NCBI RefSeq assembly: GCF_000002425.4
Contig: NC_037256.1
Coordinates: 2,202,051-2,266,050, forward strand
Source: Physcomitrium patens
Taxonomy: Eukaryota > Streptophyta > Bryopsida > Funariales > Funariaceae
DNA: 64,000 bases
Direction of reading: 5' to 3'
Numbering within the stretch: position 1 is the stretch's first letter; each line of letters begins with the position of its first letter. The position numbers and the translations under genes are program-made. Under the pieces are notes generated by a model, which did not search any database, was not told where the DNA came from, and was given only the letters and a program-made list of their open reading frames with translations. This document shows, piece after piece, positions 1 through 64,000 of this stretch.

Positions 1-173
1 ATTACAAACTATTCACCACCATTTAGGCGTAATTTGGACTCAAAATATGCAAAAAGTTACAAAACAACGAATTTTGGGTTTGTAGTTCAACAATCTTTAA
101 GTAGTCATATCTTTTGCATTACAACTCCAAATCAAGAGTTTTTTAGACCTACTTATAGCTTGAGATAGCATCT

Positions 174-986
174 TTGGAGGGTGATAGCTTAAGAGTTGTT
201 GAAAAGTTTAGAGGTGACAACTTTCACCACTGGAAGGCCAAAATGGAGCTATTTTTGGCGTCATTGGATCTTTGGATGATAGTAGATGAGGAGGAACTTG
301 CACCTGGGGTAGAGGCAAGCATCAAGGAGCAAAAGGACTTCAAAAGACGAGAGAAGAAGGCTTTTGGCATAATTACCACCAATTTAGATGAAAGCAACTT
401 TGCCCATGTCATTTTTTGCAAAAAGGCTACAGATGCATGGAAGATTCTTTGCAATATCTATAAAAGTAGGAATCTCTCCAATGTGCTACGGTCAAGGCAA
501 AAATTCTTCACCGTGAAGATAGAAGAAGGTGAAGATCTCATGGCTCATGTAAATAAGGTAAAAGTACTTGCAAACCAACTTGTTGTTGTTGACAAGCCTT
601 TATTTGAAAAAGATGTTGTGATGACATCGCTCTCAAGCCTTCCGGACTCCTATTCCACCCTCATTGTGGCATTAGAATCCATTTCAAGAAAAGACCTCAC
701 TTTGGACTATGTCACAGTAATACTAACCCATGAAGTGACCAAAAGAAAGCAAAAAGAGTCTATTTGGGAGCAATCAACACTATTCACAAGACTAAGTAAT
801 GCAAGTAACCGTTTTCAACGTTATCCTCCTAAAATTTGTTACATTTGTGGAAAATCAAGCCAATTTACTAGAAATTCTTTCAAAGCAAAGAAAGGAGAAA
901 GAAAGAATGCCAACAATACTTTTCATGACCATGAGGTGAAGACTTTGCATTCATTACAAAACAAACTCCTTCCATGCTTGATATAA
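174..986 (+). pseudogene. Copia gag (capsid plus degenerate zinc knuckle)
   Basis: About 270 codons. The N-terminus reads L/M-E-G-D-S-L-R-V-V-E-K-F-R-G-D-N-F-H-H-W-K, the usual opening of plant copia gag (DUF4219/UBN2 type). The first codon of the open frame is TTG, so the original ATG has probably mutated. Gag forms the cytoplasmic virus-like particle that packages element RNA. The nucleocapsid CCHC knuckle near codons 223-236 keeps C-x2-C, but the His reads Gln and the last Cys reads Ser, so RNA binding by this copy should be impaired. The frame stops at 986, and pol continues in another frame from about 977. Confidence 0.85.
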
Positions 987-1528
987 GCAAATGGATTGTG
1001 GATTCTGGATGTACCAAACACATGATTCCATACAAGTATTCATTTAACACTTATCAACCAATTCCAGCAACCATGATTTGATTAGGTGATAATGGTATGG
1101 TACAAGTCATTGGAATGGGCACCATTGTAATAGAGGTGGTGGTGAAGGGCATAAGTAAGAGAATCACTCTCAAGGATGTGTTGCATGTGCCAAAGATGAA
1201 GAAGAACCTCCTTTCGATGAGTAAACTTGTAACTCATGGGTGCTAAGTGCAATTTGACATGAATGGATGTTTTGTGAGAACCATGGAAGGCAAAGAAGTA
1301 GCAAAAGGGACAATGGATGACAATCTCTATATTATCAATTGCAAGAGGATCAATGGAGAGGAGGTTGCTACTTTTGCTGAATTTCCATCAAATGAAGACA
1401 AGGTGGACATTTGGCATCAAAGACTTAGACATTTGAATGCCAAAAATATGAAGGAGCTTCAATCCATGGTAAGTGGCTTAAACCTTGGCCATTCTACCAT
1501 GAATCTTGCTCGTAAGGCATGCATTTAA
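977..1528 (+). pseudogene. Copia protease and GAG-pre-integrase region
   Basis: In the frame starting at 977 the sequence reads S-K-W-I-V-D-S-G-C-T-K-H-M, the copia aspartic protease active site (D-S-G intact). It is followed by the L-K-D-V-L-H-V-P segment and the GAG-pre-integrase domain (W-H-Q-R-L-R-H-L-N near 1410-1440). Stops at about 1077-1079 and just before 1247 interrupt it. In the family this protease cuts the Gag-Pol polyprotein inside the particle. The frame differs from gag, so an indel has occurred near 975. Identification rests on motif order; the copy is dead. Confidence 0.82.
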
Positions 1529-1585
1529 GGCAAACAACATATGATACCATTTCCTAGTGGAGTTATAACAAGAGCAAACTAATTG

Positions 1586-2288
1586 CTGGAGCTTGTGCAT
1601 TCGGATGTTTGTGGATCCATGACGACACCATCTATGAGTGGAGCAAGGTACATTGTCACATTTATTGATGACTTCTCAAGGAAGGTATGGATTTACATCA
1701 TCAAGGCCAAGAGTGAGTGTTTTACCAAGTTTAAGGAATGAAAAGCACTTGCGGAGAAGCAATGTGAGCACAAGATTAAGGTGCTGCGATCGGACAATGG
1801 AGGTGAGAATTTGTCCAAACACTTTGATGAGTTATTGAAGCATGAAGGCATTGCAAGACAAACCTCCACTCCCTACACCCCACAACAAAAATGGAGTTGT
1901 TGAAAGAGCAAATCGCACCATTGTGGAGATGACAAGGAGTATAATTCATGCTCAAAAACTTGAATATGAGTATTAGGCAAAAGTTGTGGTAAATGTCGTG
2001 TATACAAAAAATAGGTGTCCCACAAGTGCACTTGAAGGAATGATTCTTCAAGAAGCTTGGACTAGTAACAAACCTTACATATCCCACATGAGGATTTTTA
2101 GGTGTATTACATATGTCAAGGTTTCAGATAGTATGAGAGGTAAACTTGATGCAAAGGATACAAGATGTGTGTTCCTTGGTTATTGTGAAGGCACCAAGGC
2201 ATATAGACTCATGTATTTAGATACCAAAAAGATCATCAAAAGTCGTGATGTAGAGTTCTTGGAGCATAAGAGTGGTAGTGAAAAGTGA
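1586..2288 (+). pseudogene. Copia integrase (DDE core), frameshifted
   Basis: The frame opens with [10 protein letters not shown] and continues [12 protein letters not shown], typical of the first catalytic Asp region. R-S-D-N-G-G-E holds the second Asp near 1790 and N-G-V-V-E-R-A-N-R the Glu near 1895-1910. A TGA falls after F-K-E (about 1739) and a frameshift precedes 1986. The C-terminal part (1986-2288) includes the conserved A-Y-R-L stretch. The family enzyme inserts element cDNA into host chromatin. Confidence 0.85.
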
Positions 2289-2291
2289 GAG

Positions 2292-3010
2292 ATGTGTCCA
2301 AGTAGGAGTAGTGGTGTGTTTGTGGACACATCTTCAATTCTAGCAAACAAACAAGAATATGAAGAAGAGCATTCTCAAAGTGAAGAAGGAGAAGAAGATG
2401 CCATGATAGAAGAGCCCAATACCATGAAGACTTCAATTCCAGCAAGATACAACAAGGACAATGAAGAGAATGAAGATGAAGAATACCAACCATCGAGTAA
2501 AAGAAAGAACTCCATGAGCCATACAAGACATCAAGAGGTGCATGAAGGCTCATTCTCTTTGCATGAAAGAAGATAACCAACACGTGAAAAAAGACCATAA
2601 GGTGAATTGTGGAAGAATCACATCTTTCCACAAGTAAGTGAAGACCATGCCAATGTTGCTCTTCTTGTTGATCCATTGACTTTGTGTGATGCAATGAGGT
2701 GTGGTGATGCAATGAAGTGGGAGATTGCCATGCAAGAAGAATATAAATCTCTTATGGACAATGAGTCATGGGAATTGACTCTACTTCCATCAAATTGATC
2801 AGCAATTGGATGTAAGTGGGTGTTTAGAATCAAGAGAGATGTTGTGGGCAATGTTGTGAGGTAAAAGATAAGATTGGTTACCAAAGGCTATTCACAAGTT
2901 ACTGGAATGGACTTTAGTGAGATATTTGCACCTATGGCCAAGTTCACCACCATTAGAACCATAGTAGCAATTGGAGCATCAATGGACCTTGAGATGCAAA
3001 TGATAGAAGG
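2292..3010 (+). pseudogene. Copia integrase-RT linker and N-terminal reverse transcriptase
   Basis: 2292-2576 encodes an acidic, low-complexity linker rich in Glu. From 2607 the frame reads W-E-I-A-M-Q-E-E-Y-K-S-L-M, then G-C-K-W-V-F-R-I-K and [13 protein letters not shown], the N-terminal fingers of copia RT. It is broken by TGA near 2798 and TAA near 2864. The coding pattern breaks off after about 3005. The palm with the catalytic Y-V-D-D is absent, so about half of RT has been deleted. Confidence 0.85.
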
Positions 3011-3073
3011 TCAACAACGAGCTATATATTTTTTGTTGGAATGGGAGCCATATCTTGAAATTGCAAGAGACAA

Positions 3074-3427
3074 CCAACCATTGCAAGGTCCACAATGGAG
3101 ACGGAGTACATGGCAGCAAATCATGGAGCAATGGAGGCAATTTGGTTGAGGTTGTTATTGAAAGATATTAGACTTGTGCAATTAGAGGCCACTCCATTGA
3201 GGTGTGACAATCAAGGATGTCTTGCTTTTGCAAAGAATCCAAAGCATCATGCAAGAACCAAGCACATTGATATTCAGCATCATTTCATAAGAGAGAAGAT
3301 AGAGATGGGGATTATTGATATGTTGTATTGTAAAACCAAAGACATGTTGGTTGATTTGTTGACAAAAGCCTTAATTAGAGAAAGACACAACAAGTTGAGT
3401 AAGGCATTAGGATTGATAGCTAATTGA
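3074..3427 (+). pseudogene. Copia RNase H, 3' end of pol
   Basis: After the deletion the frame resumes with [10 protein letters not shown], then L-R-C-D-N-Q-G-C-L, H-A-R-T-K-H-I-D-I and V-D-L-L-T-K-A-L, the conserved blocks of copia RNase H. The enzyme removes the RNA strand of the RNA/DNA hybrid during reverse transcription. This 118-codon stretch is open. It is the end of pol; a purine tract and the LTR follow within 20 bases. Confidence 0.85.
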
Positions 3428-3445
3428 CCAATAGCAAAGTGGGAG

Positions 3446-3720
3446 TGCTGAAGGAAAGAACTCTTTAAATAGTTGTTAATGGTCAATAGAGTATCAGTGT
3501 TGTTAGGGATATCCCATACATCTATAGTGCATTAGAATATAAGGAGAGGGCAAGTCCTAGGAGATATCCCATATGGGTTGTAGCACTTGGTACTTTGGTA
3601 CTAGTATATAAGGAAAGAATTGGCATGGGAAGAATTATCTCATACCACACTCTATTTGTTAAAGTACAACTTTGCTGGTCTTAACTTACTTATGTGGAGT
3701 ATGCTTTCTATGTTTCAATA
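3446..3720 (+). repeat. Probable copia 3' LTR, right-truncated
   Basis: It starts with TGCTGAAGG directly after the purine-rich tract that ends the copia internal region. It contains a TATA-like ATATAAGG near 3606-3613. No CA end or second LTR is visible, because the sequence changes to CHR1 integrase at 3721. Length and right boundary are therefore uncertain. Confidence 0.55.
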
Positions 3721-5754
3721 CGTGATGAAGTCCATAGAAACTGAAGACCATGGTCGACGTGGAATCGGCAATGGTTGTAGAAGTCCATAAGGGCAATGTC
3801 GAGGATTCTTGGATCTTGAATAGATGTCATAGGAGAAGACAAAATCTTTCACATCCTTCCACATTTGAGGCCACCAAAAATCTCAAGAAATAAGCTCCAA
3901 GGTCTTATTGAATCCAAAGTGTCCCATAGCTAGAAAATCATGGCGAGATTGAAGAACTCAAAGTCGTGCTGGTCCTTTTGGAATATACAACTGCTACTCA
4001 AAGTATAAAAGATCTCCCTCCACCTTGAACTTGTCATCATTGGCACACTGCTTGATATCAATGGCTATTGAATCTTCAATAATTATGGTACATACCTAGT
4101 TCAGGAAGTCAGCATCAATTGGCACAATAGTAGTGCAAAGCTGAAATTACTCTTGCTTCAACAACGTCATATATTGTTGATCAAACGCTGCTTCTCTAAC
4201 CTTTGGTACAAGATACAATCTCCTCGATAAGGCATCGGATAGTCCTTGCTGCTCTCTAGGTCGATAAGTGATAACAAAATCGAACCTAGATACAACATAC
4301 TCCACCAAGCTTGACGTCGATTTAGAACTCGAGTCGATATGAAATACTCCAAATTCTTGTGATATGTGTATACGGTCACTAGGTGTGCAGTTCCTTCAAG
4401 AAAATGACGCCATTCTTGGAAAGAATCCACTGTAGCAAGAAGTTCCTTATCGTAGATCTCATAATTGATTACAGCAGTAGAGAACTTTCGAGAACAGAAT
4501 GCAACCGGATGGAGCTTCTTGTCTTCTCCCATTTGTGAAAATACAACTCTCAAAGTAAAATCCAAAGCATCAGTTTTTAGATAGAAGGCCTTTGTAAAGT
4601 CTGGATGTATCAAGATTGGAGCCGTAATAAATGTAATTTTTAGGTCTTGAAATGCCTTCTTCGCTAGAAGTTCCCATTCCAACTTATCCTTGCATGTCAA
4701 CCGAGTGAGAGGAGCAGCAACTTGAGAGTAATTCTTGATGAATGTCCGATAGAAGTTAGCAAAATCAAGAAAGTATTATACGTCTCTAACTGTCTTCAGA
4801 ACCTCCCAAGACAAGATTGCTTCCACCTTCTTCGGATCCATCTTCAAGCCTTCCGTAGTCGCAACAAACTCCAAAAATTCCATCTCCATTTGGTGAAATA
4901 AACACTTCTCCAACTTGGAACATAGTCCTCGCTCGCATAGTTTCTCCAGGACCAAATGAACGTGCTTTTCATGCTCTTCTTCGTTATTGGAGTATATCAA
5001 AATATCATCGAAGTAGATGACAACAAAATCGTCAAGGTACTCCCAAAAAATGTCATTCATCATATGTTGGAAGATCGCTGGAGCATTATTAAGATCAAAG
5101 GGCATGACATTATATTCAAAATGGCCATACCTTATACAAAATGCTATCTTCCACTCATCTCCTTCTTTGATTCGTACGAGGTTGTAAGCTCTCCTTAAAT
5201 CAATTTTTGTAAAGATCCTTGCACATTCAAGTTGTTTTAAGAGACCAAAAATTAAGGATAACAAATAACGATTCTTCTTTGTTACCTTGTTGAGGCCTCG
5301 ATAGTCCACGCACATCCGTAATGAGTCATCTTTCTTCTTCCCAAATAAGATGGGTGCCCCAACTGACGATTTTGAATGATGGATGAAGTTTTTGGCTAGA
5401 TTCTCGTCAATGTACTTCCACATCTCCGCCAACTCTGTTTGCGATAGATTGTAGATTGGGCCAAAAGGCGGTTGTACTCCTTCCTTCAAGTCTATGGCGC
5501 AATCATATGATCGGTGTTCCGGTAGCATGTCGACATTCTTCTTTTGAAACACATCTTTAAAATCCCTATATTACTTCGATATATTTACTATCAAAATCTT
5601 CTCCCCTGTAGTTGGAGCCGCATAAATGACAAATGGTGTGACTTCCTTGGACGATCTTATAAACATTCTTACTTCAATGAATAAGAATTTTTCTATTTGC
5701 GATTTTCTACTAGGCTTGCTCTTAGGTAGTTTTGTGGGAAAGATCATCTTTCGC
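3721..5754 (-). pseudogene. CHR1 copy a pol: RT, RNase H, start of integrase
   Basis: The minus-strand RT frame 5552-4776 reads through [16 protein letters not shown] and M-P-F-D-L-N-N-A-P. The catalytic box reads Y-F-D-D instead of Y-L-D-D. RNase H follows (4700-4167: T-D-A-L-D-F, with Y-E-I-Y-D-K-E-L-L), and then the integrase zinc finger and first core residues up to 3721. RT copies element RNA in the particle; RNase H degrades it. Frames are broken between domains, so the enzyme is dead. The 5754 end is where a GYP4 solo LTR cuts the protease-RT linker. Confidence 0.88.
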
Positions 5755-6833
5755 TGTCGAGATAGAGAGGTTTTGCCTCAAGAAAGCATTGGGCTTCTGG
5801 CTGTCACTAATTGCTCAATCAAGCTTAAAATAAGGAAATCCTAATTTTATATATATAAGTTCTCCTTTTGAAACAATTACACCAAATACTTAAGTCTTAA
5901 ATAACCAACAACACCCAAAATATGATTGAAGTACTCTAAAACCTTGTATATCCTTGTGTGGAAATTCTCCCGAACCTCAACACCTTATAACTCTTGATCA
6001 AATCGTCCAAACAAGATCAAAATTTACATGAAGTATTGATATGCTGTTATTAATTTGTACAACAAATTTCAACTGCAAATTCGCTACGGATCTTGAGATA
6101 TCTTCAAAACCCTAATAGTTGCTTCAAACCCTAATCTTTATATATCCACGCGCAATTTTCTTTATATCTCACAAACCATAAGTTCAAATGCCACGAAACT
6201 TATATAGATAGCTTCTTAATACAAATGCTTACATTTTTTAAAATTTTGAGCCAAAATTTCGTTCGAAAACTCAAGTTATGGCTCCTAATACTACTTTGAA
6301 CAAAACCACTCACTTACTGCCTTTGATTTGAATGCATTGTCTTTAATTCCCTATAACTCCTTCATGTAAACTGCAAATGCAAAATTTCCTTTGCAAAAGA
6401 TGTATGTCTTGAAGTTGCTCTTCCAGCCGCACCTTTCGATTTCCAAAAGCTTTCGTAAGACTCCTCTTAAATTCAAAAGAGTAATAGTAGGTCTCAAATT
6501 GACACCTTAACTTCAAACGGCTATAACTTATTCACCCTCATTCCAAACCCTATAAAATTTACACAAAAATTGTAGCCAAATCCTAAACTTTACAACCCTT
6601 GCCTTTGATTTCCTAATGGCCTCTTTGAAGTCGCCAAAATCCTTATCAAGGTCGCGGATAGCCTCCTAAAAGTCCATTCGGCATGGATTTCGACCAATGG
6701 AGATGAAGATCCTTATTTCTACCTTCATCCAACCATGCCTTGGTTTCATCCCTCTCAATTAACCTCCTATTAGTTTAAATCTTTATCTTTAGGCTTCTAC
6801 CTTCTCCCAAGGCTTCATACTAAACATTTAGGT

Positions 6834-6871
<38 letters not shown>

Positions 6872-7027
6872 ATGTCAAAACCAAAAGAAATAAAGAAACA
6901 AAGTAAAGTTTCTTATACCAACTCTTTTTAATTTAATCTACTAGCCACTCTAACACACATCTAGATTTATCAACATATAATATGTTTTATTTAATTTTTA
7001 CATACTGTAAACATTTACAATACGTCA
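5755..7027 (-). repeat. GYP4 solo LTR, target duplication CCGC
   Basis: It begins TGTCGAG and ends TACGTCA on the plus strand; comparison with the other copies puts the sense on the minus strand. The flanks are TCGC (5751-5754) and CCGC (7028-7031). The intact CHR1 sequence at this point (reverse complement of about 34010-34020) reads CTTCCGCAAC once, so the 4-bp duplication is confirmed by the empty site. An (AT)n run lies at 6838-6867. No coding region is present, so this is a solo LTR left by LTR-LTR recombination. Confidence 0.88.
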
Positions 7028-7770
7028 CCGCAACCTCCAATCTATGGATGAATTATACTTTTTCTACTACGAAAGACCAAGAATAATAGGATTTGATGAG
7101 GTTCTAATAATATTGAAAATAATATGAGTACAATGGCCCTTAAACGTCACTTCTATAGGTTTTGATTCATAGGTGACACTACCAGACAATAAAAGTCGCC
7201 CATCTATGACCTCAACGTGAACAGGTTTGGATTTTTGTACTAAAGAGATCTTATGATGCTTCGCAAATTCTTCGTCTAAGAAACCAGCATATGCTCCTAA
7301 ATCTAATAATGCTAAGGTTCTCAGTTTCTAATGGCCAATAAATAAAGAGATTGTAAAACAAATGGCAGGTTGAGTGGAAAGAAAGGAACCTAGTTGTTGT
7401 TTCGATATTTCACTATCTAGTCGCACAATTCCTTTTGTGGCTGGGCATCTTCGTTTTTCTGAGCAAACGCACCTCTGGTCCTGACAATGCATCGATTTTG
7501 CTTCTTGGGGCAGTTTCCAACTTTGTGGCCTTCTTCACCGCAATACAAGCATAGACCTTCCTCTATATGCTATTTTTTTTCTTCTAGAGTAAAGAATTTG
7601 ACATGTACTGCATCAATTTGTATGTCTTCTACCTTTGAATGTGAATTCACGCTGATTGTTAATATAGTTGAGGTGTGGTAAACCATATGTTGTCTTGAGC
7701 ATTGGTCTTGGCGACGTTGGAATAGGCAGTTACCGCACTTCACAGCTTAGCTAATAGCTTTGTTGAACAT
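7028..7770 (-). pseudogene. CHR1 copy a protease and nucleocapsid
   Basis: On the minus strand it reads L-A-L-L-D-L-G-A-Y-A: the retropepsin Asp is kept but the following Ser of D-S-G is Leu. V-H-V-E-V-I-D-G-R, shared with all CHR1 copies, lies downstream. The upstream part (7560-7440) holds the gag zinc knuckle followed by the gag end. Here the conserved gag stop TAG reads AAG, preceded by the AAAAAC hexamer. A GYP4 solo LTR cuts gag at 7771. Confidence 0.8.
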
Positions 7771-8853
7771 TGTTGGGGTAGAGAGAGTTTGCCTCAAGAA
7801 AACGTTGGGCTTTTGGTTGTCACTAATTATTCAATCAAGCTTGAAAATAAGAGAAGCCCTAAGTTTATATATAATTTTTTTTTCTTTCTGAGTAATTACA
7901 CCAAATACACAATCCTCAAGTAACCCACAACTTCCAAAATATGATAAAATCTTCTAAATCCTTGTTTATTCTTATGTGGAGATTTTTCCGAAATTCAACA
8001 CTTCATATCTCTTAATCCGACCGTCCAAACAAACTCAAATTTTACATGAGATACTGATGTATTCTTATTAACTTCTATAACGATTTTCAACCGCAAATTC
8101 ATTGCAGATCTTGAGATATCTTGAAATCCCTAACAGTCGCTTCAAACCCTTGTCTTTATACATCTGCGTGTAATTTTCTTCATATCTGACAAAATATAAG
8201 CTCAAATGCTACGAAATTTGTATGTATAGCTTTTTAACACAAAATTTTACATTCTCCAAAAAGTTTGAGCCAAAAATTCGTCCGAAAAATCAAGTTATGG
8301 CTTCAACCATTACTACAAATAAATCAGCTTACTTATTGCTTTTGATTTGGAAGTGTCGCCTTCAACTCCTTACAACTCCTTCATATGAACTCCAAAAGCA
8401 ATAATTCTTTTGTAAAAGATGTAGGCCGTAAAATCGCCATTCTAGTCGCACCTTTCAATCTTCAAAAGCTACTGTAAAACTCCTCGTACTCTCAAAAGAG
8501 TAACAGTATGTCTTAAATAAACACCTTAACTTCAAACGGTTATGACTTTTCACCCTAACTCCAAATCCTCTAATTTTTGTAAAAAAATTGTTCTCCAAAT
8601 CTTAGACTTTACAACCCTAGCTTCTAATATCCAAATGCCTCTTTTGAAGTCATCGAAACCCTTCTTAAGGTCGCAGGCAGCCTCCTCAAAGCCCATTGGG
8701 AATGGTATTCGACCAATAGGGATGAAGTTTCCCATTCCTTGCCTTCATCCGACCATGCCTTGCTTTCATCCCTCTCAATTAGCTTCCTACTAGTTTAGAT
8801 TTTCATCCTTAGGTTTCCACCTTTTCCCAAGATTTCATACTAAATATTTAGGT

Positions 8854-8891
<38 letters not shown>

Positions 8892-9046
8892 TATCAAAAT
8901 CAAAAGAAATAAAGAAACAAAGTAAAGTTTCTTATTCCAACTCCTTTTAATTTAATCTACTAGCGACTCTAACATACATCTAGATTTATCAACATATAAT
9001 ATGTTTTAACTAATTTTTACATATTATAAGCATTTACAATACGACA
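7771..9046 (-). repeat. GYP4 solo LTR, target duplication GCGT (decayed)
   Basis: TGTTGGGG...ACGACA on the plus strand, about 1.28 kb, closely similar to 5755-7027, with an (AT)n run near 8858-8888. Flanks are ACAT (7767-7770) and ACGT (9047-9050). The matching CHR1 gag sequence (reverse complement of about 55440-55460) reads GAGCGTTTG once, so the target was GCGT with later G-to-A changes. The insertion is within CHR1 gag, downstream of the capsid core. Confidence 0.88.
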
Positions 9047-9737
9047 ACGTTCACGGATCAGGAAGAGTTAACAGCAAATCCTTCATATCGTCTCTTAAAT
9101 CCCAATAGAATTGACTCATCAATGCTTCTTCGTCCCAATTGATGACGCATGTTAATTGCATGAACTTCAATGCATAGAATGATGTAAAGCGCATCCCTTG
9201 ACGTAGTGACTGGATCTTTGTTGTAGTCCATCAAACCTTATTGTGTTCTCCAAATGCTTTTGCAAACGCCTCCAAAAAGGTTTTAAAGTTGTTTAGTATA
9301 GACGATCATTTCTTAAACAAAGGAGTTAACCATGATAGAGCTTGTCCTATAAGTAACGTTCCAATAAGCCCAACATGTGTCTCCTCCGTTGAATAGCGTT
9401 CGGGTTGTAAAATTGTTATCAACCTGATTTGATTGACGAATCCTTGAAACTTAGAACGCATACCATCGAACTTGTCTAGAAGGCTAACTCGGGGCTCCTT
9501 ATGTTGTAGAACCAGTGGTGCTTCTCGAATCTGAGGCAAACTTGTTTCTCCAAGTGCAGAAGTTTGAGGCTAGTGCAATCTAGATTATGCCATTGTAGAT
9601 GCTCCATCATTATGAAGCCTTGCCACGACTCTTTCAATCTCTATAGTTTTTTGTGATAACGTAGCGAGGGCATTCATGATAGCATCCAACTTAGACTCCA
9701 AACTTTTAGTCATACTAATATCTTAGCCTCCGGCCAT
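9047..9737 (-). pseudogene. CHR1 copy a gag, N-terminal and capsid part
   Basis: The start codon is the ATG at 9737-9735 on the minus strand, in the same context as copy b (31089). In the decayed frames one can read T-K-S-L-E-S-K-L-D-A-I-M-N-A and the capsid blocks V-G-L-I-G-T-L-L-I-G-Q-A-L-S-W. The frame is interrupted soon after the start (TAA) and elsewhere. Gag is the structural capsid protein. The solo LTR at 7771-9046 separates it from the nucleocapsid end. Confidence 0.82.
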
Positions 9738-10004
9738 TCTAAGAGAAGGACAAAAATGACTCTACAAGAAGACAATATTGGTTTAGAGGAGGGTACTTCG
9801 TAACCTCTAAAACGCCTTAAGAGCTTCAAGAATAGTGATAATTCACTCTCTTTAAGAAGAATAAGACTCCAATATTGTAACAAAAGAAGTATCAGTTTAG
9901 AGGAGGGTAATTCGCAACCTCTAAAATGCTAGTACACCTTCAAGCAGAGGGGTAATTCACACTCTAACGAGGAAGAAACTAGCTCTGATATCTGAGGTGA
10001 GTGC

Positions 10005-10015
10005 AGTCTCGACAA
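10005..10015 (-). promoter_or_regulatory. CHR1 copy a self-priming site (PBS)
   Basis: Directly after the 5' LTR in the minus-strand sense lies GTTTGTCGAGACTGCA. Its 11-nt core TTGTCGAGACT is complementary, with one mismatch, to AGTCTCTACAA in the LTR (10155-10145), about 30 nt after that LTR's TATA box. Confidence 0.6.
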
Positions 10016-10017
10016 AC

Positions 10018-10445
10018 TATCATAGACACAGAAATATAAGCTCGAGATTTAACAAGAAGTTCAAGAAGAATTGACAAGAAAGAGATTAATCAAATGAATA
10101 CAAGAACAACACCAGAGAGGTGAACTAGAGCTCCAAGAGATGTGTTGTAGAGACTGAAGAACTCTTCAGCCTCGATTCCAATATATAGTCCTCTTTAGGA
10201 AGCTTCTCAAGCAACTTCTACTAACTAGGAAGCTTCTAGAAGGTTCTAGAGATTTGCTTCCAGAAGGTTCTAGAAACTTGTCTCTAGAAGGTTCTAAGGA
10301 CTATGTCCCTAACATCTTCTACCAACTAGGAAGCTTCTCAAGCAACTTCCATCAATTAGAAAGCTTCTAGAAGGTTCCAGAGACTTGCTTCTAGATGATT
10401 CTAGAAACTTGTCTCTAAAAGTTTCTAAGGATTATGTCCCTAATA
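10018..10445 (-). repeat. CHR1 copy a 5' LTR with heat-shock-element array
   Basis: On the minus strand it starts TATTAGGGACATAA (consensus TGTTAGGGACATAG) and ends ATGATA. It contains a TATA box (ATATATAG, 10181-10188 on the plus strand) and the putative transcript start at 10155. Upstream are repeated GAA/TTC blocks, for example GAAGCTTCTAGAAGGTTC at 10229-10246, a perfect four-unit heat-shock element. Its external flank is CTAGT; the other end of the element is lost, so no duplication can be checked. Confidence 0.82.
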
Positions 10446-10603
10446 CTAGTCTAGATTTAAGAGTCTCTAATTTCTTTGTCATTTTACAATAGCCATTCTA
10501 ATTTTTTTTTAATATACATATTATTTTATTTCTATTTTTCTACTTTTCTTTTGACACTTATTTTCCAAGTTTATGCATCTTCTTTTAATTCATGTCCTTA
10601 ACA
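10446..10603 (+). repeat. CHR2 LTR fragment (3' end)
   Basis: It matches the last part of the CHR2 LTR in sense orientation (reverse complement of 25255-25420), including the CAATAGCCATTC block and the ending CATGTCCTTAACA. CHR1 copy a abuts it at 10445. It is probably the remains of a CHR2 LTR into which CHR1 inserted. Confidence 0.65.
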
Positions 10604-11114
10604 TTAAATCTTAAAAGATAAAAAAAAGTATAGTATTTTTCCTTCTATAAGATGAATTATTTATATTTTATATTCTTTGTATCTATTTTTAAATATTCTT
10701 ATTGGAAATAGCTCACTGTTTAATGTTTTTAACTATAAAGAGTTGTTATCAAATGCTTCTTAATATGATAAGGATCTAATCAAAGAACATCAAATTTGCC
10801 AAGAAAATCTATTCTCTTAGTATCTTATAACAATACTACCATCCTTGGCTATAAGACCTTTTTCTTGTATTTTTTTATCAAAAGAATTTTTTTTCCTTCT
10901 TTAAATTATTTCAATTTATTGAGCTCAAGTCCTTCAAATTTTATCAAGGCCTTTCAATTATTCAAATCTATCTTTCAAAGATTCTTGAATCATTAATCTT
11001 TATTCTATTACTATTTTTTAAGAATTGACTTCAAATTTTATAAGTAGTATAATTTCTACTCTATATACTAAGGAAAATAGAGTGGTTTTGGTTGGAACCT
11101 TGTAGATTTTCTTG
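10604..11114. other. AT-rich stretch without recognisable gene
   Basis: About 510 bases, very AT-rich, with T-rich runs. It follows a CHR2 LTR end, so it may be the decayed leader of a CHR2 element. No motif or frame supports a gene; the 66-codon frame at 10796-10996 has no recognisable domain. Confidence 0.4.
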
Positions 11115-12274
11115 TGTTGTGATGTAATATGAGTAATAGATAAAAAAAAGATGAAAAAATAATTATATTATAGAAGATCTTAGTTCAAATATTATAATAA
11201 ATTATCTTAAATAATAGACCATAGTCTAAAAAAAATAATATTAAAGATATAAAAGCTATTTTTTTTATAAAATAGGCTTTTATTATTTTATGAGGCTATA
11301 AAAAAAAAAAAACATGATAGATTAAAAAAATAAAGAATATGAGCATATATAAAAAGAAATTAAGAATTGATTTTAATAAAAATTAATTCAAAAGGGAAAA
11401 ATTTGATACTTTAGAAGGAGTAATTATCAACCTAGGTCAAAATTAGATTCTAAGACACAAAACCAGGTACCTACTATAATTTTAAGGTTCTTTAAAAGAT
11501 CAAAGAGTAGGATTTGAGAGCAAACTTAATAAGATTTCTATGAACATTAGATTTAGATAATTTGGATTTATAATGACTTTGTAAGAGCTTTATAAAGTCA
11601 AAGTTGTTTTGGATGACTTGAAATTTTGTGAAATAAAATAGGATTGATGTTTTCGATAATTTTGGAAGTTTTGTAGTAGATCTATAGGTACAATTTTATG
11701 AGTTGATAAATATAGTTGTATTTAATATGTATTATAAATTTAAAGTCAAACAAATGGTTAAATCAAAATATATAAAATTATTGTGGGTTGAGGTCTCAAA
11801 AATTAGAATTTGAATGTCAATGAGTATTTTTAAGATCTTTAGTAATTTATTGATTGGATTGAAGTGAAAGTTTTTGTATGGAGACTAGACTTGATTTTAA
11901 TAATTTAAGTAAATTTTGAGAGAAATTCAATAATTTGTCTAGGATTTGTCTAAGACTTGATTTAAGATTAGGATTTGATTTAAGATTTACTTAAAGATTA
12001 TTAAGATTTTAATTAGGATTAAATTAAGATTTGATTAATAATTATTTAAGATTTATTTAAAATTTCTTTAAAAAAAATTAAAATTTCTTTATGTTTATAA
12101 TTTTTTTAAAAATTCTTTTAGATTTGATTAAAGCTTGGTTAGCATTATTAAGATTTAATTAGAATTTATTTATAATTCTATTAGAATTGTTAGGATCTTA
12201 TTTTTATAATTTTTTTTATTTTCTATAATTAGATATTTGGTACATTTTTAAGTAAGACTTCATATAATACAACA
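11115..12274 (+). repeat. GYP2 5' LTR
   Basis: It runs from TGTTGTGATGTAATATGAG to TATAATACAACA, parallel to the GYP1 LTR ends (TGTCGTGTTGTAA...AATACGACA), and resembles the solo LTR at 22256-24046. The second half holds degenerate GATTTGATTAAG-type tandem repeats (about 11930-12200). It is followed directly by a primer-site-like motif and gag, so it is a 5' LTR. The left 4-bp flank is CTTG; no matching right end is found. Confidence 0.75.
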
Positions 12275-13980
12275 TATTTGATGAACTTGACGTGAATTCC
12301 AACTCTGCAAGTATATTTGAGGCTTTTTTCTTATTTATGCTACAATAATAAGTTAAAGAAAGTAAAGAAGGTATGGAAAATAAAGCTTTATAGGTGTTTG
12401 TGGATAAGATTGATCAATTTAAAGGAAAGAACATTACAAAGTATTTAAGATATTATATAAAAGAAATAGAGTTGAAGCATATTCTAAAAAAAGAAATGAT
12501 TCAATTATTTGAATTGGCAACTTGTCTAGACATAAAAAATAATGTAAGGTCTATTATAAGATATTTTGAAGGTTTATGGAAGAATTATTTTCATGCATTG
12601 AAAAGTGAGTTTTTTTTAGAAGACAATGATTGGATTACAAAGAAATCATTTTTTAAATAGATTAAAAGACCTAAGAAGGATCGTCTAGTAACAAAATTAT
12701 TAAAAGAGTTTGAAAAAAACATCAACTATTGGATCCAAATAAAGTGAAACTTTTTCTTCAAGGAGCTAATAGAAAGTTGCAAGAAAAGTTAGAAGTCTTT
12801 CTTGAAGATAAAGAAGATGAAAGATTGACAAAAAATTGGAAGAAAGTGGAAGAGGCAATAGGATTACTCATAAAAAGAAAAAAGAGAAACAATAGGATAT
12901 GTATTTAAAGACTATTGCAAACATATAAGATAAAAATGCCTATTATCTATCCTACATCTATGATTTGATCTTCAATAGCTACATAAAAGAAAGAAGAAAT
13001 GAGCATTGATGAAATCATATGAGAGATGAAAGATTTAAAAATTAAATTTGTTAAACTTAAAAAGAATGGTCAATCATCAAGAGTATTAGCAAGATAAAAT
13101 TTATGAGTAATAGAAGATATAATACATAAATGCATGTGATTTGATAGTATAGATCATTTAATAAGAGAATGTGAATATTTTACAAAGATTTAATCTAAAA
13201 GAGTTTTTTTTTTTTAAGAATGGTATAATACACTCAAAAAAGAGTAGAGAAAAATTAGAGATAATTTTTAATAAAGAACGAATGAAGGTATTTTTGAAAG
13301 ATGCTTTTAAAGTGAATACAATCTAAAGCAATGAAGCATTAACATATTAGATAGAAGCAAATTCAAGCAAATATTTAAGCATAAATTTAAAATTTCAAAG
13401 AGAATCTAGTTCTTTGCAGTCAAATGCTATGAGTTATGTTGAAAAAGAAAAATTTATTAAAGATAATTTAAAGCATGTTAGAAATAACATTTAGTAAATT
13501 ATTAGGTGGGAAATATTAAATTTATGATTGGAAAAATTCTAAAAATTACAAAGAAGGAATTTTGTGAAGTTATTATTGATATAATAAAGAAAAAGTAACA
13601 ATCTATAGAAGATACTAGGACATCAAATGTATAAGGAGCAAGAGCAATGGAAAATAATGAAGATGAAAAAAATAAAATACAAAATTTTGGAGATGTTTTG
13701 CAAGTAAGTTTTACAAAAAAAGAGGATGTGATTCAAGTTTCTAATCATCATTCTAGAAGATATTGAGCAAGAGTTACTTCGATTTTTTTTGTAAAATTAA
13801 AAGATTTAGAAGAAACAATTGTAATATTGATTGATTATGGTTTTGAAATAAATTTGATATTAATAGAATTGTATGAAAGATGAAAATGGCCGATTGATAT
13901 TGAACATGAATAGATGATAAGAGCAAGAAATAATTCAAAAAGAATTTTTTATGAAGCTTGTTGAAATACCAAAGTTACAA
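12275..13980 (+). pseudogene. GYP2 primer region, gag and protease, heavily decayed
   Basis: TATTTGATGAACTTGACGTG after the LTR parallels the post-LTR sequence of GYP1. The frame 12394-12660 reads V-D-K-I-D-Q-F-K-G-K-N-I-T-K-Y-L-R and L-K-S-E-F-F-L-E-D, matching GYP1 gag. A degenerate CCHC region lies near 13130-13180. The protease active site reads I-D-Y-G-F-E-I-N-L (about 13828-13856), corresponding to V-D-H-G-S-E-I-N-L in GYP1. Many stops are present. Homology ends abruptly at 13980, where a reverse-strand LTR starts. Confidence 0.78.
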
Positions 13981-15128
13981 TGTCATAGAGAAAGAGATTG
14001 CTTTGAGAAAATACTTCACTTTTGATTTTTCTTGATTGCTCTACTATCTTGTAGCTACACAATAATTCATATATATGATTCTTTTTATAAATTTACTTGC
14101 TTTCATATTACAAATTTTTCTTTTTAATAAATATTTGTAAAATAAAAATATAAAAGAGCAAAATCTCCTTAGAGAGTCTTTATGTTTTCCTTTTAAGAAG
14201 ATTGCCACCCTTTCAAAATCCTTAATGCTATTTCAAATCTTAAATCCTAAATCCTACTCCCAAATTCTAAATCCTAAACTTTACTTCCAAACCTACTTCA
14301 AAATCTAAATCTTTATTTTTTATTTGAGTTTGTATATTTTTTTAAAAGAAAAAAAAATTAACTTGAAGATTTTAGAAAATTGACGCCATTTTACTTTAAG
14401 CCACCACCAACTTGTGGCTTCTTCTTTTTTAGAAGAAGCTATATAACAATCTATCAAAAAGACAAATATATAAAAGACATAAGTATTACTCATCATGCTA
14501 CTATTAAGAGAGATTCCTTGTTTTTGCTTATAGGTGATAAGTGTCCTTATCATCCAACATAATCTCGTAATATAAGCATTGTCGGCCCAACTTTTTGGAT
14601 ATCTTCAATAAATTAATTGAAGATATTTAAAGAATACTTTTTTTTCTTCCTTCCATATGCCACTATGGAGTTTTGAACTCGGAACCTCCTAGGTACCATC
14701 TAAACACCTTATCATTTATCCACCACTATAAGCCCCAAGCCACCATTTGATATCTAAAGCTTCAATTCTTTTTCCTATAAGTTTATTACCAAATCTCTTT
14801 TCTCTCATTAAATCTTCATTTTTTATAATTTATAACTTCTTTTTTTATTAAAATTTTTATACTTATTTATAAATCTATTAAAAACATGTTTATTAAATTT
14901 TATATGAAATAGATACTTTTTGATATCAAGTATGCATCTTTGAACTTATTTTTCTTTTGTAAAAACTTAGTTTTTTATTTCTAACAATTACAATACTTCT
15001 TATTAATAGGATAATATTCTAAATATATTTTTATAAACTTCTATAATAATTAATTAACTAATAATTAAGAACTAATATATTTTATATTTCTTATTTAATT
15101 TTTATATATTATGCACAAATATGATACA
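13981..15128 (-). repeat. GYP4-like 3' LTR (reverse strand)
   Basis: On the plus strand it starts TGTCATAGAGAAAGAG (compare TGTTGGGGTAGAGAG in the solo LTRs) and ends near ATATGATACA. It shares the AT-rich end segment with the GYP4 solo LTRs. A polypurine-tract complement (CCACCCCCTCC) and minus-strand pol sequence follow, so it is the 3' LTR of a minus-strand element. The left flank ACAA could be a decayed ACGA. Overall similarity to GYP4 is low, so the family call is tentative. Confidence 0.55.
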
Positions 15129-15598
15129 ACATCCACCCCCTCCAATCTCGCACATCTTTTGATATTTGCAATTAAACTTCTTCACTTTCATTAGATATTA
15201 TTAATATTGTCTTGAATTCTTCATCTTCTTGATCTTTTTTTTCTGTCCTTATAAAGAACCAATATTATCTTCTTTGTTGAACCTTATATTTCTTTGCTTA
15301 AAAACCTTCATTTTCTTATTTAACATTGGATTTTTGATAATTATTCTATTTAATTCATACAAAGAATAAGTAAAATTGTCATCAATTATAATTATCACAT
15401 AAGATTCAAACCACTTTTTTACTAATTTTTTTATTGTATTATATTGATGGATCAAGTTATTATCATAAATTAAAATCCAATATCTAACTTCTATGGGTTT
15501 AGGTCTTAACTAATATGTCTTGTAAAATATTTCTTTATTTTTCAACCAAGCTAGTTTTAACCTCTTTATTGCCACTTCCAAATCTTTTGGTAGCCTCT
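15129..15598 (-). pseudogene. GYP4 integrase C-terminus, truncated
   Basis: The minus-strand frame 15455-15249 reads K-K-W-F-E-S-Y-V-I-I-I-I-D-D-N-F-T-Y-S-L, matching the end of GYP1 integrase (K-R-W-F-G-P-Y-V-V-T-T-V-H-D-N-A-T-Y-S-L). The polypurine tract lies at about 15131-15141. The upstream part of pol is cut by the CHR2 element that starts at 15599, and no continuation beyond that element was found. Confidence 0.78.
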
Positions 15599-16118
15599 TG
15601 TTATAGACATATAAATTTATCTCAATAGTTACTTATATGATTAGATAGAAGTAGGTAAATATAGACTAATTTCATAAAGTCTTTTGATAAAGCTTTCTAA
15701 AAACTTCATAGATGTAGTTTTGACTTTAGATGTATTTGTAGATTATAAACTTGGCCAACAAGTTAACCACATATTGATAGCTTATGGAATAAGTTAATTA
15801 CATGGCATATACATAGATAACTTAACTTGTAAGTTAAGACATGTGGCTAACAAAGTCAACACATATTGGAGGTCCTATAGAATATTGCCATGTAGCTCTT
15901 AGTTAGAGAGTATATATGGAAGCAAGAGTGAAGACTTCTTCAGTATTGTCAATGCCTTTCTATTCTTTAATCTTATTCAAGACTTTCTAGTCTTCTTGTT
16001 TTTAATAATAGCCATTTTAGTTTAATATTATATCACCTTTTGAGTGACTTTTTAGTTCTCTTCAATGATACAAGAGTGTATTGAGGATTTTCTTTCTTCA
16101 AGATTCATGTCCTTGATA
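15599..16118 (+). repeat. CHR2 copy a 5' LTR
   Basis: It begins TGTTATAGACATATAAA and ends CATGTCCTTGATA. The family consensus inferred from the other copies is TGTCA...CTTGACA. It is the same family as the solo LTR at 25255-25806 and the LTR at 50241-51513. It holds a TATA box (TATATATGG, 15911) and a putative transcript start near 15942. The left flank is CCTCT; no right end is left to test it. Confidence 0.82.
15942..15952 (+). promoter_or_regulatory. CHR2 predicted transcript 5' end / self-primer
   Basis: AGTATTGTCAA lies 31 nt downstream of the TATA box at 15911. In better preserved CHR2 LTRs this site reads ACTCTTGTCAA (complement of 25421-25431). That form pairs with the post-LTR sequence TTGATAAGAAT at 16121-16131 apart from two transition-type differences. 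Confidence 0.5.
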
Positions 16119-16120
16119 AT

Positions 16121-16131
16121 TTGATAAGAAT
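16121..16131 (+). promoter_or_regulatory. CHR2 self-priming site (PBS)
   Basis: TTGATAAGAAT starts two bases after the 5' LTR end. Reverting one C-to-T and one G-to-A gives TTGACAAGAGT, the exact complement of the CHR2 LTR transcript start ACTCTTGTCAA. Its position relative to the LTR is the same as in CHR1. Confidence 0.5.
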
Positions 16132-16356
16132 AATAATATACTATTTTTATCTTATTTTAAAAGTGAATAGATTATTCTACTTATATTATTGTATTTTGAA
16201 GGTTGTGGATTATCCACCTTTAAACAAAAAATCTTATTTTTTTAATACTAATCTCTCTCTTAAAAAGAGTGGATTTTTCCTCTCCAAATTTTTTTTTATT
16301 AAAGGTTGTAGATTATCCTCTTCTAATTTAACTTTTTAGATTTATTTGAGTTTTCT

Positions 16357-18085
16357 ATGAAAGAAATGATTATGGATGCTATTCCTAACAAAAGTAAGAA
16401 TAGATTTGCAACTATTGTGGATCTTCACGAGCTTATCAATACTCTTAGGGCAAAAATTTCACGCATCACCAATATCAATCACAAGAGTACTGCTTCTATA
16501 CCTATGGAAAAAGTCCAAAGTTTGTATCAGGAAGTTGTATAATTGAGGAAAACAAATTAATTAGCCTCACAACCAAATTCAAGGGATCTTACTTCTACAA
16601 GCTCAAGAGAGACAAGAATTAATATGCTCAAGAATTTTGATAGAACAAGATCAAAATTTTAAGGATTTTTATAATAAATTAAGCTCTATTTAAGGTTATA
16701 CCTTATTCATTACATAGATGGATTTACTCAAGTCCGCTTCATAGGTGCACTTCAATTTAGAAGTATTCTTTCATAGTTTATACCTTTGATAGAAAAGGAT
16801 TCACGATGTTGAGGTAGAGAGAGTTTGCATCAAGAAAGTGCTATGTTTTTGGCTCCCACTAAATGCTCAATCAAGTCTAAGATACAAAAGTACCAAGAAA
16901 GTGTCCTCTCCAACTCTAGTCACCGATCTTTCATTGCTCTTTGTATGCATATGTTATATTTCAAAGAATGAAAGTAGGTACAAATTTGACATCTTAACTT
17001 TGAACACCTATATCTCCTTCATAAAAACTTGAAATCAGACATATTCTTCATCCAAATTATATCTAAAACCTTGAATTTGTTGACCCTAGCCTCCAAAGCT
17101 CAAATGACTTTGAAAGAAAAATCCTAATCCCTAATAAGGCATCGATGAGCCTCCTTGAAGCCGATTAGGCATGGCCTTTGACCAAGAAGAATGAAGATTC
17201 TCATTCCTTGCCTTCATTCAACCATGCCTTACTTTCATCCCCCCCAATAAGCCTCCTATTAATTAAGAATTTCTTCTTTAGGCTCTAATCTCTTCTCAAG
17301 GATTCATACTAAGATTTAAGTTCTATACTTTTTTTAAAATAGTATAATTAAAAAGTTAAAATTTAAAATAAAGTTTCTTAAATCTACTATTTTTAAATTA
17401 ATCTATTAACCATTCTAACATATACCAAGACTTATGAACATATTATATGTTCTAATTAATTTTTACATACTATAAGCATTTATAATATGATAACGACTTC
17501 TTCATGATTTAAATTCATTCTTAGAAGTGTTTACGACTACATGTAGAGAAAGTGATTGAGAACAAGTAGAAGAGACCAAACTCTTATCTTTACGACATAG
17601 ATCACAATCAATAACTACATATGTTGCTAAATTCCAAAACCTTGCTTGCGACGTGGACTAGAATGACAAAGTACTTATCAATTAATTTTGATATAGGTTG
17701 AAGGATAGCATCAAAGATTTGTTATTAATAATGCCAAAAGTAAAATCTTTGAAACAATTTATTGCTCAAGCCATTGCATGTCACAATCGAATATTTGAAA
17801 GAAGTTAAGAACAAAGATTTGGCTGAAAAGGAATAAATCAAGTAATGGTGGCAATTCCCAAGTTTTTTGAAACGTATTCATTAAGGCCAAAATTAATGCA
17901 AATTGATACGATATGTTTTAAATCCCTCATCGAGTAGGAAAAGACTTAATGTCACTAAGAGGATTTGTGTTTGTATTATAGAGAAGCTAAGCACACTACT
18001 CAACATTGTCCAAAGAAGCAACGTAATTATAAAATGAGGAGCATAATTACCAAAGAAGATAATGTATTAAAAAACAAATTTTTCT
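16357..18085 (+). pseudogene. CHR2 copy a gag, split by a solo LTR
   Basis: The first part (16357-16542) is a 61-codon frame with a coiled-coil-like N-terminus in the position of CHR1 gag. After the GYP4 solo LTR (16807-17492), gag resumes. Near 17950-18020 it shows a degenerate zinc knuckle, C-L-Y-Y-R-E-A-K-H-T-T-Q-H-C (second Cys is Tyr). The gag frame ends with CAATAG at about 18089-18094 in the context found in CHR1, and the upstream AAAAAAC is a canonical -1 slippery heptamer. Stops make it inactive. Confidence 0.7.
16807..17492 (-). repeat. GYP4 solo LTR, target duplication ACGA
   Basis: TGTTGAGGTAGAGAG...AATATGATA on the plus strand, a shortened copy of the GYP4 LTR. Flanks are ACGA at 16803-16806 and ACGA at 17493-17496, a perfect 4-bp duplication. 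It lies within CHR2 gag. Confidence 0.88.
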
Positions 18086-18101
18086 ATTTACAATAGAGAC
18101 C

Positions 18102-18473
18102 GTGCAGCTAAAATCATGTGCAATACCTAATAAAGGTCATATTCTCTCTTCAAACTCTTCACCTTGTTTTACAATGGATGTGTATTTAGAATCTAAAAAT
18201 CAAAAAGTCTTTGCTTTATTAGATTCAAAAGCCTTAGCCTGTTTTATAAATGAAGGTTTTGTCAAAAATAAAAAAATATATTTAGTCAAGAAAATTAAAC
18301 ATGTACATGTAGAAGTTATAGATGGTCGTTTGTTATCTTCTGATAATATTATTTATGAGACTATTTCTTTAGATGTCGCAATTAAAGATCATAACAATGT
18401 AGTAATATTTAATATTATAAGATCTCCCTCTAATTTGGTTATTTTAGGATTATTAAAAGCTAAAAAAATATAA
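18102..18473 (+). pseudogene. CHR2 copy a protease
   Basis: An open stretch of 123 codons. It reads F-A-L-L-D-S-K-A-L-A-C-F-I-N-E-G-F-V (active site D-S-G now D-S-K), then V-H-V-E-V-I-D-G-R and I-R-S-P-S-N-L-V-I-L-G-L. The same blocks occur in CHR1. The family enzyme is a retropepsin-like aspartic protease that matures Gag-Pol. It is continuous with the RT region at 18643 after a short frameshifted interval. Confidence 0.8.
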
Positions 18474-18642
18474 CCCTCAAATAGATTGAATTTCTTGTAA
18501 CCTTATCTTTTTTGATAGTATGATCTAAGATTGGATTAATGAAGTAGAAGTACATAAGTCTAATACATCCAAACTTTTACTGGTACGTATAAGAGCTTTT
18601 ATACATGCTGCAAAAAAAAGATCATCTTTTGCAATATATACT

Positions 18643-19438
18643 ATGCCCATTTCTAATAGTGAAAAAATATCAAGTGATATTCCTAGCCAATATCAAGAAT
18701 TTCAAGATTTTTTTGAAAAGAAGAATATAAATATTTTTCTAGAGAATCTATCTTGTGATTGTTCAATTGATTTATTAAAAAGAGTTCAACCACCATTTAG
18801 ACCAATCTATAGCTTATTGCAAAATGAGTTAGCTAAATTAAAAGAAAATATTGATGAGAAGTTGAAAAAGAACTTCATATGTGATTTTAAATTTTCAACC
18901 ATGGCTCCTATCTTATTTGTGAAGAAGAAAGATGGATCTTTGTAAATATGTGGATTATCAAGGATTCAATAAGATCACCATCAAAAATAGGTATCTTATG
19001 TCCTTGATTTCAAGACTTCTCAATCAATTCAATCAAGCAAGGATTTATACAAAAATAGATCTATGAAAAGCATACAACTTAATTTATATCAAAAAAGGAG
19101 ATGAATGGAAGACTACTTTTTGAACTAGATATGGATATTTTGAATATAATGTCATGCCTTTTAGACTCACAAATGCACCAATTACTTTTCAAAATCTAAT
19201 GAATAAAGTCTTCCATGAGTTTCTAGATGATTTTATCATTTGCTATTTAGACAACATTCTAATCTACTCTAAGAAAAAAGGAGAACATAAACTTCATATT
19301 TGTTACATGTTACAAAAACTTAGAGATATAGGATTATATGTCAAGTTGAAAAAGTGTGTATTCCATACTATTCAAGTTAACTTTTTAGGATACATCATTT
19401 CCAATAAAGGCCTTCTGTTGGATCCCAAGAAGGTCTAA
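18643..19438 (+). pseudogene. CHR2 copy a reverse transcriptase
   Basis: 18643-18945 matches the RT N-terminus (P-P-F-R-P-I-Y-S-L, A-P-I-L-F-V-K-K-K-D-G-S-L). 19154-19438 matches the palm: M-P-F-R-L-T-N-A-P, then C-Y-L-D-N-I-L-I-Y-S, where the catalytic Y-L-D-D has become Y-L-D-N. F-L-G-Y-I-I closes the domain. Several stops separate the two frames. Confidence 0.86.
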
Positions 19439-19558
19439 ATTATCATAGATTGGAAGATTCTAAGAACAATATAAGATGTACAATATTTTTTGGACTTTAT
19501 CAATTTTTACTGAATCTTTATCAAGAACTTTTTTCAAATTGCAACTCTACTTATACAT

Positions 19559-19990
19559 TTGACTTGTAAAGACAAACTTGAGTGGAATAAAGAAGCCAAA
19601 GCACCATTTGTTGCTTTGAAGAAGAAATTTATTTCTGCACCAAGTTTGTATTGTGTCAACTTTTTTAAGGCATTCTTTATGAAATCAGATACATCAAACT
19701 TTGCTTTAGGTGCAATATTATTACAAATGAGAATATATGAAAAACTCTATCTAATAGCTTTTTATTCCACAAAATTTTCAATAGCCAAGATTAACTACGA
19801 GATCTACAACAAAAACTTCCTGCAATTATAGATTCATTTCAAGAATGGCATCATTATCTAGAAGGCGCTTCAAGTCCAGTCATAATATATACAAATGATA
19901 AGAATCTTGAGTATTTCATGTCAACTTGTGTTTTGAATTGTCACCAAGTCCATTGGAGCATATTATTATTAAGATTTGATTTCAAGAAAA
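19559..19990 (+). pseudogene. CHR2 copy a RNase H
   Basis: It starts L-T-C-K-D-K-L-E-W-N and reads S-D-T-S-N-F-A-L-G-A-I-L and I-N-Y-E-I-Y-N-K-N-F-L, matching CHR1 RNase H (E-T-D-A-S-D-F-A-L-G-A-V-L, I-N-Y-E-I-H-D-K-E-L-L). The Asp of T-D-A-S is shifted to S-D-T-S. Stops are present after 19831. Confidence 0.8.
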
Positions 19991-20289
19991 TATATCAATC
20001 TAAAAAATAATAAGATTTATCACATGTTCTTTTTAGATGTTCTTATCTTGTACCAAAAGGAAGAGACATATCTTTTGATCAACAAAGCATAATCAACTTA
20101 ATGCCAAAGAATTTTCATCTTTGAGCAATGAAATCAACATTGATTGTTTATTTGATTTTTATCAAATAAATCTAATAAAGTTTGTCATGTAATCTTTTTA
20201 TTCATGATATTAAGAATCATTCTCCTAAATCTCATGATATTTCAAAGTTTGAGTTCAAGAACAACCTTTTCTATTTTTAAGGATGCCAA

Positions 20290-21340
20290 TATGTTCTAGA
20301 AGGAAAAACATGTTTATGGGTTCTTCAAGCACGTCATGACTTTCTAGCAGCAGAATATTTTGGATATAATAAGATTATAGAGCTTATATTTAGAGATTTA
20401 TGGTGCTGCAAATGTAGAAGGTGGTAAAAGACTTTTTCCAATCATATGATGTTTTTTTAAGATCAAAAATATTTCATCATTAATCCTATGGACTTCTTCA
20501 ACCATTGCTTTTATCCAAATAACCATGGTCTTCCATTTCTATGGATTTTATTATAGATCTTTCAAGTTTAAATTTATGTGACTCTATATTTATGATTGTA
20601 GATCGCTTCACCAAAATGGCACATTTTATACCATGTAAAAAATCTATTTTAAATGAAGAAAAAGCTAAGATTTTTATTGACAATATCTATTTCTATAATG
20701 GATTGTCAAAGAATATTATGTCACATAGAGGGACTCAATTTGTATCAAAATTCTAGAAAATACTATTCAATATTCTAAAGGTGGATATAAAGCTTTCTTT
20801 GGCTTTTCATCCTCAAATTGATAAGCAAACACAATGGGTGAATCAAGTTTTGGAGAAATATTTGAGGTGTACCATCAACTATCATGAAGATGATTGAACA
20901 ACTTTTTTACCATTGGTAGAGTTTACATACAATAATTTGGTATATTCTTCTACTCATCAAACAACTTTCTTTTTCAATTATGGTTATCATCCATGATTTA
21001 ATATTTTTAACTTTTTAAAAGTTGATAATCCTATAATAGAAGATTTAGCAAATTGTTTGTCGGAGCTACATACAACAATGAAGACACAATTAAAAGAAGT
21101 TCAAGAATGATAAAAGACCAACGCACATGCCTATCACAAGGAGCAACCACAATTCAAAGTATGTGACAAGGTATGGTTATTTCATCACAATATCAAGACT
21201 ATTTATTCTTGTGATAAGTTGGACTATCATATGCTGAGACCTTTTTTTAGTTGTGATTAAATCAATCATATTGCTTATTGATTATATCTACCAAAGTCTA
21301 TGAAGATCCACCTTCTATTTCATGTGTCCCTTCTTAAGAT
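20290..21340 (+). pseudogene. CHR2 copy a integrase
   Basis: The DDE core is partly readable at 20541-20756: M-D-F-I-I-D-L, F-M-I-V-D-R-F-T-K-M-A-H-F and M-S-H-R-G-T-Q-F-V-S-K-F, where the second catalytic Asp reads His. The Q-x-N-Q-V-L-E-K-Y-L-R region follows near 20840, and remnants of the G-P-Y/F module near 21230-21310. It is interrupted by many stops. Confidence 0.78.
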
Positions 21341-21369
21341 ATATAAGAGAGTAAATATTTCAAGAAGAA

Positions 21370-21562
21370 GACAAATGCCACTTCTTCCTATAAAAGTGGA
21401 TAATAATCAAGAATTTGAGGTCAAAGAAGTCTTAGATTTAAAGCAATGTTGAAATAGGTTGGAATATCTTATTCATTTGCATGGATATGATATTAGCAAA
21501 TACACATGAAAGCTAACAAAGAATCTTGCAAATGTAATAAAGAAGATTGAGGCCTTTCATTG
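21370..21562 (+). pseudogene. CHR2 copy a chromodomain at the integrase C-terminus
   Basis: It reads Q-E-F-E-V-K-E-V-L-D-L, then L-E-Y-L-I-H-L-H-G-Y-D-I-S-K-Y-T-W, colinear with E-Y-E-V-E-K-V-L-D and Y-L-V-H-W-S-G-Y-D-I-N in CHR1. Of the three aromatic cage positions, the first is Phe, the Trp is Leu and the Tyr remains. In chromoviruses this module binds methylated histone H3 and directs insertion to heterochromatin. Confidence 0.75.
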
Positions 21563-22255
21563 ACAACATCCATTCAAACTAAGATGAAGAATTTCAAAGA
21601 TCCATGAAAGATGATGATGCTGTCATATTATATGTTGTCTTATTTGGAAATGCAATGGGCACCTAGCTATAGAAGCTGAGGTTGTATTTTATAATTATCC
21701 AAGAAATCCTAATAGATTTTATCCATATGAGAAGAATATGATCCAAATTTCAATTCAAAATTGATATATAGCTTGATCTTTAAGTCTTTCAATACCTTAC
21801 CAAATTTTACCTTGATCCAATTAGTAGATCTCTAGATTTCATAGAAACCTTATTCAACTCCAAATTACCAACTTCTAGTATGTTCTTATACCAAAACCCA
21901 GATATCTCTCAATTATAGTATTGAATTATGACAAAATTTTACATACACTTAGAACACCTAATTAACCAAGTATAAATAAAATTTGAATTATAGATGTGAC
22001 ACTAATTTTACGTACTAGTTAAGAGTGCTAGCCCTAATTTCATTGCATAAATTCCAAGTTGCCAAAACAAACTCTAACTTCCAACAACAATTGTTAAGTC
22101 TTCACAAATCCTACAAAAACAAGATATATGCCTTTAGAAAGAGCTTGAAGCTAGCTCTTAAATCATAATCTCTAATCTTTGAATAAAAATATAGTTTGCC
22201 CTAGGTGGTCATTTTAGTGGCTAGAGGTTTGATTTTGATCCTATCTCAAAAATAG

Positions 22256-24046
22256 TGTCGTGATGTAAAACAACTAATAGGTGAAAGGGTGAAGAAAATA
22301 TCATATTTTTGAAGATCTTATTTCAATTATGTTGTAACAAATTATTTTGAAAAAATAGATAATAGTCAAGGGGTAGAAAAATTAAACATGCTAATACTAC
22401 TTTTTTATAAAATAGGCTTCTATTCACTTTGTAGGACCAAAAATGTAGCAAAATAAGATAGATCAGAAAAATAAATAATATGAGTACATTTGGAAAGAAG
22501 TTAAGAGTAATTTTCAGAAAAATTTATCTAAAAAAACTAGATATTGATAATTGGAGAGGGCCAGTTATGAACCAAGGTTGAAATTAGATCCTAAGGCACA
22601 AAACTAAGCTACGATGACGGTTCTAGGGTTCTTTGGTAGATCATAGAGTTTGATTAGAGAGTGGACTTGATAAATTTTTGATGAGCATTAGTTTTGGATG
22701 ATTTAGATTTGTATTAACTTTGTAACAGCTTTACAAAGTCGGACTTTGTTTTTGGTGACTCTAGATTTATTAAATAAAGTGGGTGATAATTTTTTGGAGA
22801 TTTTCATAAGTTTGGCAATAGATCTGCATGTAAAATTTTGAAGGTTTGTAGATATATACGTGTTCAATATATTCTATGAATTTGAGCTTGATCAAAGAGT
22901 TAGATTGAAGGTTATTAAGGTTTAAGTAGGTCGGAATCTCAAGAAGTAGAGTTTTAGGTCTAATAAGGATTTTTAAGATTTCTTACAATCGATCAATTGG
23001 ATTGGAGTAAAAATTATGTATGCACATAGTAAATTTATTTTCCTATGTACATAAGAAATTTGAGATCAATCAAATAGTTAAATTAAGAAATATTGATGCT
23101 AGAAATTCAACATTCAGATTGAAGAAGAAGGTCGGCCAACATCCAAGCAAATATTAGGATTGATCTTCTTTCTGGTGAGTTCGATCTTCTTCAAAAAAAA
23201 ATTCTTATTTTCAACTTAATTGTTAAGAAATGTGAAAAATTTGAGTTAAAATCAATGGTACATTCATTAGTTATTGAGGTTTAAATCTAATATAGAAATT
23301 ACTTAGAATTATTTAGGATCTAGTTAGAGTATATTTAGGATTCGATTAGAATTTGATTAAGATTTTTTTAGGTTTTATTTAGGATTTTGTTAGAATTTGG
23401 TTAGGATTTGACTAGAATTTAGTTAAAGTTTGTTTAGGATTTGATAGGATTTGATTAGGATTTGTTTAGGATTTATTTAAGATTTGATTAGGATTTATTT
23501 AAGATTTATTTCGGATTTGTCTAGGATTTATTTAGGATTTATTTAGGATTTGACTAGGATTTGATTAGAATTTGATTAGGTTTTGATTATGGTTTATTTA
23601 GGTTTTGTTTAGGATTTGATTAGGTTTTATTTAGGATTTGATTAGGATTTGATTAGAATTTTTTTAGGATTTTATTAGGATTTGATTAGGATTTATTAGA
23701 GTTTGACTAAGATTTATTTAGGATTTGATTGGAGTTTGACTAGGCTTTAATTAAGGTTTTTATTTTAATACTTTATTAAGATTTTTATTTTAGTATAGTT
23801 TTGAATTTCTATGTTATTTCTTTATGATTTCTTTAAAGGATCTTTAAGAATATTTTGTATTTCTTATATAATTTCTTTGGAATTTTGATTGAATTTAATT
23901 GATATTTGATTATACTTGCTAGTCTTTAATTTTAATTAGTTTAAAAATATATTAGAGTTTTTAGGACTTGTTATTGCAATTTATATTTTATCTTCCACAA
24001 CCAAATACCCAATGCATTTTCAAGCCAAATGCCTCGTATTATGACA
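22256..24046 (+). repeat. GYP2 solo LTR with GATTTGATTAG minisatellite
   Basis: It starts TGTCGTGATGTAA and ends CGTATTATGACA, and resembles the GYP2 LTR at 11115-12274 over the first several hundred bases. It sits inside a GYP3 LTR: the sequence on both sides matches the GYP3 LTR at 28840-28900 in reverse. The flanks ATAG and ACCC do not match, so no clean target duplication is seen. It is about 600 bases longer than the other copy, largely because of tandem repeats at about 23290-23760. Confidence 0.7.
23290..23760 (+). repeat. Degenerate minisatellite, unit like GGATTTGATTA
   Basis: About 40 irregular copies of 11-12-bp units (GGATTTGATTA, GGATTTATTTA and similar) fill this stretch of the GYP2 LTR. 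A weaker form is present in the LTR at 11930-12200, so it is an expansion of an LTR-internal repeat. Confidence 0.85.
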
Positions 24047-24399
24047 ACCCTTGGATATCAATCTAACCTATCCTAAGGATTTATTAGTCCAATCTTATTC
24101 TCAACTAAATCTTTGTATCAATCATATTAATTATTTACTTCTTTTAATCTATTTTTATCAATTTATAGTCTTTTTAAGGTAGTAAAAGAGTCTCTACAAC
24201 CTAGAAGGTAAAAGTACTAACCAATCTTCAACCTACTAACTATTAAGATAAGAAAATAATCTAAGAGGTTTTTATAAAAGCCATAGTTAGATACCTTGAA
24301 TTATTATTGAATCAAGATAATTAGATATTAATTAGAAATTTATTTTTTATTATAGTTTCATTATATAATTGTATTATATTATGACATATACCCCCTCTT

Positions 24400-26110
24400 A
24401 ATATGCGCATCCTTTGACATGTGCCAAATGAACCATATATCATAATTGGCATCATACCATCTCTTAATTTTCTTCATCAAATCCTTCATTTCTATTTTTA
24501 CTATCCACTTCAAAACAATTATCTTCTTCAAAAATATTGATATCTTTAGCATGATCCTCCATATTGATTTCTATATCTCATCTTTTAAAAATCTTTACTT
24601 ACTTCCAAGCAATAGGTATCTTCAACCTCGTACTATTTGACTTTCTAAATGAATATGTGGCATTATCATAAACCATTACTACTACATATGGTCCAAATCA
24701 ATGTTTTGAAAACTTCTACAAAGCACTATGTTGGTTATTCAAATTATTATCATAAATAAGTATCCAATCATCTTCTTTAATTGCTCTAGGCTTCAATTAA
24801 TGTTGCTTATCAAATCAAGTCTTATTTCCTAACCTTGTCTTTTGTAACCTTTTTAATGCTAGTTCCATATCTTTTGATCTTTGTTCAAGTTGCCGAATTC
24901 TAATAGCTAAGAATTCCTCCCTTGTCAATTCATCTTCCCATGGTAGCACACTCTAAGTTAGCACATGTTCTTCAATCAGCATAATTGATTTTTGACTTGT
25001 CATAAATTCTACTAACATATATCATGTTTTTAAACCATGTGTTGTTTGATCAGTCCATAATGCATGAAGTAGAAGTCAAGGCCATTCTATCACTCTTCTA
25101 TTACAAAATTTAATTAAGGCTTTTACATTGGTGGATGTCCACATTCACTCTTTATATTCTCCTTTGGTTTATAAGCAATAGTCAATGATAATTTAATTCC
25201 ACATTTCTTAAAAAATTCACAGGCTTCATGTGTATCTAATTCTCTATGATCTATTGTCAAGGACAAAGACTTGATGAGAGAAAATATACACAAAAAGGCT
25301 ATCTCAATATAATAAGTCAAAATATAAACAAGTAGGTATATTAAAAGGAAACTGGAATGGCTATTGCCACAAGACAAGAAACTAAAGACTCTTGAACCTG
25401 GACTAAAAGCAAGAAAGGAGTTGACAAGAGTGAAGAAGCCTTCACTCTTGTCTCTATATATACTATCTAACTAGGGGCTACGTGGCGACGTTCTATAGGA
25501 CCTCCAATATGTGTTGACTTTGTAGGATACATGCCTTGACTTACAAGGCAAGTTTTTCTACGTGTGGGCCACATAGTTAGCTTGATCTTCAAGCTAACAA
25601 CATGTGTGGCACATGGCCAACTTGTTGACCACGTTTCTAATCCAGAAAGTCAATTAAAGACACCTATGAAGTCAAAGCAGCGTCTAGGAAGTTTTTAGGA
25701 AGCTTCTATATTAAATATTATAGAATTAACTTACTTTTATCTACTTTTACTTACTTCTACCTATTTCTATATGTAATTATTAGCTTACATGATTATGGCC
25801 GTGACATCTATAGTGAACTTTTCCACACATCTATAGTAACAAATAACATCCTTAAGTAAAAACTTACAAATTTCTTTTATCGACTTTCTTCTTAATATCC
25901 TACCTTTTACTTGGTTTGATAAATCTTCACGAGAAAAAATTAAATATCTTATTTTCCATAGTCCCATTGGCATAATAATCAAATCCACAATTCATTTAAA
26001 ATGAATAGCCAAAGGATATATTGGATGCAATATATCTTAATATCATATATTTGAATACATTTGACAAGTTACACAAGATTCTATAAATAAAACTACACCT
26101 TAATATATAT
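24400..26110 (-). pseudogene. GYP3 integrase (-), split by a CHR2 solo LTR
   Basis: Minus-strand frames read I-M-P-M-G-L-W-K-I-R-Y-L-I-F-S-R-E-D-L-S-N (about 25980) and H-R-E-L-D-T-H-E-A-C-E-F-F-K-K-C-G (about 25245). They match GYP1 integrase V-I-M-P-V-G-L-W-Q-M-R-Y-L-V and G-E-L-N-A-Q-E-V-R-K-F-F. N-I-K-S-E-C-G-H-P (about 25140) corresponds to the catalytic Glu segment N-A-K-S-E-R-G-H-P. The C-terminus reaches the polypurine tract at 24388. Removing 25255-25806 and one TCTAT copy rejoins the frame region. Confidence 0.82.
25255..25806 (-). repeat. CHR2 solo LTR, target duplication TCTAT
   Basis: Plus-strand ends are TGTCAAGGACAAAG and GGCCGTGACA. It is 552 bp, flanked by TCTAT at 25250-25254 and TCTAT at 25807-25811, a perfect 5-bp duplication in GYP3 integrase. 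It includes the complement of a TATA box (TATATATA near 25455-25462) and of the transcript start ACTCTTGTCAA (25421-25431), 31 nt apart, like the full-length CHR2 LTR. Confidence 0.92.
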
Positions 26111-26429
26111 TCTTCTACCAATATTGTTCCTTCAATTTTACAAAAGTAGCCCAAATCCTCTATATCTCGCCTATAGACTATTATGAATCTCTTTCAGTAG
26201 TCTTTGTCGATCTTCTTTGGTACCTATTACTCATCGTGGCATCCCAATATTTGATTTTGGCATCTTCTATAGAAATCTTCTTTGTAATATAAATCTATAT
26301 GTTTTTTTTCTAATCTATTTAAATTTTTCAACTGACTAATTAATATGCTTGGTTAATATATTCAAATAATATCAAATATCTAATGACTCTTTTTCATAAA
26401 ATGGCTTATCTTCTTTGTTCAATTATGCA

Positions 26430-26890
26430 ACCGAATAAAATTTTGTATCTACATCATCAATATCTTCAATCATTTCATCTTTTCTATCATATATTGCTCA
26501 AGTTAATATATTTGCTACTGGATTGTCTTTCCTTGCAACATACCTAAATTCTAGATTTAATAACTTGGTATAAGTAATCCATCTCAATATTACAAAATCT
26601 GATGTTGTATAATTGATAATCATTCCAAGTAAAGGCAAATAATCTGTTTCAATTACCACCATTGCTCTCATCTAATAATCTTTTTTAGCTTTCATAGGTG
26701 AAACAACTCTCTATAGTTTCCTTTTCACTTGTAAATATGCACGTTAGTAAGTACTTAAAACTTTACCTCCAAATCACATTACAAATTTGTGTCCATTTAA
26801 AACATCTTGACCTACAATCCATCCAGTGGCAATCAAACTAGTATCCACTATAAGAATCACTACTCTATTGCACTTATAATAAATTTTTTT
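26430..26890 (-). pseudogene. GYP3 RNase H (-)
   Basis: Decayed minus-strand frames read A-T-G-W-I-V-G-Q-D, L-Q-V-K-R-K-L, M-V-V-I-E-T-D-Y-L-P-L-L-G-M-I-I-N-Y and R-K-D-N-P-V-A-N-I-L. They match GYP1 RNase H (T-V-G-W-A-L-G-Q-D, I-E-T-D-C-L-P-L-L-G-M-I-I-N-C, G-K-D-N-L-V-A-D-M-L). Several stops are present. Confidence 0.78.
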
Positions 26891-28052
26891 CAATATTAGA
26901 GGTAATCTCAATAATTTCTTCAATCTTTTTATTACTTTAATGTGATTTTTTTTTTTTATTTAAATCAATAGCCCTTACATAATAGTTCATACAATGGATC
27001 TGCTATGTGAGCATAATGAAGAATCCAAATTCCATAAAATACACAAAAATCTAAAAACCTACAAACTTCTATTAAAGAACTGCAATACTCTTTTATTCTC
27101 TCAATTACATGAACTTTAGTTGGATTTGGTTTTCTTCCATAAAATCTACATAAATATCCAACAATTACAACCTCTTATATTTCAAACATAGATTTTATAC
27201 CTGATGATGTAAAATAAACTTCTCCAAGCTGACTTGGTATTTTTTTTGTAATCTTATATATAATCAACAACATACTTGTGATACCCCCTCTTATCTAAAG
27301 TTTCATCCTTGTCTTCTTTTTTGCACCCTTTTATAAGAACATTATTTAAAAAAGGTATAGTCTTCTTACAAATAAAATCTTTCAACAGCTTGTTCATCCA
27401 GTTCATCATATGCACAACTGAGTTACTTATATCTTAATAAAAAATATATATATTTTAACTAATGTAAGTGGTCTTCTCATTGTTGTTATATCTTTACTTT
27501 CTTCTATAAGTTGAAATTGATTATAGCATGAATACAAATCATTCATTGTATAGATGGCCTTTCCTACAAATGCTTTAGCAAATTCATCTATTATAGGTCC
27601 AATTCCTGTATTTTGATAGTTTTTGCATTCACTAATTGCATATCTTGAATAAATTGTAATGATCCATTTTTCTTAGGTATTGTAAACTACCAACTAGAAT
27701 ATAGTGCAAAAGAAGGCTCCAAAATCTTCGTCTTCATTTTTTCTTTTAATAATTCAACCAAGCTTGATAAATATGCGTTTGGTACCAGAATTAGCCTTAA
27801 ATTCCAAGGCACATGTGGTACAGTGAAAATAACCATAGGCGTTATAATATTTGGATCCACACACTCAATTTCATAAGATTCTAAGGCAAATGATCTACTT
27901 AGTTTTGCCAACATTTCTTTGAAACAAAAAATTTCCTCTAGTAATAAAGAACCATCAAAATAAATCTTCAATTCTTCAAAAGTTTCTTTAGTGAACTTAT
28001 GTTCAATATTTCTTAGATCCCTTAAACTCTTTTCTCTCAATACTTCTTTCAT
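26891..28052 (-). pseudogene. GYP3 reverse transcriptase (-)
   Basis: The N-terminal part (28052-27687) is open for 121 codons and includes H-K-F-T-K-E-T-F-E-E-L-K-I and I-I-T-P-M-V-I-F-T-V-P-H-V-P-W-N-L-R, nearly identical in layout to GYP1 (41400-41610). The palm region (27690-27340) is badly decayed: remnants of D-M-Q and of the F-L-D-D box region are only faintly recognisable. Family role: reverse transcription. Confidence 0.78.
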
Positions 28053-28480
28053 TTTTTTTTTTAAATCTTCTAGTAATAGATTTCACCTTCTTATCTATTA
28101 TTTTATATTTTGCTTCAATTATAATCTCTAGTACTTGAAAAGATTCAATCATATCATAAACTTCTCTTAAATGAATTGATATAACTTTATCTTCGTTATT
28201 TAATCCAATAGATGAAATTAATTCCAAAAGATCTTCTAGTCTATTTTTTTCATTAATATTAATAAACTTTTTATTATCTTTTAATATTCCTAATCGACAC
28301 ATATCTTTTTCAATAGCATACAATTCTTTTCTTTCTTTTCTTTTTAAGTCTTCAATTCTCTTATATATAATACTTCCATTATTAAAAATGCCAATAAATC
28401 ATCCATCAAAGGTACCTACATCTTGCAAGAGTAACTTTCCTTTTGTACCTCTATAATCTCACTTTATAGTGGTACTCCCA
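28003..28480 (-). pseudogene. GYP3 protease-RT linker (-)
   Basis: The frame 28323-28003 reads L-G-I-L-K-D-N-K-K, L-E-D-L-L-E-L-I-S-S-I-G-L and I-H-L-R-E-V-Y-D-M-I-E-S-F-Q, matching the GYP1 segment at 41100-41270 (L-E-D-S-L-E-L-I-T-S-I-G-L, I-H-S-R-E-V-Y-T-M-L-E-S-F-Q). The function of this linker is not known. Homology to GYP1 continues to about 28600. Confidence 0.75.
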
Positions 28481-28604
28481 AAAAATCCTTAAATTCTTCA
28501 ACAACCCTTGGCAATAGATTTTCTCTCAATTTGTCTCGATTTCGCTCATGATTTGGAGGCACAGTCAAAAATTATACTATCTTCCTTCTATCCTCACTAT
28601 AAAT

Positions 28605-29235
28605 TCAAGGTATCTAAACATGACTTTTATAAAAGCCTCTTTAGTTATTTTCTTATCTTAATAATTGGTAGATTGAAGGTTGGTTAGTACTTTTACCTTC
28701 TAGGCTATAGAGACTCTTATACTATTTTAGAAAGACCATAGATTAATAAAATTAGATTAAAAGAGGTAAATAATTAGTATGGTTGATACTAGGATTAAAT
28801 TGAAGATAAGGTTGGGCTAAAAAATCCTTAGGATAGATTAGATTAATACGCATGGATCAACTATTTGTGAAACAGAGTCAAAATCAAATCTCCGGCCACT
28901 AAAACGACTACCTAGGGCAAAATAGGTTTTTATTTAAAGATTAGAGTTTAGGATTTGAGAGTTAGCTTTAAATTTTTTTTCAGAGGCATAAGGCTTGTTT
29001 TTGTAGGATTTGTGAAGATTTGATAATTATTGTTGGAAGTCAGGGTTTATATTGATAATTTGGGATTTATGTAATGAAATTAGAGCTAGCACTTTCAAGT
29101 AGTTTGTAAAATTGGTGTTACAACTACAATTAAAATTTTGATTATAATGGGTTAATTAAGTGTTCTAAATATATGTAAAATTTTGTCATAATCCAATAGT
29201 ACAATTAAGAGATAATTATGCAAAGATGTATTTAA
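28605..29235 (+). repeat. GYP3 LTR (+), truncated at its start
   Basis: From GCTTTTATAAAAGCC-like sequence (ACTTTTATAAAAGCC, about 28620) onward it matches the GYP3 LTR at 49550-50230 in the same direction and 22190-21800 in reverse. The first 100-150 bases of the LTR are missing, replaced by the junction with the minus-strand GYP3 element. The internal protease region of the + element starts at about 29236. Confidence 0.7.
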
Positions 29236-30434
29236 ATGTGATAATGATGGAATGAAAAGTAATAGCTATTGAGTTTCTTATTGAGCTAAAACTACTATGG
29301 AGACATATGTGAGGTTGAAGGACTTTAAAGCTCTAATTTTGGTCTTAGTTGATCATGGATTTGAAATCAATATCACATCAAGGTAGATAGATATATAAAA
29401 AGAAGAAGTGGCCAATTGATATCAATCATGGTTGGATAATTAGAGCTACAAACAACCAATAAAATGATTTATGTAGAGCTTGTTCAACTTTAAAGACTAG
29501 GATTGGAAATGTAGAAGTAGAGCAAAATTTCTTTGTGCAAAACTTTACTACATATTTAGTAATATTTGGTCAGTCTTATATTACAATTGCTAAAATGGAA
29601 ACTAAAGCCTTAGATGATAGTTCATATTATGTTAGGATTTGTAGTTGGAATAGAAAAAAAGTTGTGAAATTTATTATTGTGAAATCTATTTATAAGACAT
29701 ACAAAGAATAATTATAAGGGATGCCTTTGGAGCCATGAAACAACTTTGTGGATTTCTAAAAGGCACCTTTATAGAATAGGGATACATAGATGTAATTAAA
29801 TCATCTACAAATCTCACTGTAAATAATATGAATTTTGGATTTTTAAACTTAACTAATAATGGATTTATAAATATAGAAGATTAAAGATTTAGATTCTAAA
29901 AATAAAAAAAGATAAAGAAATAAGAAAAAAAACTTTACAAAAAATAGATTTAATTTTAAGTGATGAAGCTATAGTTAGAGTAATAGAAGAAATAAGTTTA
30001 GAAGATGATTTGATAAAGGTCCTGGAGAATTTAGCTATAAGTATGGATGAAAATGCTTTAATAGAAATATATTCAAGAGAGACTTATGAAGAGTTAAAAA
30101 AGATAGTAACAAATGGTGGACTTGTTACAAATTACATATAAAAAGATGAGGTTGGAATACAAACTAAATATAAAATTGTAACAAGAAAGATAAAACCTAT
30201 AGCTATCCAATTACCAGTTGATATAATAGAGTATATTAAACAAAAAATTAAGAAACTAAGTCTATGAGAGAAGTACAGAATTGGACATCAATTTATTCAA
30301 GAAATCTTAGCTAAATTGAAAATTGGATGGGGGGATTTCTTGACATCAACAAAAAAAATATGTTTCAAGAAATGCTTATTGGTCATGGTAAGGCATTTAC
30401 CTTAACTCTTGATGAAATTGAATATATAGATCCT
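29236..30434 (+). pseudogene. GYP3 (+) protease and linker to RT
   Basis: Readable blocks are L-V-D-H-G-F-E-I-N-I (about 29345-29375, active site D-H-G), then R-A-C-S-T-L-K-T-R-I-G-N-V-E-V-E-Q-N-F-F-V-Q and V-I-F-G-Q-S-Y-I-T-I-A-K-M-E-T. The latter stretch stays open here, while the GYP1 copies carry two stops in it. A linker follows to the RT start at 30420, where CHR1 copy b is inserted. gag is missing: the LTR joins directly to protease. Confidence 0.75.
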
Positions 30435-30808
30435 TGTTAGGGACATAGTCCTTAAAACCTTCTAGAGACAAGTTTCTAGAACCTTCTAGAAGCTTTTTAG
30501 TTAGTAGAAGATGTTAGGGACATAGTCTTTAGAACCTTCTAGAGACAAGTTTCTAGAACCTTCTAGAAGCAAGTCTCTGAAACCTTCTAGAAGCTTCCTA
30601 GTTGATAGAAGTTGCTTGAGAAGTTTTCTAAATAGGAGTATATATTAGAATTGAGGCTGAAGAGTTCTTCAGTCTTGACAACACATCTCTTGGAGCTATA
30701 GCTCACCTCTGTGGTGTTGTTCTTGTATTCATCTGATTCATCTAGTTTTTACTAATTCTTCTTGAACTTCTTGTTAGATCTCGAGTTTGTATTTCTGTGT
30801 CTATTACA
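30435..30808 (+). repeat. CHR1 copy b 5' LTR
   Basis: TGTTAGGGACATAG...GTCTATTACA. The first 77 bases are repeated in tandem: TGTTAGGGACATAG occurs again at 30512. TTC/GAA blocks include the four-unit TTCTAGAACCTTCTAGAA at 30474-30491. The TATA box is TATATATT (30639), and the predicted transcript start AGTCTTGACAA (30671) is 32 nt further on. Confidence 0.92.
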
Positions 30809-30810
30809 GT

Positions 30811-30821
30811 TTGTTGAGACT
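30811..30821 (+). promoter_or_regulatory. CHR1 copy b self-priming site (PBS)
   Basis: TTGTTGAGACT begins two bases after the LTR end. Against the predicted RNA 5' end AGTCTTGACAA (30671-30681) it still pairs over 11 nt, with G-U wobbles at the two positions where a CpG has decayed on either side. Confidence 0.6.
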
Positions 30822-31625
30822 TCACTCACCTCAGATATCAGAGCTAGTTTCTTCCTCGTTAGAGTGTGGATTACTCCTCTGCTTGGAAGTGTACTAGCAT
30901 TTAAGAGGTTGCGGATTATCCTCCTCTAAACTGATACTTCTTTTGTTGCAATATTAGAGTCTTATTCTTCTTGGAGAGAGTGGATTATCCCTTTTCTTGA
31001 AGCTCTTAAGGCATTTTAGAGGTTGTGGAGTACCCTCCTCTAAACCAATATCGTCTTCTTGTAGAATTATTTCTGTCCTTCTCTTAGAATGGTCGGGGGC
31101 CAAGACATTAGTATGACGAAAAGTTCAGAGTCCAAGTTAGATGCTATTATGAATGCCCTTGCTACGTTATCCCAAAGAACTGCAGAGATTGAAGGAGTCG
31201 TGGCAAGGCTTCATAATGATGGAGCATCTGGGATGGCACAATCTAGGTTGCACCAGCCTCAAACTTCTGTACTTGGAGAAGCAATTTTACCTCAAGTTCG
31301 ATAAGTACCACTGGTTCTACAACATAAGGAGCCCCGAATTAGCCTTCCGGATAAGTTTGATGGTACGCATTCCAAGTTTTGAGGATTTGTCAACCAAATC
31401 AGGTTGATAACAGTTTTATAGCCCGAATGCTATCTAATGGAAGAATCACGTGTTGAGCTTGTTGGAACCTTACTTACAGGACAAGCTCTATCATGGTTTG
31501 CTCCTTTGTTTGAGAAACGATTGTCCATACTAAACAACTTTGAAACCTTTTTGGAGGCATTTGCGGAAGCATTTGGTGAATATGACAAGATTCAAAGGGC
31601 TACAACAAAGATCCGGTCACTACGA

Positions 31626-33116
31626 TGTCGTGTTGTAATACGAGTATATCATGAAAATATAAAGAAAGGAGACTTTTATTAATGTTCAGTTACTTCGAAT
31701 ATTGGGAGCAACGACCAACTCCAGTGCAAATACTGAGTGGCTAGGTTCAGTCACCCCGTTACAGTCAGCCGGGGCATACTGAAATGCTCCATTCGATTCC
31801 AATAAGAGGAGTCAGCAGGAAGGGAAAGGACCAATTCACGCGACGGGTGAGCCTGGTTCGAAGAGCCAATTGGATCCAATTTCGAGAATCCAATCCGGGT
31901 CCTCTTACCCAATATGAGACCTGAATTGGTCGGGCAACCCAATGCAGTCTAATTACGGGAACATCCAAGTTACTACAGGCATCTTACCCAATATGAGACC
32001 TGAATTGGTCGGGCAACCCAATGCAGCCTAATTACGGGAACATCCAGGTTACTACAGGCATCTTATCCAATATGAGACCTGAATTGGTCGGACAACCCAA
32101 TGCAGTCTAATTACAGGAACATCCAGGTTACTACGGGCATCTTACCCAATATGAGACCTGAATTGGTCGGGCAACCCAATGCAATCTAATTACGGGAAAA
32201 TCCGGGTCTTACTATTGGACTCTTATCCAATATGAGACCTGAATTGGTCGGGCGATTCAATGTGGTCCCGATTACGGGGTTTCGATTCTGTTTTAGGCTA
32301 TCCTATTCTCTGTGCCGTTTCAGGGAGCGTTGTTCTCTTAAAGGTAAAAATGGAGGAGAAAGCTTTGATGGCGAGAGCCAATTTCGGATCTAAGCTCTGA
32401 CGGCGGGAGCCAATTTTGGATCCAAGACAGAATATTGAAGAAATTCAGAGGATAAGGTTAGGGGGAGAATAAGTTTTTGGGAGGGGGGTTTTTTTATCGA
32501 GGAGCTAGCTTCAAGCTCTTTTCAAGGTTACTAGTTTGGTTTCATTGGAGGTTTTTGAAGATCAAGGGGATTGGAGATGAGCTTCATGCTTCGGATCGAG
32601 GAAGAAAAGACGGAGAATTGGATTTTTCTTCTTCATAGAGTTTTGGGAAGACTGAGGCAATCGTTGCTGAAGTCAGTGTTGTAATGGTGAATCGAGATTT
32701 TTTTAATGAAGTGGGTTTGATTACTCTTGACTGTTTTGTGAAATCGAGTTACGTCTGTGATTGAAGGATTAAAAAGGTGTCTATAGGATTGAGTATGCGG
32801 AGTGAATGAAATTTATTAGGTTAATCTAACAAGACAGTCAGTGGATACAAGATCGTAAGTACAAAGCGGTATCAGAGATTAGCAGATTGGGTTGTTCGGG
32901 GTTCTCTGTAACGTGTAGAGACCTACCGCTTGGGGCAAAAAGGACTTCGACAAGCAGTCAAAGGGCATCCGTATAGATTTACAGTGTATTCTTGCAATCG
33001 TTTATATTCCAACAGTCAAAAACTGATAGACTCCTTGACTATTGGCGAATCTCCGTACTACCTTCTACAGCCAGATGCCCGGTGCATTCTCAAGCAGAAA
33101 AGCACATAATACGACA
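31626..33116 (+). repeat. GYP1 solo LTR, target duplication ACGA, with expanded 79-bp repeats
   Basis: TGTCGTGTTGTAATACGAG...AATACGACA, 1491 bp. ACGA flanks both sides (31622-31625 and 33117-33120), and the intact CHR1 gag at about 55286-55296 contains that site once. Other GYP1 LTRs here are 1201-1337 bp. The difference comes from a 79-bp tandem repeat at 31911-32240. Confidence 0.95.
31911..32240 (+). repeat. 79-bp tandem repeat inside the GYP1 LTR
   Basis: AATATGAGACCTGAATTGG recurs at 31911, 31990, 32069, 32148 and 32229, giving spacings of 79, 79, 79 and 81 bp. The other GYP1 LTRs carry fewer or rearranged units (for example near 37426, 37506 and 37570). Confidence 0.95.
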
Positions 33117-33615
33117 ACGACAAGGGATGCCCTCTACATCAGTCTATGCATCAGACTTCAGGCAATTGACATGCGACATCAATTGAGATGAAGAAGCATT
33201 GATGAGTCAATTCTATTGGGGTTTAAAGGATGATGTGAAGGATTTGCTCTTAACTCTTCCTGATCCGCAAATGCTCAATGAAGCTATTAGCCAAGTTGTG
33301 AAGTGCGATAACCACCTATTCCAATGTCACCAAGACCAATGTTCAAGACAACATACGATTTGCCACGCCCCAACTATATCGGCAAGCAACGTGAATTCAC
33401 ATTCAGAGGTAGAAGACATGCAAATTGATGTGATGCGTATCAAATCCCTTACTCTAGAAGAAAAAAAAGCAATGTATGGAGGAAGGTCTATGCTTGTATT
33501 GCGATGAAGAAGGCCACAAAGTTGGAAACTGCCCCAAGAAGAAAAATCGATGTATTGTCAAGACTAAGGGCGGGTTTGTTTCGAAAAATGAGGATGCCCA
33601 GCCACAATAGGAACC

Positions 33616-34200
33616 GTGCAGCTGGACAGTGAAATATCGCAACAACAACCAAGTTCTTTTCTTTCCGCTCAACTTGCCCTTTGCTTTACAATCTTTTTAC
33701 TTATTGGCCTTCAGAAACTGAGAACCTTAGCATTATTAGATTCAAGAGCATCTGCTTGTTTCTTAGACGAAGAATTTGCGAAGCATCATAAGATCCATTT
33801 AGTACAAAAATCCAAACTTGTTCACGTTGAGGTCATAGATGGGTGACCTTTATTATCTGGTAGTGTCATCCATGAATTAGAACCTATAGAAGTGACGTTT
33901 AAGGGCCATAGTAGTCATATTATTTTAAATATTATTAGAACCCCATCAAATCCTGTTATTCTTGGTCTTTCCTGGTTGGAAAAGTATAATCCATCCATAG
34001 ATTGGAAGTTGCGGAAGATGACCTTTTCCACAAAACCACCTAAGAGCAAGCCTAGTAGAAAACCTCGAATAGAGAAATCTTTATTCATTGGAACAAGAGC
34101 GTTTATAAGATCGTCCAAGGGAGGCACACCATTTGTCATTTATGTGGCTTCAACTACCGGAGAGAAGATCTAGACAGCAAGTATACCTGAGCAATATAAG
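33616..34200 (+). pseudogene. CHR1 copy b protease
   Basis: In the -1 frame relative to gag. It reads L-A-L-L-D-S-R-A-S-A-C-F-L-D-E-E-F-A (active site D-S-G has become D-S-R), then V-H-V-E-V-I-D-G. A TGA (CGA decayed) lies near 33844, followed by V-I-L-G-L-S-W-L-E-K. The last segment up to G-G-T-P-F-V-I-Y ends with TAG at 34171. Retropepsin family, needed to mature Gag-Pol. Confidence 0.86.
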
Positions 34201-35600
34201 GATTTTAAAGACGTGTTTCAAAAGAAGAATGCCAACATGCTACCGGAACACCGACCATATGATTGCACCATAGACTTGCAAGAAGGAGCACAACTGCCTT
34301 TTGGCCCAATCTACAATCTATCGCAGGTGGAGTTGGCGGAGTTACGGAAGTACATCGACGAGAATCTAGCCAAGAACTTCATCCGTCATTCAAAATCGTC
34401 AGTTGGAGCATCCATCTTATTTATGAAGAAGAAAGATGGCTCGTTGCGGATGTGCGTAGACTATCAAGGCCTCAACAAGGTAACAAAGAAGAATCGTTAT
34501 CCATTACCCTTAATTTCTGGTCTCTTAGAACAAATTGGACGTGCAAGGATCTTTATAAAAATTGATCTAAGGGGAGCTTACAACCTTGTACGAATCAAGA
34601 AAGGAGATGAGTGGAAGACAACATTTTGTACAAGGTATGGCCATTTTGAGTATAATGTCATGCCCTTTGGTCTTACCAATGCTCTAGTGGTCTTTCAACA
34701 TATGATGAATGACATTTTTTGAGAGCACATTGACGATTTTGTTGTCATCTATTTGGATGATATTTTGATATTTTCCAAAAATGAGGAAGAACATGAAAAG
34801 CATGTTTGTTTGGTCTTGGAGAAACTATGCGAGCAAGGACTATATGCCAAGTTGGAGAAGTGTTTATTTCACCAAATAGAGATGGAATTTTTGAGATTTT
34901 TTGCGACTACGGAAGGCTTAAAGATGGACCCCAAGAAGATAGAAGCAATCGTGTCCTAAAAGGTTTCGAAGACGGTTAGAGACGTACAATGATTTCTTGA
35001 TTTTGTCAACTTCTATCGGATCTTCATCAAGAATTACTTTCAAGTTGCTACTCCTCTCACTCGGTTGACATGCAAGGATAAGCTAGAATGGGGACTTCTA
35101 GCAGAGAAGGCGTTTCAAGTCCTGAAGACCGCATTTACTACGGCTCCAATCTTGGTACATCCAGACTTTACAAAGGCCTTTTATTTAGAAACTGATGCTT
35201 TGGATTTTGCTTTGAGAGCTGTACTTTTACAAATGGGAGAAGACAAGAAGCTCAATCTGGTTGCATTCTATTCTCAAAAGTTCTCTGCTGCTGAAATCAA
35301 TTATGAGATCCACGATAAGAAACTTCTTATTATAGTAGATTCTTTCGAAGAATGACATCATTTTCTTGAAGGAATTGCACACCCAGTGACCATATACATA
35401 GATCACAAGAACTTGGAGTATTTCATATCGGTTCAAGTTCTAAATCGACGTCACGCTCGGTGGAGTATGTCGCTATCTAGGTTCGATTTTGTTATCACTT
35501 ATCGACCTGGAAAGTAGCAAGGACTATCTGATGCCTTATCATGGAGATCATATCTTATACCAAAGGTTGGAGAAGCACCGTTTGATCAACAATGTATGAC
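34201..35600 (+). pseudogene. CHR1 copy b reverse transcriptase and RNase H
   Basis: RT 34213-34722 reads [29 protein letters not shown] and [12 protein letters not shown] follows D-I-F. Y-L-D-D-I-L-I-F is intact at about 34750-34770. RNase H (35065-35355) has E-T-D-A-L-D-F and I-N-Y-E-I-H-D-K, then TGA at W-R. The reading frame is constant over most of the region, so damage is mainly nonsense mutations of transition type. Confidence 0.9.
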
Positions 35601-37089
35601 ATTATTGAAGCTAGAGCAATTTCGACTTTGTGCTACTATTGTACCAATTGATGTTCACTTCCTGAACCAAGTATGTGCCATAACCATTGAAGATCCAGTA
35701 GCCATTGATATCAAGTAGTGTACCAATGACGACAAGTTCAAGGTGGAGAGAGATTTTTTATACTTTGAGGAGCGGTTGTATATTCCAAAAAGACCAGTAC
35801 GACTACGAGTTCTTCAATCTCGCCACAATTTTCTAGCTGTGGGATATTTTGGATTCAACAAGACCTTGAAGCTCATTTCTCGAGATTTTTCGTGGCCTCA
35901 AATGTAGAAAGATGTGAAAGATTTTGTCCTCTCTTGTGACATCTGTTCAAGATCTAAGAATCCTCGGCATCACCGTTATGGACTCCTACAGCCATTGCCG
36001 ATTCTACATCGACCATGGTCTTCAGTTTCCATGGACTTCATCATAGACCTGCCATCATCGAACTCATTTGACAGCATCTTTGTTGTAGTAGATCGACTTA
36101 CAAAGATGGTGTACTTTATTAATTACAATAAGACATCGTCCAGTGAAGTCACAGCAAGGCTCTTTCTTGATAATGTGTATCAATATCATGGACTATTAGA
36201 TGATATTATATCAGATCGAGAAACCAGTTCGTATCAAAGTTTTAGAGATCTCTTTTTGAAATATTAAAGGTGGATATCAAGCTTTCTTCGGCTTTTTATC
36301 CTCAAATTGATGGCCAAACGGAACAGGTGAACCAAGTCTTGGAACAATACTTATGATGCAGCATCAATTATCAGCAAGATGATTGGACCGCACATCTGTC
36401 GCTAGCTGAGTTTGCATATAACAACACCCTCCATACGTTGACTCAATACACACCATTCTTTTTCAACTATGGGTATCATCCAAAACTTGATTTATTGAGT
36501 CCATCAACAAATAACAATCCAACAACTGAAGGATTTGCAAAACAACTATTAGAGCTTCAAACTACGTTGAAGCTTCAATTACAATCTGCTCAAGAATCCT
36601 ACAAGGCATCTACAAATAGATTTCGGAATCAAGTACGTACTTTCAAAATTAGAGATAAAGCATGGCTTCTTTGATAAAATATCAAGACCAAGCGACTATG
36701 TGATAAGTTGGACTATCGAAGATTCGGACCATTTATCATCCAGAAGCAAATCAATCCAGTGGCGTACCGTCTGGAATTACTGGCTTCTATGAAGGTACAT
36801 CAAGTCTTTCATGTTTTTCTGTTCGAGCCTTATTGAGAGTCGTCCTTTCCTAGAAGAGTGCAATGTCCGCCACCTAGTATTGAGATTGAGAACCACGAGG
36901 AATATGAGGTCGAAAAGGTGTTGGATTCATGGCAAACGTGGGACAAGTTAGAATATCTTGTTCATTGGTGCAGCTACGATATTAATGAGCGAACGTAGGA
37001 ACGTGCTGAAAATCTTGCCAATGTGCCACAAAAGGTATAGGAGTTTCATCAACAACATCCTCATAAACCTAAGTCGGTTCAACGATAGC
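35601..37089 (+). pseudogene. CHR1 copy b integrase and chromodomain
   Basis: The zinc-binding part ends with C-D-I-C (about 35937-35948). The DDE core shows M-D-F-I-I-D-L and V-V-V-D-R-L-T-K-M, then a frameshift after I-S-D-R-E-T. G-P-F-I-I marks the GPY/F module near 36730. The chromodomain at 36890-37060 reads E-E-Y-E-V-E-K-V-L-D and L-E-Y-L-V-H-W-C-S-Y-D-I-N-E-R-T, with TAG replacing the next Trp and another TAG downstream. W-K-D is also TAG-K-D at 35906-35908, as TGA in copy c. Confidence 0.88.
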
Positions 37090-37151
37090 TTTCTTTTGAA
37101 GCTTGCTCATCCAAGAATATAAGAAAGGGTACGAGTACCACCAAAACTCGT

Positions 37152-38488
37152 TGTCGTGTTATAACACGAGTATACAGTGAAAATAAAAAGAAAGGGGGAT
37201 TTTATTAATGTTCAGTTACCTCGAATATTGGGAGCATCGACCAACTCCAGTACAAATACTAAGTAGTCAGGTTCAGTCACTCCGTTACAGTCAGCCGGGG
37301 CATACTGAAATGCTCCGTTCGATTCCAATAACGGGAGTCAGCAGGAAGAGAAAGGACCAATTCATACGACCGGTTCGAGGAGCCAATTGGATCCAATTTC
37401 GATAATCCAATCCGGGTCCTCTTATCCAATATGAGACCTGAATTGGCCAGTCAACCCAATGCACTCTAATTATGGGAAATCCAGGTCTTACTACGGGTCT
37501 TAGCCAATCTGACGCGAGGACCAATTTGACCCAATTACGGGAACATCCAGGTTACTACGGGCATCTTTTCCAATATAGGACCTGAATTGGTCGGGCGACT
37601 CAATGTGGTCCCGATTACGGGGTTCGATTCTGTTTCAGGCTGTCCTGTTCTCTGTGCCGTTTCAAGGAACATTGTTTTCGGTAAATGGATTTCTTAAAGG
37701 TAAAAATGGAAGAGAAAGCTTGACGGCGAGAGCCAATTTTAGATCCGAGCTTGAGGTGGGAGCCAATTCCGGATCTAAGACGGAAGATTGAAGAAATTCA
37801 GAGGATAAGGTTAAGGGGGGGATAGTTTTGAGGGGAGAGGTTGTTTTCTTTCGGGGAATCGGGGGGGGGAGCTAGTTTTCAAGCTTTTGCAAGGTTACCA
37901 GTTCGGTTTTCATTGGAGGTTTTTGAAGATCAAGGGAATTAGAGAGAGGAGCTTCATGCTTCGGGTCGGGGAAGGAAAGACATAGAATTTGGATTTTTCT
38001 TCTTCGTAGAGTTTTGGGAAGACTGAGGCAATTGCTGCTGAAGTCAGTGTTGTAATGATGAATCGGGATTTTTAAATGAAGTGGGTTTGAATACTCTTGA
38101 CTGTTTTGTAAAATTGAATTATGTCTGTGATTGAAGGATTAAAGGGGTGTCTATAGGATTGAATATGCGGAGTGAATGAAATTTATTGGGTTAATCTAAT
38201 AGGACAGTCAGTGGATACAAGATCGTAAGTACAAAGGGGTATTGAAGATTAACAGTTTGGGTTGTTCGGGGTTCTCTGTAACGTCTAGAGACCTATCGGC
38301 TCGGGCAAAAAAAAGACTTCGACAAGCAGTCAAAGAGCATCCGTATAGATTTACGGTACATTGTTGCAGTCGTTTATATTCCAGCAGTCAAAAACTGATA
38401 GACTGCTTGACTATCGGCGAATCTCCATACTACCTTCTACAGCCAGACGCCCGGCGTGTTCTCGAGCAGGAAAGCACGTAATACGACA
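37152..38488 (+). repeat. GYP1 copy a 5' LTR
   Basis: TGTCGTGTTATAACACGAG...AATACGACA, 1337 bp. Compared with 44469-45794 it shows many substitutions and length differences in the tandem-repeat zone. The two LTRs are therefore either old or from different insertions. Confidence 0.92.
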
Positions 38489-38515
38489 TAAGTGGTGAAC
38501 CCGACGTGAAAGCTT
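38489..38515 (+). promoter_or_regulatory. GYP1 primer-binding-site-like motif
   Basis: GTGGTGAACCCGACGTGAA follows the LTR end by two bases; GYP1 copy b has the same with one difference (GTGGTGAACTCGACGTGAA) and GYP2 a decayed form. I cannot assign it to a tRNA, and no LTR segment complementary to it was noticed. Confidence 0.5.
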
Positions 38516-38591
38516 GAGGTGGAAGGTATTGGATTTCGGTTGATTTTATCTTTATTTTTATGGAAACGAAAATAAAAATTTTGAAGGATTT

Positions 38592-39791
38592 TTGGAAGAA
38601 GTTTCTGGTGGAGAGTCTTCTAAAGGACAAGATATGCACATGGATCCATCTATTGCTAGTTTGTTTCAAGCCTTCTCATTGTCAATGCAGCAACAGCAAA
38701 GCAATGATCGAAAGGAAGCTTTGGCAACCAAAGCATTGCAAGCAGTGGTCAATAAAATTGATCAATTTGATGGGAGGAATATTTCAAGGTATTTAAGATG
38801 TTATGTTTGTGAAATGGAATTAAATCGGGTTTTAGAGAAGAAAATGGTTGCACTATTTGGACTTGCCACGATACCGGAGATAAGGGACCACATTACATCG
38901 ATTACGGATCGTTGTGGGAATTCATGGGAGGATTTTTCACATGCATTGAAAGACGAATATTTCTTGGAAGATGCTGATCGCATTACTAAGAAGCTGTTTC
39001 TGGGATGGATTGAACGGCCCAATAAGAATTTGCAAGCAATAGAGCTACTAAAGAAATTTGAGAGGCAGTACTCTCAATTATCAAAGGTAGAAAAATTGAC
39101 ATTGGAGCCGAACAAAGTTGATCTATTTCTTCAAGCTGCTGATGGAGAATTGCAAGAGAAATTAGAACCCCTTCTTGAAGACAAAGAAGAAGATGAAGGA
39201 TTGACAACAAAGTGGAAGAACGTTGAAGATGCGGTGGGATTGCTTACAAAAAAAGAAAGGAGGAAGGATAGGAGCAATATTCTCAAAACACTACAAGCAC
39301 CCAAAGCTCCAATACGTACAACACCACCGACAATGCCTACAGTTCAACCTTCGACATCCTTGTCAAAGAAAGCAGATATGGATATAGAAGAAATTATACG
39401 AGGTATGCGAGATCTTCAAATCAAATTGGCAAGACTTGAAGAGTATACTTCTATAAACAATTCGAAGAATGTTTCAAAACAAGGATATGTACAAAGATGC
39501 ATTTGGTGTGATGATGCTTCACACACTAGAAAAGATTGCAATGAATTTAATAATATGANNNNNNNNNNNNNNNNNNNNNNNNNNNNNNNNNNNNNNNNNN
39601 NNNNNNNNNNNNNNNNNNNNNNNNNNNNNNNNNNNNNNNNNNNNNNNNNNNNNNNNNNNNNNNNNNNNNNNNNNNNNNNNNNNNNNNNNNNNNNNCGAGA
39701 AAGTGCAAGTTATGGTGCTAGAGTAGATGATGAAATTGGTGGAAGTACGGAAACTAGTGAGTTTTGGGCTTCTGCCGTTTCTAGAATGTAA
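38592..39791 (+). pseudogene. GYP1 copy a gag, capsid and zinc knuckle, with assembly gap
   Basis: One open frame of 399 codons including 46 unknown ones. It contains a capsid-like segment V-N-K-I-D-Q-F-D-G-R-N-I-S-R-Y-L-R and E-Y-F-L-E-D-A-D-R-I-T-K-K-L-F-L. The zinc knuckle is intact (C-I-W-C-D-D-A-S-H-T-R-K-D-C, CX2CX4HX4C). The frame ends at TAA 39789-39791 where copy b has CAA, so the stop is a nonsense mutation and the original frame runs on to protease. Gag packages element RNA in the particle. Confidence 0.88.
39559..39695. other. Run of 137 N (assembly gap or masked bases)
   Basis: It lies within GYP1 gag. With the preceding A, the gap equals 46 codons. Copy b has exactly 46 codons between the same flanking codons, so the gap length is probably real, not a placeholder. 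Confidence 0.99.
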
Positions 39792-40715
39792 GGAGGGAAA
39801 ATACCTCGAGAAGCGTTATTGAGGACTGCAGCTACAATACGAGGAAGAACAGGTTGAGAGGATCCTGTTGAGTCTCTTTCAGTTCATGCATATATTGCTA
39901 AGAGCCAACATGAAGCTTTGATGGAAGAAAAAAGACGAGGAAATTTTGATGATACTAGAGAAGGAAATTCTTTTAAGAGGCAAACTCGAGGAGACAAGGC
40001 TCGGGAGGCAGCTTCACAAGAATTGCCTGTAAAGGATACCTCAGCATCATTGGGAGAAAAAACAACGGAGACAAAAGATAAGGGCAAAACAATTGCTTAT
40101 AAGCTACTTTCTGACATTGAAGCGACAACAAATTTGAAAGGGGTGTTGGAAGAACGTATATTAAACGCTAAGGTGGAATTCACATTGAAAGAAGTCTTGG
40201 GAATTGCAAAGAAGGAGTTTCATGATGTTATCATTGACAGCATTAAGCGAAAGAGGCAATTAATGAGCGAAACTGGAATGAGTCATGCTATTGATGCAAG
40301 AATATGTAGAGATGAAGAAGAGGTTGATATTGGTTACAAGCAACCAACAAATGAAAAGAATGGGTATAATCAGCGAGTATATTTCAAAGATTCTAGTGAC
40401 AAGGAAATGGAAACTTTGAGCCATTATACTCGAAAGCATTGGGCAAGGGCAACTACTGAGGTATTGGTGAAGGTAGGAGATATAGAGGAACCAATAGTTG
40501 CCTTGGTGGACCATGGTTCTGAAATAAATCTCATGTCTAAAGATCTTTATAAGAAGCAAAAATGGCCAATTGATATGGACATGGATGGGCAATACGAGCA
40601 GCTAATAACATATGGGGCGAATTATATGGAGCTTGTTCAAATGTCTAAATTCGGATTGGAGATGTTGCGACGGAGCAACATTTCTTTGTTCAAGATACAA
40701 CGTCTTATCCGTTGA
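39792..40715 (+). pseudogene. GYP1 copy a gag end and protease
   Basis: Same frame as gag, with a further TGA near 39855. It includes a long charged segment (N-F-D-D-T-R-E-G-N, K-L-L-S-D-I-E-A-T-T-N-L-K) and the protease active site L-V-D-H-G-S-E-I-N-L-M-S at about 40503-40540. This is the D-H-G-S-E variant of the retropepsin motif D-S/T-G-A/S. A 1-nt deletion (GACATGG where copy b has GAACATGG, about 40578) shifts the frame, and two in-frame stops follow in the proper frame (40646-40648 and 40718-40720). Confidence 0.82.
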
Positions 40716-40735
40716 TTTAAAGACAATCTTATATT

Positions 40736-42348
40736 ATGGCAACACGGATGGAAACAAAAGTACTTGACGATGGTTCTGCTTATGCAAGGGTACGTAGTGA
40801 AGATAGGAGGAAAGTTGTACAATTTCTAACAGTACCTCCCAACCATGAACAGAATCGAGATAGGTTGAGGGAGAAACCATTGCCAAAGATTATAAAAGGA
40901 TTTAAGGATTTTGGGGAGGTACCACTGTAAAGCGAGATTATGGAGGTATAAAAGAGGAAGTACTCTTGCGAGATGAAGGTGCCTTTGATGCTAGTTTTAT
41001 TGGTATTTTGGAGAATGGAAATATTATGTATAAGAAAGTTGATGATTTTAAAAGAAAAGAAAGAAAAGAGATTATATAATATTGAAGGACAGTTACACAA
41101 GATAGGTGCATTGCAAGATGATGAGAGGATTTTGGGTGTTTATGAAGAAAATGGACTGGAAGATTCATTGGAATTGATTACATCTATTGGGTTAGGGGAT
41201 AATGATAAGATTGTTGAGATTCATTCGAGAGAGGTTTATACCATGCTTGAATCTTTTCAAGCACCAGAAGTCACAGTAGAGACGAGATATAAAACGGCAG
41301 ATAAGAAGGTAAAGCCTGTTGCCGAACCATTACCAGAAGATTCTAAAGAACAAATGGGAGAAGCATCAAAAGAAGCAAATTTAAGAGATCCAATGAGTAT
41401 TGGACATCAGTTTACTGAAGAGACTTTTGAAGAATTGAAGATTGGTTTTGATGGTTCTTTATTGCTGGAGGAAATTACTTGCTTCAAAAAGATGTTGGCT
41501 AAACAAGGTAGATCGTTTGCCTTCGAATCTCATGAAATTGGGTGTGCGGATCCAAATATTATAACACCTATGGTTATCTTCACTGTACCACATGTACCTT
41601 GGAATCTAAGACCGATTCTAGTACCGAGGGCACATTTACCTAAATTAGTGGAACTATTAAAAGAAAAGATAAAGATGAAAATATTGGAACCTTCATTTGT
41701 ACCGTATTCTAGTCGATGGTTTACGATACCTAAGAAGAATGGGTCACTACGGTTTATTCAAGATATGCAACCGGTGAATGCAGTAATTGTCAGGAATGCA
41801 GGAATTGGACCTATTGTGGATGAATTTGCTGAGGCGTTTGCTGGAAGGGTGATTTATTCAATGGGTGATTTGTATTCAGGTTATGATCAATTTTAACTTG
41901 CCGAAGGAAGTAGAGATATGACAACGATGAGGACACCGCTTGGATTGGTTAGAATGTGCACTCTTCCTCAAGGCTCGACCAACTGAGTTGCGCATATGAT
42001 GAATGGGATGAATAAGGTATTGAGAGATTTTATTCCGGAAAAGACTATGCCTTTTCTGGATGATGTTCCTATAAAAGGGTGCAGAGAAGGAGACAAGGAT
42101 GAAACTTTAGATACGAGGGGGTGTCACAGATATGTTGTTGATCATATACAAGAATGTGAAAAGATTTTAACTCGGCTTGGAGAAGTTCATCTTACATTAT
42201 CGGGTATGAAGTCCGTATTTGGAGTAGAAGAGGTTGTAATTGTTGGACATTTATGTGGATCCTATGGAAGAAAACCAGATCTGACTAAAGTTGATGCAAT
42301 TGGAAGGATGAAAGAGGATTGTGATTCTTGAATAGAGGTTCGCAAGTT
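40736..42348 (+). pseudogene. GYP1 copy a linker and reverse transcriptase
   Basis: A linker (M-E-T-K-V-L-D-D, L-E-D-S-L-E-L-I-T-S-I-G-L) leads to RT (40973-41896): I-I-T-P-M-V-I-F-T-V-P-H-V-P-W-N-L-R, W-F-T-I-P-K-K-N-G-S-L-R-F-I-Q-D-M and Y-S-M-G-D-L-Y-S-G-Y-D-Q-F. A TAA at 41894-41896 and a TGA near 41984 interrupt the thumb-to-palm part. The catalytic box is F-L-D-D (M-P-F-L-D-D-V-P-I-K-G-C, 42046-42081). The D-V-P-I-K-G signature marks a gypsy lineage distinct from the chromoviruses here. Confidence 0.88.
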
Positions 42349-42349
42349 T

Positions 42350-43102
42350 TTGGGTGCATGTGTATTTTATCGAATCTGGATCCCTCATTTTGTTCACATA
42401 GCGGATCCATTATATGAACTGTTACGCAAGGGTTACCGATTTAAATGGGAAGAAAGGCATATTCAGGCAATGCAAAGATTGAAGAAATTATTGATGTCAC
42501 CTCCAATATTGAGGAAGGTTGATTATAAGTACAATAGATCAGTGATTCTTACTGTAGACGCTAGTCCAATTACCGTTGGATGGGCTCTGGGTCAAGATGA
42601 TTCAAATGGAAGTAGATTTGCAGTTCGATTTGGGGCTAAAGTTTTAAGTATTCGTCAGCATACATATTCGCAAGTCAAAAGAGAACTTTGGAGAGTCGTT
42701 TCGACTATGAAAGCTGAAAAAGATTATTTGATTGGGGCAATAGTAGTAATTGAAACAGATTGCTTGCCATTGCTTGGAATGATTATTAACTGTTCAACGC
42801 CAGATATTGCAATGTTGAGATGGATTGCTTATATTAAGTCACTAAATCCAGAATTTAAGCATATCACTGGGAAGGACAATTTAGTAGCAGACATGCTATC
42901 TCGAGTAAGATACGAGAGGGAGGACAAAATGGTTGAAGACATTGATGATGTCGGATTGAAATTCTATTCAATATCAAATCTCAACAGGGAAGACAAGCTA
43001 TTTCTTGAAGAATCTTATGAAGGAGAATTATTGGATATTGGTCATTATTTGAATACCTTGACTAAGCACGGGAATTGGTCTAAGAAAAATTCAAACAAAT
43101 AA
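42350..43102 (+). pseudogene. GYP1 copy a RNase H
   Basis: An open stretch of 250 codons starting in the RT connection (G-A-C-V-F-Y-R-I-W-I-P-H-F). It continues with L-T-V-D-A-S-P-I-T-V-G-W-A-L-G-Q-D, Y-S-Q-V-K-R-E-L-W, I-E-T-D-C-L-P-L-L-G-M and G-K-D-N-L-V-A-D-M-L-S-R. The acidic residues D, E, D of the RNase H fold are visible. It ends with TAA at 43100-43102, after which integrase starts in another frame. Confidence 0.85.
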
Positions 43103-44415
43103 GAAAAAAAGCATATGGATTTGTACTTCGAGATGGATTCTTATGGAAGAGACTGAAGAAAGGAATTGGGATGCCACAACGAGTGATAGGCAAAAGGGAA
43201 GAAAAACTAAAATTATTAAAGGAGTTTCATGATAGTTTATGGGCAAGGCATAGAGGAATCTGGGCTACTTTTGCTAAACTCAAGGAATAATATTGGTGGA
43301 AAAATATGTATCGAGATGTGCTCTCATTTGTAGAGTCATGTGAAATCTGTCAATCGTATTCTAATATCCGACATCGAGATGGTTTTCATCCTACGTATCC
43401 TTTGGCTATTCATTTTAAATGGGTTGTTGATTTGGTTATTATGCCGGTTGGGTTATGGCAGATGAGATATTTGGTTTTAGCTCGTGAAGATTTATCAAAT
43501 CGAGTAGAAAGAAGAGCATTGAGGACAAAATCTACAGAGGGGATTTGTAGGTTTTTGCTTGAAGATGTCATTTGCCACTACGGATGCGTAGGAAAAATCA
43601 CTCCAAATCGTGGAGAATTAAATGCACAAGAAGTTCGTAAGTTCTTTGAAAGATGTGGAGTTAAATTATCACTGACTACTGCTTATAATCCGGAAGGGAA
43701 TGCAAAAAGCGAACGTGGTCACCCATCGATTGTGAAAGCATTAATTAAAGCTTGTTATGGAAGAGTTAAAGAGTGGCCACAGCTTTTGTCATTTGCATTA
43801 TGGGCTGATCGAACAACACATAGTTCGGTGACAGGATATATGCCAGTAGAACTTATGACAGGTCAAAAACCAATTATGCCGATTGAAGAAAAGGTACTTA
43901 CTTGGAGTATGCTACCATGGGAAGATGGATTGACAAGAGAAGAACTTCTGGCTATTAGGATTCGACAATTGGAGCAAAGAACGGAAGATGTCCAGATAGC
44001 ATTGGAAAGGTTAAAAAGAGCAAGGTTACAAAACAAGGTGCGATTCGATAAGCAACATCGATTGAGACCAAAAGCAATCGAGGAAGGTGACTGGGTACTT
44101 GTTTATGACAATAGTCTGGATAATCAACATAGTACTTTGCGGAAATTTTCAAAACGTTGGTTTGGACCATATGTGGTAACGACTGTTCATGATAATGCGA
44201 CTTACTCATTACGGGAGTTAGATGGTACAAAATTGAAAATACCAATTGCAGGGAAGCGAGTAAAAATATTTAAACGAAGACATGCGGAGATGAATATGGA
44301 AGACCTTAATGAAGGTATAGAGATTCCGCAGCAAGAAGATGAAAGTGATTTGGATAATGAAGGTGACGAAGACGAACAGGACAAAGACATAGAGGATATA
44401 TTCTGCATCAAATAG
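43103..44415 (+). pseudogene. GYP1 copy a integrase without chromodomain
   Basis: The zinc finger is H-D-S-L-W-A-R-H-R-G then C-E-I-C (43225-43360), with a TAA between. The core frame 43306-44415 (369 codons) has V-V-D-L-V-I-M-P (first Asp). T-P-N-R-G-E-L stands where T-D-x-G-G-E-L is expected, so the second catalytic Asp reads Asn. G-N-A-K-S-E-R-G-H-P carries the Glu. F-G-P-Y-V-V is the GPY/F module. The C-terminus is acidic (Q-Q-E-D-E-S-D-L-D-N-E-G-D-E-D-E), and no chromodomain is present. Confidence 0.88.
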
Positions 44416-44468
44416 CAATTGGATAAATTGGCGCATACCGGAGGATGCACAGGTTCAGAGGGGGTGGA

Positions 44469-45794
44469 TGTCGTGTTGTAACATGAGTATACCATGAAAA
44501 TATAAAGAAAGGGGACTTTTATTAATGTTCACTTACCTCAAATATTGGGAGCATCGACCAACTCTAGTGCAAATACTGAGTGGTCAGGTTCAGTCACTCC
44601 GTTACAGTCAGCCGGGGCATACTGAAATACTCCATTCGATTTTAATAACGGGAGTCAGCAGGAAGAGAAGGACCAATTCACACGACGGGTTCGAAGAGCC
44701 AATTGGATCCAATTTCGAGAATCCAATCCGGGTCTTCTTATCCAATATGAGACCTGAATTGGCCGGTCAATCCAATTACGGGAAATCCAGGTCTTAGTAC
44801 GGGTCTTAGCCAATCTGACGCGAGGACCAATTTGACCCAATCACAGGAACATCTAGGTTACTACTGGACTCTTATCCAATATGAGACCTAAATTGGTCGG
44901 GCGACTCAATGTGGTCCCGATTATGGGGTTTCGATTCTGTTTCGGGCTGTCTTGTTCTCTGTGCCGTTTCAGGGAACGTTATTTTCGATAAATGGATTTC
45001 TTAAAGGTAAAAACGGAGGAGAAAGCTCTGACGACGAGAGCCAATTTTGGATCCAAGCTTGACGGTGGGAGGCAATTCCGGATCTAAGACGGAAGATTGA
45101 AGAAATTCAAAGGATAAGGTTAGGGGGGGATATAGTTTTGAAGAAGGGGTTTTTTTTTTTCTCTGGGAATCGGGGGGAGCTAGTTTTCAAGCTTTTGCAA
45201 GGTTATTAGTTCGTTTTTTATTGGAGGTTTTTGGAGATCAAAGGGATTAAAGAGAGAAGAGCTTCATGCTTCGGGTCGGGGAAGAAAAGACAGAGAATTT
45301 GGATTTTTCTTCTTCGTAGAGTTTTGGGAAGACTGAGGCAATCGCTGCTGAAGTCAGTATTGTAATGGTAAATCGAGATTTTTAATGAAGTGGGTTTGAA
45401 TATTCTTGATTGTTTTGTGAAATCGAGTTACGTCTGTGATTGAAGGATTAAAAGGGTGTCTATAGGATTGAGTATGCGGAGTGAATGAAATTTATTGGGT
45501 TAATGTAACAAGACAGTCAATGGATACAAGATCGTAAGTACAAAGCGGTATTGAAGATTAATAGTTTGGGTTGTTCGGGGTTCTCTGTAACATCTAGAGA
45601 CCTACCGGCTGGGGCAAAAAGAACTTCGACAAGCAGTCGAAGAGCATCCGTATAGATTTACGGTACATTATTGCTGTCGTTTATATTCCAGCAATCAAAA
45701 CTGATAGACTGCTTGACTATCAGCGAATCTCCATACTACCTTCTTCAGCCAAACACCCGGTGCATTCTCGAGCAAGAAAGCACATAATACGACA
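44469..45794 (+). repeat. GYP1 copy a 3' LTR
   Basis: It starts TGTCGTGTTGTAACATGAG directly after the polypurine tract and ends AATACGACA. It is followed by GCGTGTTT of the CHR1 third ORF. Confidence 0.92.
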
Positions 45795-45796
45795 GC

Positions 45797-45973
45797 GTGT
45801 TTACAGGACAATTCCACAATGAGGACACAGAAATTCATGCTTGGTCAAAAGTTGAAGGAGTGGGCCACTACCGTTGGCTTCAAGGACCGATGAACCACTT
45901 GCCTCGTGAACAACAGTTGGAGTTCATAGCAGACGTTATACGACAGATCTTCATTTTCTTGCATTGGTACTGA
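45797..45973 (+). pseudogene. CHR1 copy b third ORF, 3' half
   Basis: 59 codons ending in TGA, colinear with the third ORF of copy c (59556-59733). It reads G-Q-F-H-N-E-D-T-E-I-H-A-W-S-K-V and H-Y-R-W-L-Q-G-P-M-N-H-L-P-R-E-Q-Q-L. By my count about 17 codons differ silently and about 6 change the residue, several conservatively. The 5' half and start codon are missing, replaced by the GYP1 insertion. The function is unknown. Confidence 0.85.
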
Positions 45974-46022
45974 TTAATAACAACATTGCTTCTCAGAACC
46001 TCAAAGCTAAAGGAGGGAGTGA

Positions 46023-46420
46023 TGTTAGAGACATAGTCCTTAGAACCTTCTAGAGATAAGTTTCTAGAACCTTCTAGAAGCAAGTCTCTAGAGCCTTCTA
46101 GAAGCTTCTTAGTTGGTAGAAGATGTTAGGAACATAGTCCTTAGAACCTTCTAGAGACAAGTTTCTAGAATCTTGTAGAAGCAAGTCTTTGGAACCTTCT
46201 AGAAGCTTTCTAGTTGGTAGAAGTTGCTTGAGAAGTTTTCTAAATAGGAGTATATATTGGAATCGAGGCTGAAGAGTTCTTCAATCTCGACAACACATCT
46301 TTTGGAGCTCTAGCTCACCTCTCTGGTGTTATTCTTATATTCATTTGATTAATCTAGTTCTTGCTAGTTCTTCTTGAACTTCTTGTTAGATCTTGAGTCT
46401 GTATTTCTATGTCCGTGACA
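46023..46420 (+). repeat. CHR1 copy b 3' LTR
   Basis: TGTTAGAGACATAG...GTCCGTGACA, preceded by the purine tract AAAGGAGGGAGTGA. It shares the 77-bp start duplication and TTC/GAA blocks with the 5' LTR. The right flank ATCCT equals the left one of the 5' LTR. Confidence 0.92.
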
Positions 46421-48230
46421 ATCCTAATATTGTAGTACCTATGATAATCTTTACAATGCCATATGTTTGATGGAATTTAAAGCTTATATTTATACCTAGA
46501 GCTTTGCTTCCAAAATTGATAGAATTATTGAAAGATAAGACAAAGATAGCTATTTTTGAACCTTCAATTTCTCTCTATTCTAATAGATGGTTCATTATAC
46601 TCAAGAAGATTTATTCATGATATGCAACCTGTAAACAGAGTAATTATTCAGAACATAGGATTAGGTCTTATAGTAGATAAAGTAGTTGAGCACTTTGCAG
46701 GTCATGTCATCTATTCTATTAGAGACTTATATTCTAGATATGACCAATTTCAATTGGCTAAAAAGAGAAAAAGATTTAATTACTATAAAGACTCTTTTGG
46801 ATCTAATGAGGATGCATATCTTACCTTAAGGTGCAACTAACTCAGTGGCTCATATACAAAATACTATGAACTAACTATTGAAAGAATTTGTACTTAAAAA
46901 AACCATTCTATTTTTAGATGATATACCTATAAAAAGAGAGAGAGAAGAAAATAAGGATAAAACTATGGAAGTTAAAGGTTATAGAAAGTTTATTAAGAAG
47001 CATATTGAAGATGTGGCTTGGATATTGGAGAAATTGGAGTCAATTAATCTCATGTTATCTTTAGAGAAATCAAGCTTTGAAGTTGATGAGATTTTAGTTG
47101 TGGAATACATGTATGGCAGATATGGTAGGAAACTAAATCTTAATAAATTTGATACTATATCTAAAATGAAGGCTTATAAAAATATTATAGAAGCTAGAAG
47201 GTTGTTAGGAGCATGTGTATTCTATTATATTTGAATGCTTCACTTTGCCTATATCTCAGAGCCACTATACAAGTTATTGAGGAAGGATAAGAGATTTGTT
47301 TAGGAAGAAGAAGAAAAGATAGCTACGGAAAATTTTAAAAAGATGTTGACTTCATCACCTAAATTTAGATAAGTGGATTATCAATGCAAAAGATCGGTGG
47401 TTGTAATAAGGGATACAAGCCCCATAACAATTGGATGGGCTATTAGATTAGATGATATTCAAAAGAAAAGATTTGCTATAAGATTTGGGGCTAGGATTCT
47501 TAAAAAAAAGCAAAAGACTTATCCACAAGTTAAAAGGAAGCTTTGGAGAGCAGTCACCACTTTAAAGGCTAAGAAGAATTATTTGATTGGAGCAAATATG
47601 GTTTTGGAAATAGATTGTTTGACATTACTTGGAATGATAATTAACTGTACTACTTCAAACATTGCCATATTAAGATGGATAGCCTACACAAAAATATTGA
47701 ATCCTATTTTAGTATATATTACTGACAAAGAAAATTTAGTGGCAAATATGTTGTCTAAAGCTAGATATACCTTTGAAGAGGAGGTGATGGCACATAAAAG
47801 AAGTGAAGATCAAGAATAGAAGAATTATAGAATTTTATTTGCTATTAGTGGAATGGATTTTGGTGTTAAACTTCAAAATTTTTATAAAGATTTATATGAA
47901 GAAAAATTGAAAGATGTTAGAATTTATTTAAGCACAATAAAGAAACAAGAAAGGTAGATGGATAAAACCTTCAAAGATATTAGACATCAATCCTATGGTT
48001 ATCTCATTAGAGATGGTTTTCTATTGAAGAGGCCAAAAAGAGGTGACAAAATTCCATTGAAGATAGTAGAAGATCTTAAAACTATATTTAAAATTTTAAG
48101 AGAATATTATGATATATTTTAGGCAGGACATAGAGGAATTTGGGCCATATATACTAAGATCAAGGAAATGTATTGGTGGAAGTGCTTATATAAAAAAAAG
48201 TTATTGAAATAAAAAAAAACTAAAAAAATA
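46421..48230 (+). pseudogene. GYP3 (+) reverse transcriptase, RNase H and integrase start
   Basis: It continues the frame region cut at 30434. RT: R-F-I-H-D-M-Q-P-V-N-R-V, V-I-Y-S-I-R-D-L-Y-S-R-Y-D-Q-F, and F-L-D-D-I-P-I-K-R at about 46909-46938 with the F-L-D-D box intact. RNase H (47373-47819, 148 open codons): T-I-G-W-A-I-R-L-D, Y-P-Q-V-K-R-K-L-W, E-I-D-C-L-T-L-L-G-M-I-I-N-C. The integrase zinc finger start (A-G-H-R-G-I-W-A, about 48121) leads to Y-W-W-K, after which homology stops. Confidence 0.86.
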
Positions 48231-48314
48231 TGTTAAGTAGATAATAGTGGCAATAGTAAAAATTATGATAATATTAGTAGCTCTCTCTTTCTTTTTTTCT
48301 CTTTCTCTCTCTCT

Positions 48315-48359
<45 letters not shown>

Positions 48360-49460
48360 ATAAATACATTTTACAGTCTTAAAATCATATTTTGAATCTA
48401 TATTCTATCAAATAATAATAAAAATCTTGAGATGTATTTTTTCAAATGTTGAAGATAAAATCAACGGACTTATCTTATCAGATTCAAAATAATATAACTA
48501 TGCTATTTTTTAAATTAAGTTGCTCTAAATTTAGATTTATTAATGTTTTTAATTATAATTAATATACATATAGGTAGATATGTAATATTAAAATTTAAAT
48601 ATTTTTTTCTTTTATATTTTCTTTCTTTTGTTTCAATTAATCATTAATATCTATACTTCAACTAACCATTTTCTTTTTATAATTTACATATTTTTACTTA
48701 TAAATATGCATGACATAAGTAAATTAAATACTTTCATAAGAAATTAAAAGACATTTATTCAAACATAAAATTGTTGATAAGAAATTTTTGTTCTAAAGAT
48801 TTGAACCATCAACCTCTTTGAACCATCTTTATGGCACCATCAAATGATCACTTTTTTTTATTCAAATGGACGGATGTTTACTACAAACCTTCATCTAAAG
48901 ACAAAATTTTGTTGTATATTTTACTTATTGTTATATGATCATATATTTTTTAATTATATATAAAACTATAAATATATAGAATATTAAACTGACTCTAATT
49001 TTTATTAAATAAAATTGCCTTTAAAAACCATCATTACATCCTCTTTGTCTCTTGTCTCCCTTCACATTCTAATCGCATGTTCTATATTCCACTCTTTCTT
49101 TCTCTCTTCCATTGACTTAATTCTTAGTCCTTGTTTCATGTTTTGTACTACATATCATTGTAAATAGCAAAAATAATCTTGAATAAATTTGTTTTTTATT
49201 TAAAAATTTTTTTTACTAAAATATTGATGATATTACATTGCTATATTTTAATTTCAATTAAAAAATAATACATCTCATTTTAATTAAAATATTATTGGAT
49301 TATTTGATTTTATTTTATGTACCTATAAAACCTATTGAAATATACATCATATGTAAAATTCATTGGTAAAAGCTTCAAAGTTGAAGATTGATTTTTCAAG
49401 TAAGAAATATAAAATACTTTGAAAGTTATATATCATTTTCTATAAAATGAGAATAGAAGT
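48231..49460. other. Unassigned AT-rich segment replacing GYP3 integrase
   Basis: About 1.2 kb lies where the integrase core and C-terminus of the GYP3 element would be expected. I see no homology to any family in the window. It starts with A-rich sequence, then a (CT)n/(TA)n microsatellite at about 48278-48353. A 14-base stretch like that at 14670 (TTTGAACC...CAACCTC) is the only tRNA-like hint. It may be an inserted unknown element or decayed beyond recognition. Confidence 0.5.
48278..48353. repeat. (CT)n and (TA)n microsatellite
   Basis: A CT-rich tract followed by about 17 TA units. Similar TA runs occur inside the GYP4 solo LTRs at 6838-6867 and 8858-8888. Confidence 0.95.
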
Positions 49461-50240
49461 TGTCATGTTGTAACATGACTATATGGTAAAAATGTGAATA
49501 ATAATGATATGATTCATACTCTATCATCTTGATTCAATAATAATTTTAAACATTTAAACAAGGCTTTTATAAAAGCCTCTAAGTTTAATTTTTTTCTTAT
49601 TTTAATAGCTAATAGATTAAAGATTGGTTAACAAGTTTACCTTTTAGATTATAAAAAACTCTTCTAGTATCTTAGAAGGACATAAATTAATAAAAATGAA
49701 ATAGATTAGGTAAATATTTAGTATGGAGAATTCTAAGATAAAATTAAAGATAGTATCTTGCTAAAAAAATCCCTAGAAAAGATTGGATTGATATCCCAGA
49801 GACAATTGTTTATAGGTTGGAATTGAAATCAAACCTCTAGCCACTAAAATAGGCACTTAAGGCAAAATAAGGGAAATTTTGGAGATCAACAATTAGAATT
49901 GAAGATCTAGCTTTAATCTTATTTGAAAAAGAGAAGGCTTGTTTTCATAAGATTTGGGATGATTTTGGAATTATTATTTGAAGTTAGGATTTGTATTAGT
50001 GACTGTTGGTTTATGTAATACAACTAGAACTAGCACTCTTCATTAATTTATATAATTGATGTCACATCTATGGTTCAAAATTTGGTAATGCTTGATCGAT
50101 TTGATGTTCTAATTATTCATAAAATTTCATATTAATCTAATGATGCAATTGAGCGATATCTGATTTTTTATACAAGAGGGTATTAAAAGTTGGTAGTTTG
50201 AGATCAAATAGGATTTTTATGATATTTGAAGATCTACTAG
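49461..50240 (+). repeat. GYP3 3' LTR (+), cut by CHR2 copy b
   Basis: It starts TGTCATGTTGTAACATGAC. From about 49550 it matches 28605-29235 directly and 24360-21800 in reverse. At 50240 it is cut by a CHR2 LTR; its remainder is presumably beyond the right end of the window. It closes the GYP3 (+) element begun at 28605. Confidence 0.72.
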
Positions 50241-51513
50241 TGTCAAGGACAAGAACTTGATAAAGATAAATAAACAAATGAGACTTCTCTTAAAGAAAGA
50301 TGACAAAATAGAAATAACTCAATATGTATATTAAGAAAGAAACTGGAATGGCTATTGCCAAAAGACAAGAAAACTAGAGACCCTTGAAACTAGACTAGAA
50401 GCAAGAAAGGAATTGATAAGAGTGAAGAGGCCTTTACTCTTGTCTCTATATATACTATCTAACTAGAGACTACGTTGTCGTATTGTAAAAGCTTACAATA
50501 TGTAAAAATTAATTAAAATATATTATATGTTAATAAATCTAGATGTACATTAGAATGGTTAATAGATTAATTTAAAGAGAGTGGATTTAAGAAACTTTAT
50601 TTTGAGTTTATCTTTTTAATTATAGCATTTAAAAAAAAATCATAAGACCTAAATGTTTAGTATAAAACCTTGAGAGGAGATTAGAGCCTAAAGAAGAAAA
50701 TCTTAACTAGTAGGAGGCTTATTGGAAGAGATGAAAGCAAGGCATGGTTGGATGAAGGCAAGGAATAGAATCTTCATTCCTATTGGTCAAAGGCCATGCC
50801 CAATGGACTTCAAGGAAGTTGCTCGAGGCCTTATTAGGAATTAGGGTTTCTCTTTCAAAATCGTTTAAGCTTTTGAAGCTAAGATCAAAAAGTATATTAG
50901 TACTTTATGTATAATTTTAGGTTGTTTGGATAGTCCGATCATGAGATATGAGCTATTGAAGTTTGAAAAACATCTCTCATAAGGATATATAAGGTTTTAA
51001 GATCTTTATCATATATTTGGGTATTTTCTTAGTACTTGGGCTTGTATTTTGATGTAATTGCCCAAAAAGAAAAAATATTATATATATAAACTAGGTATTT
51101 TATATCTTAGACTTGAGTATTTAGTAGGAGCCAGAAGCCCAACACTTTCTTAAGGCAAACTCTCTCTACCCCGACAATGTGGCAATATTCTATAGGACCT
51201 CTAATATGTGTTGAATTTGTAAGACACATGCTTTAACTTACAAGGTAAGTTTTTTTACATGTGTGCCATATAGTTAGCTTGATCTTCAAGCTAACAACAT
51301 GTGTGGCTTATGGCCAACTTTTTGACCATGTTTCTAATCCAAAATAGTCAATTAAAGACACCTATAAAGTTAAAGTAGCATCTATGAAGCTTCTAAGAAG
51401 CTATCATACCAAATATTATAGAATTAATTTATTTTTATCTACTTTTATATATTTTTACTTATTTCTACTTATTTATATATATAATTATTGGCTTACATGC
51501 GTATCCTATGACA
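50241..51513 (-). repeat. CHR2 copy b 3' LTR with nested GYP4 solo LTR
   Basis: Plus-strand ends are TGTCAAGGAC and CGTATCCTATGACA. It matches the solo LTR 25255-25806 on both sides of the insertion at 50476-51176. It contains the complement of a TATA box (TATATATA, about 50447-50454) and TTGATAAGAGT (about 50415-50425), the decayed complement of the CHR2 transcript start. Confidence 0.9.
50476..51176 (+). repeat. GYP4 solo LTR, target duplication ACGT
   Basis: TGTCGTATTGTAA...CTCTACCCCGACA, 701 bp, sense on the plus strand. Flanks are ACGT (50472-50475) and ATGT (51177-51180). The empty site in the other CHR2 LTR (about 25480-25500) reads GGCTACGTGGCG once, so one flank lost its CpG by C-to-T. 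Confidence 0.92.
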
Positions 51514-51519
51514 TTATCC

Positions 51520-51800
51520 CCTTCTTCTAGGGATGAGTTCCACGAGGAATGATCATCATATGTTGAGAAAATCTATGATGCGACAAATTGTATTTGCCAC
51601 ATACTCCGATCTTTGTTCTCTTCAAAGATGATTGATAGGGCTTATCAACCATTAATAGTGTCTCATACCAGAGCGAGAAGACCACTCAGTTATTTGATCG
51701 TTGTTGAGGCCTTCATAACTTCCTTCGAATAAAATATTTAGAACACCATCATAAGTGATTCCTACCTTTGGTAAAATCACCAAACATGAGGAGTTTTTTT
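51520..51800 (-). pseudogene. CHR2 copy b third ORF, decayed
   Basis: Read on the minus strand it gives H-Y-stop-W-L-I-S-P-I-N-H-L-stop-R-E-Q-R-S-E-Y-V-A-N-T-I-C-R-I-I-D-F-L. This is colinear with the CHR1 third ORF H-Y-R-W-L-Q-G-P-M-N-H-L-P-R-E-Q-Q-L-E-F-I-A-D-V-M-R-Q. Upstream, L-F-E-G-S-Y-E-G-L-N-N-D and T-E-W-S also align. It lies between the chromodomain and the 3' LTR, as in CHR1. Confidence 0.75.
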
Positions 51801-51821
51801 CAAGGTCGTGATACCAAACGC

Positions 51822-53023
51822 TGTCGTATTACGTGCTTTCCTACTTGAGAACGCGCCGGGCGTCTGGCTGTAGAAGGTAGTATGGAGATTCGCTAATATT
51901 CAAGCAGTTTATCGATTTTTGATTGTTGGAATATAAACAACTGTAAGAATATATTGTAAATCTATACGGATGTCCTTCGACTGCTCGCCAAAATCCTTTT
52001 TGTCCCAGCCGGTAGGTCTCTAGACGTTACAGAGAACCCCGAACAACCCAAACTGCTAATCTTCGATACCGCTTTATACTCACGATCTTGTATCCACTGA
52101 CTGTCTCGTTAGATTAACCCAATAAATTTCATTCACTTTGCATATTCAAACCTATAGACATCCTTTTAATTCTTCATCACAGATGTAACTCGATTTCACA
52201 AAACAGTCAAGAGTAATCACACCCACTTCATTAAAATCCCGATTCACCAGTACAACACTGACTTCAGCAATGATTGCCTCAGTCTTCTAAAAACCCTATG
52301 AAGAAAAAAAAACCCCCCAATTCTTTGTCTTTTTTCCTCGCCCCGAAGCATGAAGCTAACTCTCCGACCCTTCTAAAAAACTTCTTCTCTTCCCTTCCAT
52401 TTTTTTAACCTATCCTCCCCTTTAACCCTAATTCTTCCCTCTCTCAAACCCTAGCCTTTGAATTTCTTCAATCTTCTGTCTTGGATCCGAAATTGGCTCC
52501 CGCCGTCAGAGCTTTCTCCTCCGTTTTTACCTTTAAGAGATCCTTTTATCGAAAGGACGTTCCCGAAACGATACAAAGGACGAAACAACCTGAAACGGAA
52601 TCGAAGCCCCGTAATCAGGACCACATTGAGTCGCCCGACCAATTCAGGTCTCATATTGGCTAAGAGGCCCGTAGTAAGACCTGGATGTTCCCGTAATTGG
52701 ACCGCATTAGATTGCCCGACTAAGTCAGGTCTCATATTGGATAAGAGGACCTGGATTGGATGTCTTGAAATTGGATCCAATTGGCTCTTTGAACCAGGCT
52801 CACCCATCGTTGAATTGGTCCTTTTTCTTTCTGCTGACTCTCGTTACTGGAATCGAACGGAGCATTTCAGTATGCCCCGGCTGACTGTAACGGGGTGACT
52901 GACCCTGGCCTCTCAATATTTGTACTGGAATTGGTCGTTGCTCCCAATATTCGAGGTAATTGAACATTAATAAAAGTCCCCTTTCTTTATATTTTCACGG
53001 TATACTCGTGTTACAACACGACA
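51822..53023 (-). repeat. GYP1 copy b 3' LTR
   Basis: Plus-strand ends are TGTCGTATTACGTG and TTACAACACGACA. The polypurine-tract complement (TCCACCCCCTCTG) follows, so on the minus strand this is the 3' LTR. Confidence 0.94.
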
Positions 53024-53049
53024 TCCACCCCCTCTGAACTTGTGCATCA

Positions 53050-54043
53050 TTCAGTATGCACCAATTTATCAAATTGTTGTGTGATTTATAATATATTCTC
53101 TACGTCTTTGTCCAGTTCGTCTTCGTCACCTTCATTATCCAAATCACTTTCATCTTCTTGCTGCGTACCTAACTTACGTAATTCTCCTTCAATATTATAT
53201 AATCTCTTTTCTTTCTTTTCTTTTAAAATCATCAACTTTCTTATACATAATATCTCCATTCTCCAAAATACCAATAAAACTAGCATCAAAGGCACCTTCA
53301 TCTCGCGAGAGTACTTCCTCTTTTGTACCTCCATAATCTGGCTTTACAGTGGTACCTCCCCAAAATCCTTAAATCCTTTTATAATCTTTGGCAATGGTTT
53401 CTCCCTCAACCTATCTCGATTCCGTTCATGGTTGGAAGGTACTGTTAGAAATTGTACAACTTTCCTCCTATCTTCACTACGTACCCTTGCATAAGCAGAA
53501 CCATCGTCAAGTACTTTTGTTTCCATCCGTGTTGCCATAATATAAGATTGTCTTTAAATCAACGGATAAGACGTTGTATCTTGAACAAAGAAATGTTGCT
53601 CCGTCGCAACATCTCCAATCCGAATTTAGACATCTGAACAAGCTCCATATAATTCGCCCCATATGTTATTAGCTGCTCGTATTGCCCATCCATGTTCCAT
53701 ATCAATTGGCCATTTTTGCTTCTTATAAAGATCTTAAGACATGAGATTTATTTCAGAACCATGGTCGACCAAAGCAACTATTGGTTCTTCTATATCTCCT
53801 ACCTTCACCAATATCTCAGTAGTTGCCCTTGCCCAATGCTTTCGAGTATAATGGCTCAAAGTTTCCATTTCCTTGTCACTAGAATCTTCGAAACGTACTC
53901 GTTGATTATACCCATTCTTTTCATTTGTTGGTTGCTTGTAACCAATATCAACCTCTTCTTCATCTCTATATATTCTTGCATCAATAGCATGACTCATTCC
54001 AGTTTCAAACATTAATTGCCTCTTTCGCTTAATGCTGTCAATG
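53050..54043 (-). pseudogene. GYP1 copy b protease, linker and deleted pol
   Basis: On the minus strand: V-D-H-G-S-E-I-N-L-M-S (about 53770-53735) and then a stop, followed by the protease end with two stops at 53626-53628 and 53554-53556. The linker M-A-T-R-M-E-T-K-V-L-D-D ends at 53344. The frame 53334-53086 runs from the linker (R-L-Y-N-I-E-G-E-L-R-K-L-G) directly into Q-Q-E-D-E-S-D-L-D-N-E-G-D-E-D-E, the integrase C-terminus. Everything between (about 3.2 kb in copy a) is missing. Confidence 0.88.
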
Positions 54044-54072
54044 TGTCATGGACATACATTGGAAGATTCTTT

Positions 54073-54204
54073 GAATATTCTTCTAGAATATTCTCTAAAG
54101 ATTCTCTAAAGATTCCTTTAGAAGGTTCTAGAAGATTCTTAGAATATTCCTTAAAGATTCTCTTAGAAGGTTCTAGAATATTCTTAGAAGGTTCTAGAAT
54201 ATTC
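54073..54204 (+). promoter_or_regulatory. Array of heat-shock-element-like GAA/TTC modules
   Basis: Perfect alternating GAA-2nt-TTC units occur at 54121-54138 (GAAGGTTCTAGAAGATTC), 54166-54183 and 54187-54204, four units each, plus a three-unit set at 54081-54093. The heat-shock element consensus is nGAAnnTTCnnGAAn. The array ends about 105 bp before the TATA box. Confidence 0.7.
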
Positions 54205-54308
54205 TGATAGATTCTAGGAAGTTGCTCGAGAAGTTTCCTAATTAGTAGAAGTTGTTGGAGAAGCGTCCTAGTTAGCGGAAGTAGCTCGAGAAGCTTCCTA
54301 TTCAGTAG

Positions 54309-54317
54309 TATATATAG
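54309..54317 (+). promoter_or_regulatory. CHR1 TATA box
   Basis: TATATATAG in the LTR, conserved in position in all CHR1 copies, 32 nt before the predicted RNA 5' end. Confidence 0.75.
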
Positions 54318-54340
54318 GAGTCGAGACTGAAGGGTTCTTT

Positions 54341-54351
54341 AGTCTCGACAA
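54341..54351 (+). promoter_or_regulatory. CHR1 predicted RNA 5' end acting as primer
   Basis: AGTCTCGACAA is the exact complement of TTGTCGAGACT at 54480-54490, just after the LTR. Its distance from the TATA box fits a transcription start. Confidence 0.65.
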
Positions 54352-54479
54352 CACATCTCTTGGAGTTTTAGCTCACCTTTTCTGGTGTTGTTCTTGTACT
54401 CATTTGTTTAATCTAGTTCTGCCACTTCTTCTTGAACTTCTTGTTAGATTTCAAGTCTGTATTTTGTGTCCGTGACAGT

Positions 54480-54490
54480 TTGTCGAGACT
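54480..54490 (+). promoter_or_regulatory. CHR1 self-priming site (PBS)
   Basis: TTGTCGAGACT begins two bases after the 5' LTR, where a minus-strand primer site is expected. It pairs over 11 nt with 54341-54351. In Tf1-type chromoviruses the RNA 5' end serves as primer by such an 11-nt match. Confidence 0.65.
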
Positions 54491-54780
54491 GCATTTTCAC
54501 TGGTATCAGAGCTAGTTCCTTCTTGTTAGAGAGTGGATTACCCCTCTTCTTGAAGGTGTGCTAGTGTTTTAGAGGTTGCGGATTACCCTCCTCTAAACTG
54601 ATATCTCTTCTTTCTCAATATTGGAGCCTTATTCTTCTTGGAGAGAGTGGATTATCCCTCATCTTGGAGTCTTAAGGCGTTTTAGAGGTTGCGGAGTACT
54701 CTCCTCTGAACCAATATTGTCCTCTTGTCAAAACTCTTTTTTCTTCTTTCTGAAGGTTAGCCGAAGGTTAAGACGTTAAA

Positions 54781-55783
54781 ATGGCTGAAAGTTTGGAATC
54801 CAAACTAGACGCCATCATAAATGCTCTTGCCTCGTTGTCACATAGGACAACAGAGATCGAAGGAGTCATGGTAGGACTCCATAACAATGGAGCATCTGGG
54901 ATAGCGCCATCTAAAGCATATCAGCCTCAAAACTTCTGCGCCAGAAGAAGCAGTTCTACCTCCATTTCAACAAGATCGAGTAGTCCTACAACGAAAGGAG
55001 CCTCGAGTTAGTCTTCCGGATAAGTTTGATGGAACTTGTTCCAAGTTTCGAGGTTTTATCAACCAAATCAGGTTGATAACAATTTTACAGCCCGAACGTT
55101 ATCCGACGGAGGAAGCGCGTGTTGGGCTTGTTGGAACCTTGCTTACAGCACAAGCTCTGTTTTGGTTTACTCCCTTGTTCGAGAAGCGATCGCCAATCCT
55201 GAACAACTTTGAAACGTTCTTGGAGGCGTTTGCAGAAGCATTTGGCGAGCATGATAAAGTTCGATGGGCTACAACAAAGATCCGATCGCTACGACAAGGA
55301 ACACGCTCTGCATCAGTCTATGCCTCGGATTTCAGACAATTGGCAAGTGACATTAATTGGGGTGAAGAGGCGTTGGTGAGTCAGTTTTATTGGGGCTTGA
55401 AGGATGATGTGAAGGACTTGCTGTTATTTCTTCCTGATCCTCAAACGCTCAACGAAGCTATTAGCCAAGCTGTAAAGTGTGACAACCGCCTATTCCAGCG
55501 TCGCCAAGACCAACGTCCAAGACACCAAATGACTCGTTACGACGTGACTATGTCTGCAAATAGCTTAAACTCACATTCGGAGGCAACAAACATGCAAATC
55601 GACACGGCGCGTATCCGATCTCTTACTCCAACAGAGAAGAAATGGCGTATGGAGAAAGGGTTATGTTTGTACTGTGGAGAAGAAGGTCACAAGGTTGGAA
55701 ATTGCCCAAAGAAGCAAAATTGGCACCTTGTCAAGACTAGAAGTGCGATGATTCCGGAAAACGACGACGCCCAGCCACAGTAG
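54781..55783 (+). pseudogene. CHR1 copy c gag
   Basis: Begins ATG-GCT-GAA at 54781 with S-L-E-S-K-L-D-A-I-I-N-A-L-A, heptad-like. A single extra A near 54932 shifts the frame (copy b reads CAAACTTCT, here CAAAACTTCT). The correct frame continues to 55783. Capsid blocks are V-G-L-V-G-T-L-L-T-A-Q-A-L and F-Y-W-G-L-K-D-D-V-K-D-L-L. The zinc knuckle C-L-Y-C-G-E-E-G-H-K-V-G-N-C is intact (55664-55707). Gag ends with CAG-TAG in a context shared by copy b and CHR2; protease follows in the -1 frame. Confidence 0.92.
55720..55783 (+). promoter_or_regulatory. gag stop and candidate -1 frameshift region
   Basis: Protease is open in the -1 frame upstream through the gag stop. An A-rich hexamer in the gag frame lies about 20 nt before the stop: GAA-AAC here, AAA-AAT in copy b, AAA-AAC in copy a, and AAA-AAC preceded by A in CHR2. 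The context CA(A/G)-TAG-(G/A)(A/G)A-CCG-TGC is conserved in three of four copies. Confidence 0.45.
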
Positions 55784-55788
55784 GAACC

Positions 55789-56330
55789 GTGCGGCTGGAC
55801 AATCTAATATCACGACAACAATCAGGTTCCTCCTTCTCTGTCCAACCTGCCCGTTGTTTTACAATTCCTTTGTTTTTAGGCCCTCAAAAACAAAAAACTT
55901 TAGCTTTATTGGATTCGGGGGCATCTACTTGTTTTTTAGATGAAGAGTTTGCTAAATGCCACAAGATCCGTTTAGTACAGAAGTTCAAACCTGTTCACGT
56001 AGAGGTGATAGATGGACGAACCTTATTGTCAGGCAACGTTACCCACGAATCAGAACCTATAGAAGTGGTGTTTAAGGACCATAGTAGTCACGTTATTTTT
56101 AATATTATTAGAACCCCATCAAGCCCTGTTATCCTTGGTCTTTCTTGGTTAGAAGATCATAATCCGTCCATTGATTGGAGGCTACGAAGGATAATATTTC
56201 CTGAAAAAAATAATAATAAACCTGTTGGTAGAACCTACATGAAGAAATCCATGTTTATTGGAGCGAGAGCGTTCCTAAGATCGTCCAAGGAAGGCGCACC
56301 ATTTGTCATTTATGCAGCTCCAACTAGCGG
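55789..56330 (+). pseudogene. CHR1 copy c protease (coding intact)
   Basis: It reads L-A-L-L-D-S-G-A-S-T-C-F-L-D-E-E-F-A with the catalytic Asp at 55912-55914 and D-S-G-A intact, then V-H-V-E-V-I-D-G-R and V-I-L-G-L-S-W-L-E, the retropepsin fold. The first codon of the open frame is GTG in RLDN context, and the frame stays open upstream past the gag stop, so the natural entry is likely a ribosomal frameshift. This protease would mature the polyprotein in the particle. It continues into RT. Confidence 0.9.
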
Positions 56331-57130
56331 CGAGAATATCTCAACATCGAATATACCAGAGCAATATAGGGATTTTGAAGACGTGTTTCAAAAGAAGAAC
56401 GCCGATATACTGCCGGAACATTGACCATATGATTGCGCCATAGACTTAGAGGAAGGAGCACAACCACCTTTTGGTCCAATATACAACCTATCGCAGACGG
56501 AGTTGGCAAAATTGCGGAAGTACATCGATGAGAATCTAGCCAAGAATTTTATTCGACATTCAAAGTCACCAGCTGGAGCACCAATCCTATTCGAGAAGAA
56601 AAAGGATGGCTCACTGCGGATGTGCTTGGACTACCGAGGACTCAACAAGGTGACGAAGAAAAAATCGCTATCCCTTACCTTTGATCTCCGGCCTCTTAGA
56701 TCAACTTGGACGTGCAAGGATTTTTACAAAGATTGATTTAAGAGGAGCCTACAACCTTGTGCGAATCAAAGAAGGAGATGAATGGAAGACAACCTTTCGT
56801 ACAAGGTATGGCCATTTTCTGTACAATGTCATGCCTTTTGGTCTTACCAATGCTCCAGCGGTCTTTCAGCATATGATGAACGACATCTTTCGGGAGTACC
56901 TCGATGACTTTGTTGTCATCTATCTGGATGATATTTTGATATTTTCCAAGAATGAAGAAGAACATGAGAAGCACGTTTGTTTGGTTCTTGAAAAACTACG
57001 CGAACGAGGACTCTACGTCAAGTTGGAGAAGTGTCAATTTCACCAGAATGAGATGGAATTTTTGGGCTTCATTGCGACTACAGAGGGCTTGAAGATGGAT
57101 CCAAAAAAGGTAGAAGCAATTATATCTTGG
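56331..57130 (+). pseudogene. CHR1 copy c reverse transcriptase
   Basis: It starts near [12 protein letters not shown] and is hit by a TGA at 56422-56424 (CGA in copy b). It reads [18 protein letters not shown]. One extra A near 56663 shifts the frame. It then reads [24 protein letters not shown] and the catalytic Y-L-D-D at 56921-56932. F-L-G-F-I-A-T-T-E-G ends the domain. Family role: minus- and plus-strand cDNA synthesis. Confidence 0.94.
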
Positions 57131-57800
57131 GAAGTTCCGAAGACGGTTAGAGATGTTCAGTGTTTTCTTGGATTTGCTAACTTCTATCGGATCTTCATCA
57201 AGAATTATTCTCAAGTTGCTGCACCACTCACGCGTCTAACAAGCAAAGATAAGCTCGAATGGGGATCACAAGCAGCAAAAGCATTTCAAGATCTCAAGAC
57301 GACATTCACTACGGCTCCAATCTTGGTACACCCTGACTTTGCAAAGGCTTTCTATTTAGAGACCGATGCTTCAGATTTTGCTTTGGGAGCTGTGCTTTCA
57401 CAGATGGGCATAGACAAGAAGCTTCACCCAGTTGCGTTCTATTCACGGAAGTTCTCTGCTGTTGAGATCAACTACGAGATCCACGACAAAGAGCTGCTTG
57501 CTATAATGGATGCCTTCCAAGAGTGGCGTCACTTCCTCGAAGGAGTTGCACATCCAGTGACTGTTTATACGGACTACAAGAATTTGGAGTACTTCATGAC
57601 AGCTCGAATTTCGAATCATCGTCAAGCCCGATGGAATATGTCTCTATCACGATTTGACTTTATTATCACCTACTACCCTGAAAAACAGCAAGGATTATCT
57701 GACGCATTATCGAGGAGATCGTATCTTGCGCCAAAGGCTGGAGAAGCAGCGTTTGATCAACAATGTACAACATTGTTGAAACCAAAAAAATTCAGGATTT
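57131..57800 (+). pseudogene. CHR1 copy c RNase H (coding intact)
   Basis: Open within the frame 56681-58078. The connection F-L-G-F-A-N-F-Y-R-I-F-I leads to L-E-T-D-A-S-D-F-A-L-G-A-V-L-S-Q (about 57356-57403), I-N-Y-E-I-H-D-K-E-L-L (catalytic Glu) and V-Y-T-D-Y-K-N-L-E-Y-F. It ends with the linker to integrase R-R-S-Y-L-A-P-K. Confidence 0.93.
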
Positions 57801-58798
57801 TTGCTACTGTTGCAACTATCGATGGCGGCTTCCTCACCGAGGTACGTACTGCAACCATTGAGGATTCTATAGCTCTTGACATCAAACAACGTGTCGATAA
57901 TGACAAGTTTAAGGTGGAGGGAGATCTTCTGTATTTTGAGGAGCGGTTGTATATCCCGAAAGGACCAACTCGACTCCAAGTACTTCAATCTCGCCACGAC
58001 TTTCCAACTGCGGGACATTTTGGATTCAACAAGACTTTGGAGCTCATTTCACGAGATTTTTGGTGGCCCCAAATGTGAAAGGATGTGAAGGAATTTGTCC
58101 TTTCTTGTGATGTTTGTTCAAGATCCAAGATCCCTCGACATCGTCCGTATGGACTTCTCCAGTCATTGCCTATTCTGCACCGACCATGGTCTTCAGTTTC
58201 TATGGACTTCATTACGGACCTAACGCCATCGAATTCATTTGGCAGCATCTTTGTTGTGGTGGATCGATTTACAAAGATGGCGCATTTCGTGCCTTGCAAG
58301 AAAACATCGTCAAGTGAAGACACCGCAAGACTCTTTCTTGATAACATATATCGTTATCATGGCCTACCAGATGATATCGTGTCGGATCGAGGTACTCAGT
58401 TTGTATCCAAGTTTTGGAGGTCCCTCTTTGAGATATTGAAGGTGGATATTAAGCTCTCTTCGGCTTTTTATCCTCAAACTGATGGTCAAACGGAGCGGGT
58501 GAATCAAGTTTTGGAGCAATATTTACGATGCAGCATCAACTATCAACAAGATGATTGGACTGCATATCTACCGCTTGCTGAGTTCGCATACAACAACACT
58601 CTTTATGCGTCAACTCAACAAACACCATTCTTCTCCAACTACGGATACCACCCCAAGCTCGATTTATTGAGTTCTTCAGCAAATAACAACCCAGCAGCTG
58701 AAGGATTTGTGAAGCAACTATCGGAGCTTCAAGCGACGTTGAAGCTTCAATTGCAATCTGCCCAAGAGAGTTACAAGGCATCTGCAGATAAATATTGA
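57801..58798 (+). pseudogene. CHR1 copy c integrase core
   Basis: Zinc finger H-D-F-P-T-A-G-H then C-D-V-C (57997-58125). A TGA at 58076-58078 replaces the Trp of M-W-K-D (copy b has TAG there). Core: M-D-F-I-T-D-L (Asp), V-S-D-R-G-T-Q-F (Asp), D-G-Q-T-E-R-V-N-Q (Glu), all three catalytic residues present. TGA at 58796-58798 is a decayed CGA. The enzyme joins cDNA to the target with 5-bp staggered cuts, as the CAATG duplication shows. Confidence 0.93.
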
Positions 58799-58799
58799 A

Positions 58800-59261
58800 A
58801 TGAGGCGCCTACTTTTAAAGATTGGAAGTAAAGTATGGCTTCTTCGACGGAATATCAAGACCAAGCGGCCATGTGACAAATTGGACTATCGGAGATTAGG
58901 GCCATTTGTTATCGGGAAGCAGATCAATCCGGTGGCATATCGTTTGGAGTTACCAGCTACTATGAAGGTACATCCAGTCTTTCATGTGTCTTCGTTGGAA
59001 CCTTATCGAGAGTCAGCTTTTCCCCAAAGAGTACAAAGTCCGCCACCAAGTATCGAAATTGAAAACCATGAGGAATACGAGGTGGAAAAGGTACTAGATT
59101 CACAACGTAATAGGAGAAAATTGGAATATTTAGTGCATTGGAGTGGATACGACATCAATGAACGAACGTGGGAGCGTGCCGAAAATCTTGCCAATGCACC
59201 AAAAAAGGTACAAGAATTTCATCAACGATATCCTCATAAACCTAAGCCGATTCAACGATAG
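58800..59261 (+). pseudogene. CHR1 copy c integrase GPY/F module and chromodomain
   Basis: A frameshift of one base near 58815-58830 separates it from the core. L-G-P-F-V-I-G-K is the GPY/F module, followed by V-H-P-V-F-H-V-S-S-L-E-P-Y. The chromodomain (about 59070-59220) reads E-E-Y-E-V-E-K-V-L-D, L-E-Y-L-V-H-W-S-G-Y-D-I-N-E-R-T-W-E. Y, W and Y occupy the three aromatic cage positions of HP1, so it should be able to bind methyl-lysine on histone H3. The C-terminus Y-P-H-K-P-K-P ends at TAG. Confidence 0.93.
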
Positions 59262-59387
59262 CTTCTTGCTGAAGCTTGCTCATCAAGTAGCATAAAAAGG
59301 GGGGAGGGCACCTCCAAAACCCATAGTTCGATAGTGTAGAACTTTGTTAGCAACTATAGTTTGCTCTCATCATTTTAGCCTTTGGAC

Positions 59388-59735
59388 ATGGATAGTCAAG
59401 ATACTACACTTGTTATGTCATCTCAAGCGACTAGCTCACGAAGACGACCGCGAGATGAAGAACCGCCTGCACCACGACGACATCGGAGGATACCGAGCAA
59501 CAGATCGCTAGGAATTGTATTTGAGGTCGAGCCTGCCTACGACGGTCAGCCAGAAGGTGTGTTTGGAGGACAGTTTCACAATGAAGACACAGAAGTCCAC
59601 GCTTGGTCAGAGGTTGAAGGTGTTGGTCACTACCGTTGGCTCCAAGGGCCGATGAATCATTTGCCTCGCGAACAACAATTGGAATTCATAGCGGATGTGA
59701 TGCGACAGGTTTTCATTTTCTTGCGTTGGTATTGA
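59388..59735 (+). CDS. CHR1 third ORF, 115 aa, function unknown
   Basis: Starts at ATG 59388, 127 bp after the pol stop, and ends 50 bp before the 3' LTR. The N-terminal third is Arg/Pro-rich (S-R-R-R-P-R-D-E-E-P-P-A-P-R-R-H-R-R), likely disordered or nucleic-acid binding. The C-terminal part is compact: H-A-W-S-E-V-E-G-V-G-H-Y-R-W-L-Q-G-P-M-N and E-Q-Q-L-E-F-I-A-D-V-M-R-Q. No transmembrane segment or signal peptide is seen, so an Env-like role is not supported. It is intact here while pol is broken. Homologues at 45797-45973 and 51520-51800 show it is part of CHR1 and CHR2. I do not recognise the family. Confidence 0.75.
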   Translation: MDSQDTTLVMSSQATSSRRRPRDEEPPAPRRHRRIPSNRSLGIVFEVEPAYDGQPEGVFGGQFHNEDTEVHAWSEVEGVGHYRWLQGPMNHLPREQQLEFIADVMRQVFIFLRWY

Positions 59736-59765
59736 CTGATAACAACATTGCTTCTCAGAGACCTC

Positions 59766-59785
59766 GAAGTTAGAAGAGGAGGTGA
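59766..59785 (+). promoter_or_regulatory. CHR1 polypurine tract
   Basis: GAAGTTAGAAGAGGAGGTGA immediately before the 3' LTR, the expected plus-strand primer. Copy b has AAAGGAGGGAGTGA at the same place. Confidence 0.8.
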
Positions 59786-60197
59786 TGTCATGGACATACA
59801 TTGGAAGATTCTTTGAATATTCTTCTAGAATATTCTCTAAAGATTCTCTAAATATTCCTTTAGAAGGTTCTAGAAGATTTTTAGAATATTCCCTAAAGAT
59901 TCTCTTAGAAGGTTCTAGAATATTTTGATAGATTCTAGGAAGTTGCTCGAGAAGTTTCCTAATTAGTAGAAGTTGTTGGAGAAGCGTCCTAGTTAGCGAA
60001 AGTAGCTCGAGAAGCTTCCTATTCAGTAGTATATATAGGAGTCGAGGCTGAAGGGTTCTTCAGTCTCGATAACACATCTCTTGGAGTTCTAGCTCACCTT
60101 TCTGGTGTTGTTCTTGTACTCATCTGTTTAATCTAGTTCTGCCACTTCTTCTTGAACTTCTTGTTAGATTTCAAGTCTGTATTTTGTGTCCTTGACA
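59786..60197 (+). repeat. CHR1 copy c 3' LTR
   Basis: TGTCATGGACA...TGTCCTTGACA, 412 bp. It lacks one 22-bp unit of the GAA/TTC array present in the 5' LTR; otherwise about 11 substitutions by hand count. Confidence 0.96.
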
Positions 60198-61899
60198 CAA
60201 TGATAACATCATGAAACTCCTTCTTTGCAATTTCCAAAACTTCTTTCAATGTGAATTCCACCTTAGCATTTAATATACGTTCTTCCAACACCCCTTTCAA
60301 ATTTGTTGCCGCTTCAATGTCAGAAAGTAGCTTATAAGCAATTGATTTGTCCTTATCTTTTGTCTCCCTTGTTTTTTCTTCCAATGATGCTAAGGTATCC
60401 TTTACATGCAATTCTTGTGAAGCTGCCTCCCGAGCCTTGTCTCCTCGAGTTTGCCTCTTAGAAGAATTTCCTTCTCTCGTATCATCAAAATTTCCTCATC
60501 TCTTTTCTTCCATCAAAGCTTCATGTTGGCTCTTAGCAATATATGCATGAACTGAAAGAAACTCAACAGGATCCTCCCAATCTGTTCTACCTCGTATTGT
60601 AGCTGCAGTTCTCAATAGCGCATCTCGAGGTAATTTCCCTTCTTGCATTGTAGAAATGGCAGAAGCCCAAAACTCACTAGCTTCCGTACTTCCACCAATT
60701 TCATCATCTACTCTAGCACCATAACTTGCACTTTCTCATGCTACTGTTTCATGCTCTTTTAAGTAATCTTGAACCAATGCTCTCATTCCTCCCTTGCCAA
60801 AATTGGTTTGAAGAAGATCCTTCCTATCTTTTAATACTATCTTTCTATCTTTCCAGCAAATAATTCCTTGCCATATCATATTATTAAATTCATTGCAATC
60901 TTTTTTAGTGTGTGAAGCATCATCACACCAAATGCATCTTTGTACATATCCTTGTTTTGAAACATTCTTCAAATTATTTGTAGAAGTATTCTCTTCAAGT
61001 CTTGCCAATTTAATTTAAAGATCTTGCATTCCTCGTATAATTTCTTCCATCCCCATATTTGCCTTCTTTGATAAGGATGTCGAAGGTTGAACTGTAGGCA
61101 TTGTTGGTGGTGTTGTACGTAGTGGAGCTTTGGGTGCTTGTACTGTTTTCGGAATATTGCTCCTATCCTTCCTCCTTTCTCTTTTTGTAAGCAACCCCAC
61201 CGCATCTTCAATGTTCTTCCACTTTGTTGTCAATCCTTCATCTTCTTCTTTGTCTTCAAGAAGGAGTTCTAATTTCCCTTGCAATTCTCCATCGGCAGCT
61301 TGAAGAAATAGATCAACTTTGTTCGGCTCCAATGTCAATTTTTCTACCTTCGATAATTGAGAGTACTACCTCTCAAATTTCCTTAGTAGCTGTGTTGCTT
61401 GCAAATTCTTATTAGGTCGTTCAATCCATTCCAGAAACAGCTTCTTAGTAACGTGATCAGTATCTTTCAAGAAATATTTGTCTTTCAATGCATGTGAAAA
61501 AACCTCCCATGAATTCCCATAACGATCCGTAATCGATGTAATATGGTCTCTTATCTCTGGTATCATAGCAAGTCCAAATAATTCAACCATTTTCTTCTCA
61601 GAAACCCGATTTAATTCCATTTCACGAACATAACATCTTAAATACCTTGAAATATTTCTTCCATCAAATTGATCAATTTTATTGACCACTGCTTGCAATG
61701 CTTTGGTTGCTAAAGCTTTCTTTCGATCATTACTTTGTTGTTGCTTCATTGATAATGAGAAGGCTTGAAACATATTAGCAATAGATGGATCCATGTGCAT
61801 ACCTTGTCCTTTAGAAGAATCCCTACTAGAAACTCCTCCCAAAGATCCTTGAAAATTTTTATTTTCGTTCTTCGTAAAAATAAAAATAAAATCAAACAA
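60198..61899 (-). pseudogene. GYP1 copy b gag
   Basis: On the minus strand from about 61899, with S-K-G-Q-G-M-H-M-D-P-S-I-A-N, then V-N-K-I-D-Q-F-D-G-R-N-I-S-R-Y-L-R. Stops: TAG (CAG) near 61375, TAA (CAA) near 61016, TGA (CGA) near 60737. The zinc knuckle C-I-W-C-D-D-A-S-H-T-K-K-D-C is intact (about 60940-60900). It provides the 46 codons missing in the N run of copy a. The frame is cut at 60203 by CHR1 and continues at 54043. Confidence 0.88.
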
Positions 61900-61919
61900 A
61901 ATCCAATACCTTCCACCTC

Positions 61920-61946
61920 AAGCTTTCACGTCGAGTTCACCACTTT
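61920..61946 (-). promoter_or_regulatory. GYP1 copy b primer-binding-site-like motif
   Basis: On the minus strand GTGGTGAACTCGACGTGAA follows the 5' LTR by three bases; copy a has the same motif with one difference. The matching tRNA was not identified. Confidence 0.5.
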
Positions 61947-61947
61947 T

Positions 61948-63148
61948 TGTCGTATTACGTGCTTTCCTACTTGAGAACGCGCCGGGCGTCTGGCTCTAGA
62001 AGGTAGTATGGAGATTCGCTAATATTCAAGCAGTTTATCGATTTTTGATTGTTGGAATATAAACAATTGTAAGAATATATCATAAATCTATACGGATGTC
62101 CTTCGACTACTCGCCGAAATCTTTTTTGTCCGAGCCGGTAGGTCTCTAGACGTTACAGAGAACCCCGAACAACCCAAACTGCTAATCTTCGATACCGCTT
62201 TATACTCATGATCTTGTATCCACTGACTGTCTCGTTAGATTAACCCAATAAATTTCATTCACTTTGCATATTCAAACCTATAGACACCCTTTTAATTCTT
62301 CATCACAGACGTAACTCGATTTCACAAAACAGTCAAGAGTAATCACACCCACTTCATTAAAATCCTGATTCACCAATACAACACTGACTTCAGCAACGAT
62401 TGCCTCAGTCTTCTAAAAACCCTATGAAGAAAAAAAAAACCCCAATTCTCTGTCTTTTTTCCCCGCCCCGAAGCATGAAGCTAGCTCTCCGACCCTTCTA
62501 AAAAACTTCTTCTCTTCCCTTCCATTTTTTTAACCTATCCTCCCCTTTAACCCTAATTCTCTCCTCTCTCAAACCCTAGCCTTTGAATTTCTTCAATCTT
62601 CTGTCTTGGATCCAAAATTGGCTCCCGCCGTCAGAGCTTTCTCCTCCATTTTTACCTTTAAGAGATCCTTTTATCGAAAGGACGTTCTCGGAATGATACA
62701 AAGGACAAAACAGCCTGAAACGAAATCGAAGTCCCATAATCGAGACCACATTGAGTTGCCCGATCAATTCAGGTCTCATATTGGCTAAAAGGCCCATAGT
62801 AAGACCTGGATGTTTCCGTAATTGGACCGCATTGGGTTGCCCGACCAAGTCAGGTCTCATATTGGATAAGAGGACTCGGATTGGATGTCTTGAAATTGGA
62901 TCCAATTGGCTCTTCGAACCAGGCTCACCCGTCGTTGAATTGGTCCTTTCCCTTTCTGCTGACTCCCGTTATTGGAATCGAATGGAGCATTTCAGTATGC
63001 CCCGGCTGACTGTAATGGGGTGATTGACCCTGGCCTCTCAATATTTGTACTGGAATTGGTCGTTGCTCCCAATATTCGAGGTAACTGAACATTAATAAAA
63101 GTCCACTTTCTTTATATTTTCACGGTATACTTGTATTACAATACGACA
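61948..63148 (-). repeat. GYP1 copy b 5' LTR
   Basis: Plus-strand ends are TGTCGTATTACGTG and ATTACAATACGACA, 1201 bp, nearly identical to 51822-53023. ACGC follows at 63149-63152, repeating 51818-51821. Confidence 0.94.
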
Positions 63149-64000
63149 ACGCATTGTATCTTGCCATCTATTCAAGAAAGAACATGTCATTCTTGAAGGT
63201 TGTCACAATCATAATGTCTTGTCTGGTAGGTCACCAAACAAAGGCTCTTGAATCGAATCTGATGGTTGTTGCTTCTCCATTTCTTTAGTGTCACAACTAC
63301 AAAGAAGCTACAATCAAGGATTGAAAGTAGAATGTTATCTTGTCTAAATCTTGTTTCTTTTATAAAGAAGGTTTTTATCTTGATTTTGATGGATGTCGTC
63401 GATGAAAAGCTTCCACCACATTTACTGCATTTGTAAGATTCTTTACTGGCTCCCATGTGTATTCATTAATATCATAACTGTACCAATGGACAAGATATTT
63501 CAATTTATTTTGACGCTGTCTTGAATTTAAGACTTCTTCTACTTCAAACTCTTCATTATTTTCTACTTCTATAAGAGGAGGTCGAGCTTGTTTTCTTTTT
63601 GATATGTCTACTATCTTGTATGGTTCAAAAAGAAATATGTGGAATAGTAGATGGATTTTTATTGACTCTGGTAGGTGTAAACAATATGTAATTGGATTGA
63701 TTTATATAAAAATAGAAAATGGTCCAAATCTTTGATAGTCCAACTTGTCACAAGAATGAGTGGTCTTAATATTGCAACAAAGTAGCTATACCTTATCATC
63801 CATGTAGAATGGTGGTTGTTCCTTTCGATAGATATCTACATTGACTTTTTGTTGTTCTTGAGCTTCTTTTAACTATGCCTTCATTGTTGCATGTAGCTCT
63901 GACAAATGAATTGCCAAATCTTTTGCCATAAGATTATCAACTTTTGAAAAGTCAAAAGTATTAAGTCGTAGATAATAACCATAACTAGCAAAGAAAGGTA
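63149..64000 (-). pseudogene. CHR2 copy b chromodomain and integrase C-terminus, runs off the window
   Basis: On the minus strand the chromodomain (about 63590-63430) reads E-E-F-E-V-E-E-V-L-N-S and L-K-Y-L-V-H-W-Y-S-Y-D-I-N-E-Y-T-W-E-P. Two of three cage aromatics are as in HP1 and the first is Phe. Before it (63640-64000) lies the GPY/F region, followed to the window edge by the end of the integrase core, decayed. 63149-63420 is the spacer between chromodomain and third ORF, where GYP1 copy b inserted. It may be better preserved than CHR2 copy a. Confidence 0.82.

Follow-up and report, generated by a model that had tools for sequence, protein, structure and literature searches.

Two repeat families of the moss Physcomitrium patens, GYP1 and GYP4, are represented by seven insertions with readable flanks in the 64,000-nucleotide stretch of DNA analyzed here (the window). 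The preliminary description noted CG in the middle of their target sites and proposed that CpG is the feature recognized by the integrase. The questions are whether this holds beyond the window, what the integrase would recognize, and whether such a preference explains why these elements nest inside others. Work published by Neumann et al. states in one sentence that the Phygy elements of P. patens prefer to insert at NCGN (Neumann et al., 2019, PMC6317226). Because of this statement, the rule is already known provided that GYP1 and GYP4 are Phygy, and what we add is a measurement of its strength. Among the matches listed in a literature search, no paper measured the strength of the preference or explained the preference.

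Insertions in the window

All seven flank pairs read as previously claimed, and the LTRs of both families begin with TG and end with CA. Two GYP4 solo LTRs on the minus strand lie in the same chromovirus-like host copy. The first (5755..7027; the strand is the inferred LTR sense, taken from the adjoining polypurine tract in loci L012 and L030) has the flanks TCGC/CCGC, and the empty site at 34011-34014 is CCGC. The second (7771..9046) has the flanks ACAT/ACGT, and homologous sites without insertion read GCAT (near 33271) and GCGT (near 55446). A solo LTR of GYP1 that contains tandem repeats of roughly 79 bases (31626..33116, plus strand), in a chromovirus-like host copy, is flanked by ACGA/ACGA; its empty site is ACGA at 55291-55294, and a second homologue near 9202 reads ACGT. 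A GYP4 LTR shorter than other copies (50476..51176, plus strand) has the flanks ACGT/ATGT, with an empty site ACGT near 25482 and ACAT in another homologue in the window. L016 (GYP4) and L110 (GYP1) carry insertions at this host site too. Insertion-free host copies confirm the 4-bp duplication for these four of the seven insertions (5755, 7771, 31626, and 50476).

Host homologues are present but mixed at the target position for two further insertions. One is a GYP4 LTR, also shorter than other copies (16807..17492, minus strand; flanks ACGA/ACGA), for which TCAA, AAGA, ATGA, and ATGG are among the homologous sites listed. The other is a GYP1 element (51822..63148, minus strand; LTRs 51822-53023 and 61948-63148; flanks ACGC/ACGC) interrupted by a nested Ty3/gypsy element (54044..60197, plus strand), the chromovirus of the preliminary description. 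As described, the nested element has a 5-bp duplication without CG (CAATG on either side), and its relatives form our control family.

The seventh insertion (37152..45794, plus strand) is a GYP1 element with two LTRs (37152-38488 and 44469-45794) that enclose a gag-pol internal part whose frames are broken. Contrary to the earlier reading, it is not a clean duplication. Its outer flanks, TCGT/GCGT, align about 235 bases apart (59320 and 59559) in the single host copy compared, so that they need not be one duplication, although each is nonetheless NCGN. Two insertions may have become joined by recombination between LTRs, the host may have suffered a deletion, or the compared copy may carry an indel.

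Target sites across the genome

The genome-wide sample consists of the best-scoring copies rather than every copy, with the seven window insertions counted among its 93 insertions. Omitted from the counts were L009 (junctions identical to those of L004), L040 (the scripted search yielded no junction pair), L105 (internal), the left side of L101 (rearranged), the internal side of full-element GYP1 LTRs, and four flanks that consist of internal primer-site or polypurine sequence (left of L003 and L021, right of L012 and L030). One reverse match on C11 and the matches of one listing beyond the 20 insertions taken lie outside the sample. Four degenerate LTR ends (L073, L081, L110, and L131) were positioned by hand.

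The 93 insertions gave 163 outer flanks, of which 120 are NCGN, 36 NTGN or NCAN, and 7 other. Merging insertions at common host sites, using 30 bases of flank, left 85 insertions and 149 flanks (111 CG, 33 TG/CA, 5 other). Among the 64 merged insertions with two flanks, 37 are CG/CG, 20 pair CG with TG or CA, 4 are TG/TG or CA/CA, 2 are CG/CT, and 1 is CG/TA. As background, we used ten 10-kb stretches elsewhere in the genome (100 kb, 1321 CpGs), where CG makes up 1.33% of steps, compared with 1.7% in the window. The frequency of central CG is indeed far above chance, as had been claimed, since CG on both sides in 37 of 64 insertions has a binomial p of about 2e-52 against this background.

The preliminary description had called for a target logo extending 20 bases on each side. 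Over many copies, the central step departs from background, with CG in 46 of 63 cases versus 0 to 3 of 63 at the remaining steps within 20 bases. Over the same span, we saw no evident motif outside the duplication and the outer bases resemble background. Within the duplication, T is avoided at the first base, preceding CG in 13 of 148 cases versus 36% of random CpGs (p 2.7e-14). Among the sequences compared, a bridging homologous site was found for 55 of the 70 two-flank insertions (before merging); a CG-bearing homologue was present for 40 of these 55 and absent for 15, and CG occupies 1.9% of the neighboring steps in the same homologues. In the control family, which makes a 5-bp duplication, CG was present in 1 of 18 sites.

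Probable decay of CG flanks and native TG targets

Most TG and CA flanks would result from later CpG deamination that strikes each side separately. If each flank decays independently with a probability of 23%, the expected numbers of insertions with zero, one, and two decayed flanks are 36, 22, and 3; we observed 37, 20, and 4 (61 of the 64 merged two-flank insertions). Neither CG nor a one-change decay of CG explains 7 of the 163 flanks. Each of the four double-decayed pairs is TG/TG or CA/CA, whereas half should combine TG with CA, and at L004 (ATGC/ATGC) all three host homologues found carry ATGC. On these two grounds, a few insertions likely used native TG targets. If the 60 of 64 insertions with a CG flank are taken as CG targets and the four same-type pairs as native TG/CA targets, the preference for CG is about 140-fold per available site. 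Decayed flanks are commoner in GYP4 than in GYP1; the idea that flank decay tracks age was dropped, as match identities give no sign of GYP4 being older.

GYP1 and GYP4 compared with known elements

According to our analysis, GYP1 and GYP4 fit Phygy-type Ty3/gypsy elements lacking a chromodomain; the assignment of GYP4 uses only its LTR ends and target rule. Compared by description, both resemble Phygy in their host P. patens and their 4-bp duplication with NCGN, and GYP1 also in its non-chromovirus Ty3/gypsy character (PMC6317226). That source calls Phygy a species-specific clade, whereas GYP1 has close integrases in Riccia and Ceratopteris. In the GYP1 element at 37152-45794, broken frames from 38544 to 44415 take up nearly the whole internal part (38489-44468), a feature shared with Phygy. 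An RNase H domain lies upstream of the integrase frame (43291..44412, plus strand), which comprises a zinc-binding part, a catalytic core, and a GPF-type C-terminal part and closes with an acidic tail. In the Pfam scan, the zinc-binding domain exceeds the cut-off and the core domain falls short. The scanned GYP1 frames gave no Pfam match for reverse transcriptase and none for a chromodomain; the latter separates GYP1 from chromoviruses but is a weak criterion, since the scanned frame of the control element at 54044-60197 likewise lacks a chromodomain match. The UniProt P. patens protein A0A7I4DKQ0 (P0155) matched with segments identical (100%) over 117, 48, and 24 residues and a fourth segment of 24/26, its mismatches confined to one end, which points to P. 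patens or a very close relative as the host. The closest solved relative of the GYP1 integrase is Ty3, and scans of viral and genome contigs returned no relatives. At a catalytic acidic residue, the integrase frame at 43291..44412 departs from related sequences, and this copy is therefore presumably inactive.

In a nesting survey of 12 plants, 4-bp duplications are GC-rich centrally between AT-rich bases and those of Phygy are mostly 4 bp (Jedlicka et al., 2019, PMC6911290). Unlike our analysis of GYP1 and GYP4, its logo pools families, and the term "CpG" is absent from its main text. ZAM-subgroup errantiviruses of Drosophila likewise have a sequence-specific palindromic target with CG (CGCG, when the review's list is read in order; PMC5408687). 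However, they specify the whole tetramer and have LTR ends AGT/AnT, and the TG/CA ends of GYP1 and GYP4 are different.

Probable recognition of the central CG

We consider it likely that GYP1 and GYP4 are Phygy-type elements whose integrase joins at a 4-bp stagger round a directly read central CG. The integrase would join both cDNA ends at a spacing of four bases, with the CG step between them. The intasome would bend the target at its center, like those of foamy virus and MLV, and would also read both C-G pairs directly, because TA, another flexible step, is hardly used. That CG is the recognized feature, as first proposed, is well supported by its confinement to the central step and by the absence of TA/TA pairs among the 64 merged insertions, though TA makes up 9.3% of steps. 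Our structure model of the GYP1 integrase is poor (mean pLDDT 56.6), and contact with CG is seen in no structure. The residue at the foamy virus Ala188 position, acidic or amide in most of the GYP1 integrase lineage, was dropped as the cause of CG, as the literature puts the Ala188 contact three bases beyond the points of joining.

It is unlikely that the recognized mark is methylated CpG and that the target base itself thereby guides the elements to silent DNA. For P. patens genes as a whole, no CG methylation was detected (PMC5410703), as this proposal would have it. The flank CpG observed/expected ratio exceeds 0.6 in 10 of 39 GYP4 loci (L009 among them duplicating L004), while 69% of random-sample CpGs lie in such windows. 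In 19 chosen flank frames from those 10 loci, the scan gave retrotransposon domains in six loci and none in four, and no host genes were recognized. However, low ratios would arise equally from selection against genic insertions and from flank decay after insertion, two stretches (L042 and L044) supply most of the CpG-rich part of the random sample, and some insertions sit in CpG-rich DNA (0.92 at L033, 0.84 at L019). The distribution over host repeats also speaks against it. In a test on 40 bases of flank, the chromovirus-like host sequence of the window contains 17 of the 93 insertions and GYP sequence contains 7, versus 173 and 98 of 1321 random-sample CpGs. Because the host-sequence library was drawn from the window, 4 of those 17 match themselves; once the seven window insertions are set aside, the counts are 13/86 and 7/86. 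In these raw counts, set against a random sample of only ten stretches, there is no clear excess over the CpGs available in host repeats. The claim that a taste for CpG explains the nesting is thus not supported, and there is no clear sign that the CG preference alone steers the elements into other repeats. A broader scheme, with a small chance of being right, holds that a moss, liverwort, and fern integrase lineage has a CG-locked intasome that would contact the central pairs, bind methylated CpG best, and find silent DNA via the target base instead of a chromodomain.

We give little credence to the view that DNA flexibility alone is read and any bendable pyrimidine-purine step accepted, CG among them. 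Retroviruses with a 4-bp stagger have central pyrimidine-purine steps averaging 63% above random and disfavor T as the first base of the duplication (PMC4422553). GYP1 and GYP4 share the stagger, the pyrimidine-purine center, and the T avoidance with these foamy virus and gammaretrovirus intasomes. Yet TA (9.3%), TG (6.3%), and CA (6.0%) all outnumber CG (1.33%) in the 100-kb sample, with 0 of 64 pairs TA/TA and 4 of 64 TG/TG or CA/CA. The viruses favor pyrimidine-purine weakly and prefer T/A outside the duplication (PMC4422553), whereas GYP1 and GYP4 use almost only CG and show no evident T/A preference there.

Amplification of a few old insertions along with their host elements, giving a repeated, non-independent pattern, is very improbable. 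Among the 93 insertions, four host sites are used more than once, L004 and L009 have identical junctions, and 26 nested pairs in several copies are reported, mostly in P. patens and most often Phygy in Tcn1 (PMC6911290). But merging leaves 85 sites with the pattern unchanged, and at three of these four repeated sites GYP4 as well as GYP1 is present, so separate insertions are included. Finally, an artefact of misplaced LTR ends or of a common LTR-edge motif can practically be dismissed: the LTR ends do bear TGTCG and CGACA, and the homologues of L131, one of the four hand-placed ends, do not back its placing, but LTR-free empty sites carry a single NCGN, the CG signal is confined to one unshifted step, and ends off by a base, which the preliminary description had named as refuting its claim, are excluded wherever the empty homologue is clean.

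Significance

An integrase that needs one exact dinucleotide would offer a clear way to study how intasomes read their target, which retroviral systems allow only weakly. The spread of these elements would be tied to the supply of CpG, itself eroded by methylation.

GYP1 and GYP4 junctions in the window

The preliminary description had proposed that GYP1 and GYP4, two Ty3/gypsy LTR families, insert at NCGN. Rereading of the window sequence reproduced all seven flank pairs behind this proposal. Insertion-free host copies, obtained by self-comparison of the window, confirm a 4-base duplication for four insertions: 5755-7027 (empty site CCGC), 7771-9046 (GCGT and GCAT in host homologues), 31626-33116 (ACGA, with ACGT in a second homologue) and 50476-51176 (ACGT, with ACAT in another homologue). 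For the element at 37152-45794, the flank letters are as described but match bases about 235 apart in the host copy, so they need not represent a single duplication. The GYP1 LTR ends are well placed, because a polypurine tract lies immediately 5' of the 3' LTR and an apparent primer site a few bases past the 5' LTR. The GYP1 LTR at 31903-32262 contains tandem repeats of about 79 bases; search matches suggest that their copy number differs among LTRs.

CG-centred targets across the genome

The window occupies positions 2202051-2266050 of contig C4. The P. patens BAH-PHD protein P0155 aligns to this contig in four segments: three are identical, over 117, 48 and 24 residues, and the fourth agrees at 24 of 26 residues, with its mismatches at one end. 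The genome is therefore taken to be that of Physcomitrium patens or of an extremely close relative. Three LTR queries were run against this 470.4-Mb genome (101 contigs), and the best 40 of 4886 to 7041 candidates were scored for each. This nonrandom sample of best-scoring copies comprises 93 insertions, each with one or both outer flanks, and includes the seven window insertions. At their 163 outer flanks the central step is CG in 120, TG in 21, CA in 15 and another step in 7 (GG 2, CT 2, TA 1, TT 1, CC 1). CG accounts for 50/78 flanks in GYP4, 46/52 in GYP1 and 24/33 in GYP1b, the copies retrieved when the LTR from element 51822-63148 served as query. Pooling of insertions with a common host site left 85 insertions and 149 flanks, and the proposed CG-centred targets held genome-wide among these best-scoring copies (CG 111, TG 19, CA 14, other 5), with CG on at least one side of 74 of the 85.

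Three GYP1b LTR pairs have near-equal spans of about 5.17 kb (L119/L120, G000:C20:7442503-7447672; L131/L132, C2:14607382-14612552; L141/L142, C10:9292332-9297514), compared with 8.6 kb for the window element, and are perhaps a short non-autonomous form.

As a control we used the Ty3/gypsy family of the element at 54044-60197, a putative chromovirus by resemblance, whose window copy has CAATG on each side. Its 18 sites, from 20 LTRs, show 5-base duplications where both ends were seen (TCTAT/TCTAT; ACTAC/AGTAC), and CG, counted by eye, lies within the target at only one of the 18 (GCGAT). At locus L163, a control-family LTR is inserted in the final bases of a GYP1 LTR, beside the primer site.

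Shape of the target

We profiled 63 merged two-flank insertions from the left flank over the surrounding 20 bases (one of 64 was dropped because its flank was too short). CG occupies the central step in 46/63 and occurs 0 to 3 times at any other step. With both strands pooled, the first duplicated base of these targets is A in 56%, C in 22%, G in 13% and T in 9%; outside the duplication, base composition in the merged targets is background-like as judged by eye. T precedes CG in 13/148 cases at insertions versus 36% of random CpGs (p = 2.7e-14), and TCGA is absent from the 74 insertions with CG, versus 15% among random CpGs. The target pattern is V-CG-B. It resembles the foamy virus core V-YR-B, as given in the available part of PMC4422553, with YR narrowed to CG.

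Decay and recurrent sites

Most TG or CA flanks are paired with CG on the opposite side. The merged pairs split 37/20/4 (CG/CG, CG with TG or CA, double-decayed), which by arithmetic is close to what is expected if each flank decays independently at a rate of about 23%. A small number of insertions may have had native TG targets, because all four double-decayed pairs are of a single type and the site of insertion L004 reads ATGC in all three host homologues found. Among the sequences compared, a bridging homologue was available for 55 of the 70 two-flank insertions before merging; at least one homologue has CG at the site in 40 of these, and none in 15. Across all 261 homologues, the step at the site is CG in 81, CA in 70 and TG in 55; the remaining 55 have another step or a gap. 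Among the flanking steps of these 261 homologues, CG makes up 1.9%.

Four host sites were hit repeatedly, each at an identical base pair in different host copies (loci L061, L115 and L127 with L005; L038 with L113 and L143; window 50476 with L016 and L110; L069 with L145). Three of the four hold GYP4 as well as GYP1, which implies separate insertions. Such coincidences are more likely if the eligible sites are CpGs only.

Nesting and CpG supply

CpG preference had also been put forward as the cause of nesting. Using one 40-base flank match and classing control-family and GYP sequence as hosts, we found 17/93 insertions inside control-family sequence, four of them window insertions matching themselves, and 7/93 inside GYP sequence. 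Excluding the seven window insertions leaves 13/86 and 7/86, against 173/1321 and 98/1321 for random CpGs (173/929 and 98/929 without the CpG-rich stretch L042). In these plain counts, made without a significance test, host shares of insertions and random CpGs are similar, so nesting is about what CpG supply predicts, with no clear excess. Stretch L042 carries a BAH-domain gene twice, in inverted orientation (G000:C2:5002691-5003041 and 5006466-5006816); the copies are separated by about 3.4 kb and lie in CpG-rich DNA.

Against a picture of CpG supply only, 10/39 GYP4 loci have CpG-rich surroundings versus 69% of sampled CpGs. A preference for methylated DNA, selection against insertions in genes, or post-insertion decay could each account for this scarcity. 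In 19 chosen frames from the ten CpG-rich loci, retrotransposon domains were found at six loci and none at four, and no host genes were recognised.

Integrase and lineage

In the GYP1 integrase frame (43291-44412), the zinc-binding domain scores over the Pfam cut-off and the core domain under it, and the Pfam scan gave no chromodomain match. The protein can be aligned with Ty3 and foamy virus integrases. In the available text on foamy virus integrase, the Ala188 and Arg329 contacts sit at or outside the site edges, so a central CG contact by the GYP1/GYP4 integrase would be an addition to them. Relatives (120 of 193 listed) include proteins from the liverworts Riccia fluitans and Riccia sorocarpa and the fern Ceratopteris richardii (e.g. 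P0022, P0026, P0106). Although Phygy, the non-chromovirus Ty3/gypsy clade of P. patens, is described in the available text as specific to one moss, GYP1-like integrases in Riccia and Ceratopteris indicate a wider lineage.

Discussion

The available text of Neumann et al. (2019; PMC6317226) states an NCGN insertion preference for Phygy in P. patens, and that of Jedlicka et al. (2019; PMC6911290) reports 4-bp duplications that are GC-rich in the centre, Phygy duplications being mostly 4-bp. Among the literature matches listed, judged by titles and abstract openings, we found no other reports of CpG-directed LTR elements. CG-centred targeting is real, strong and, provided GYP1 and GYP4 belong to Phygy, previously reported in brief; what is added here is its measured strength, a wider lineage and nesting without a clear excess.
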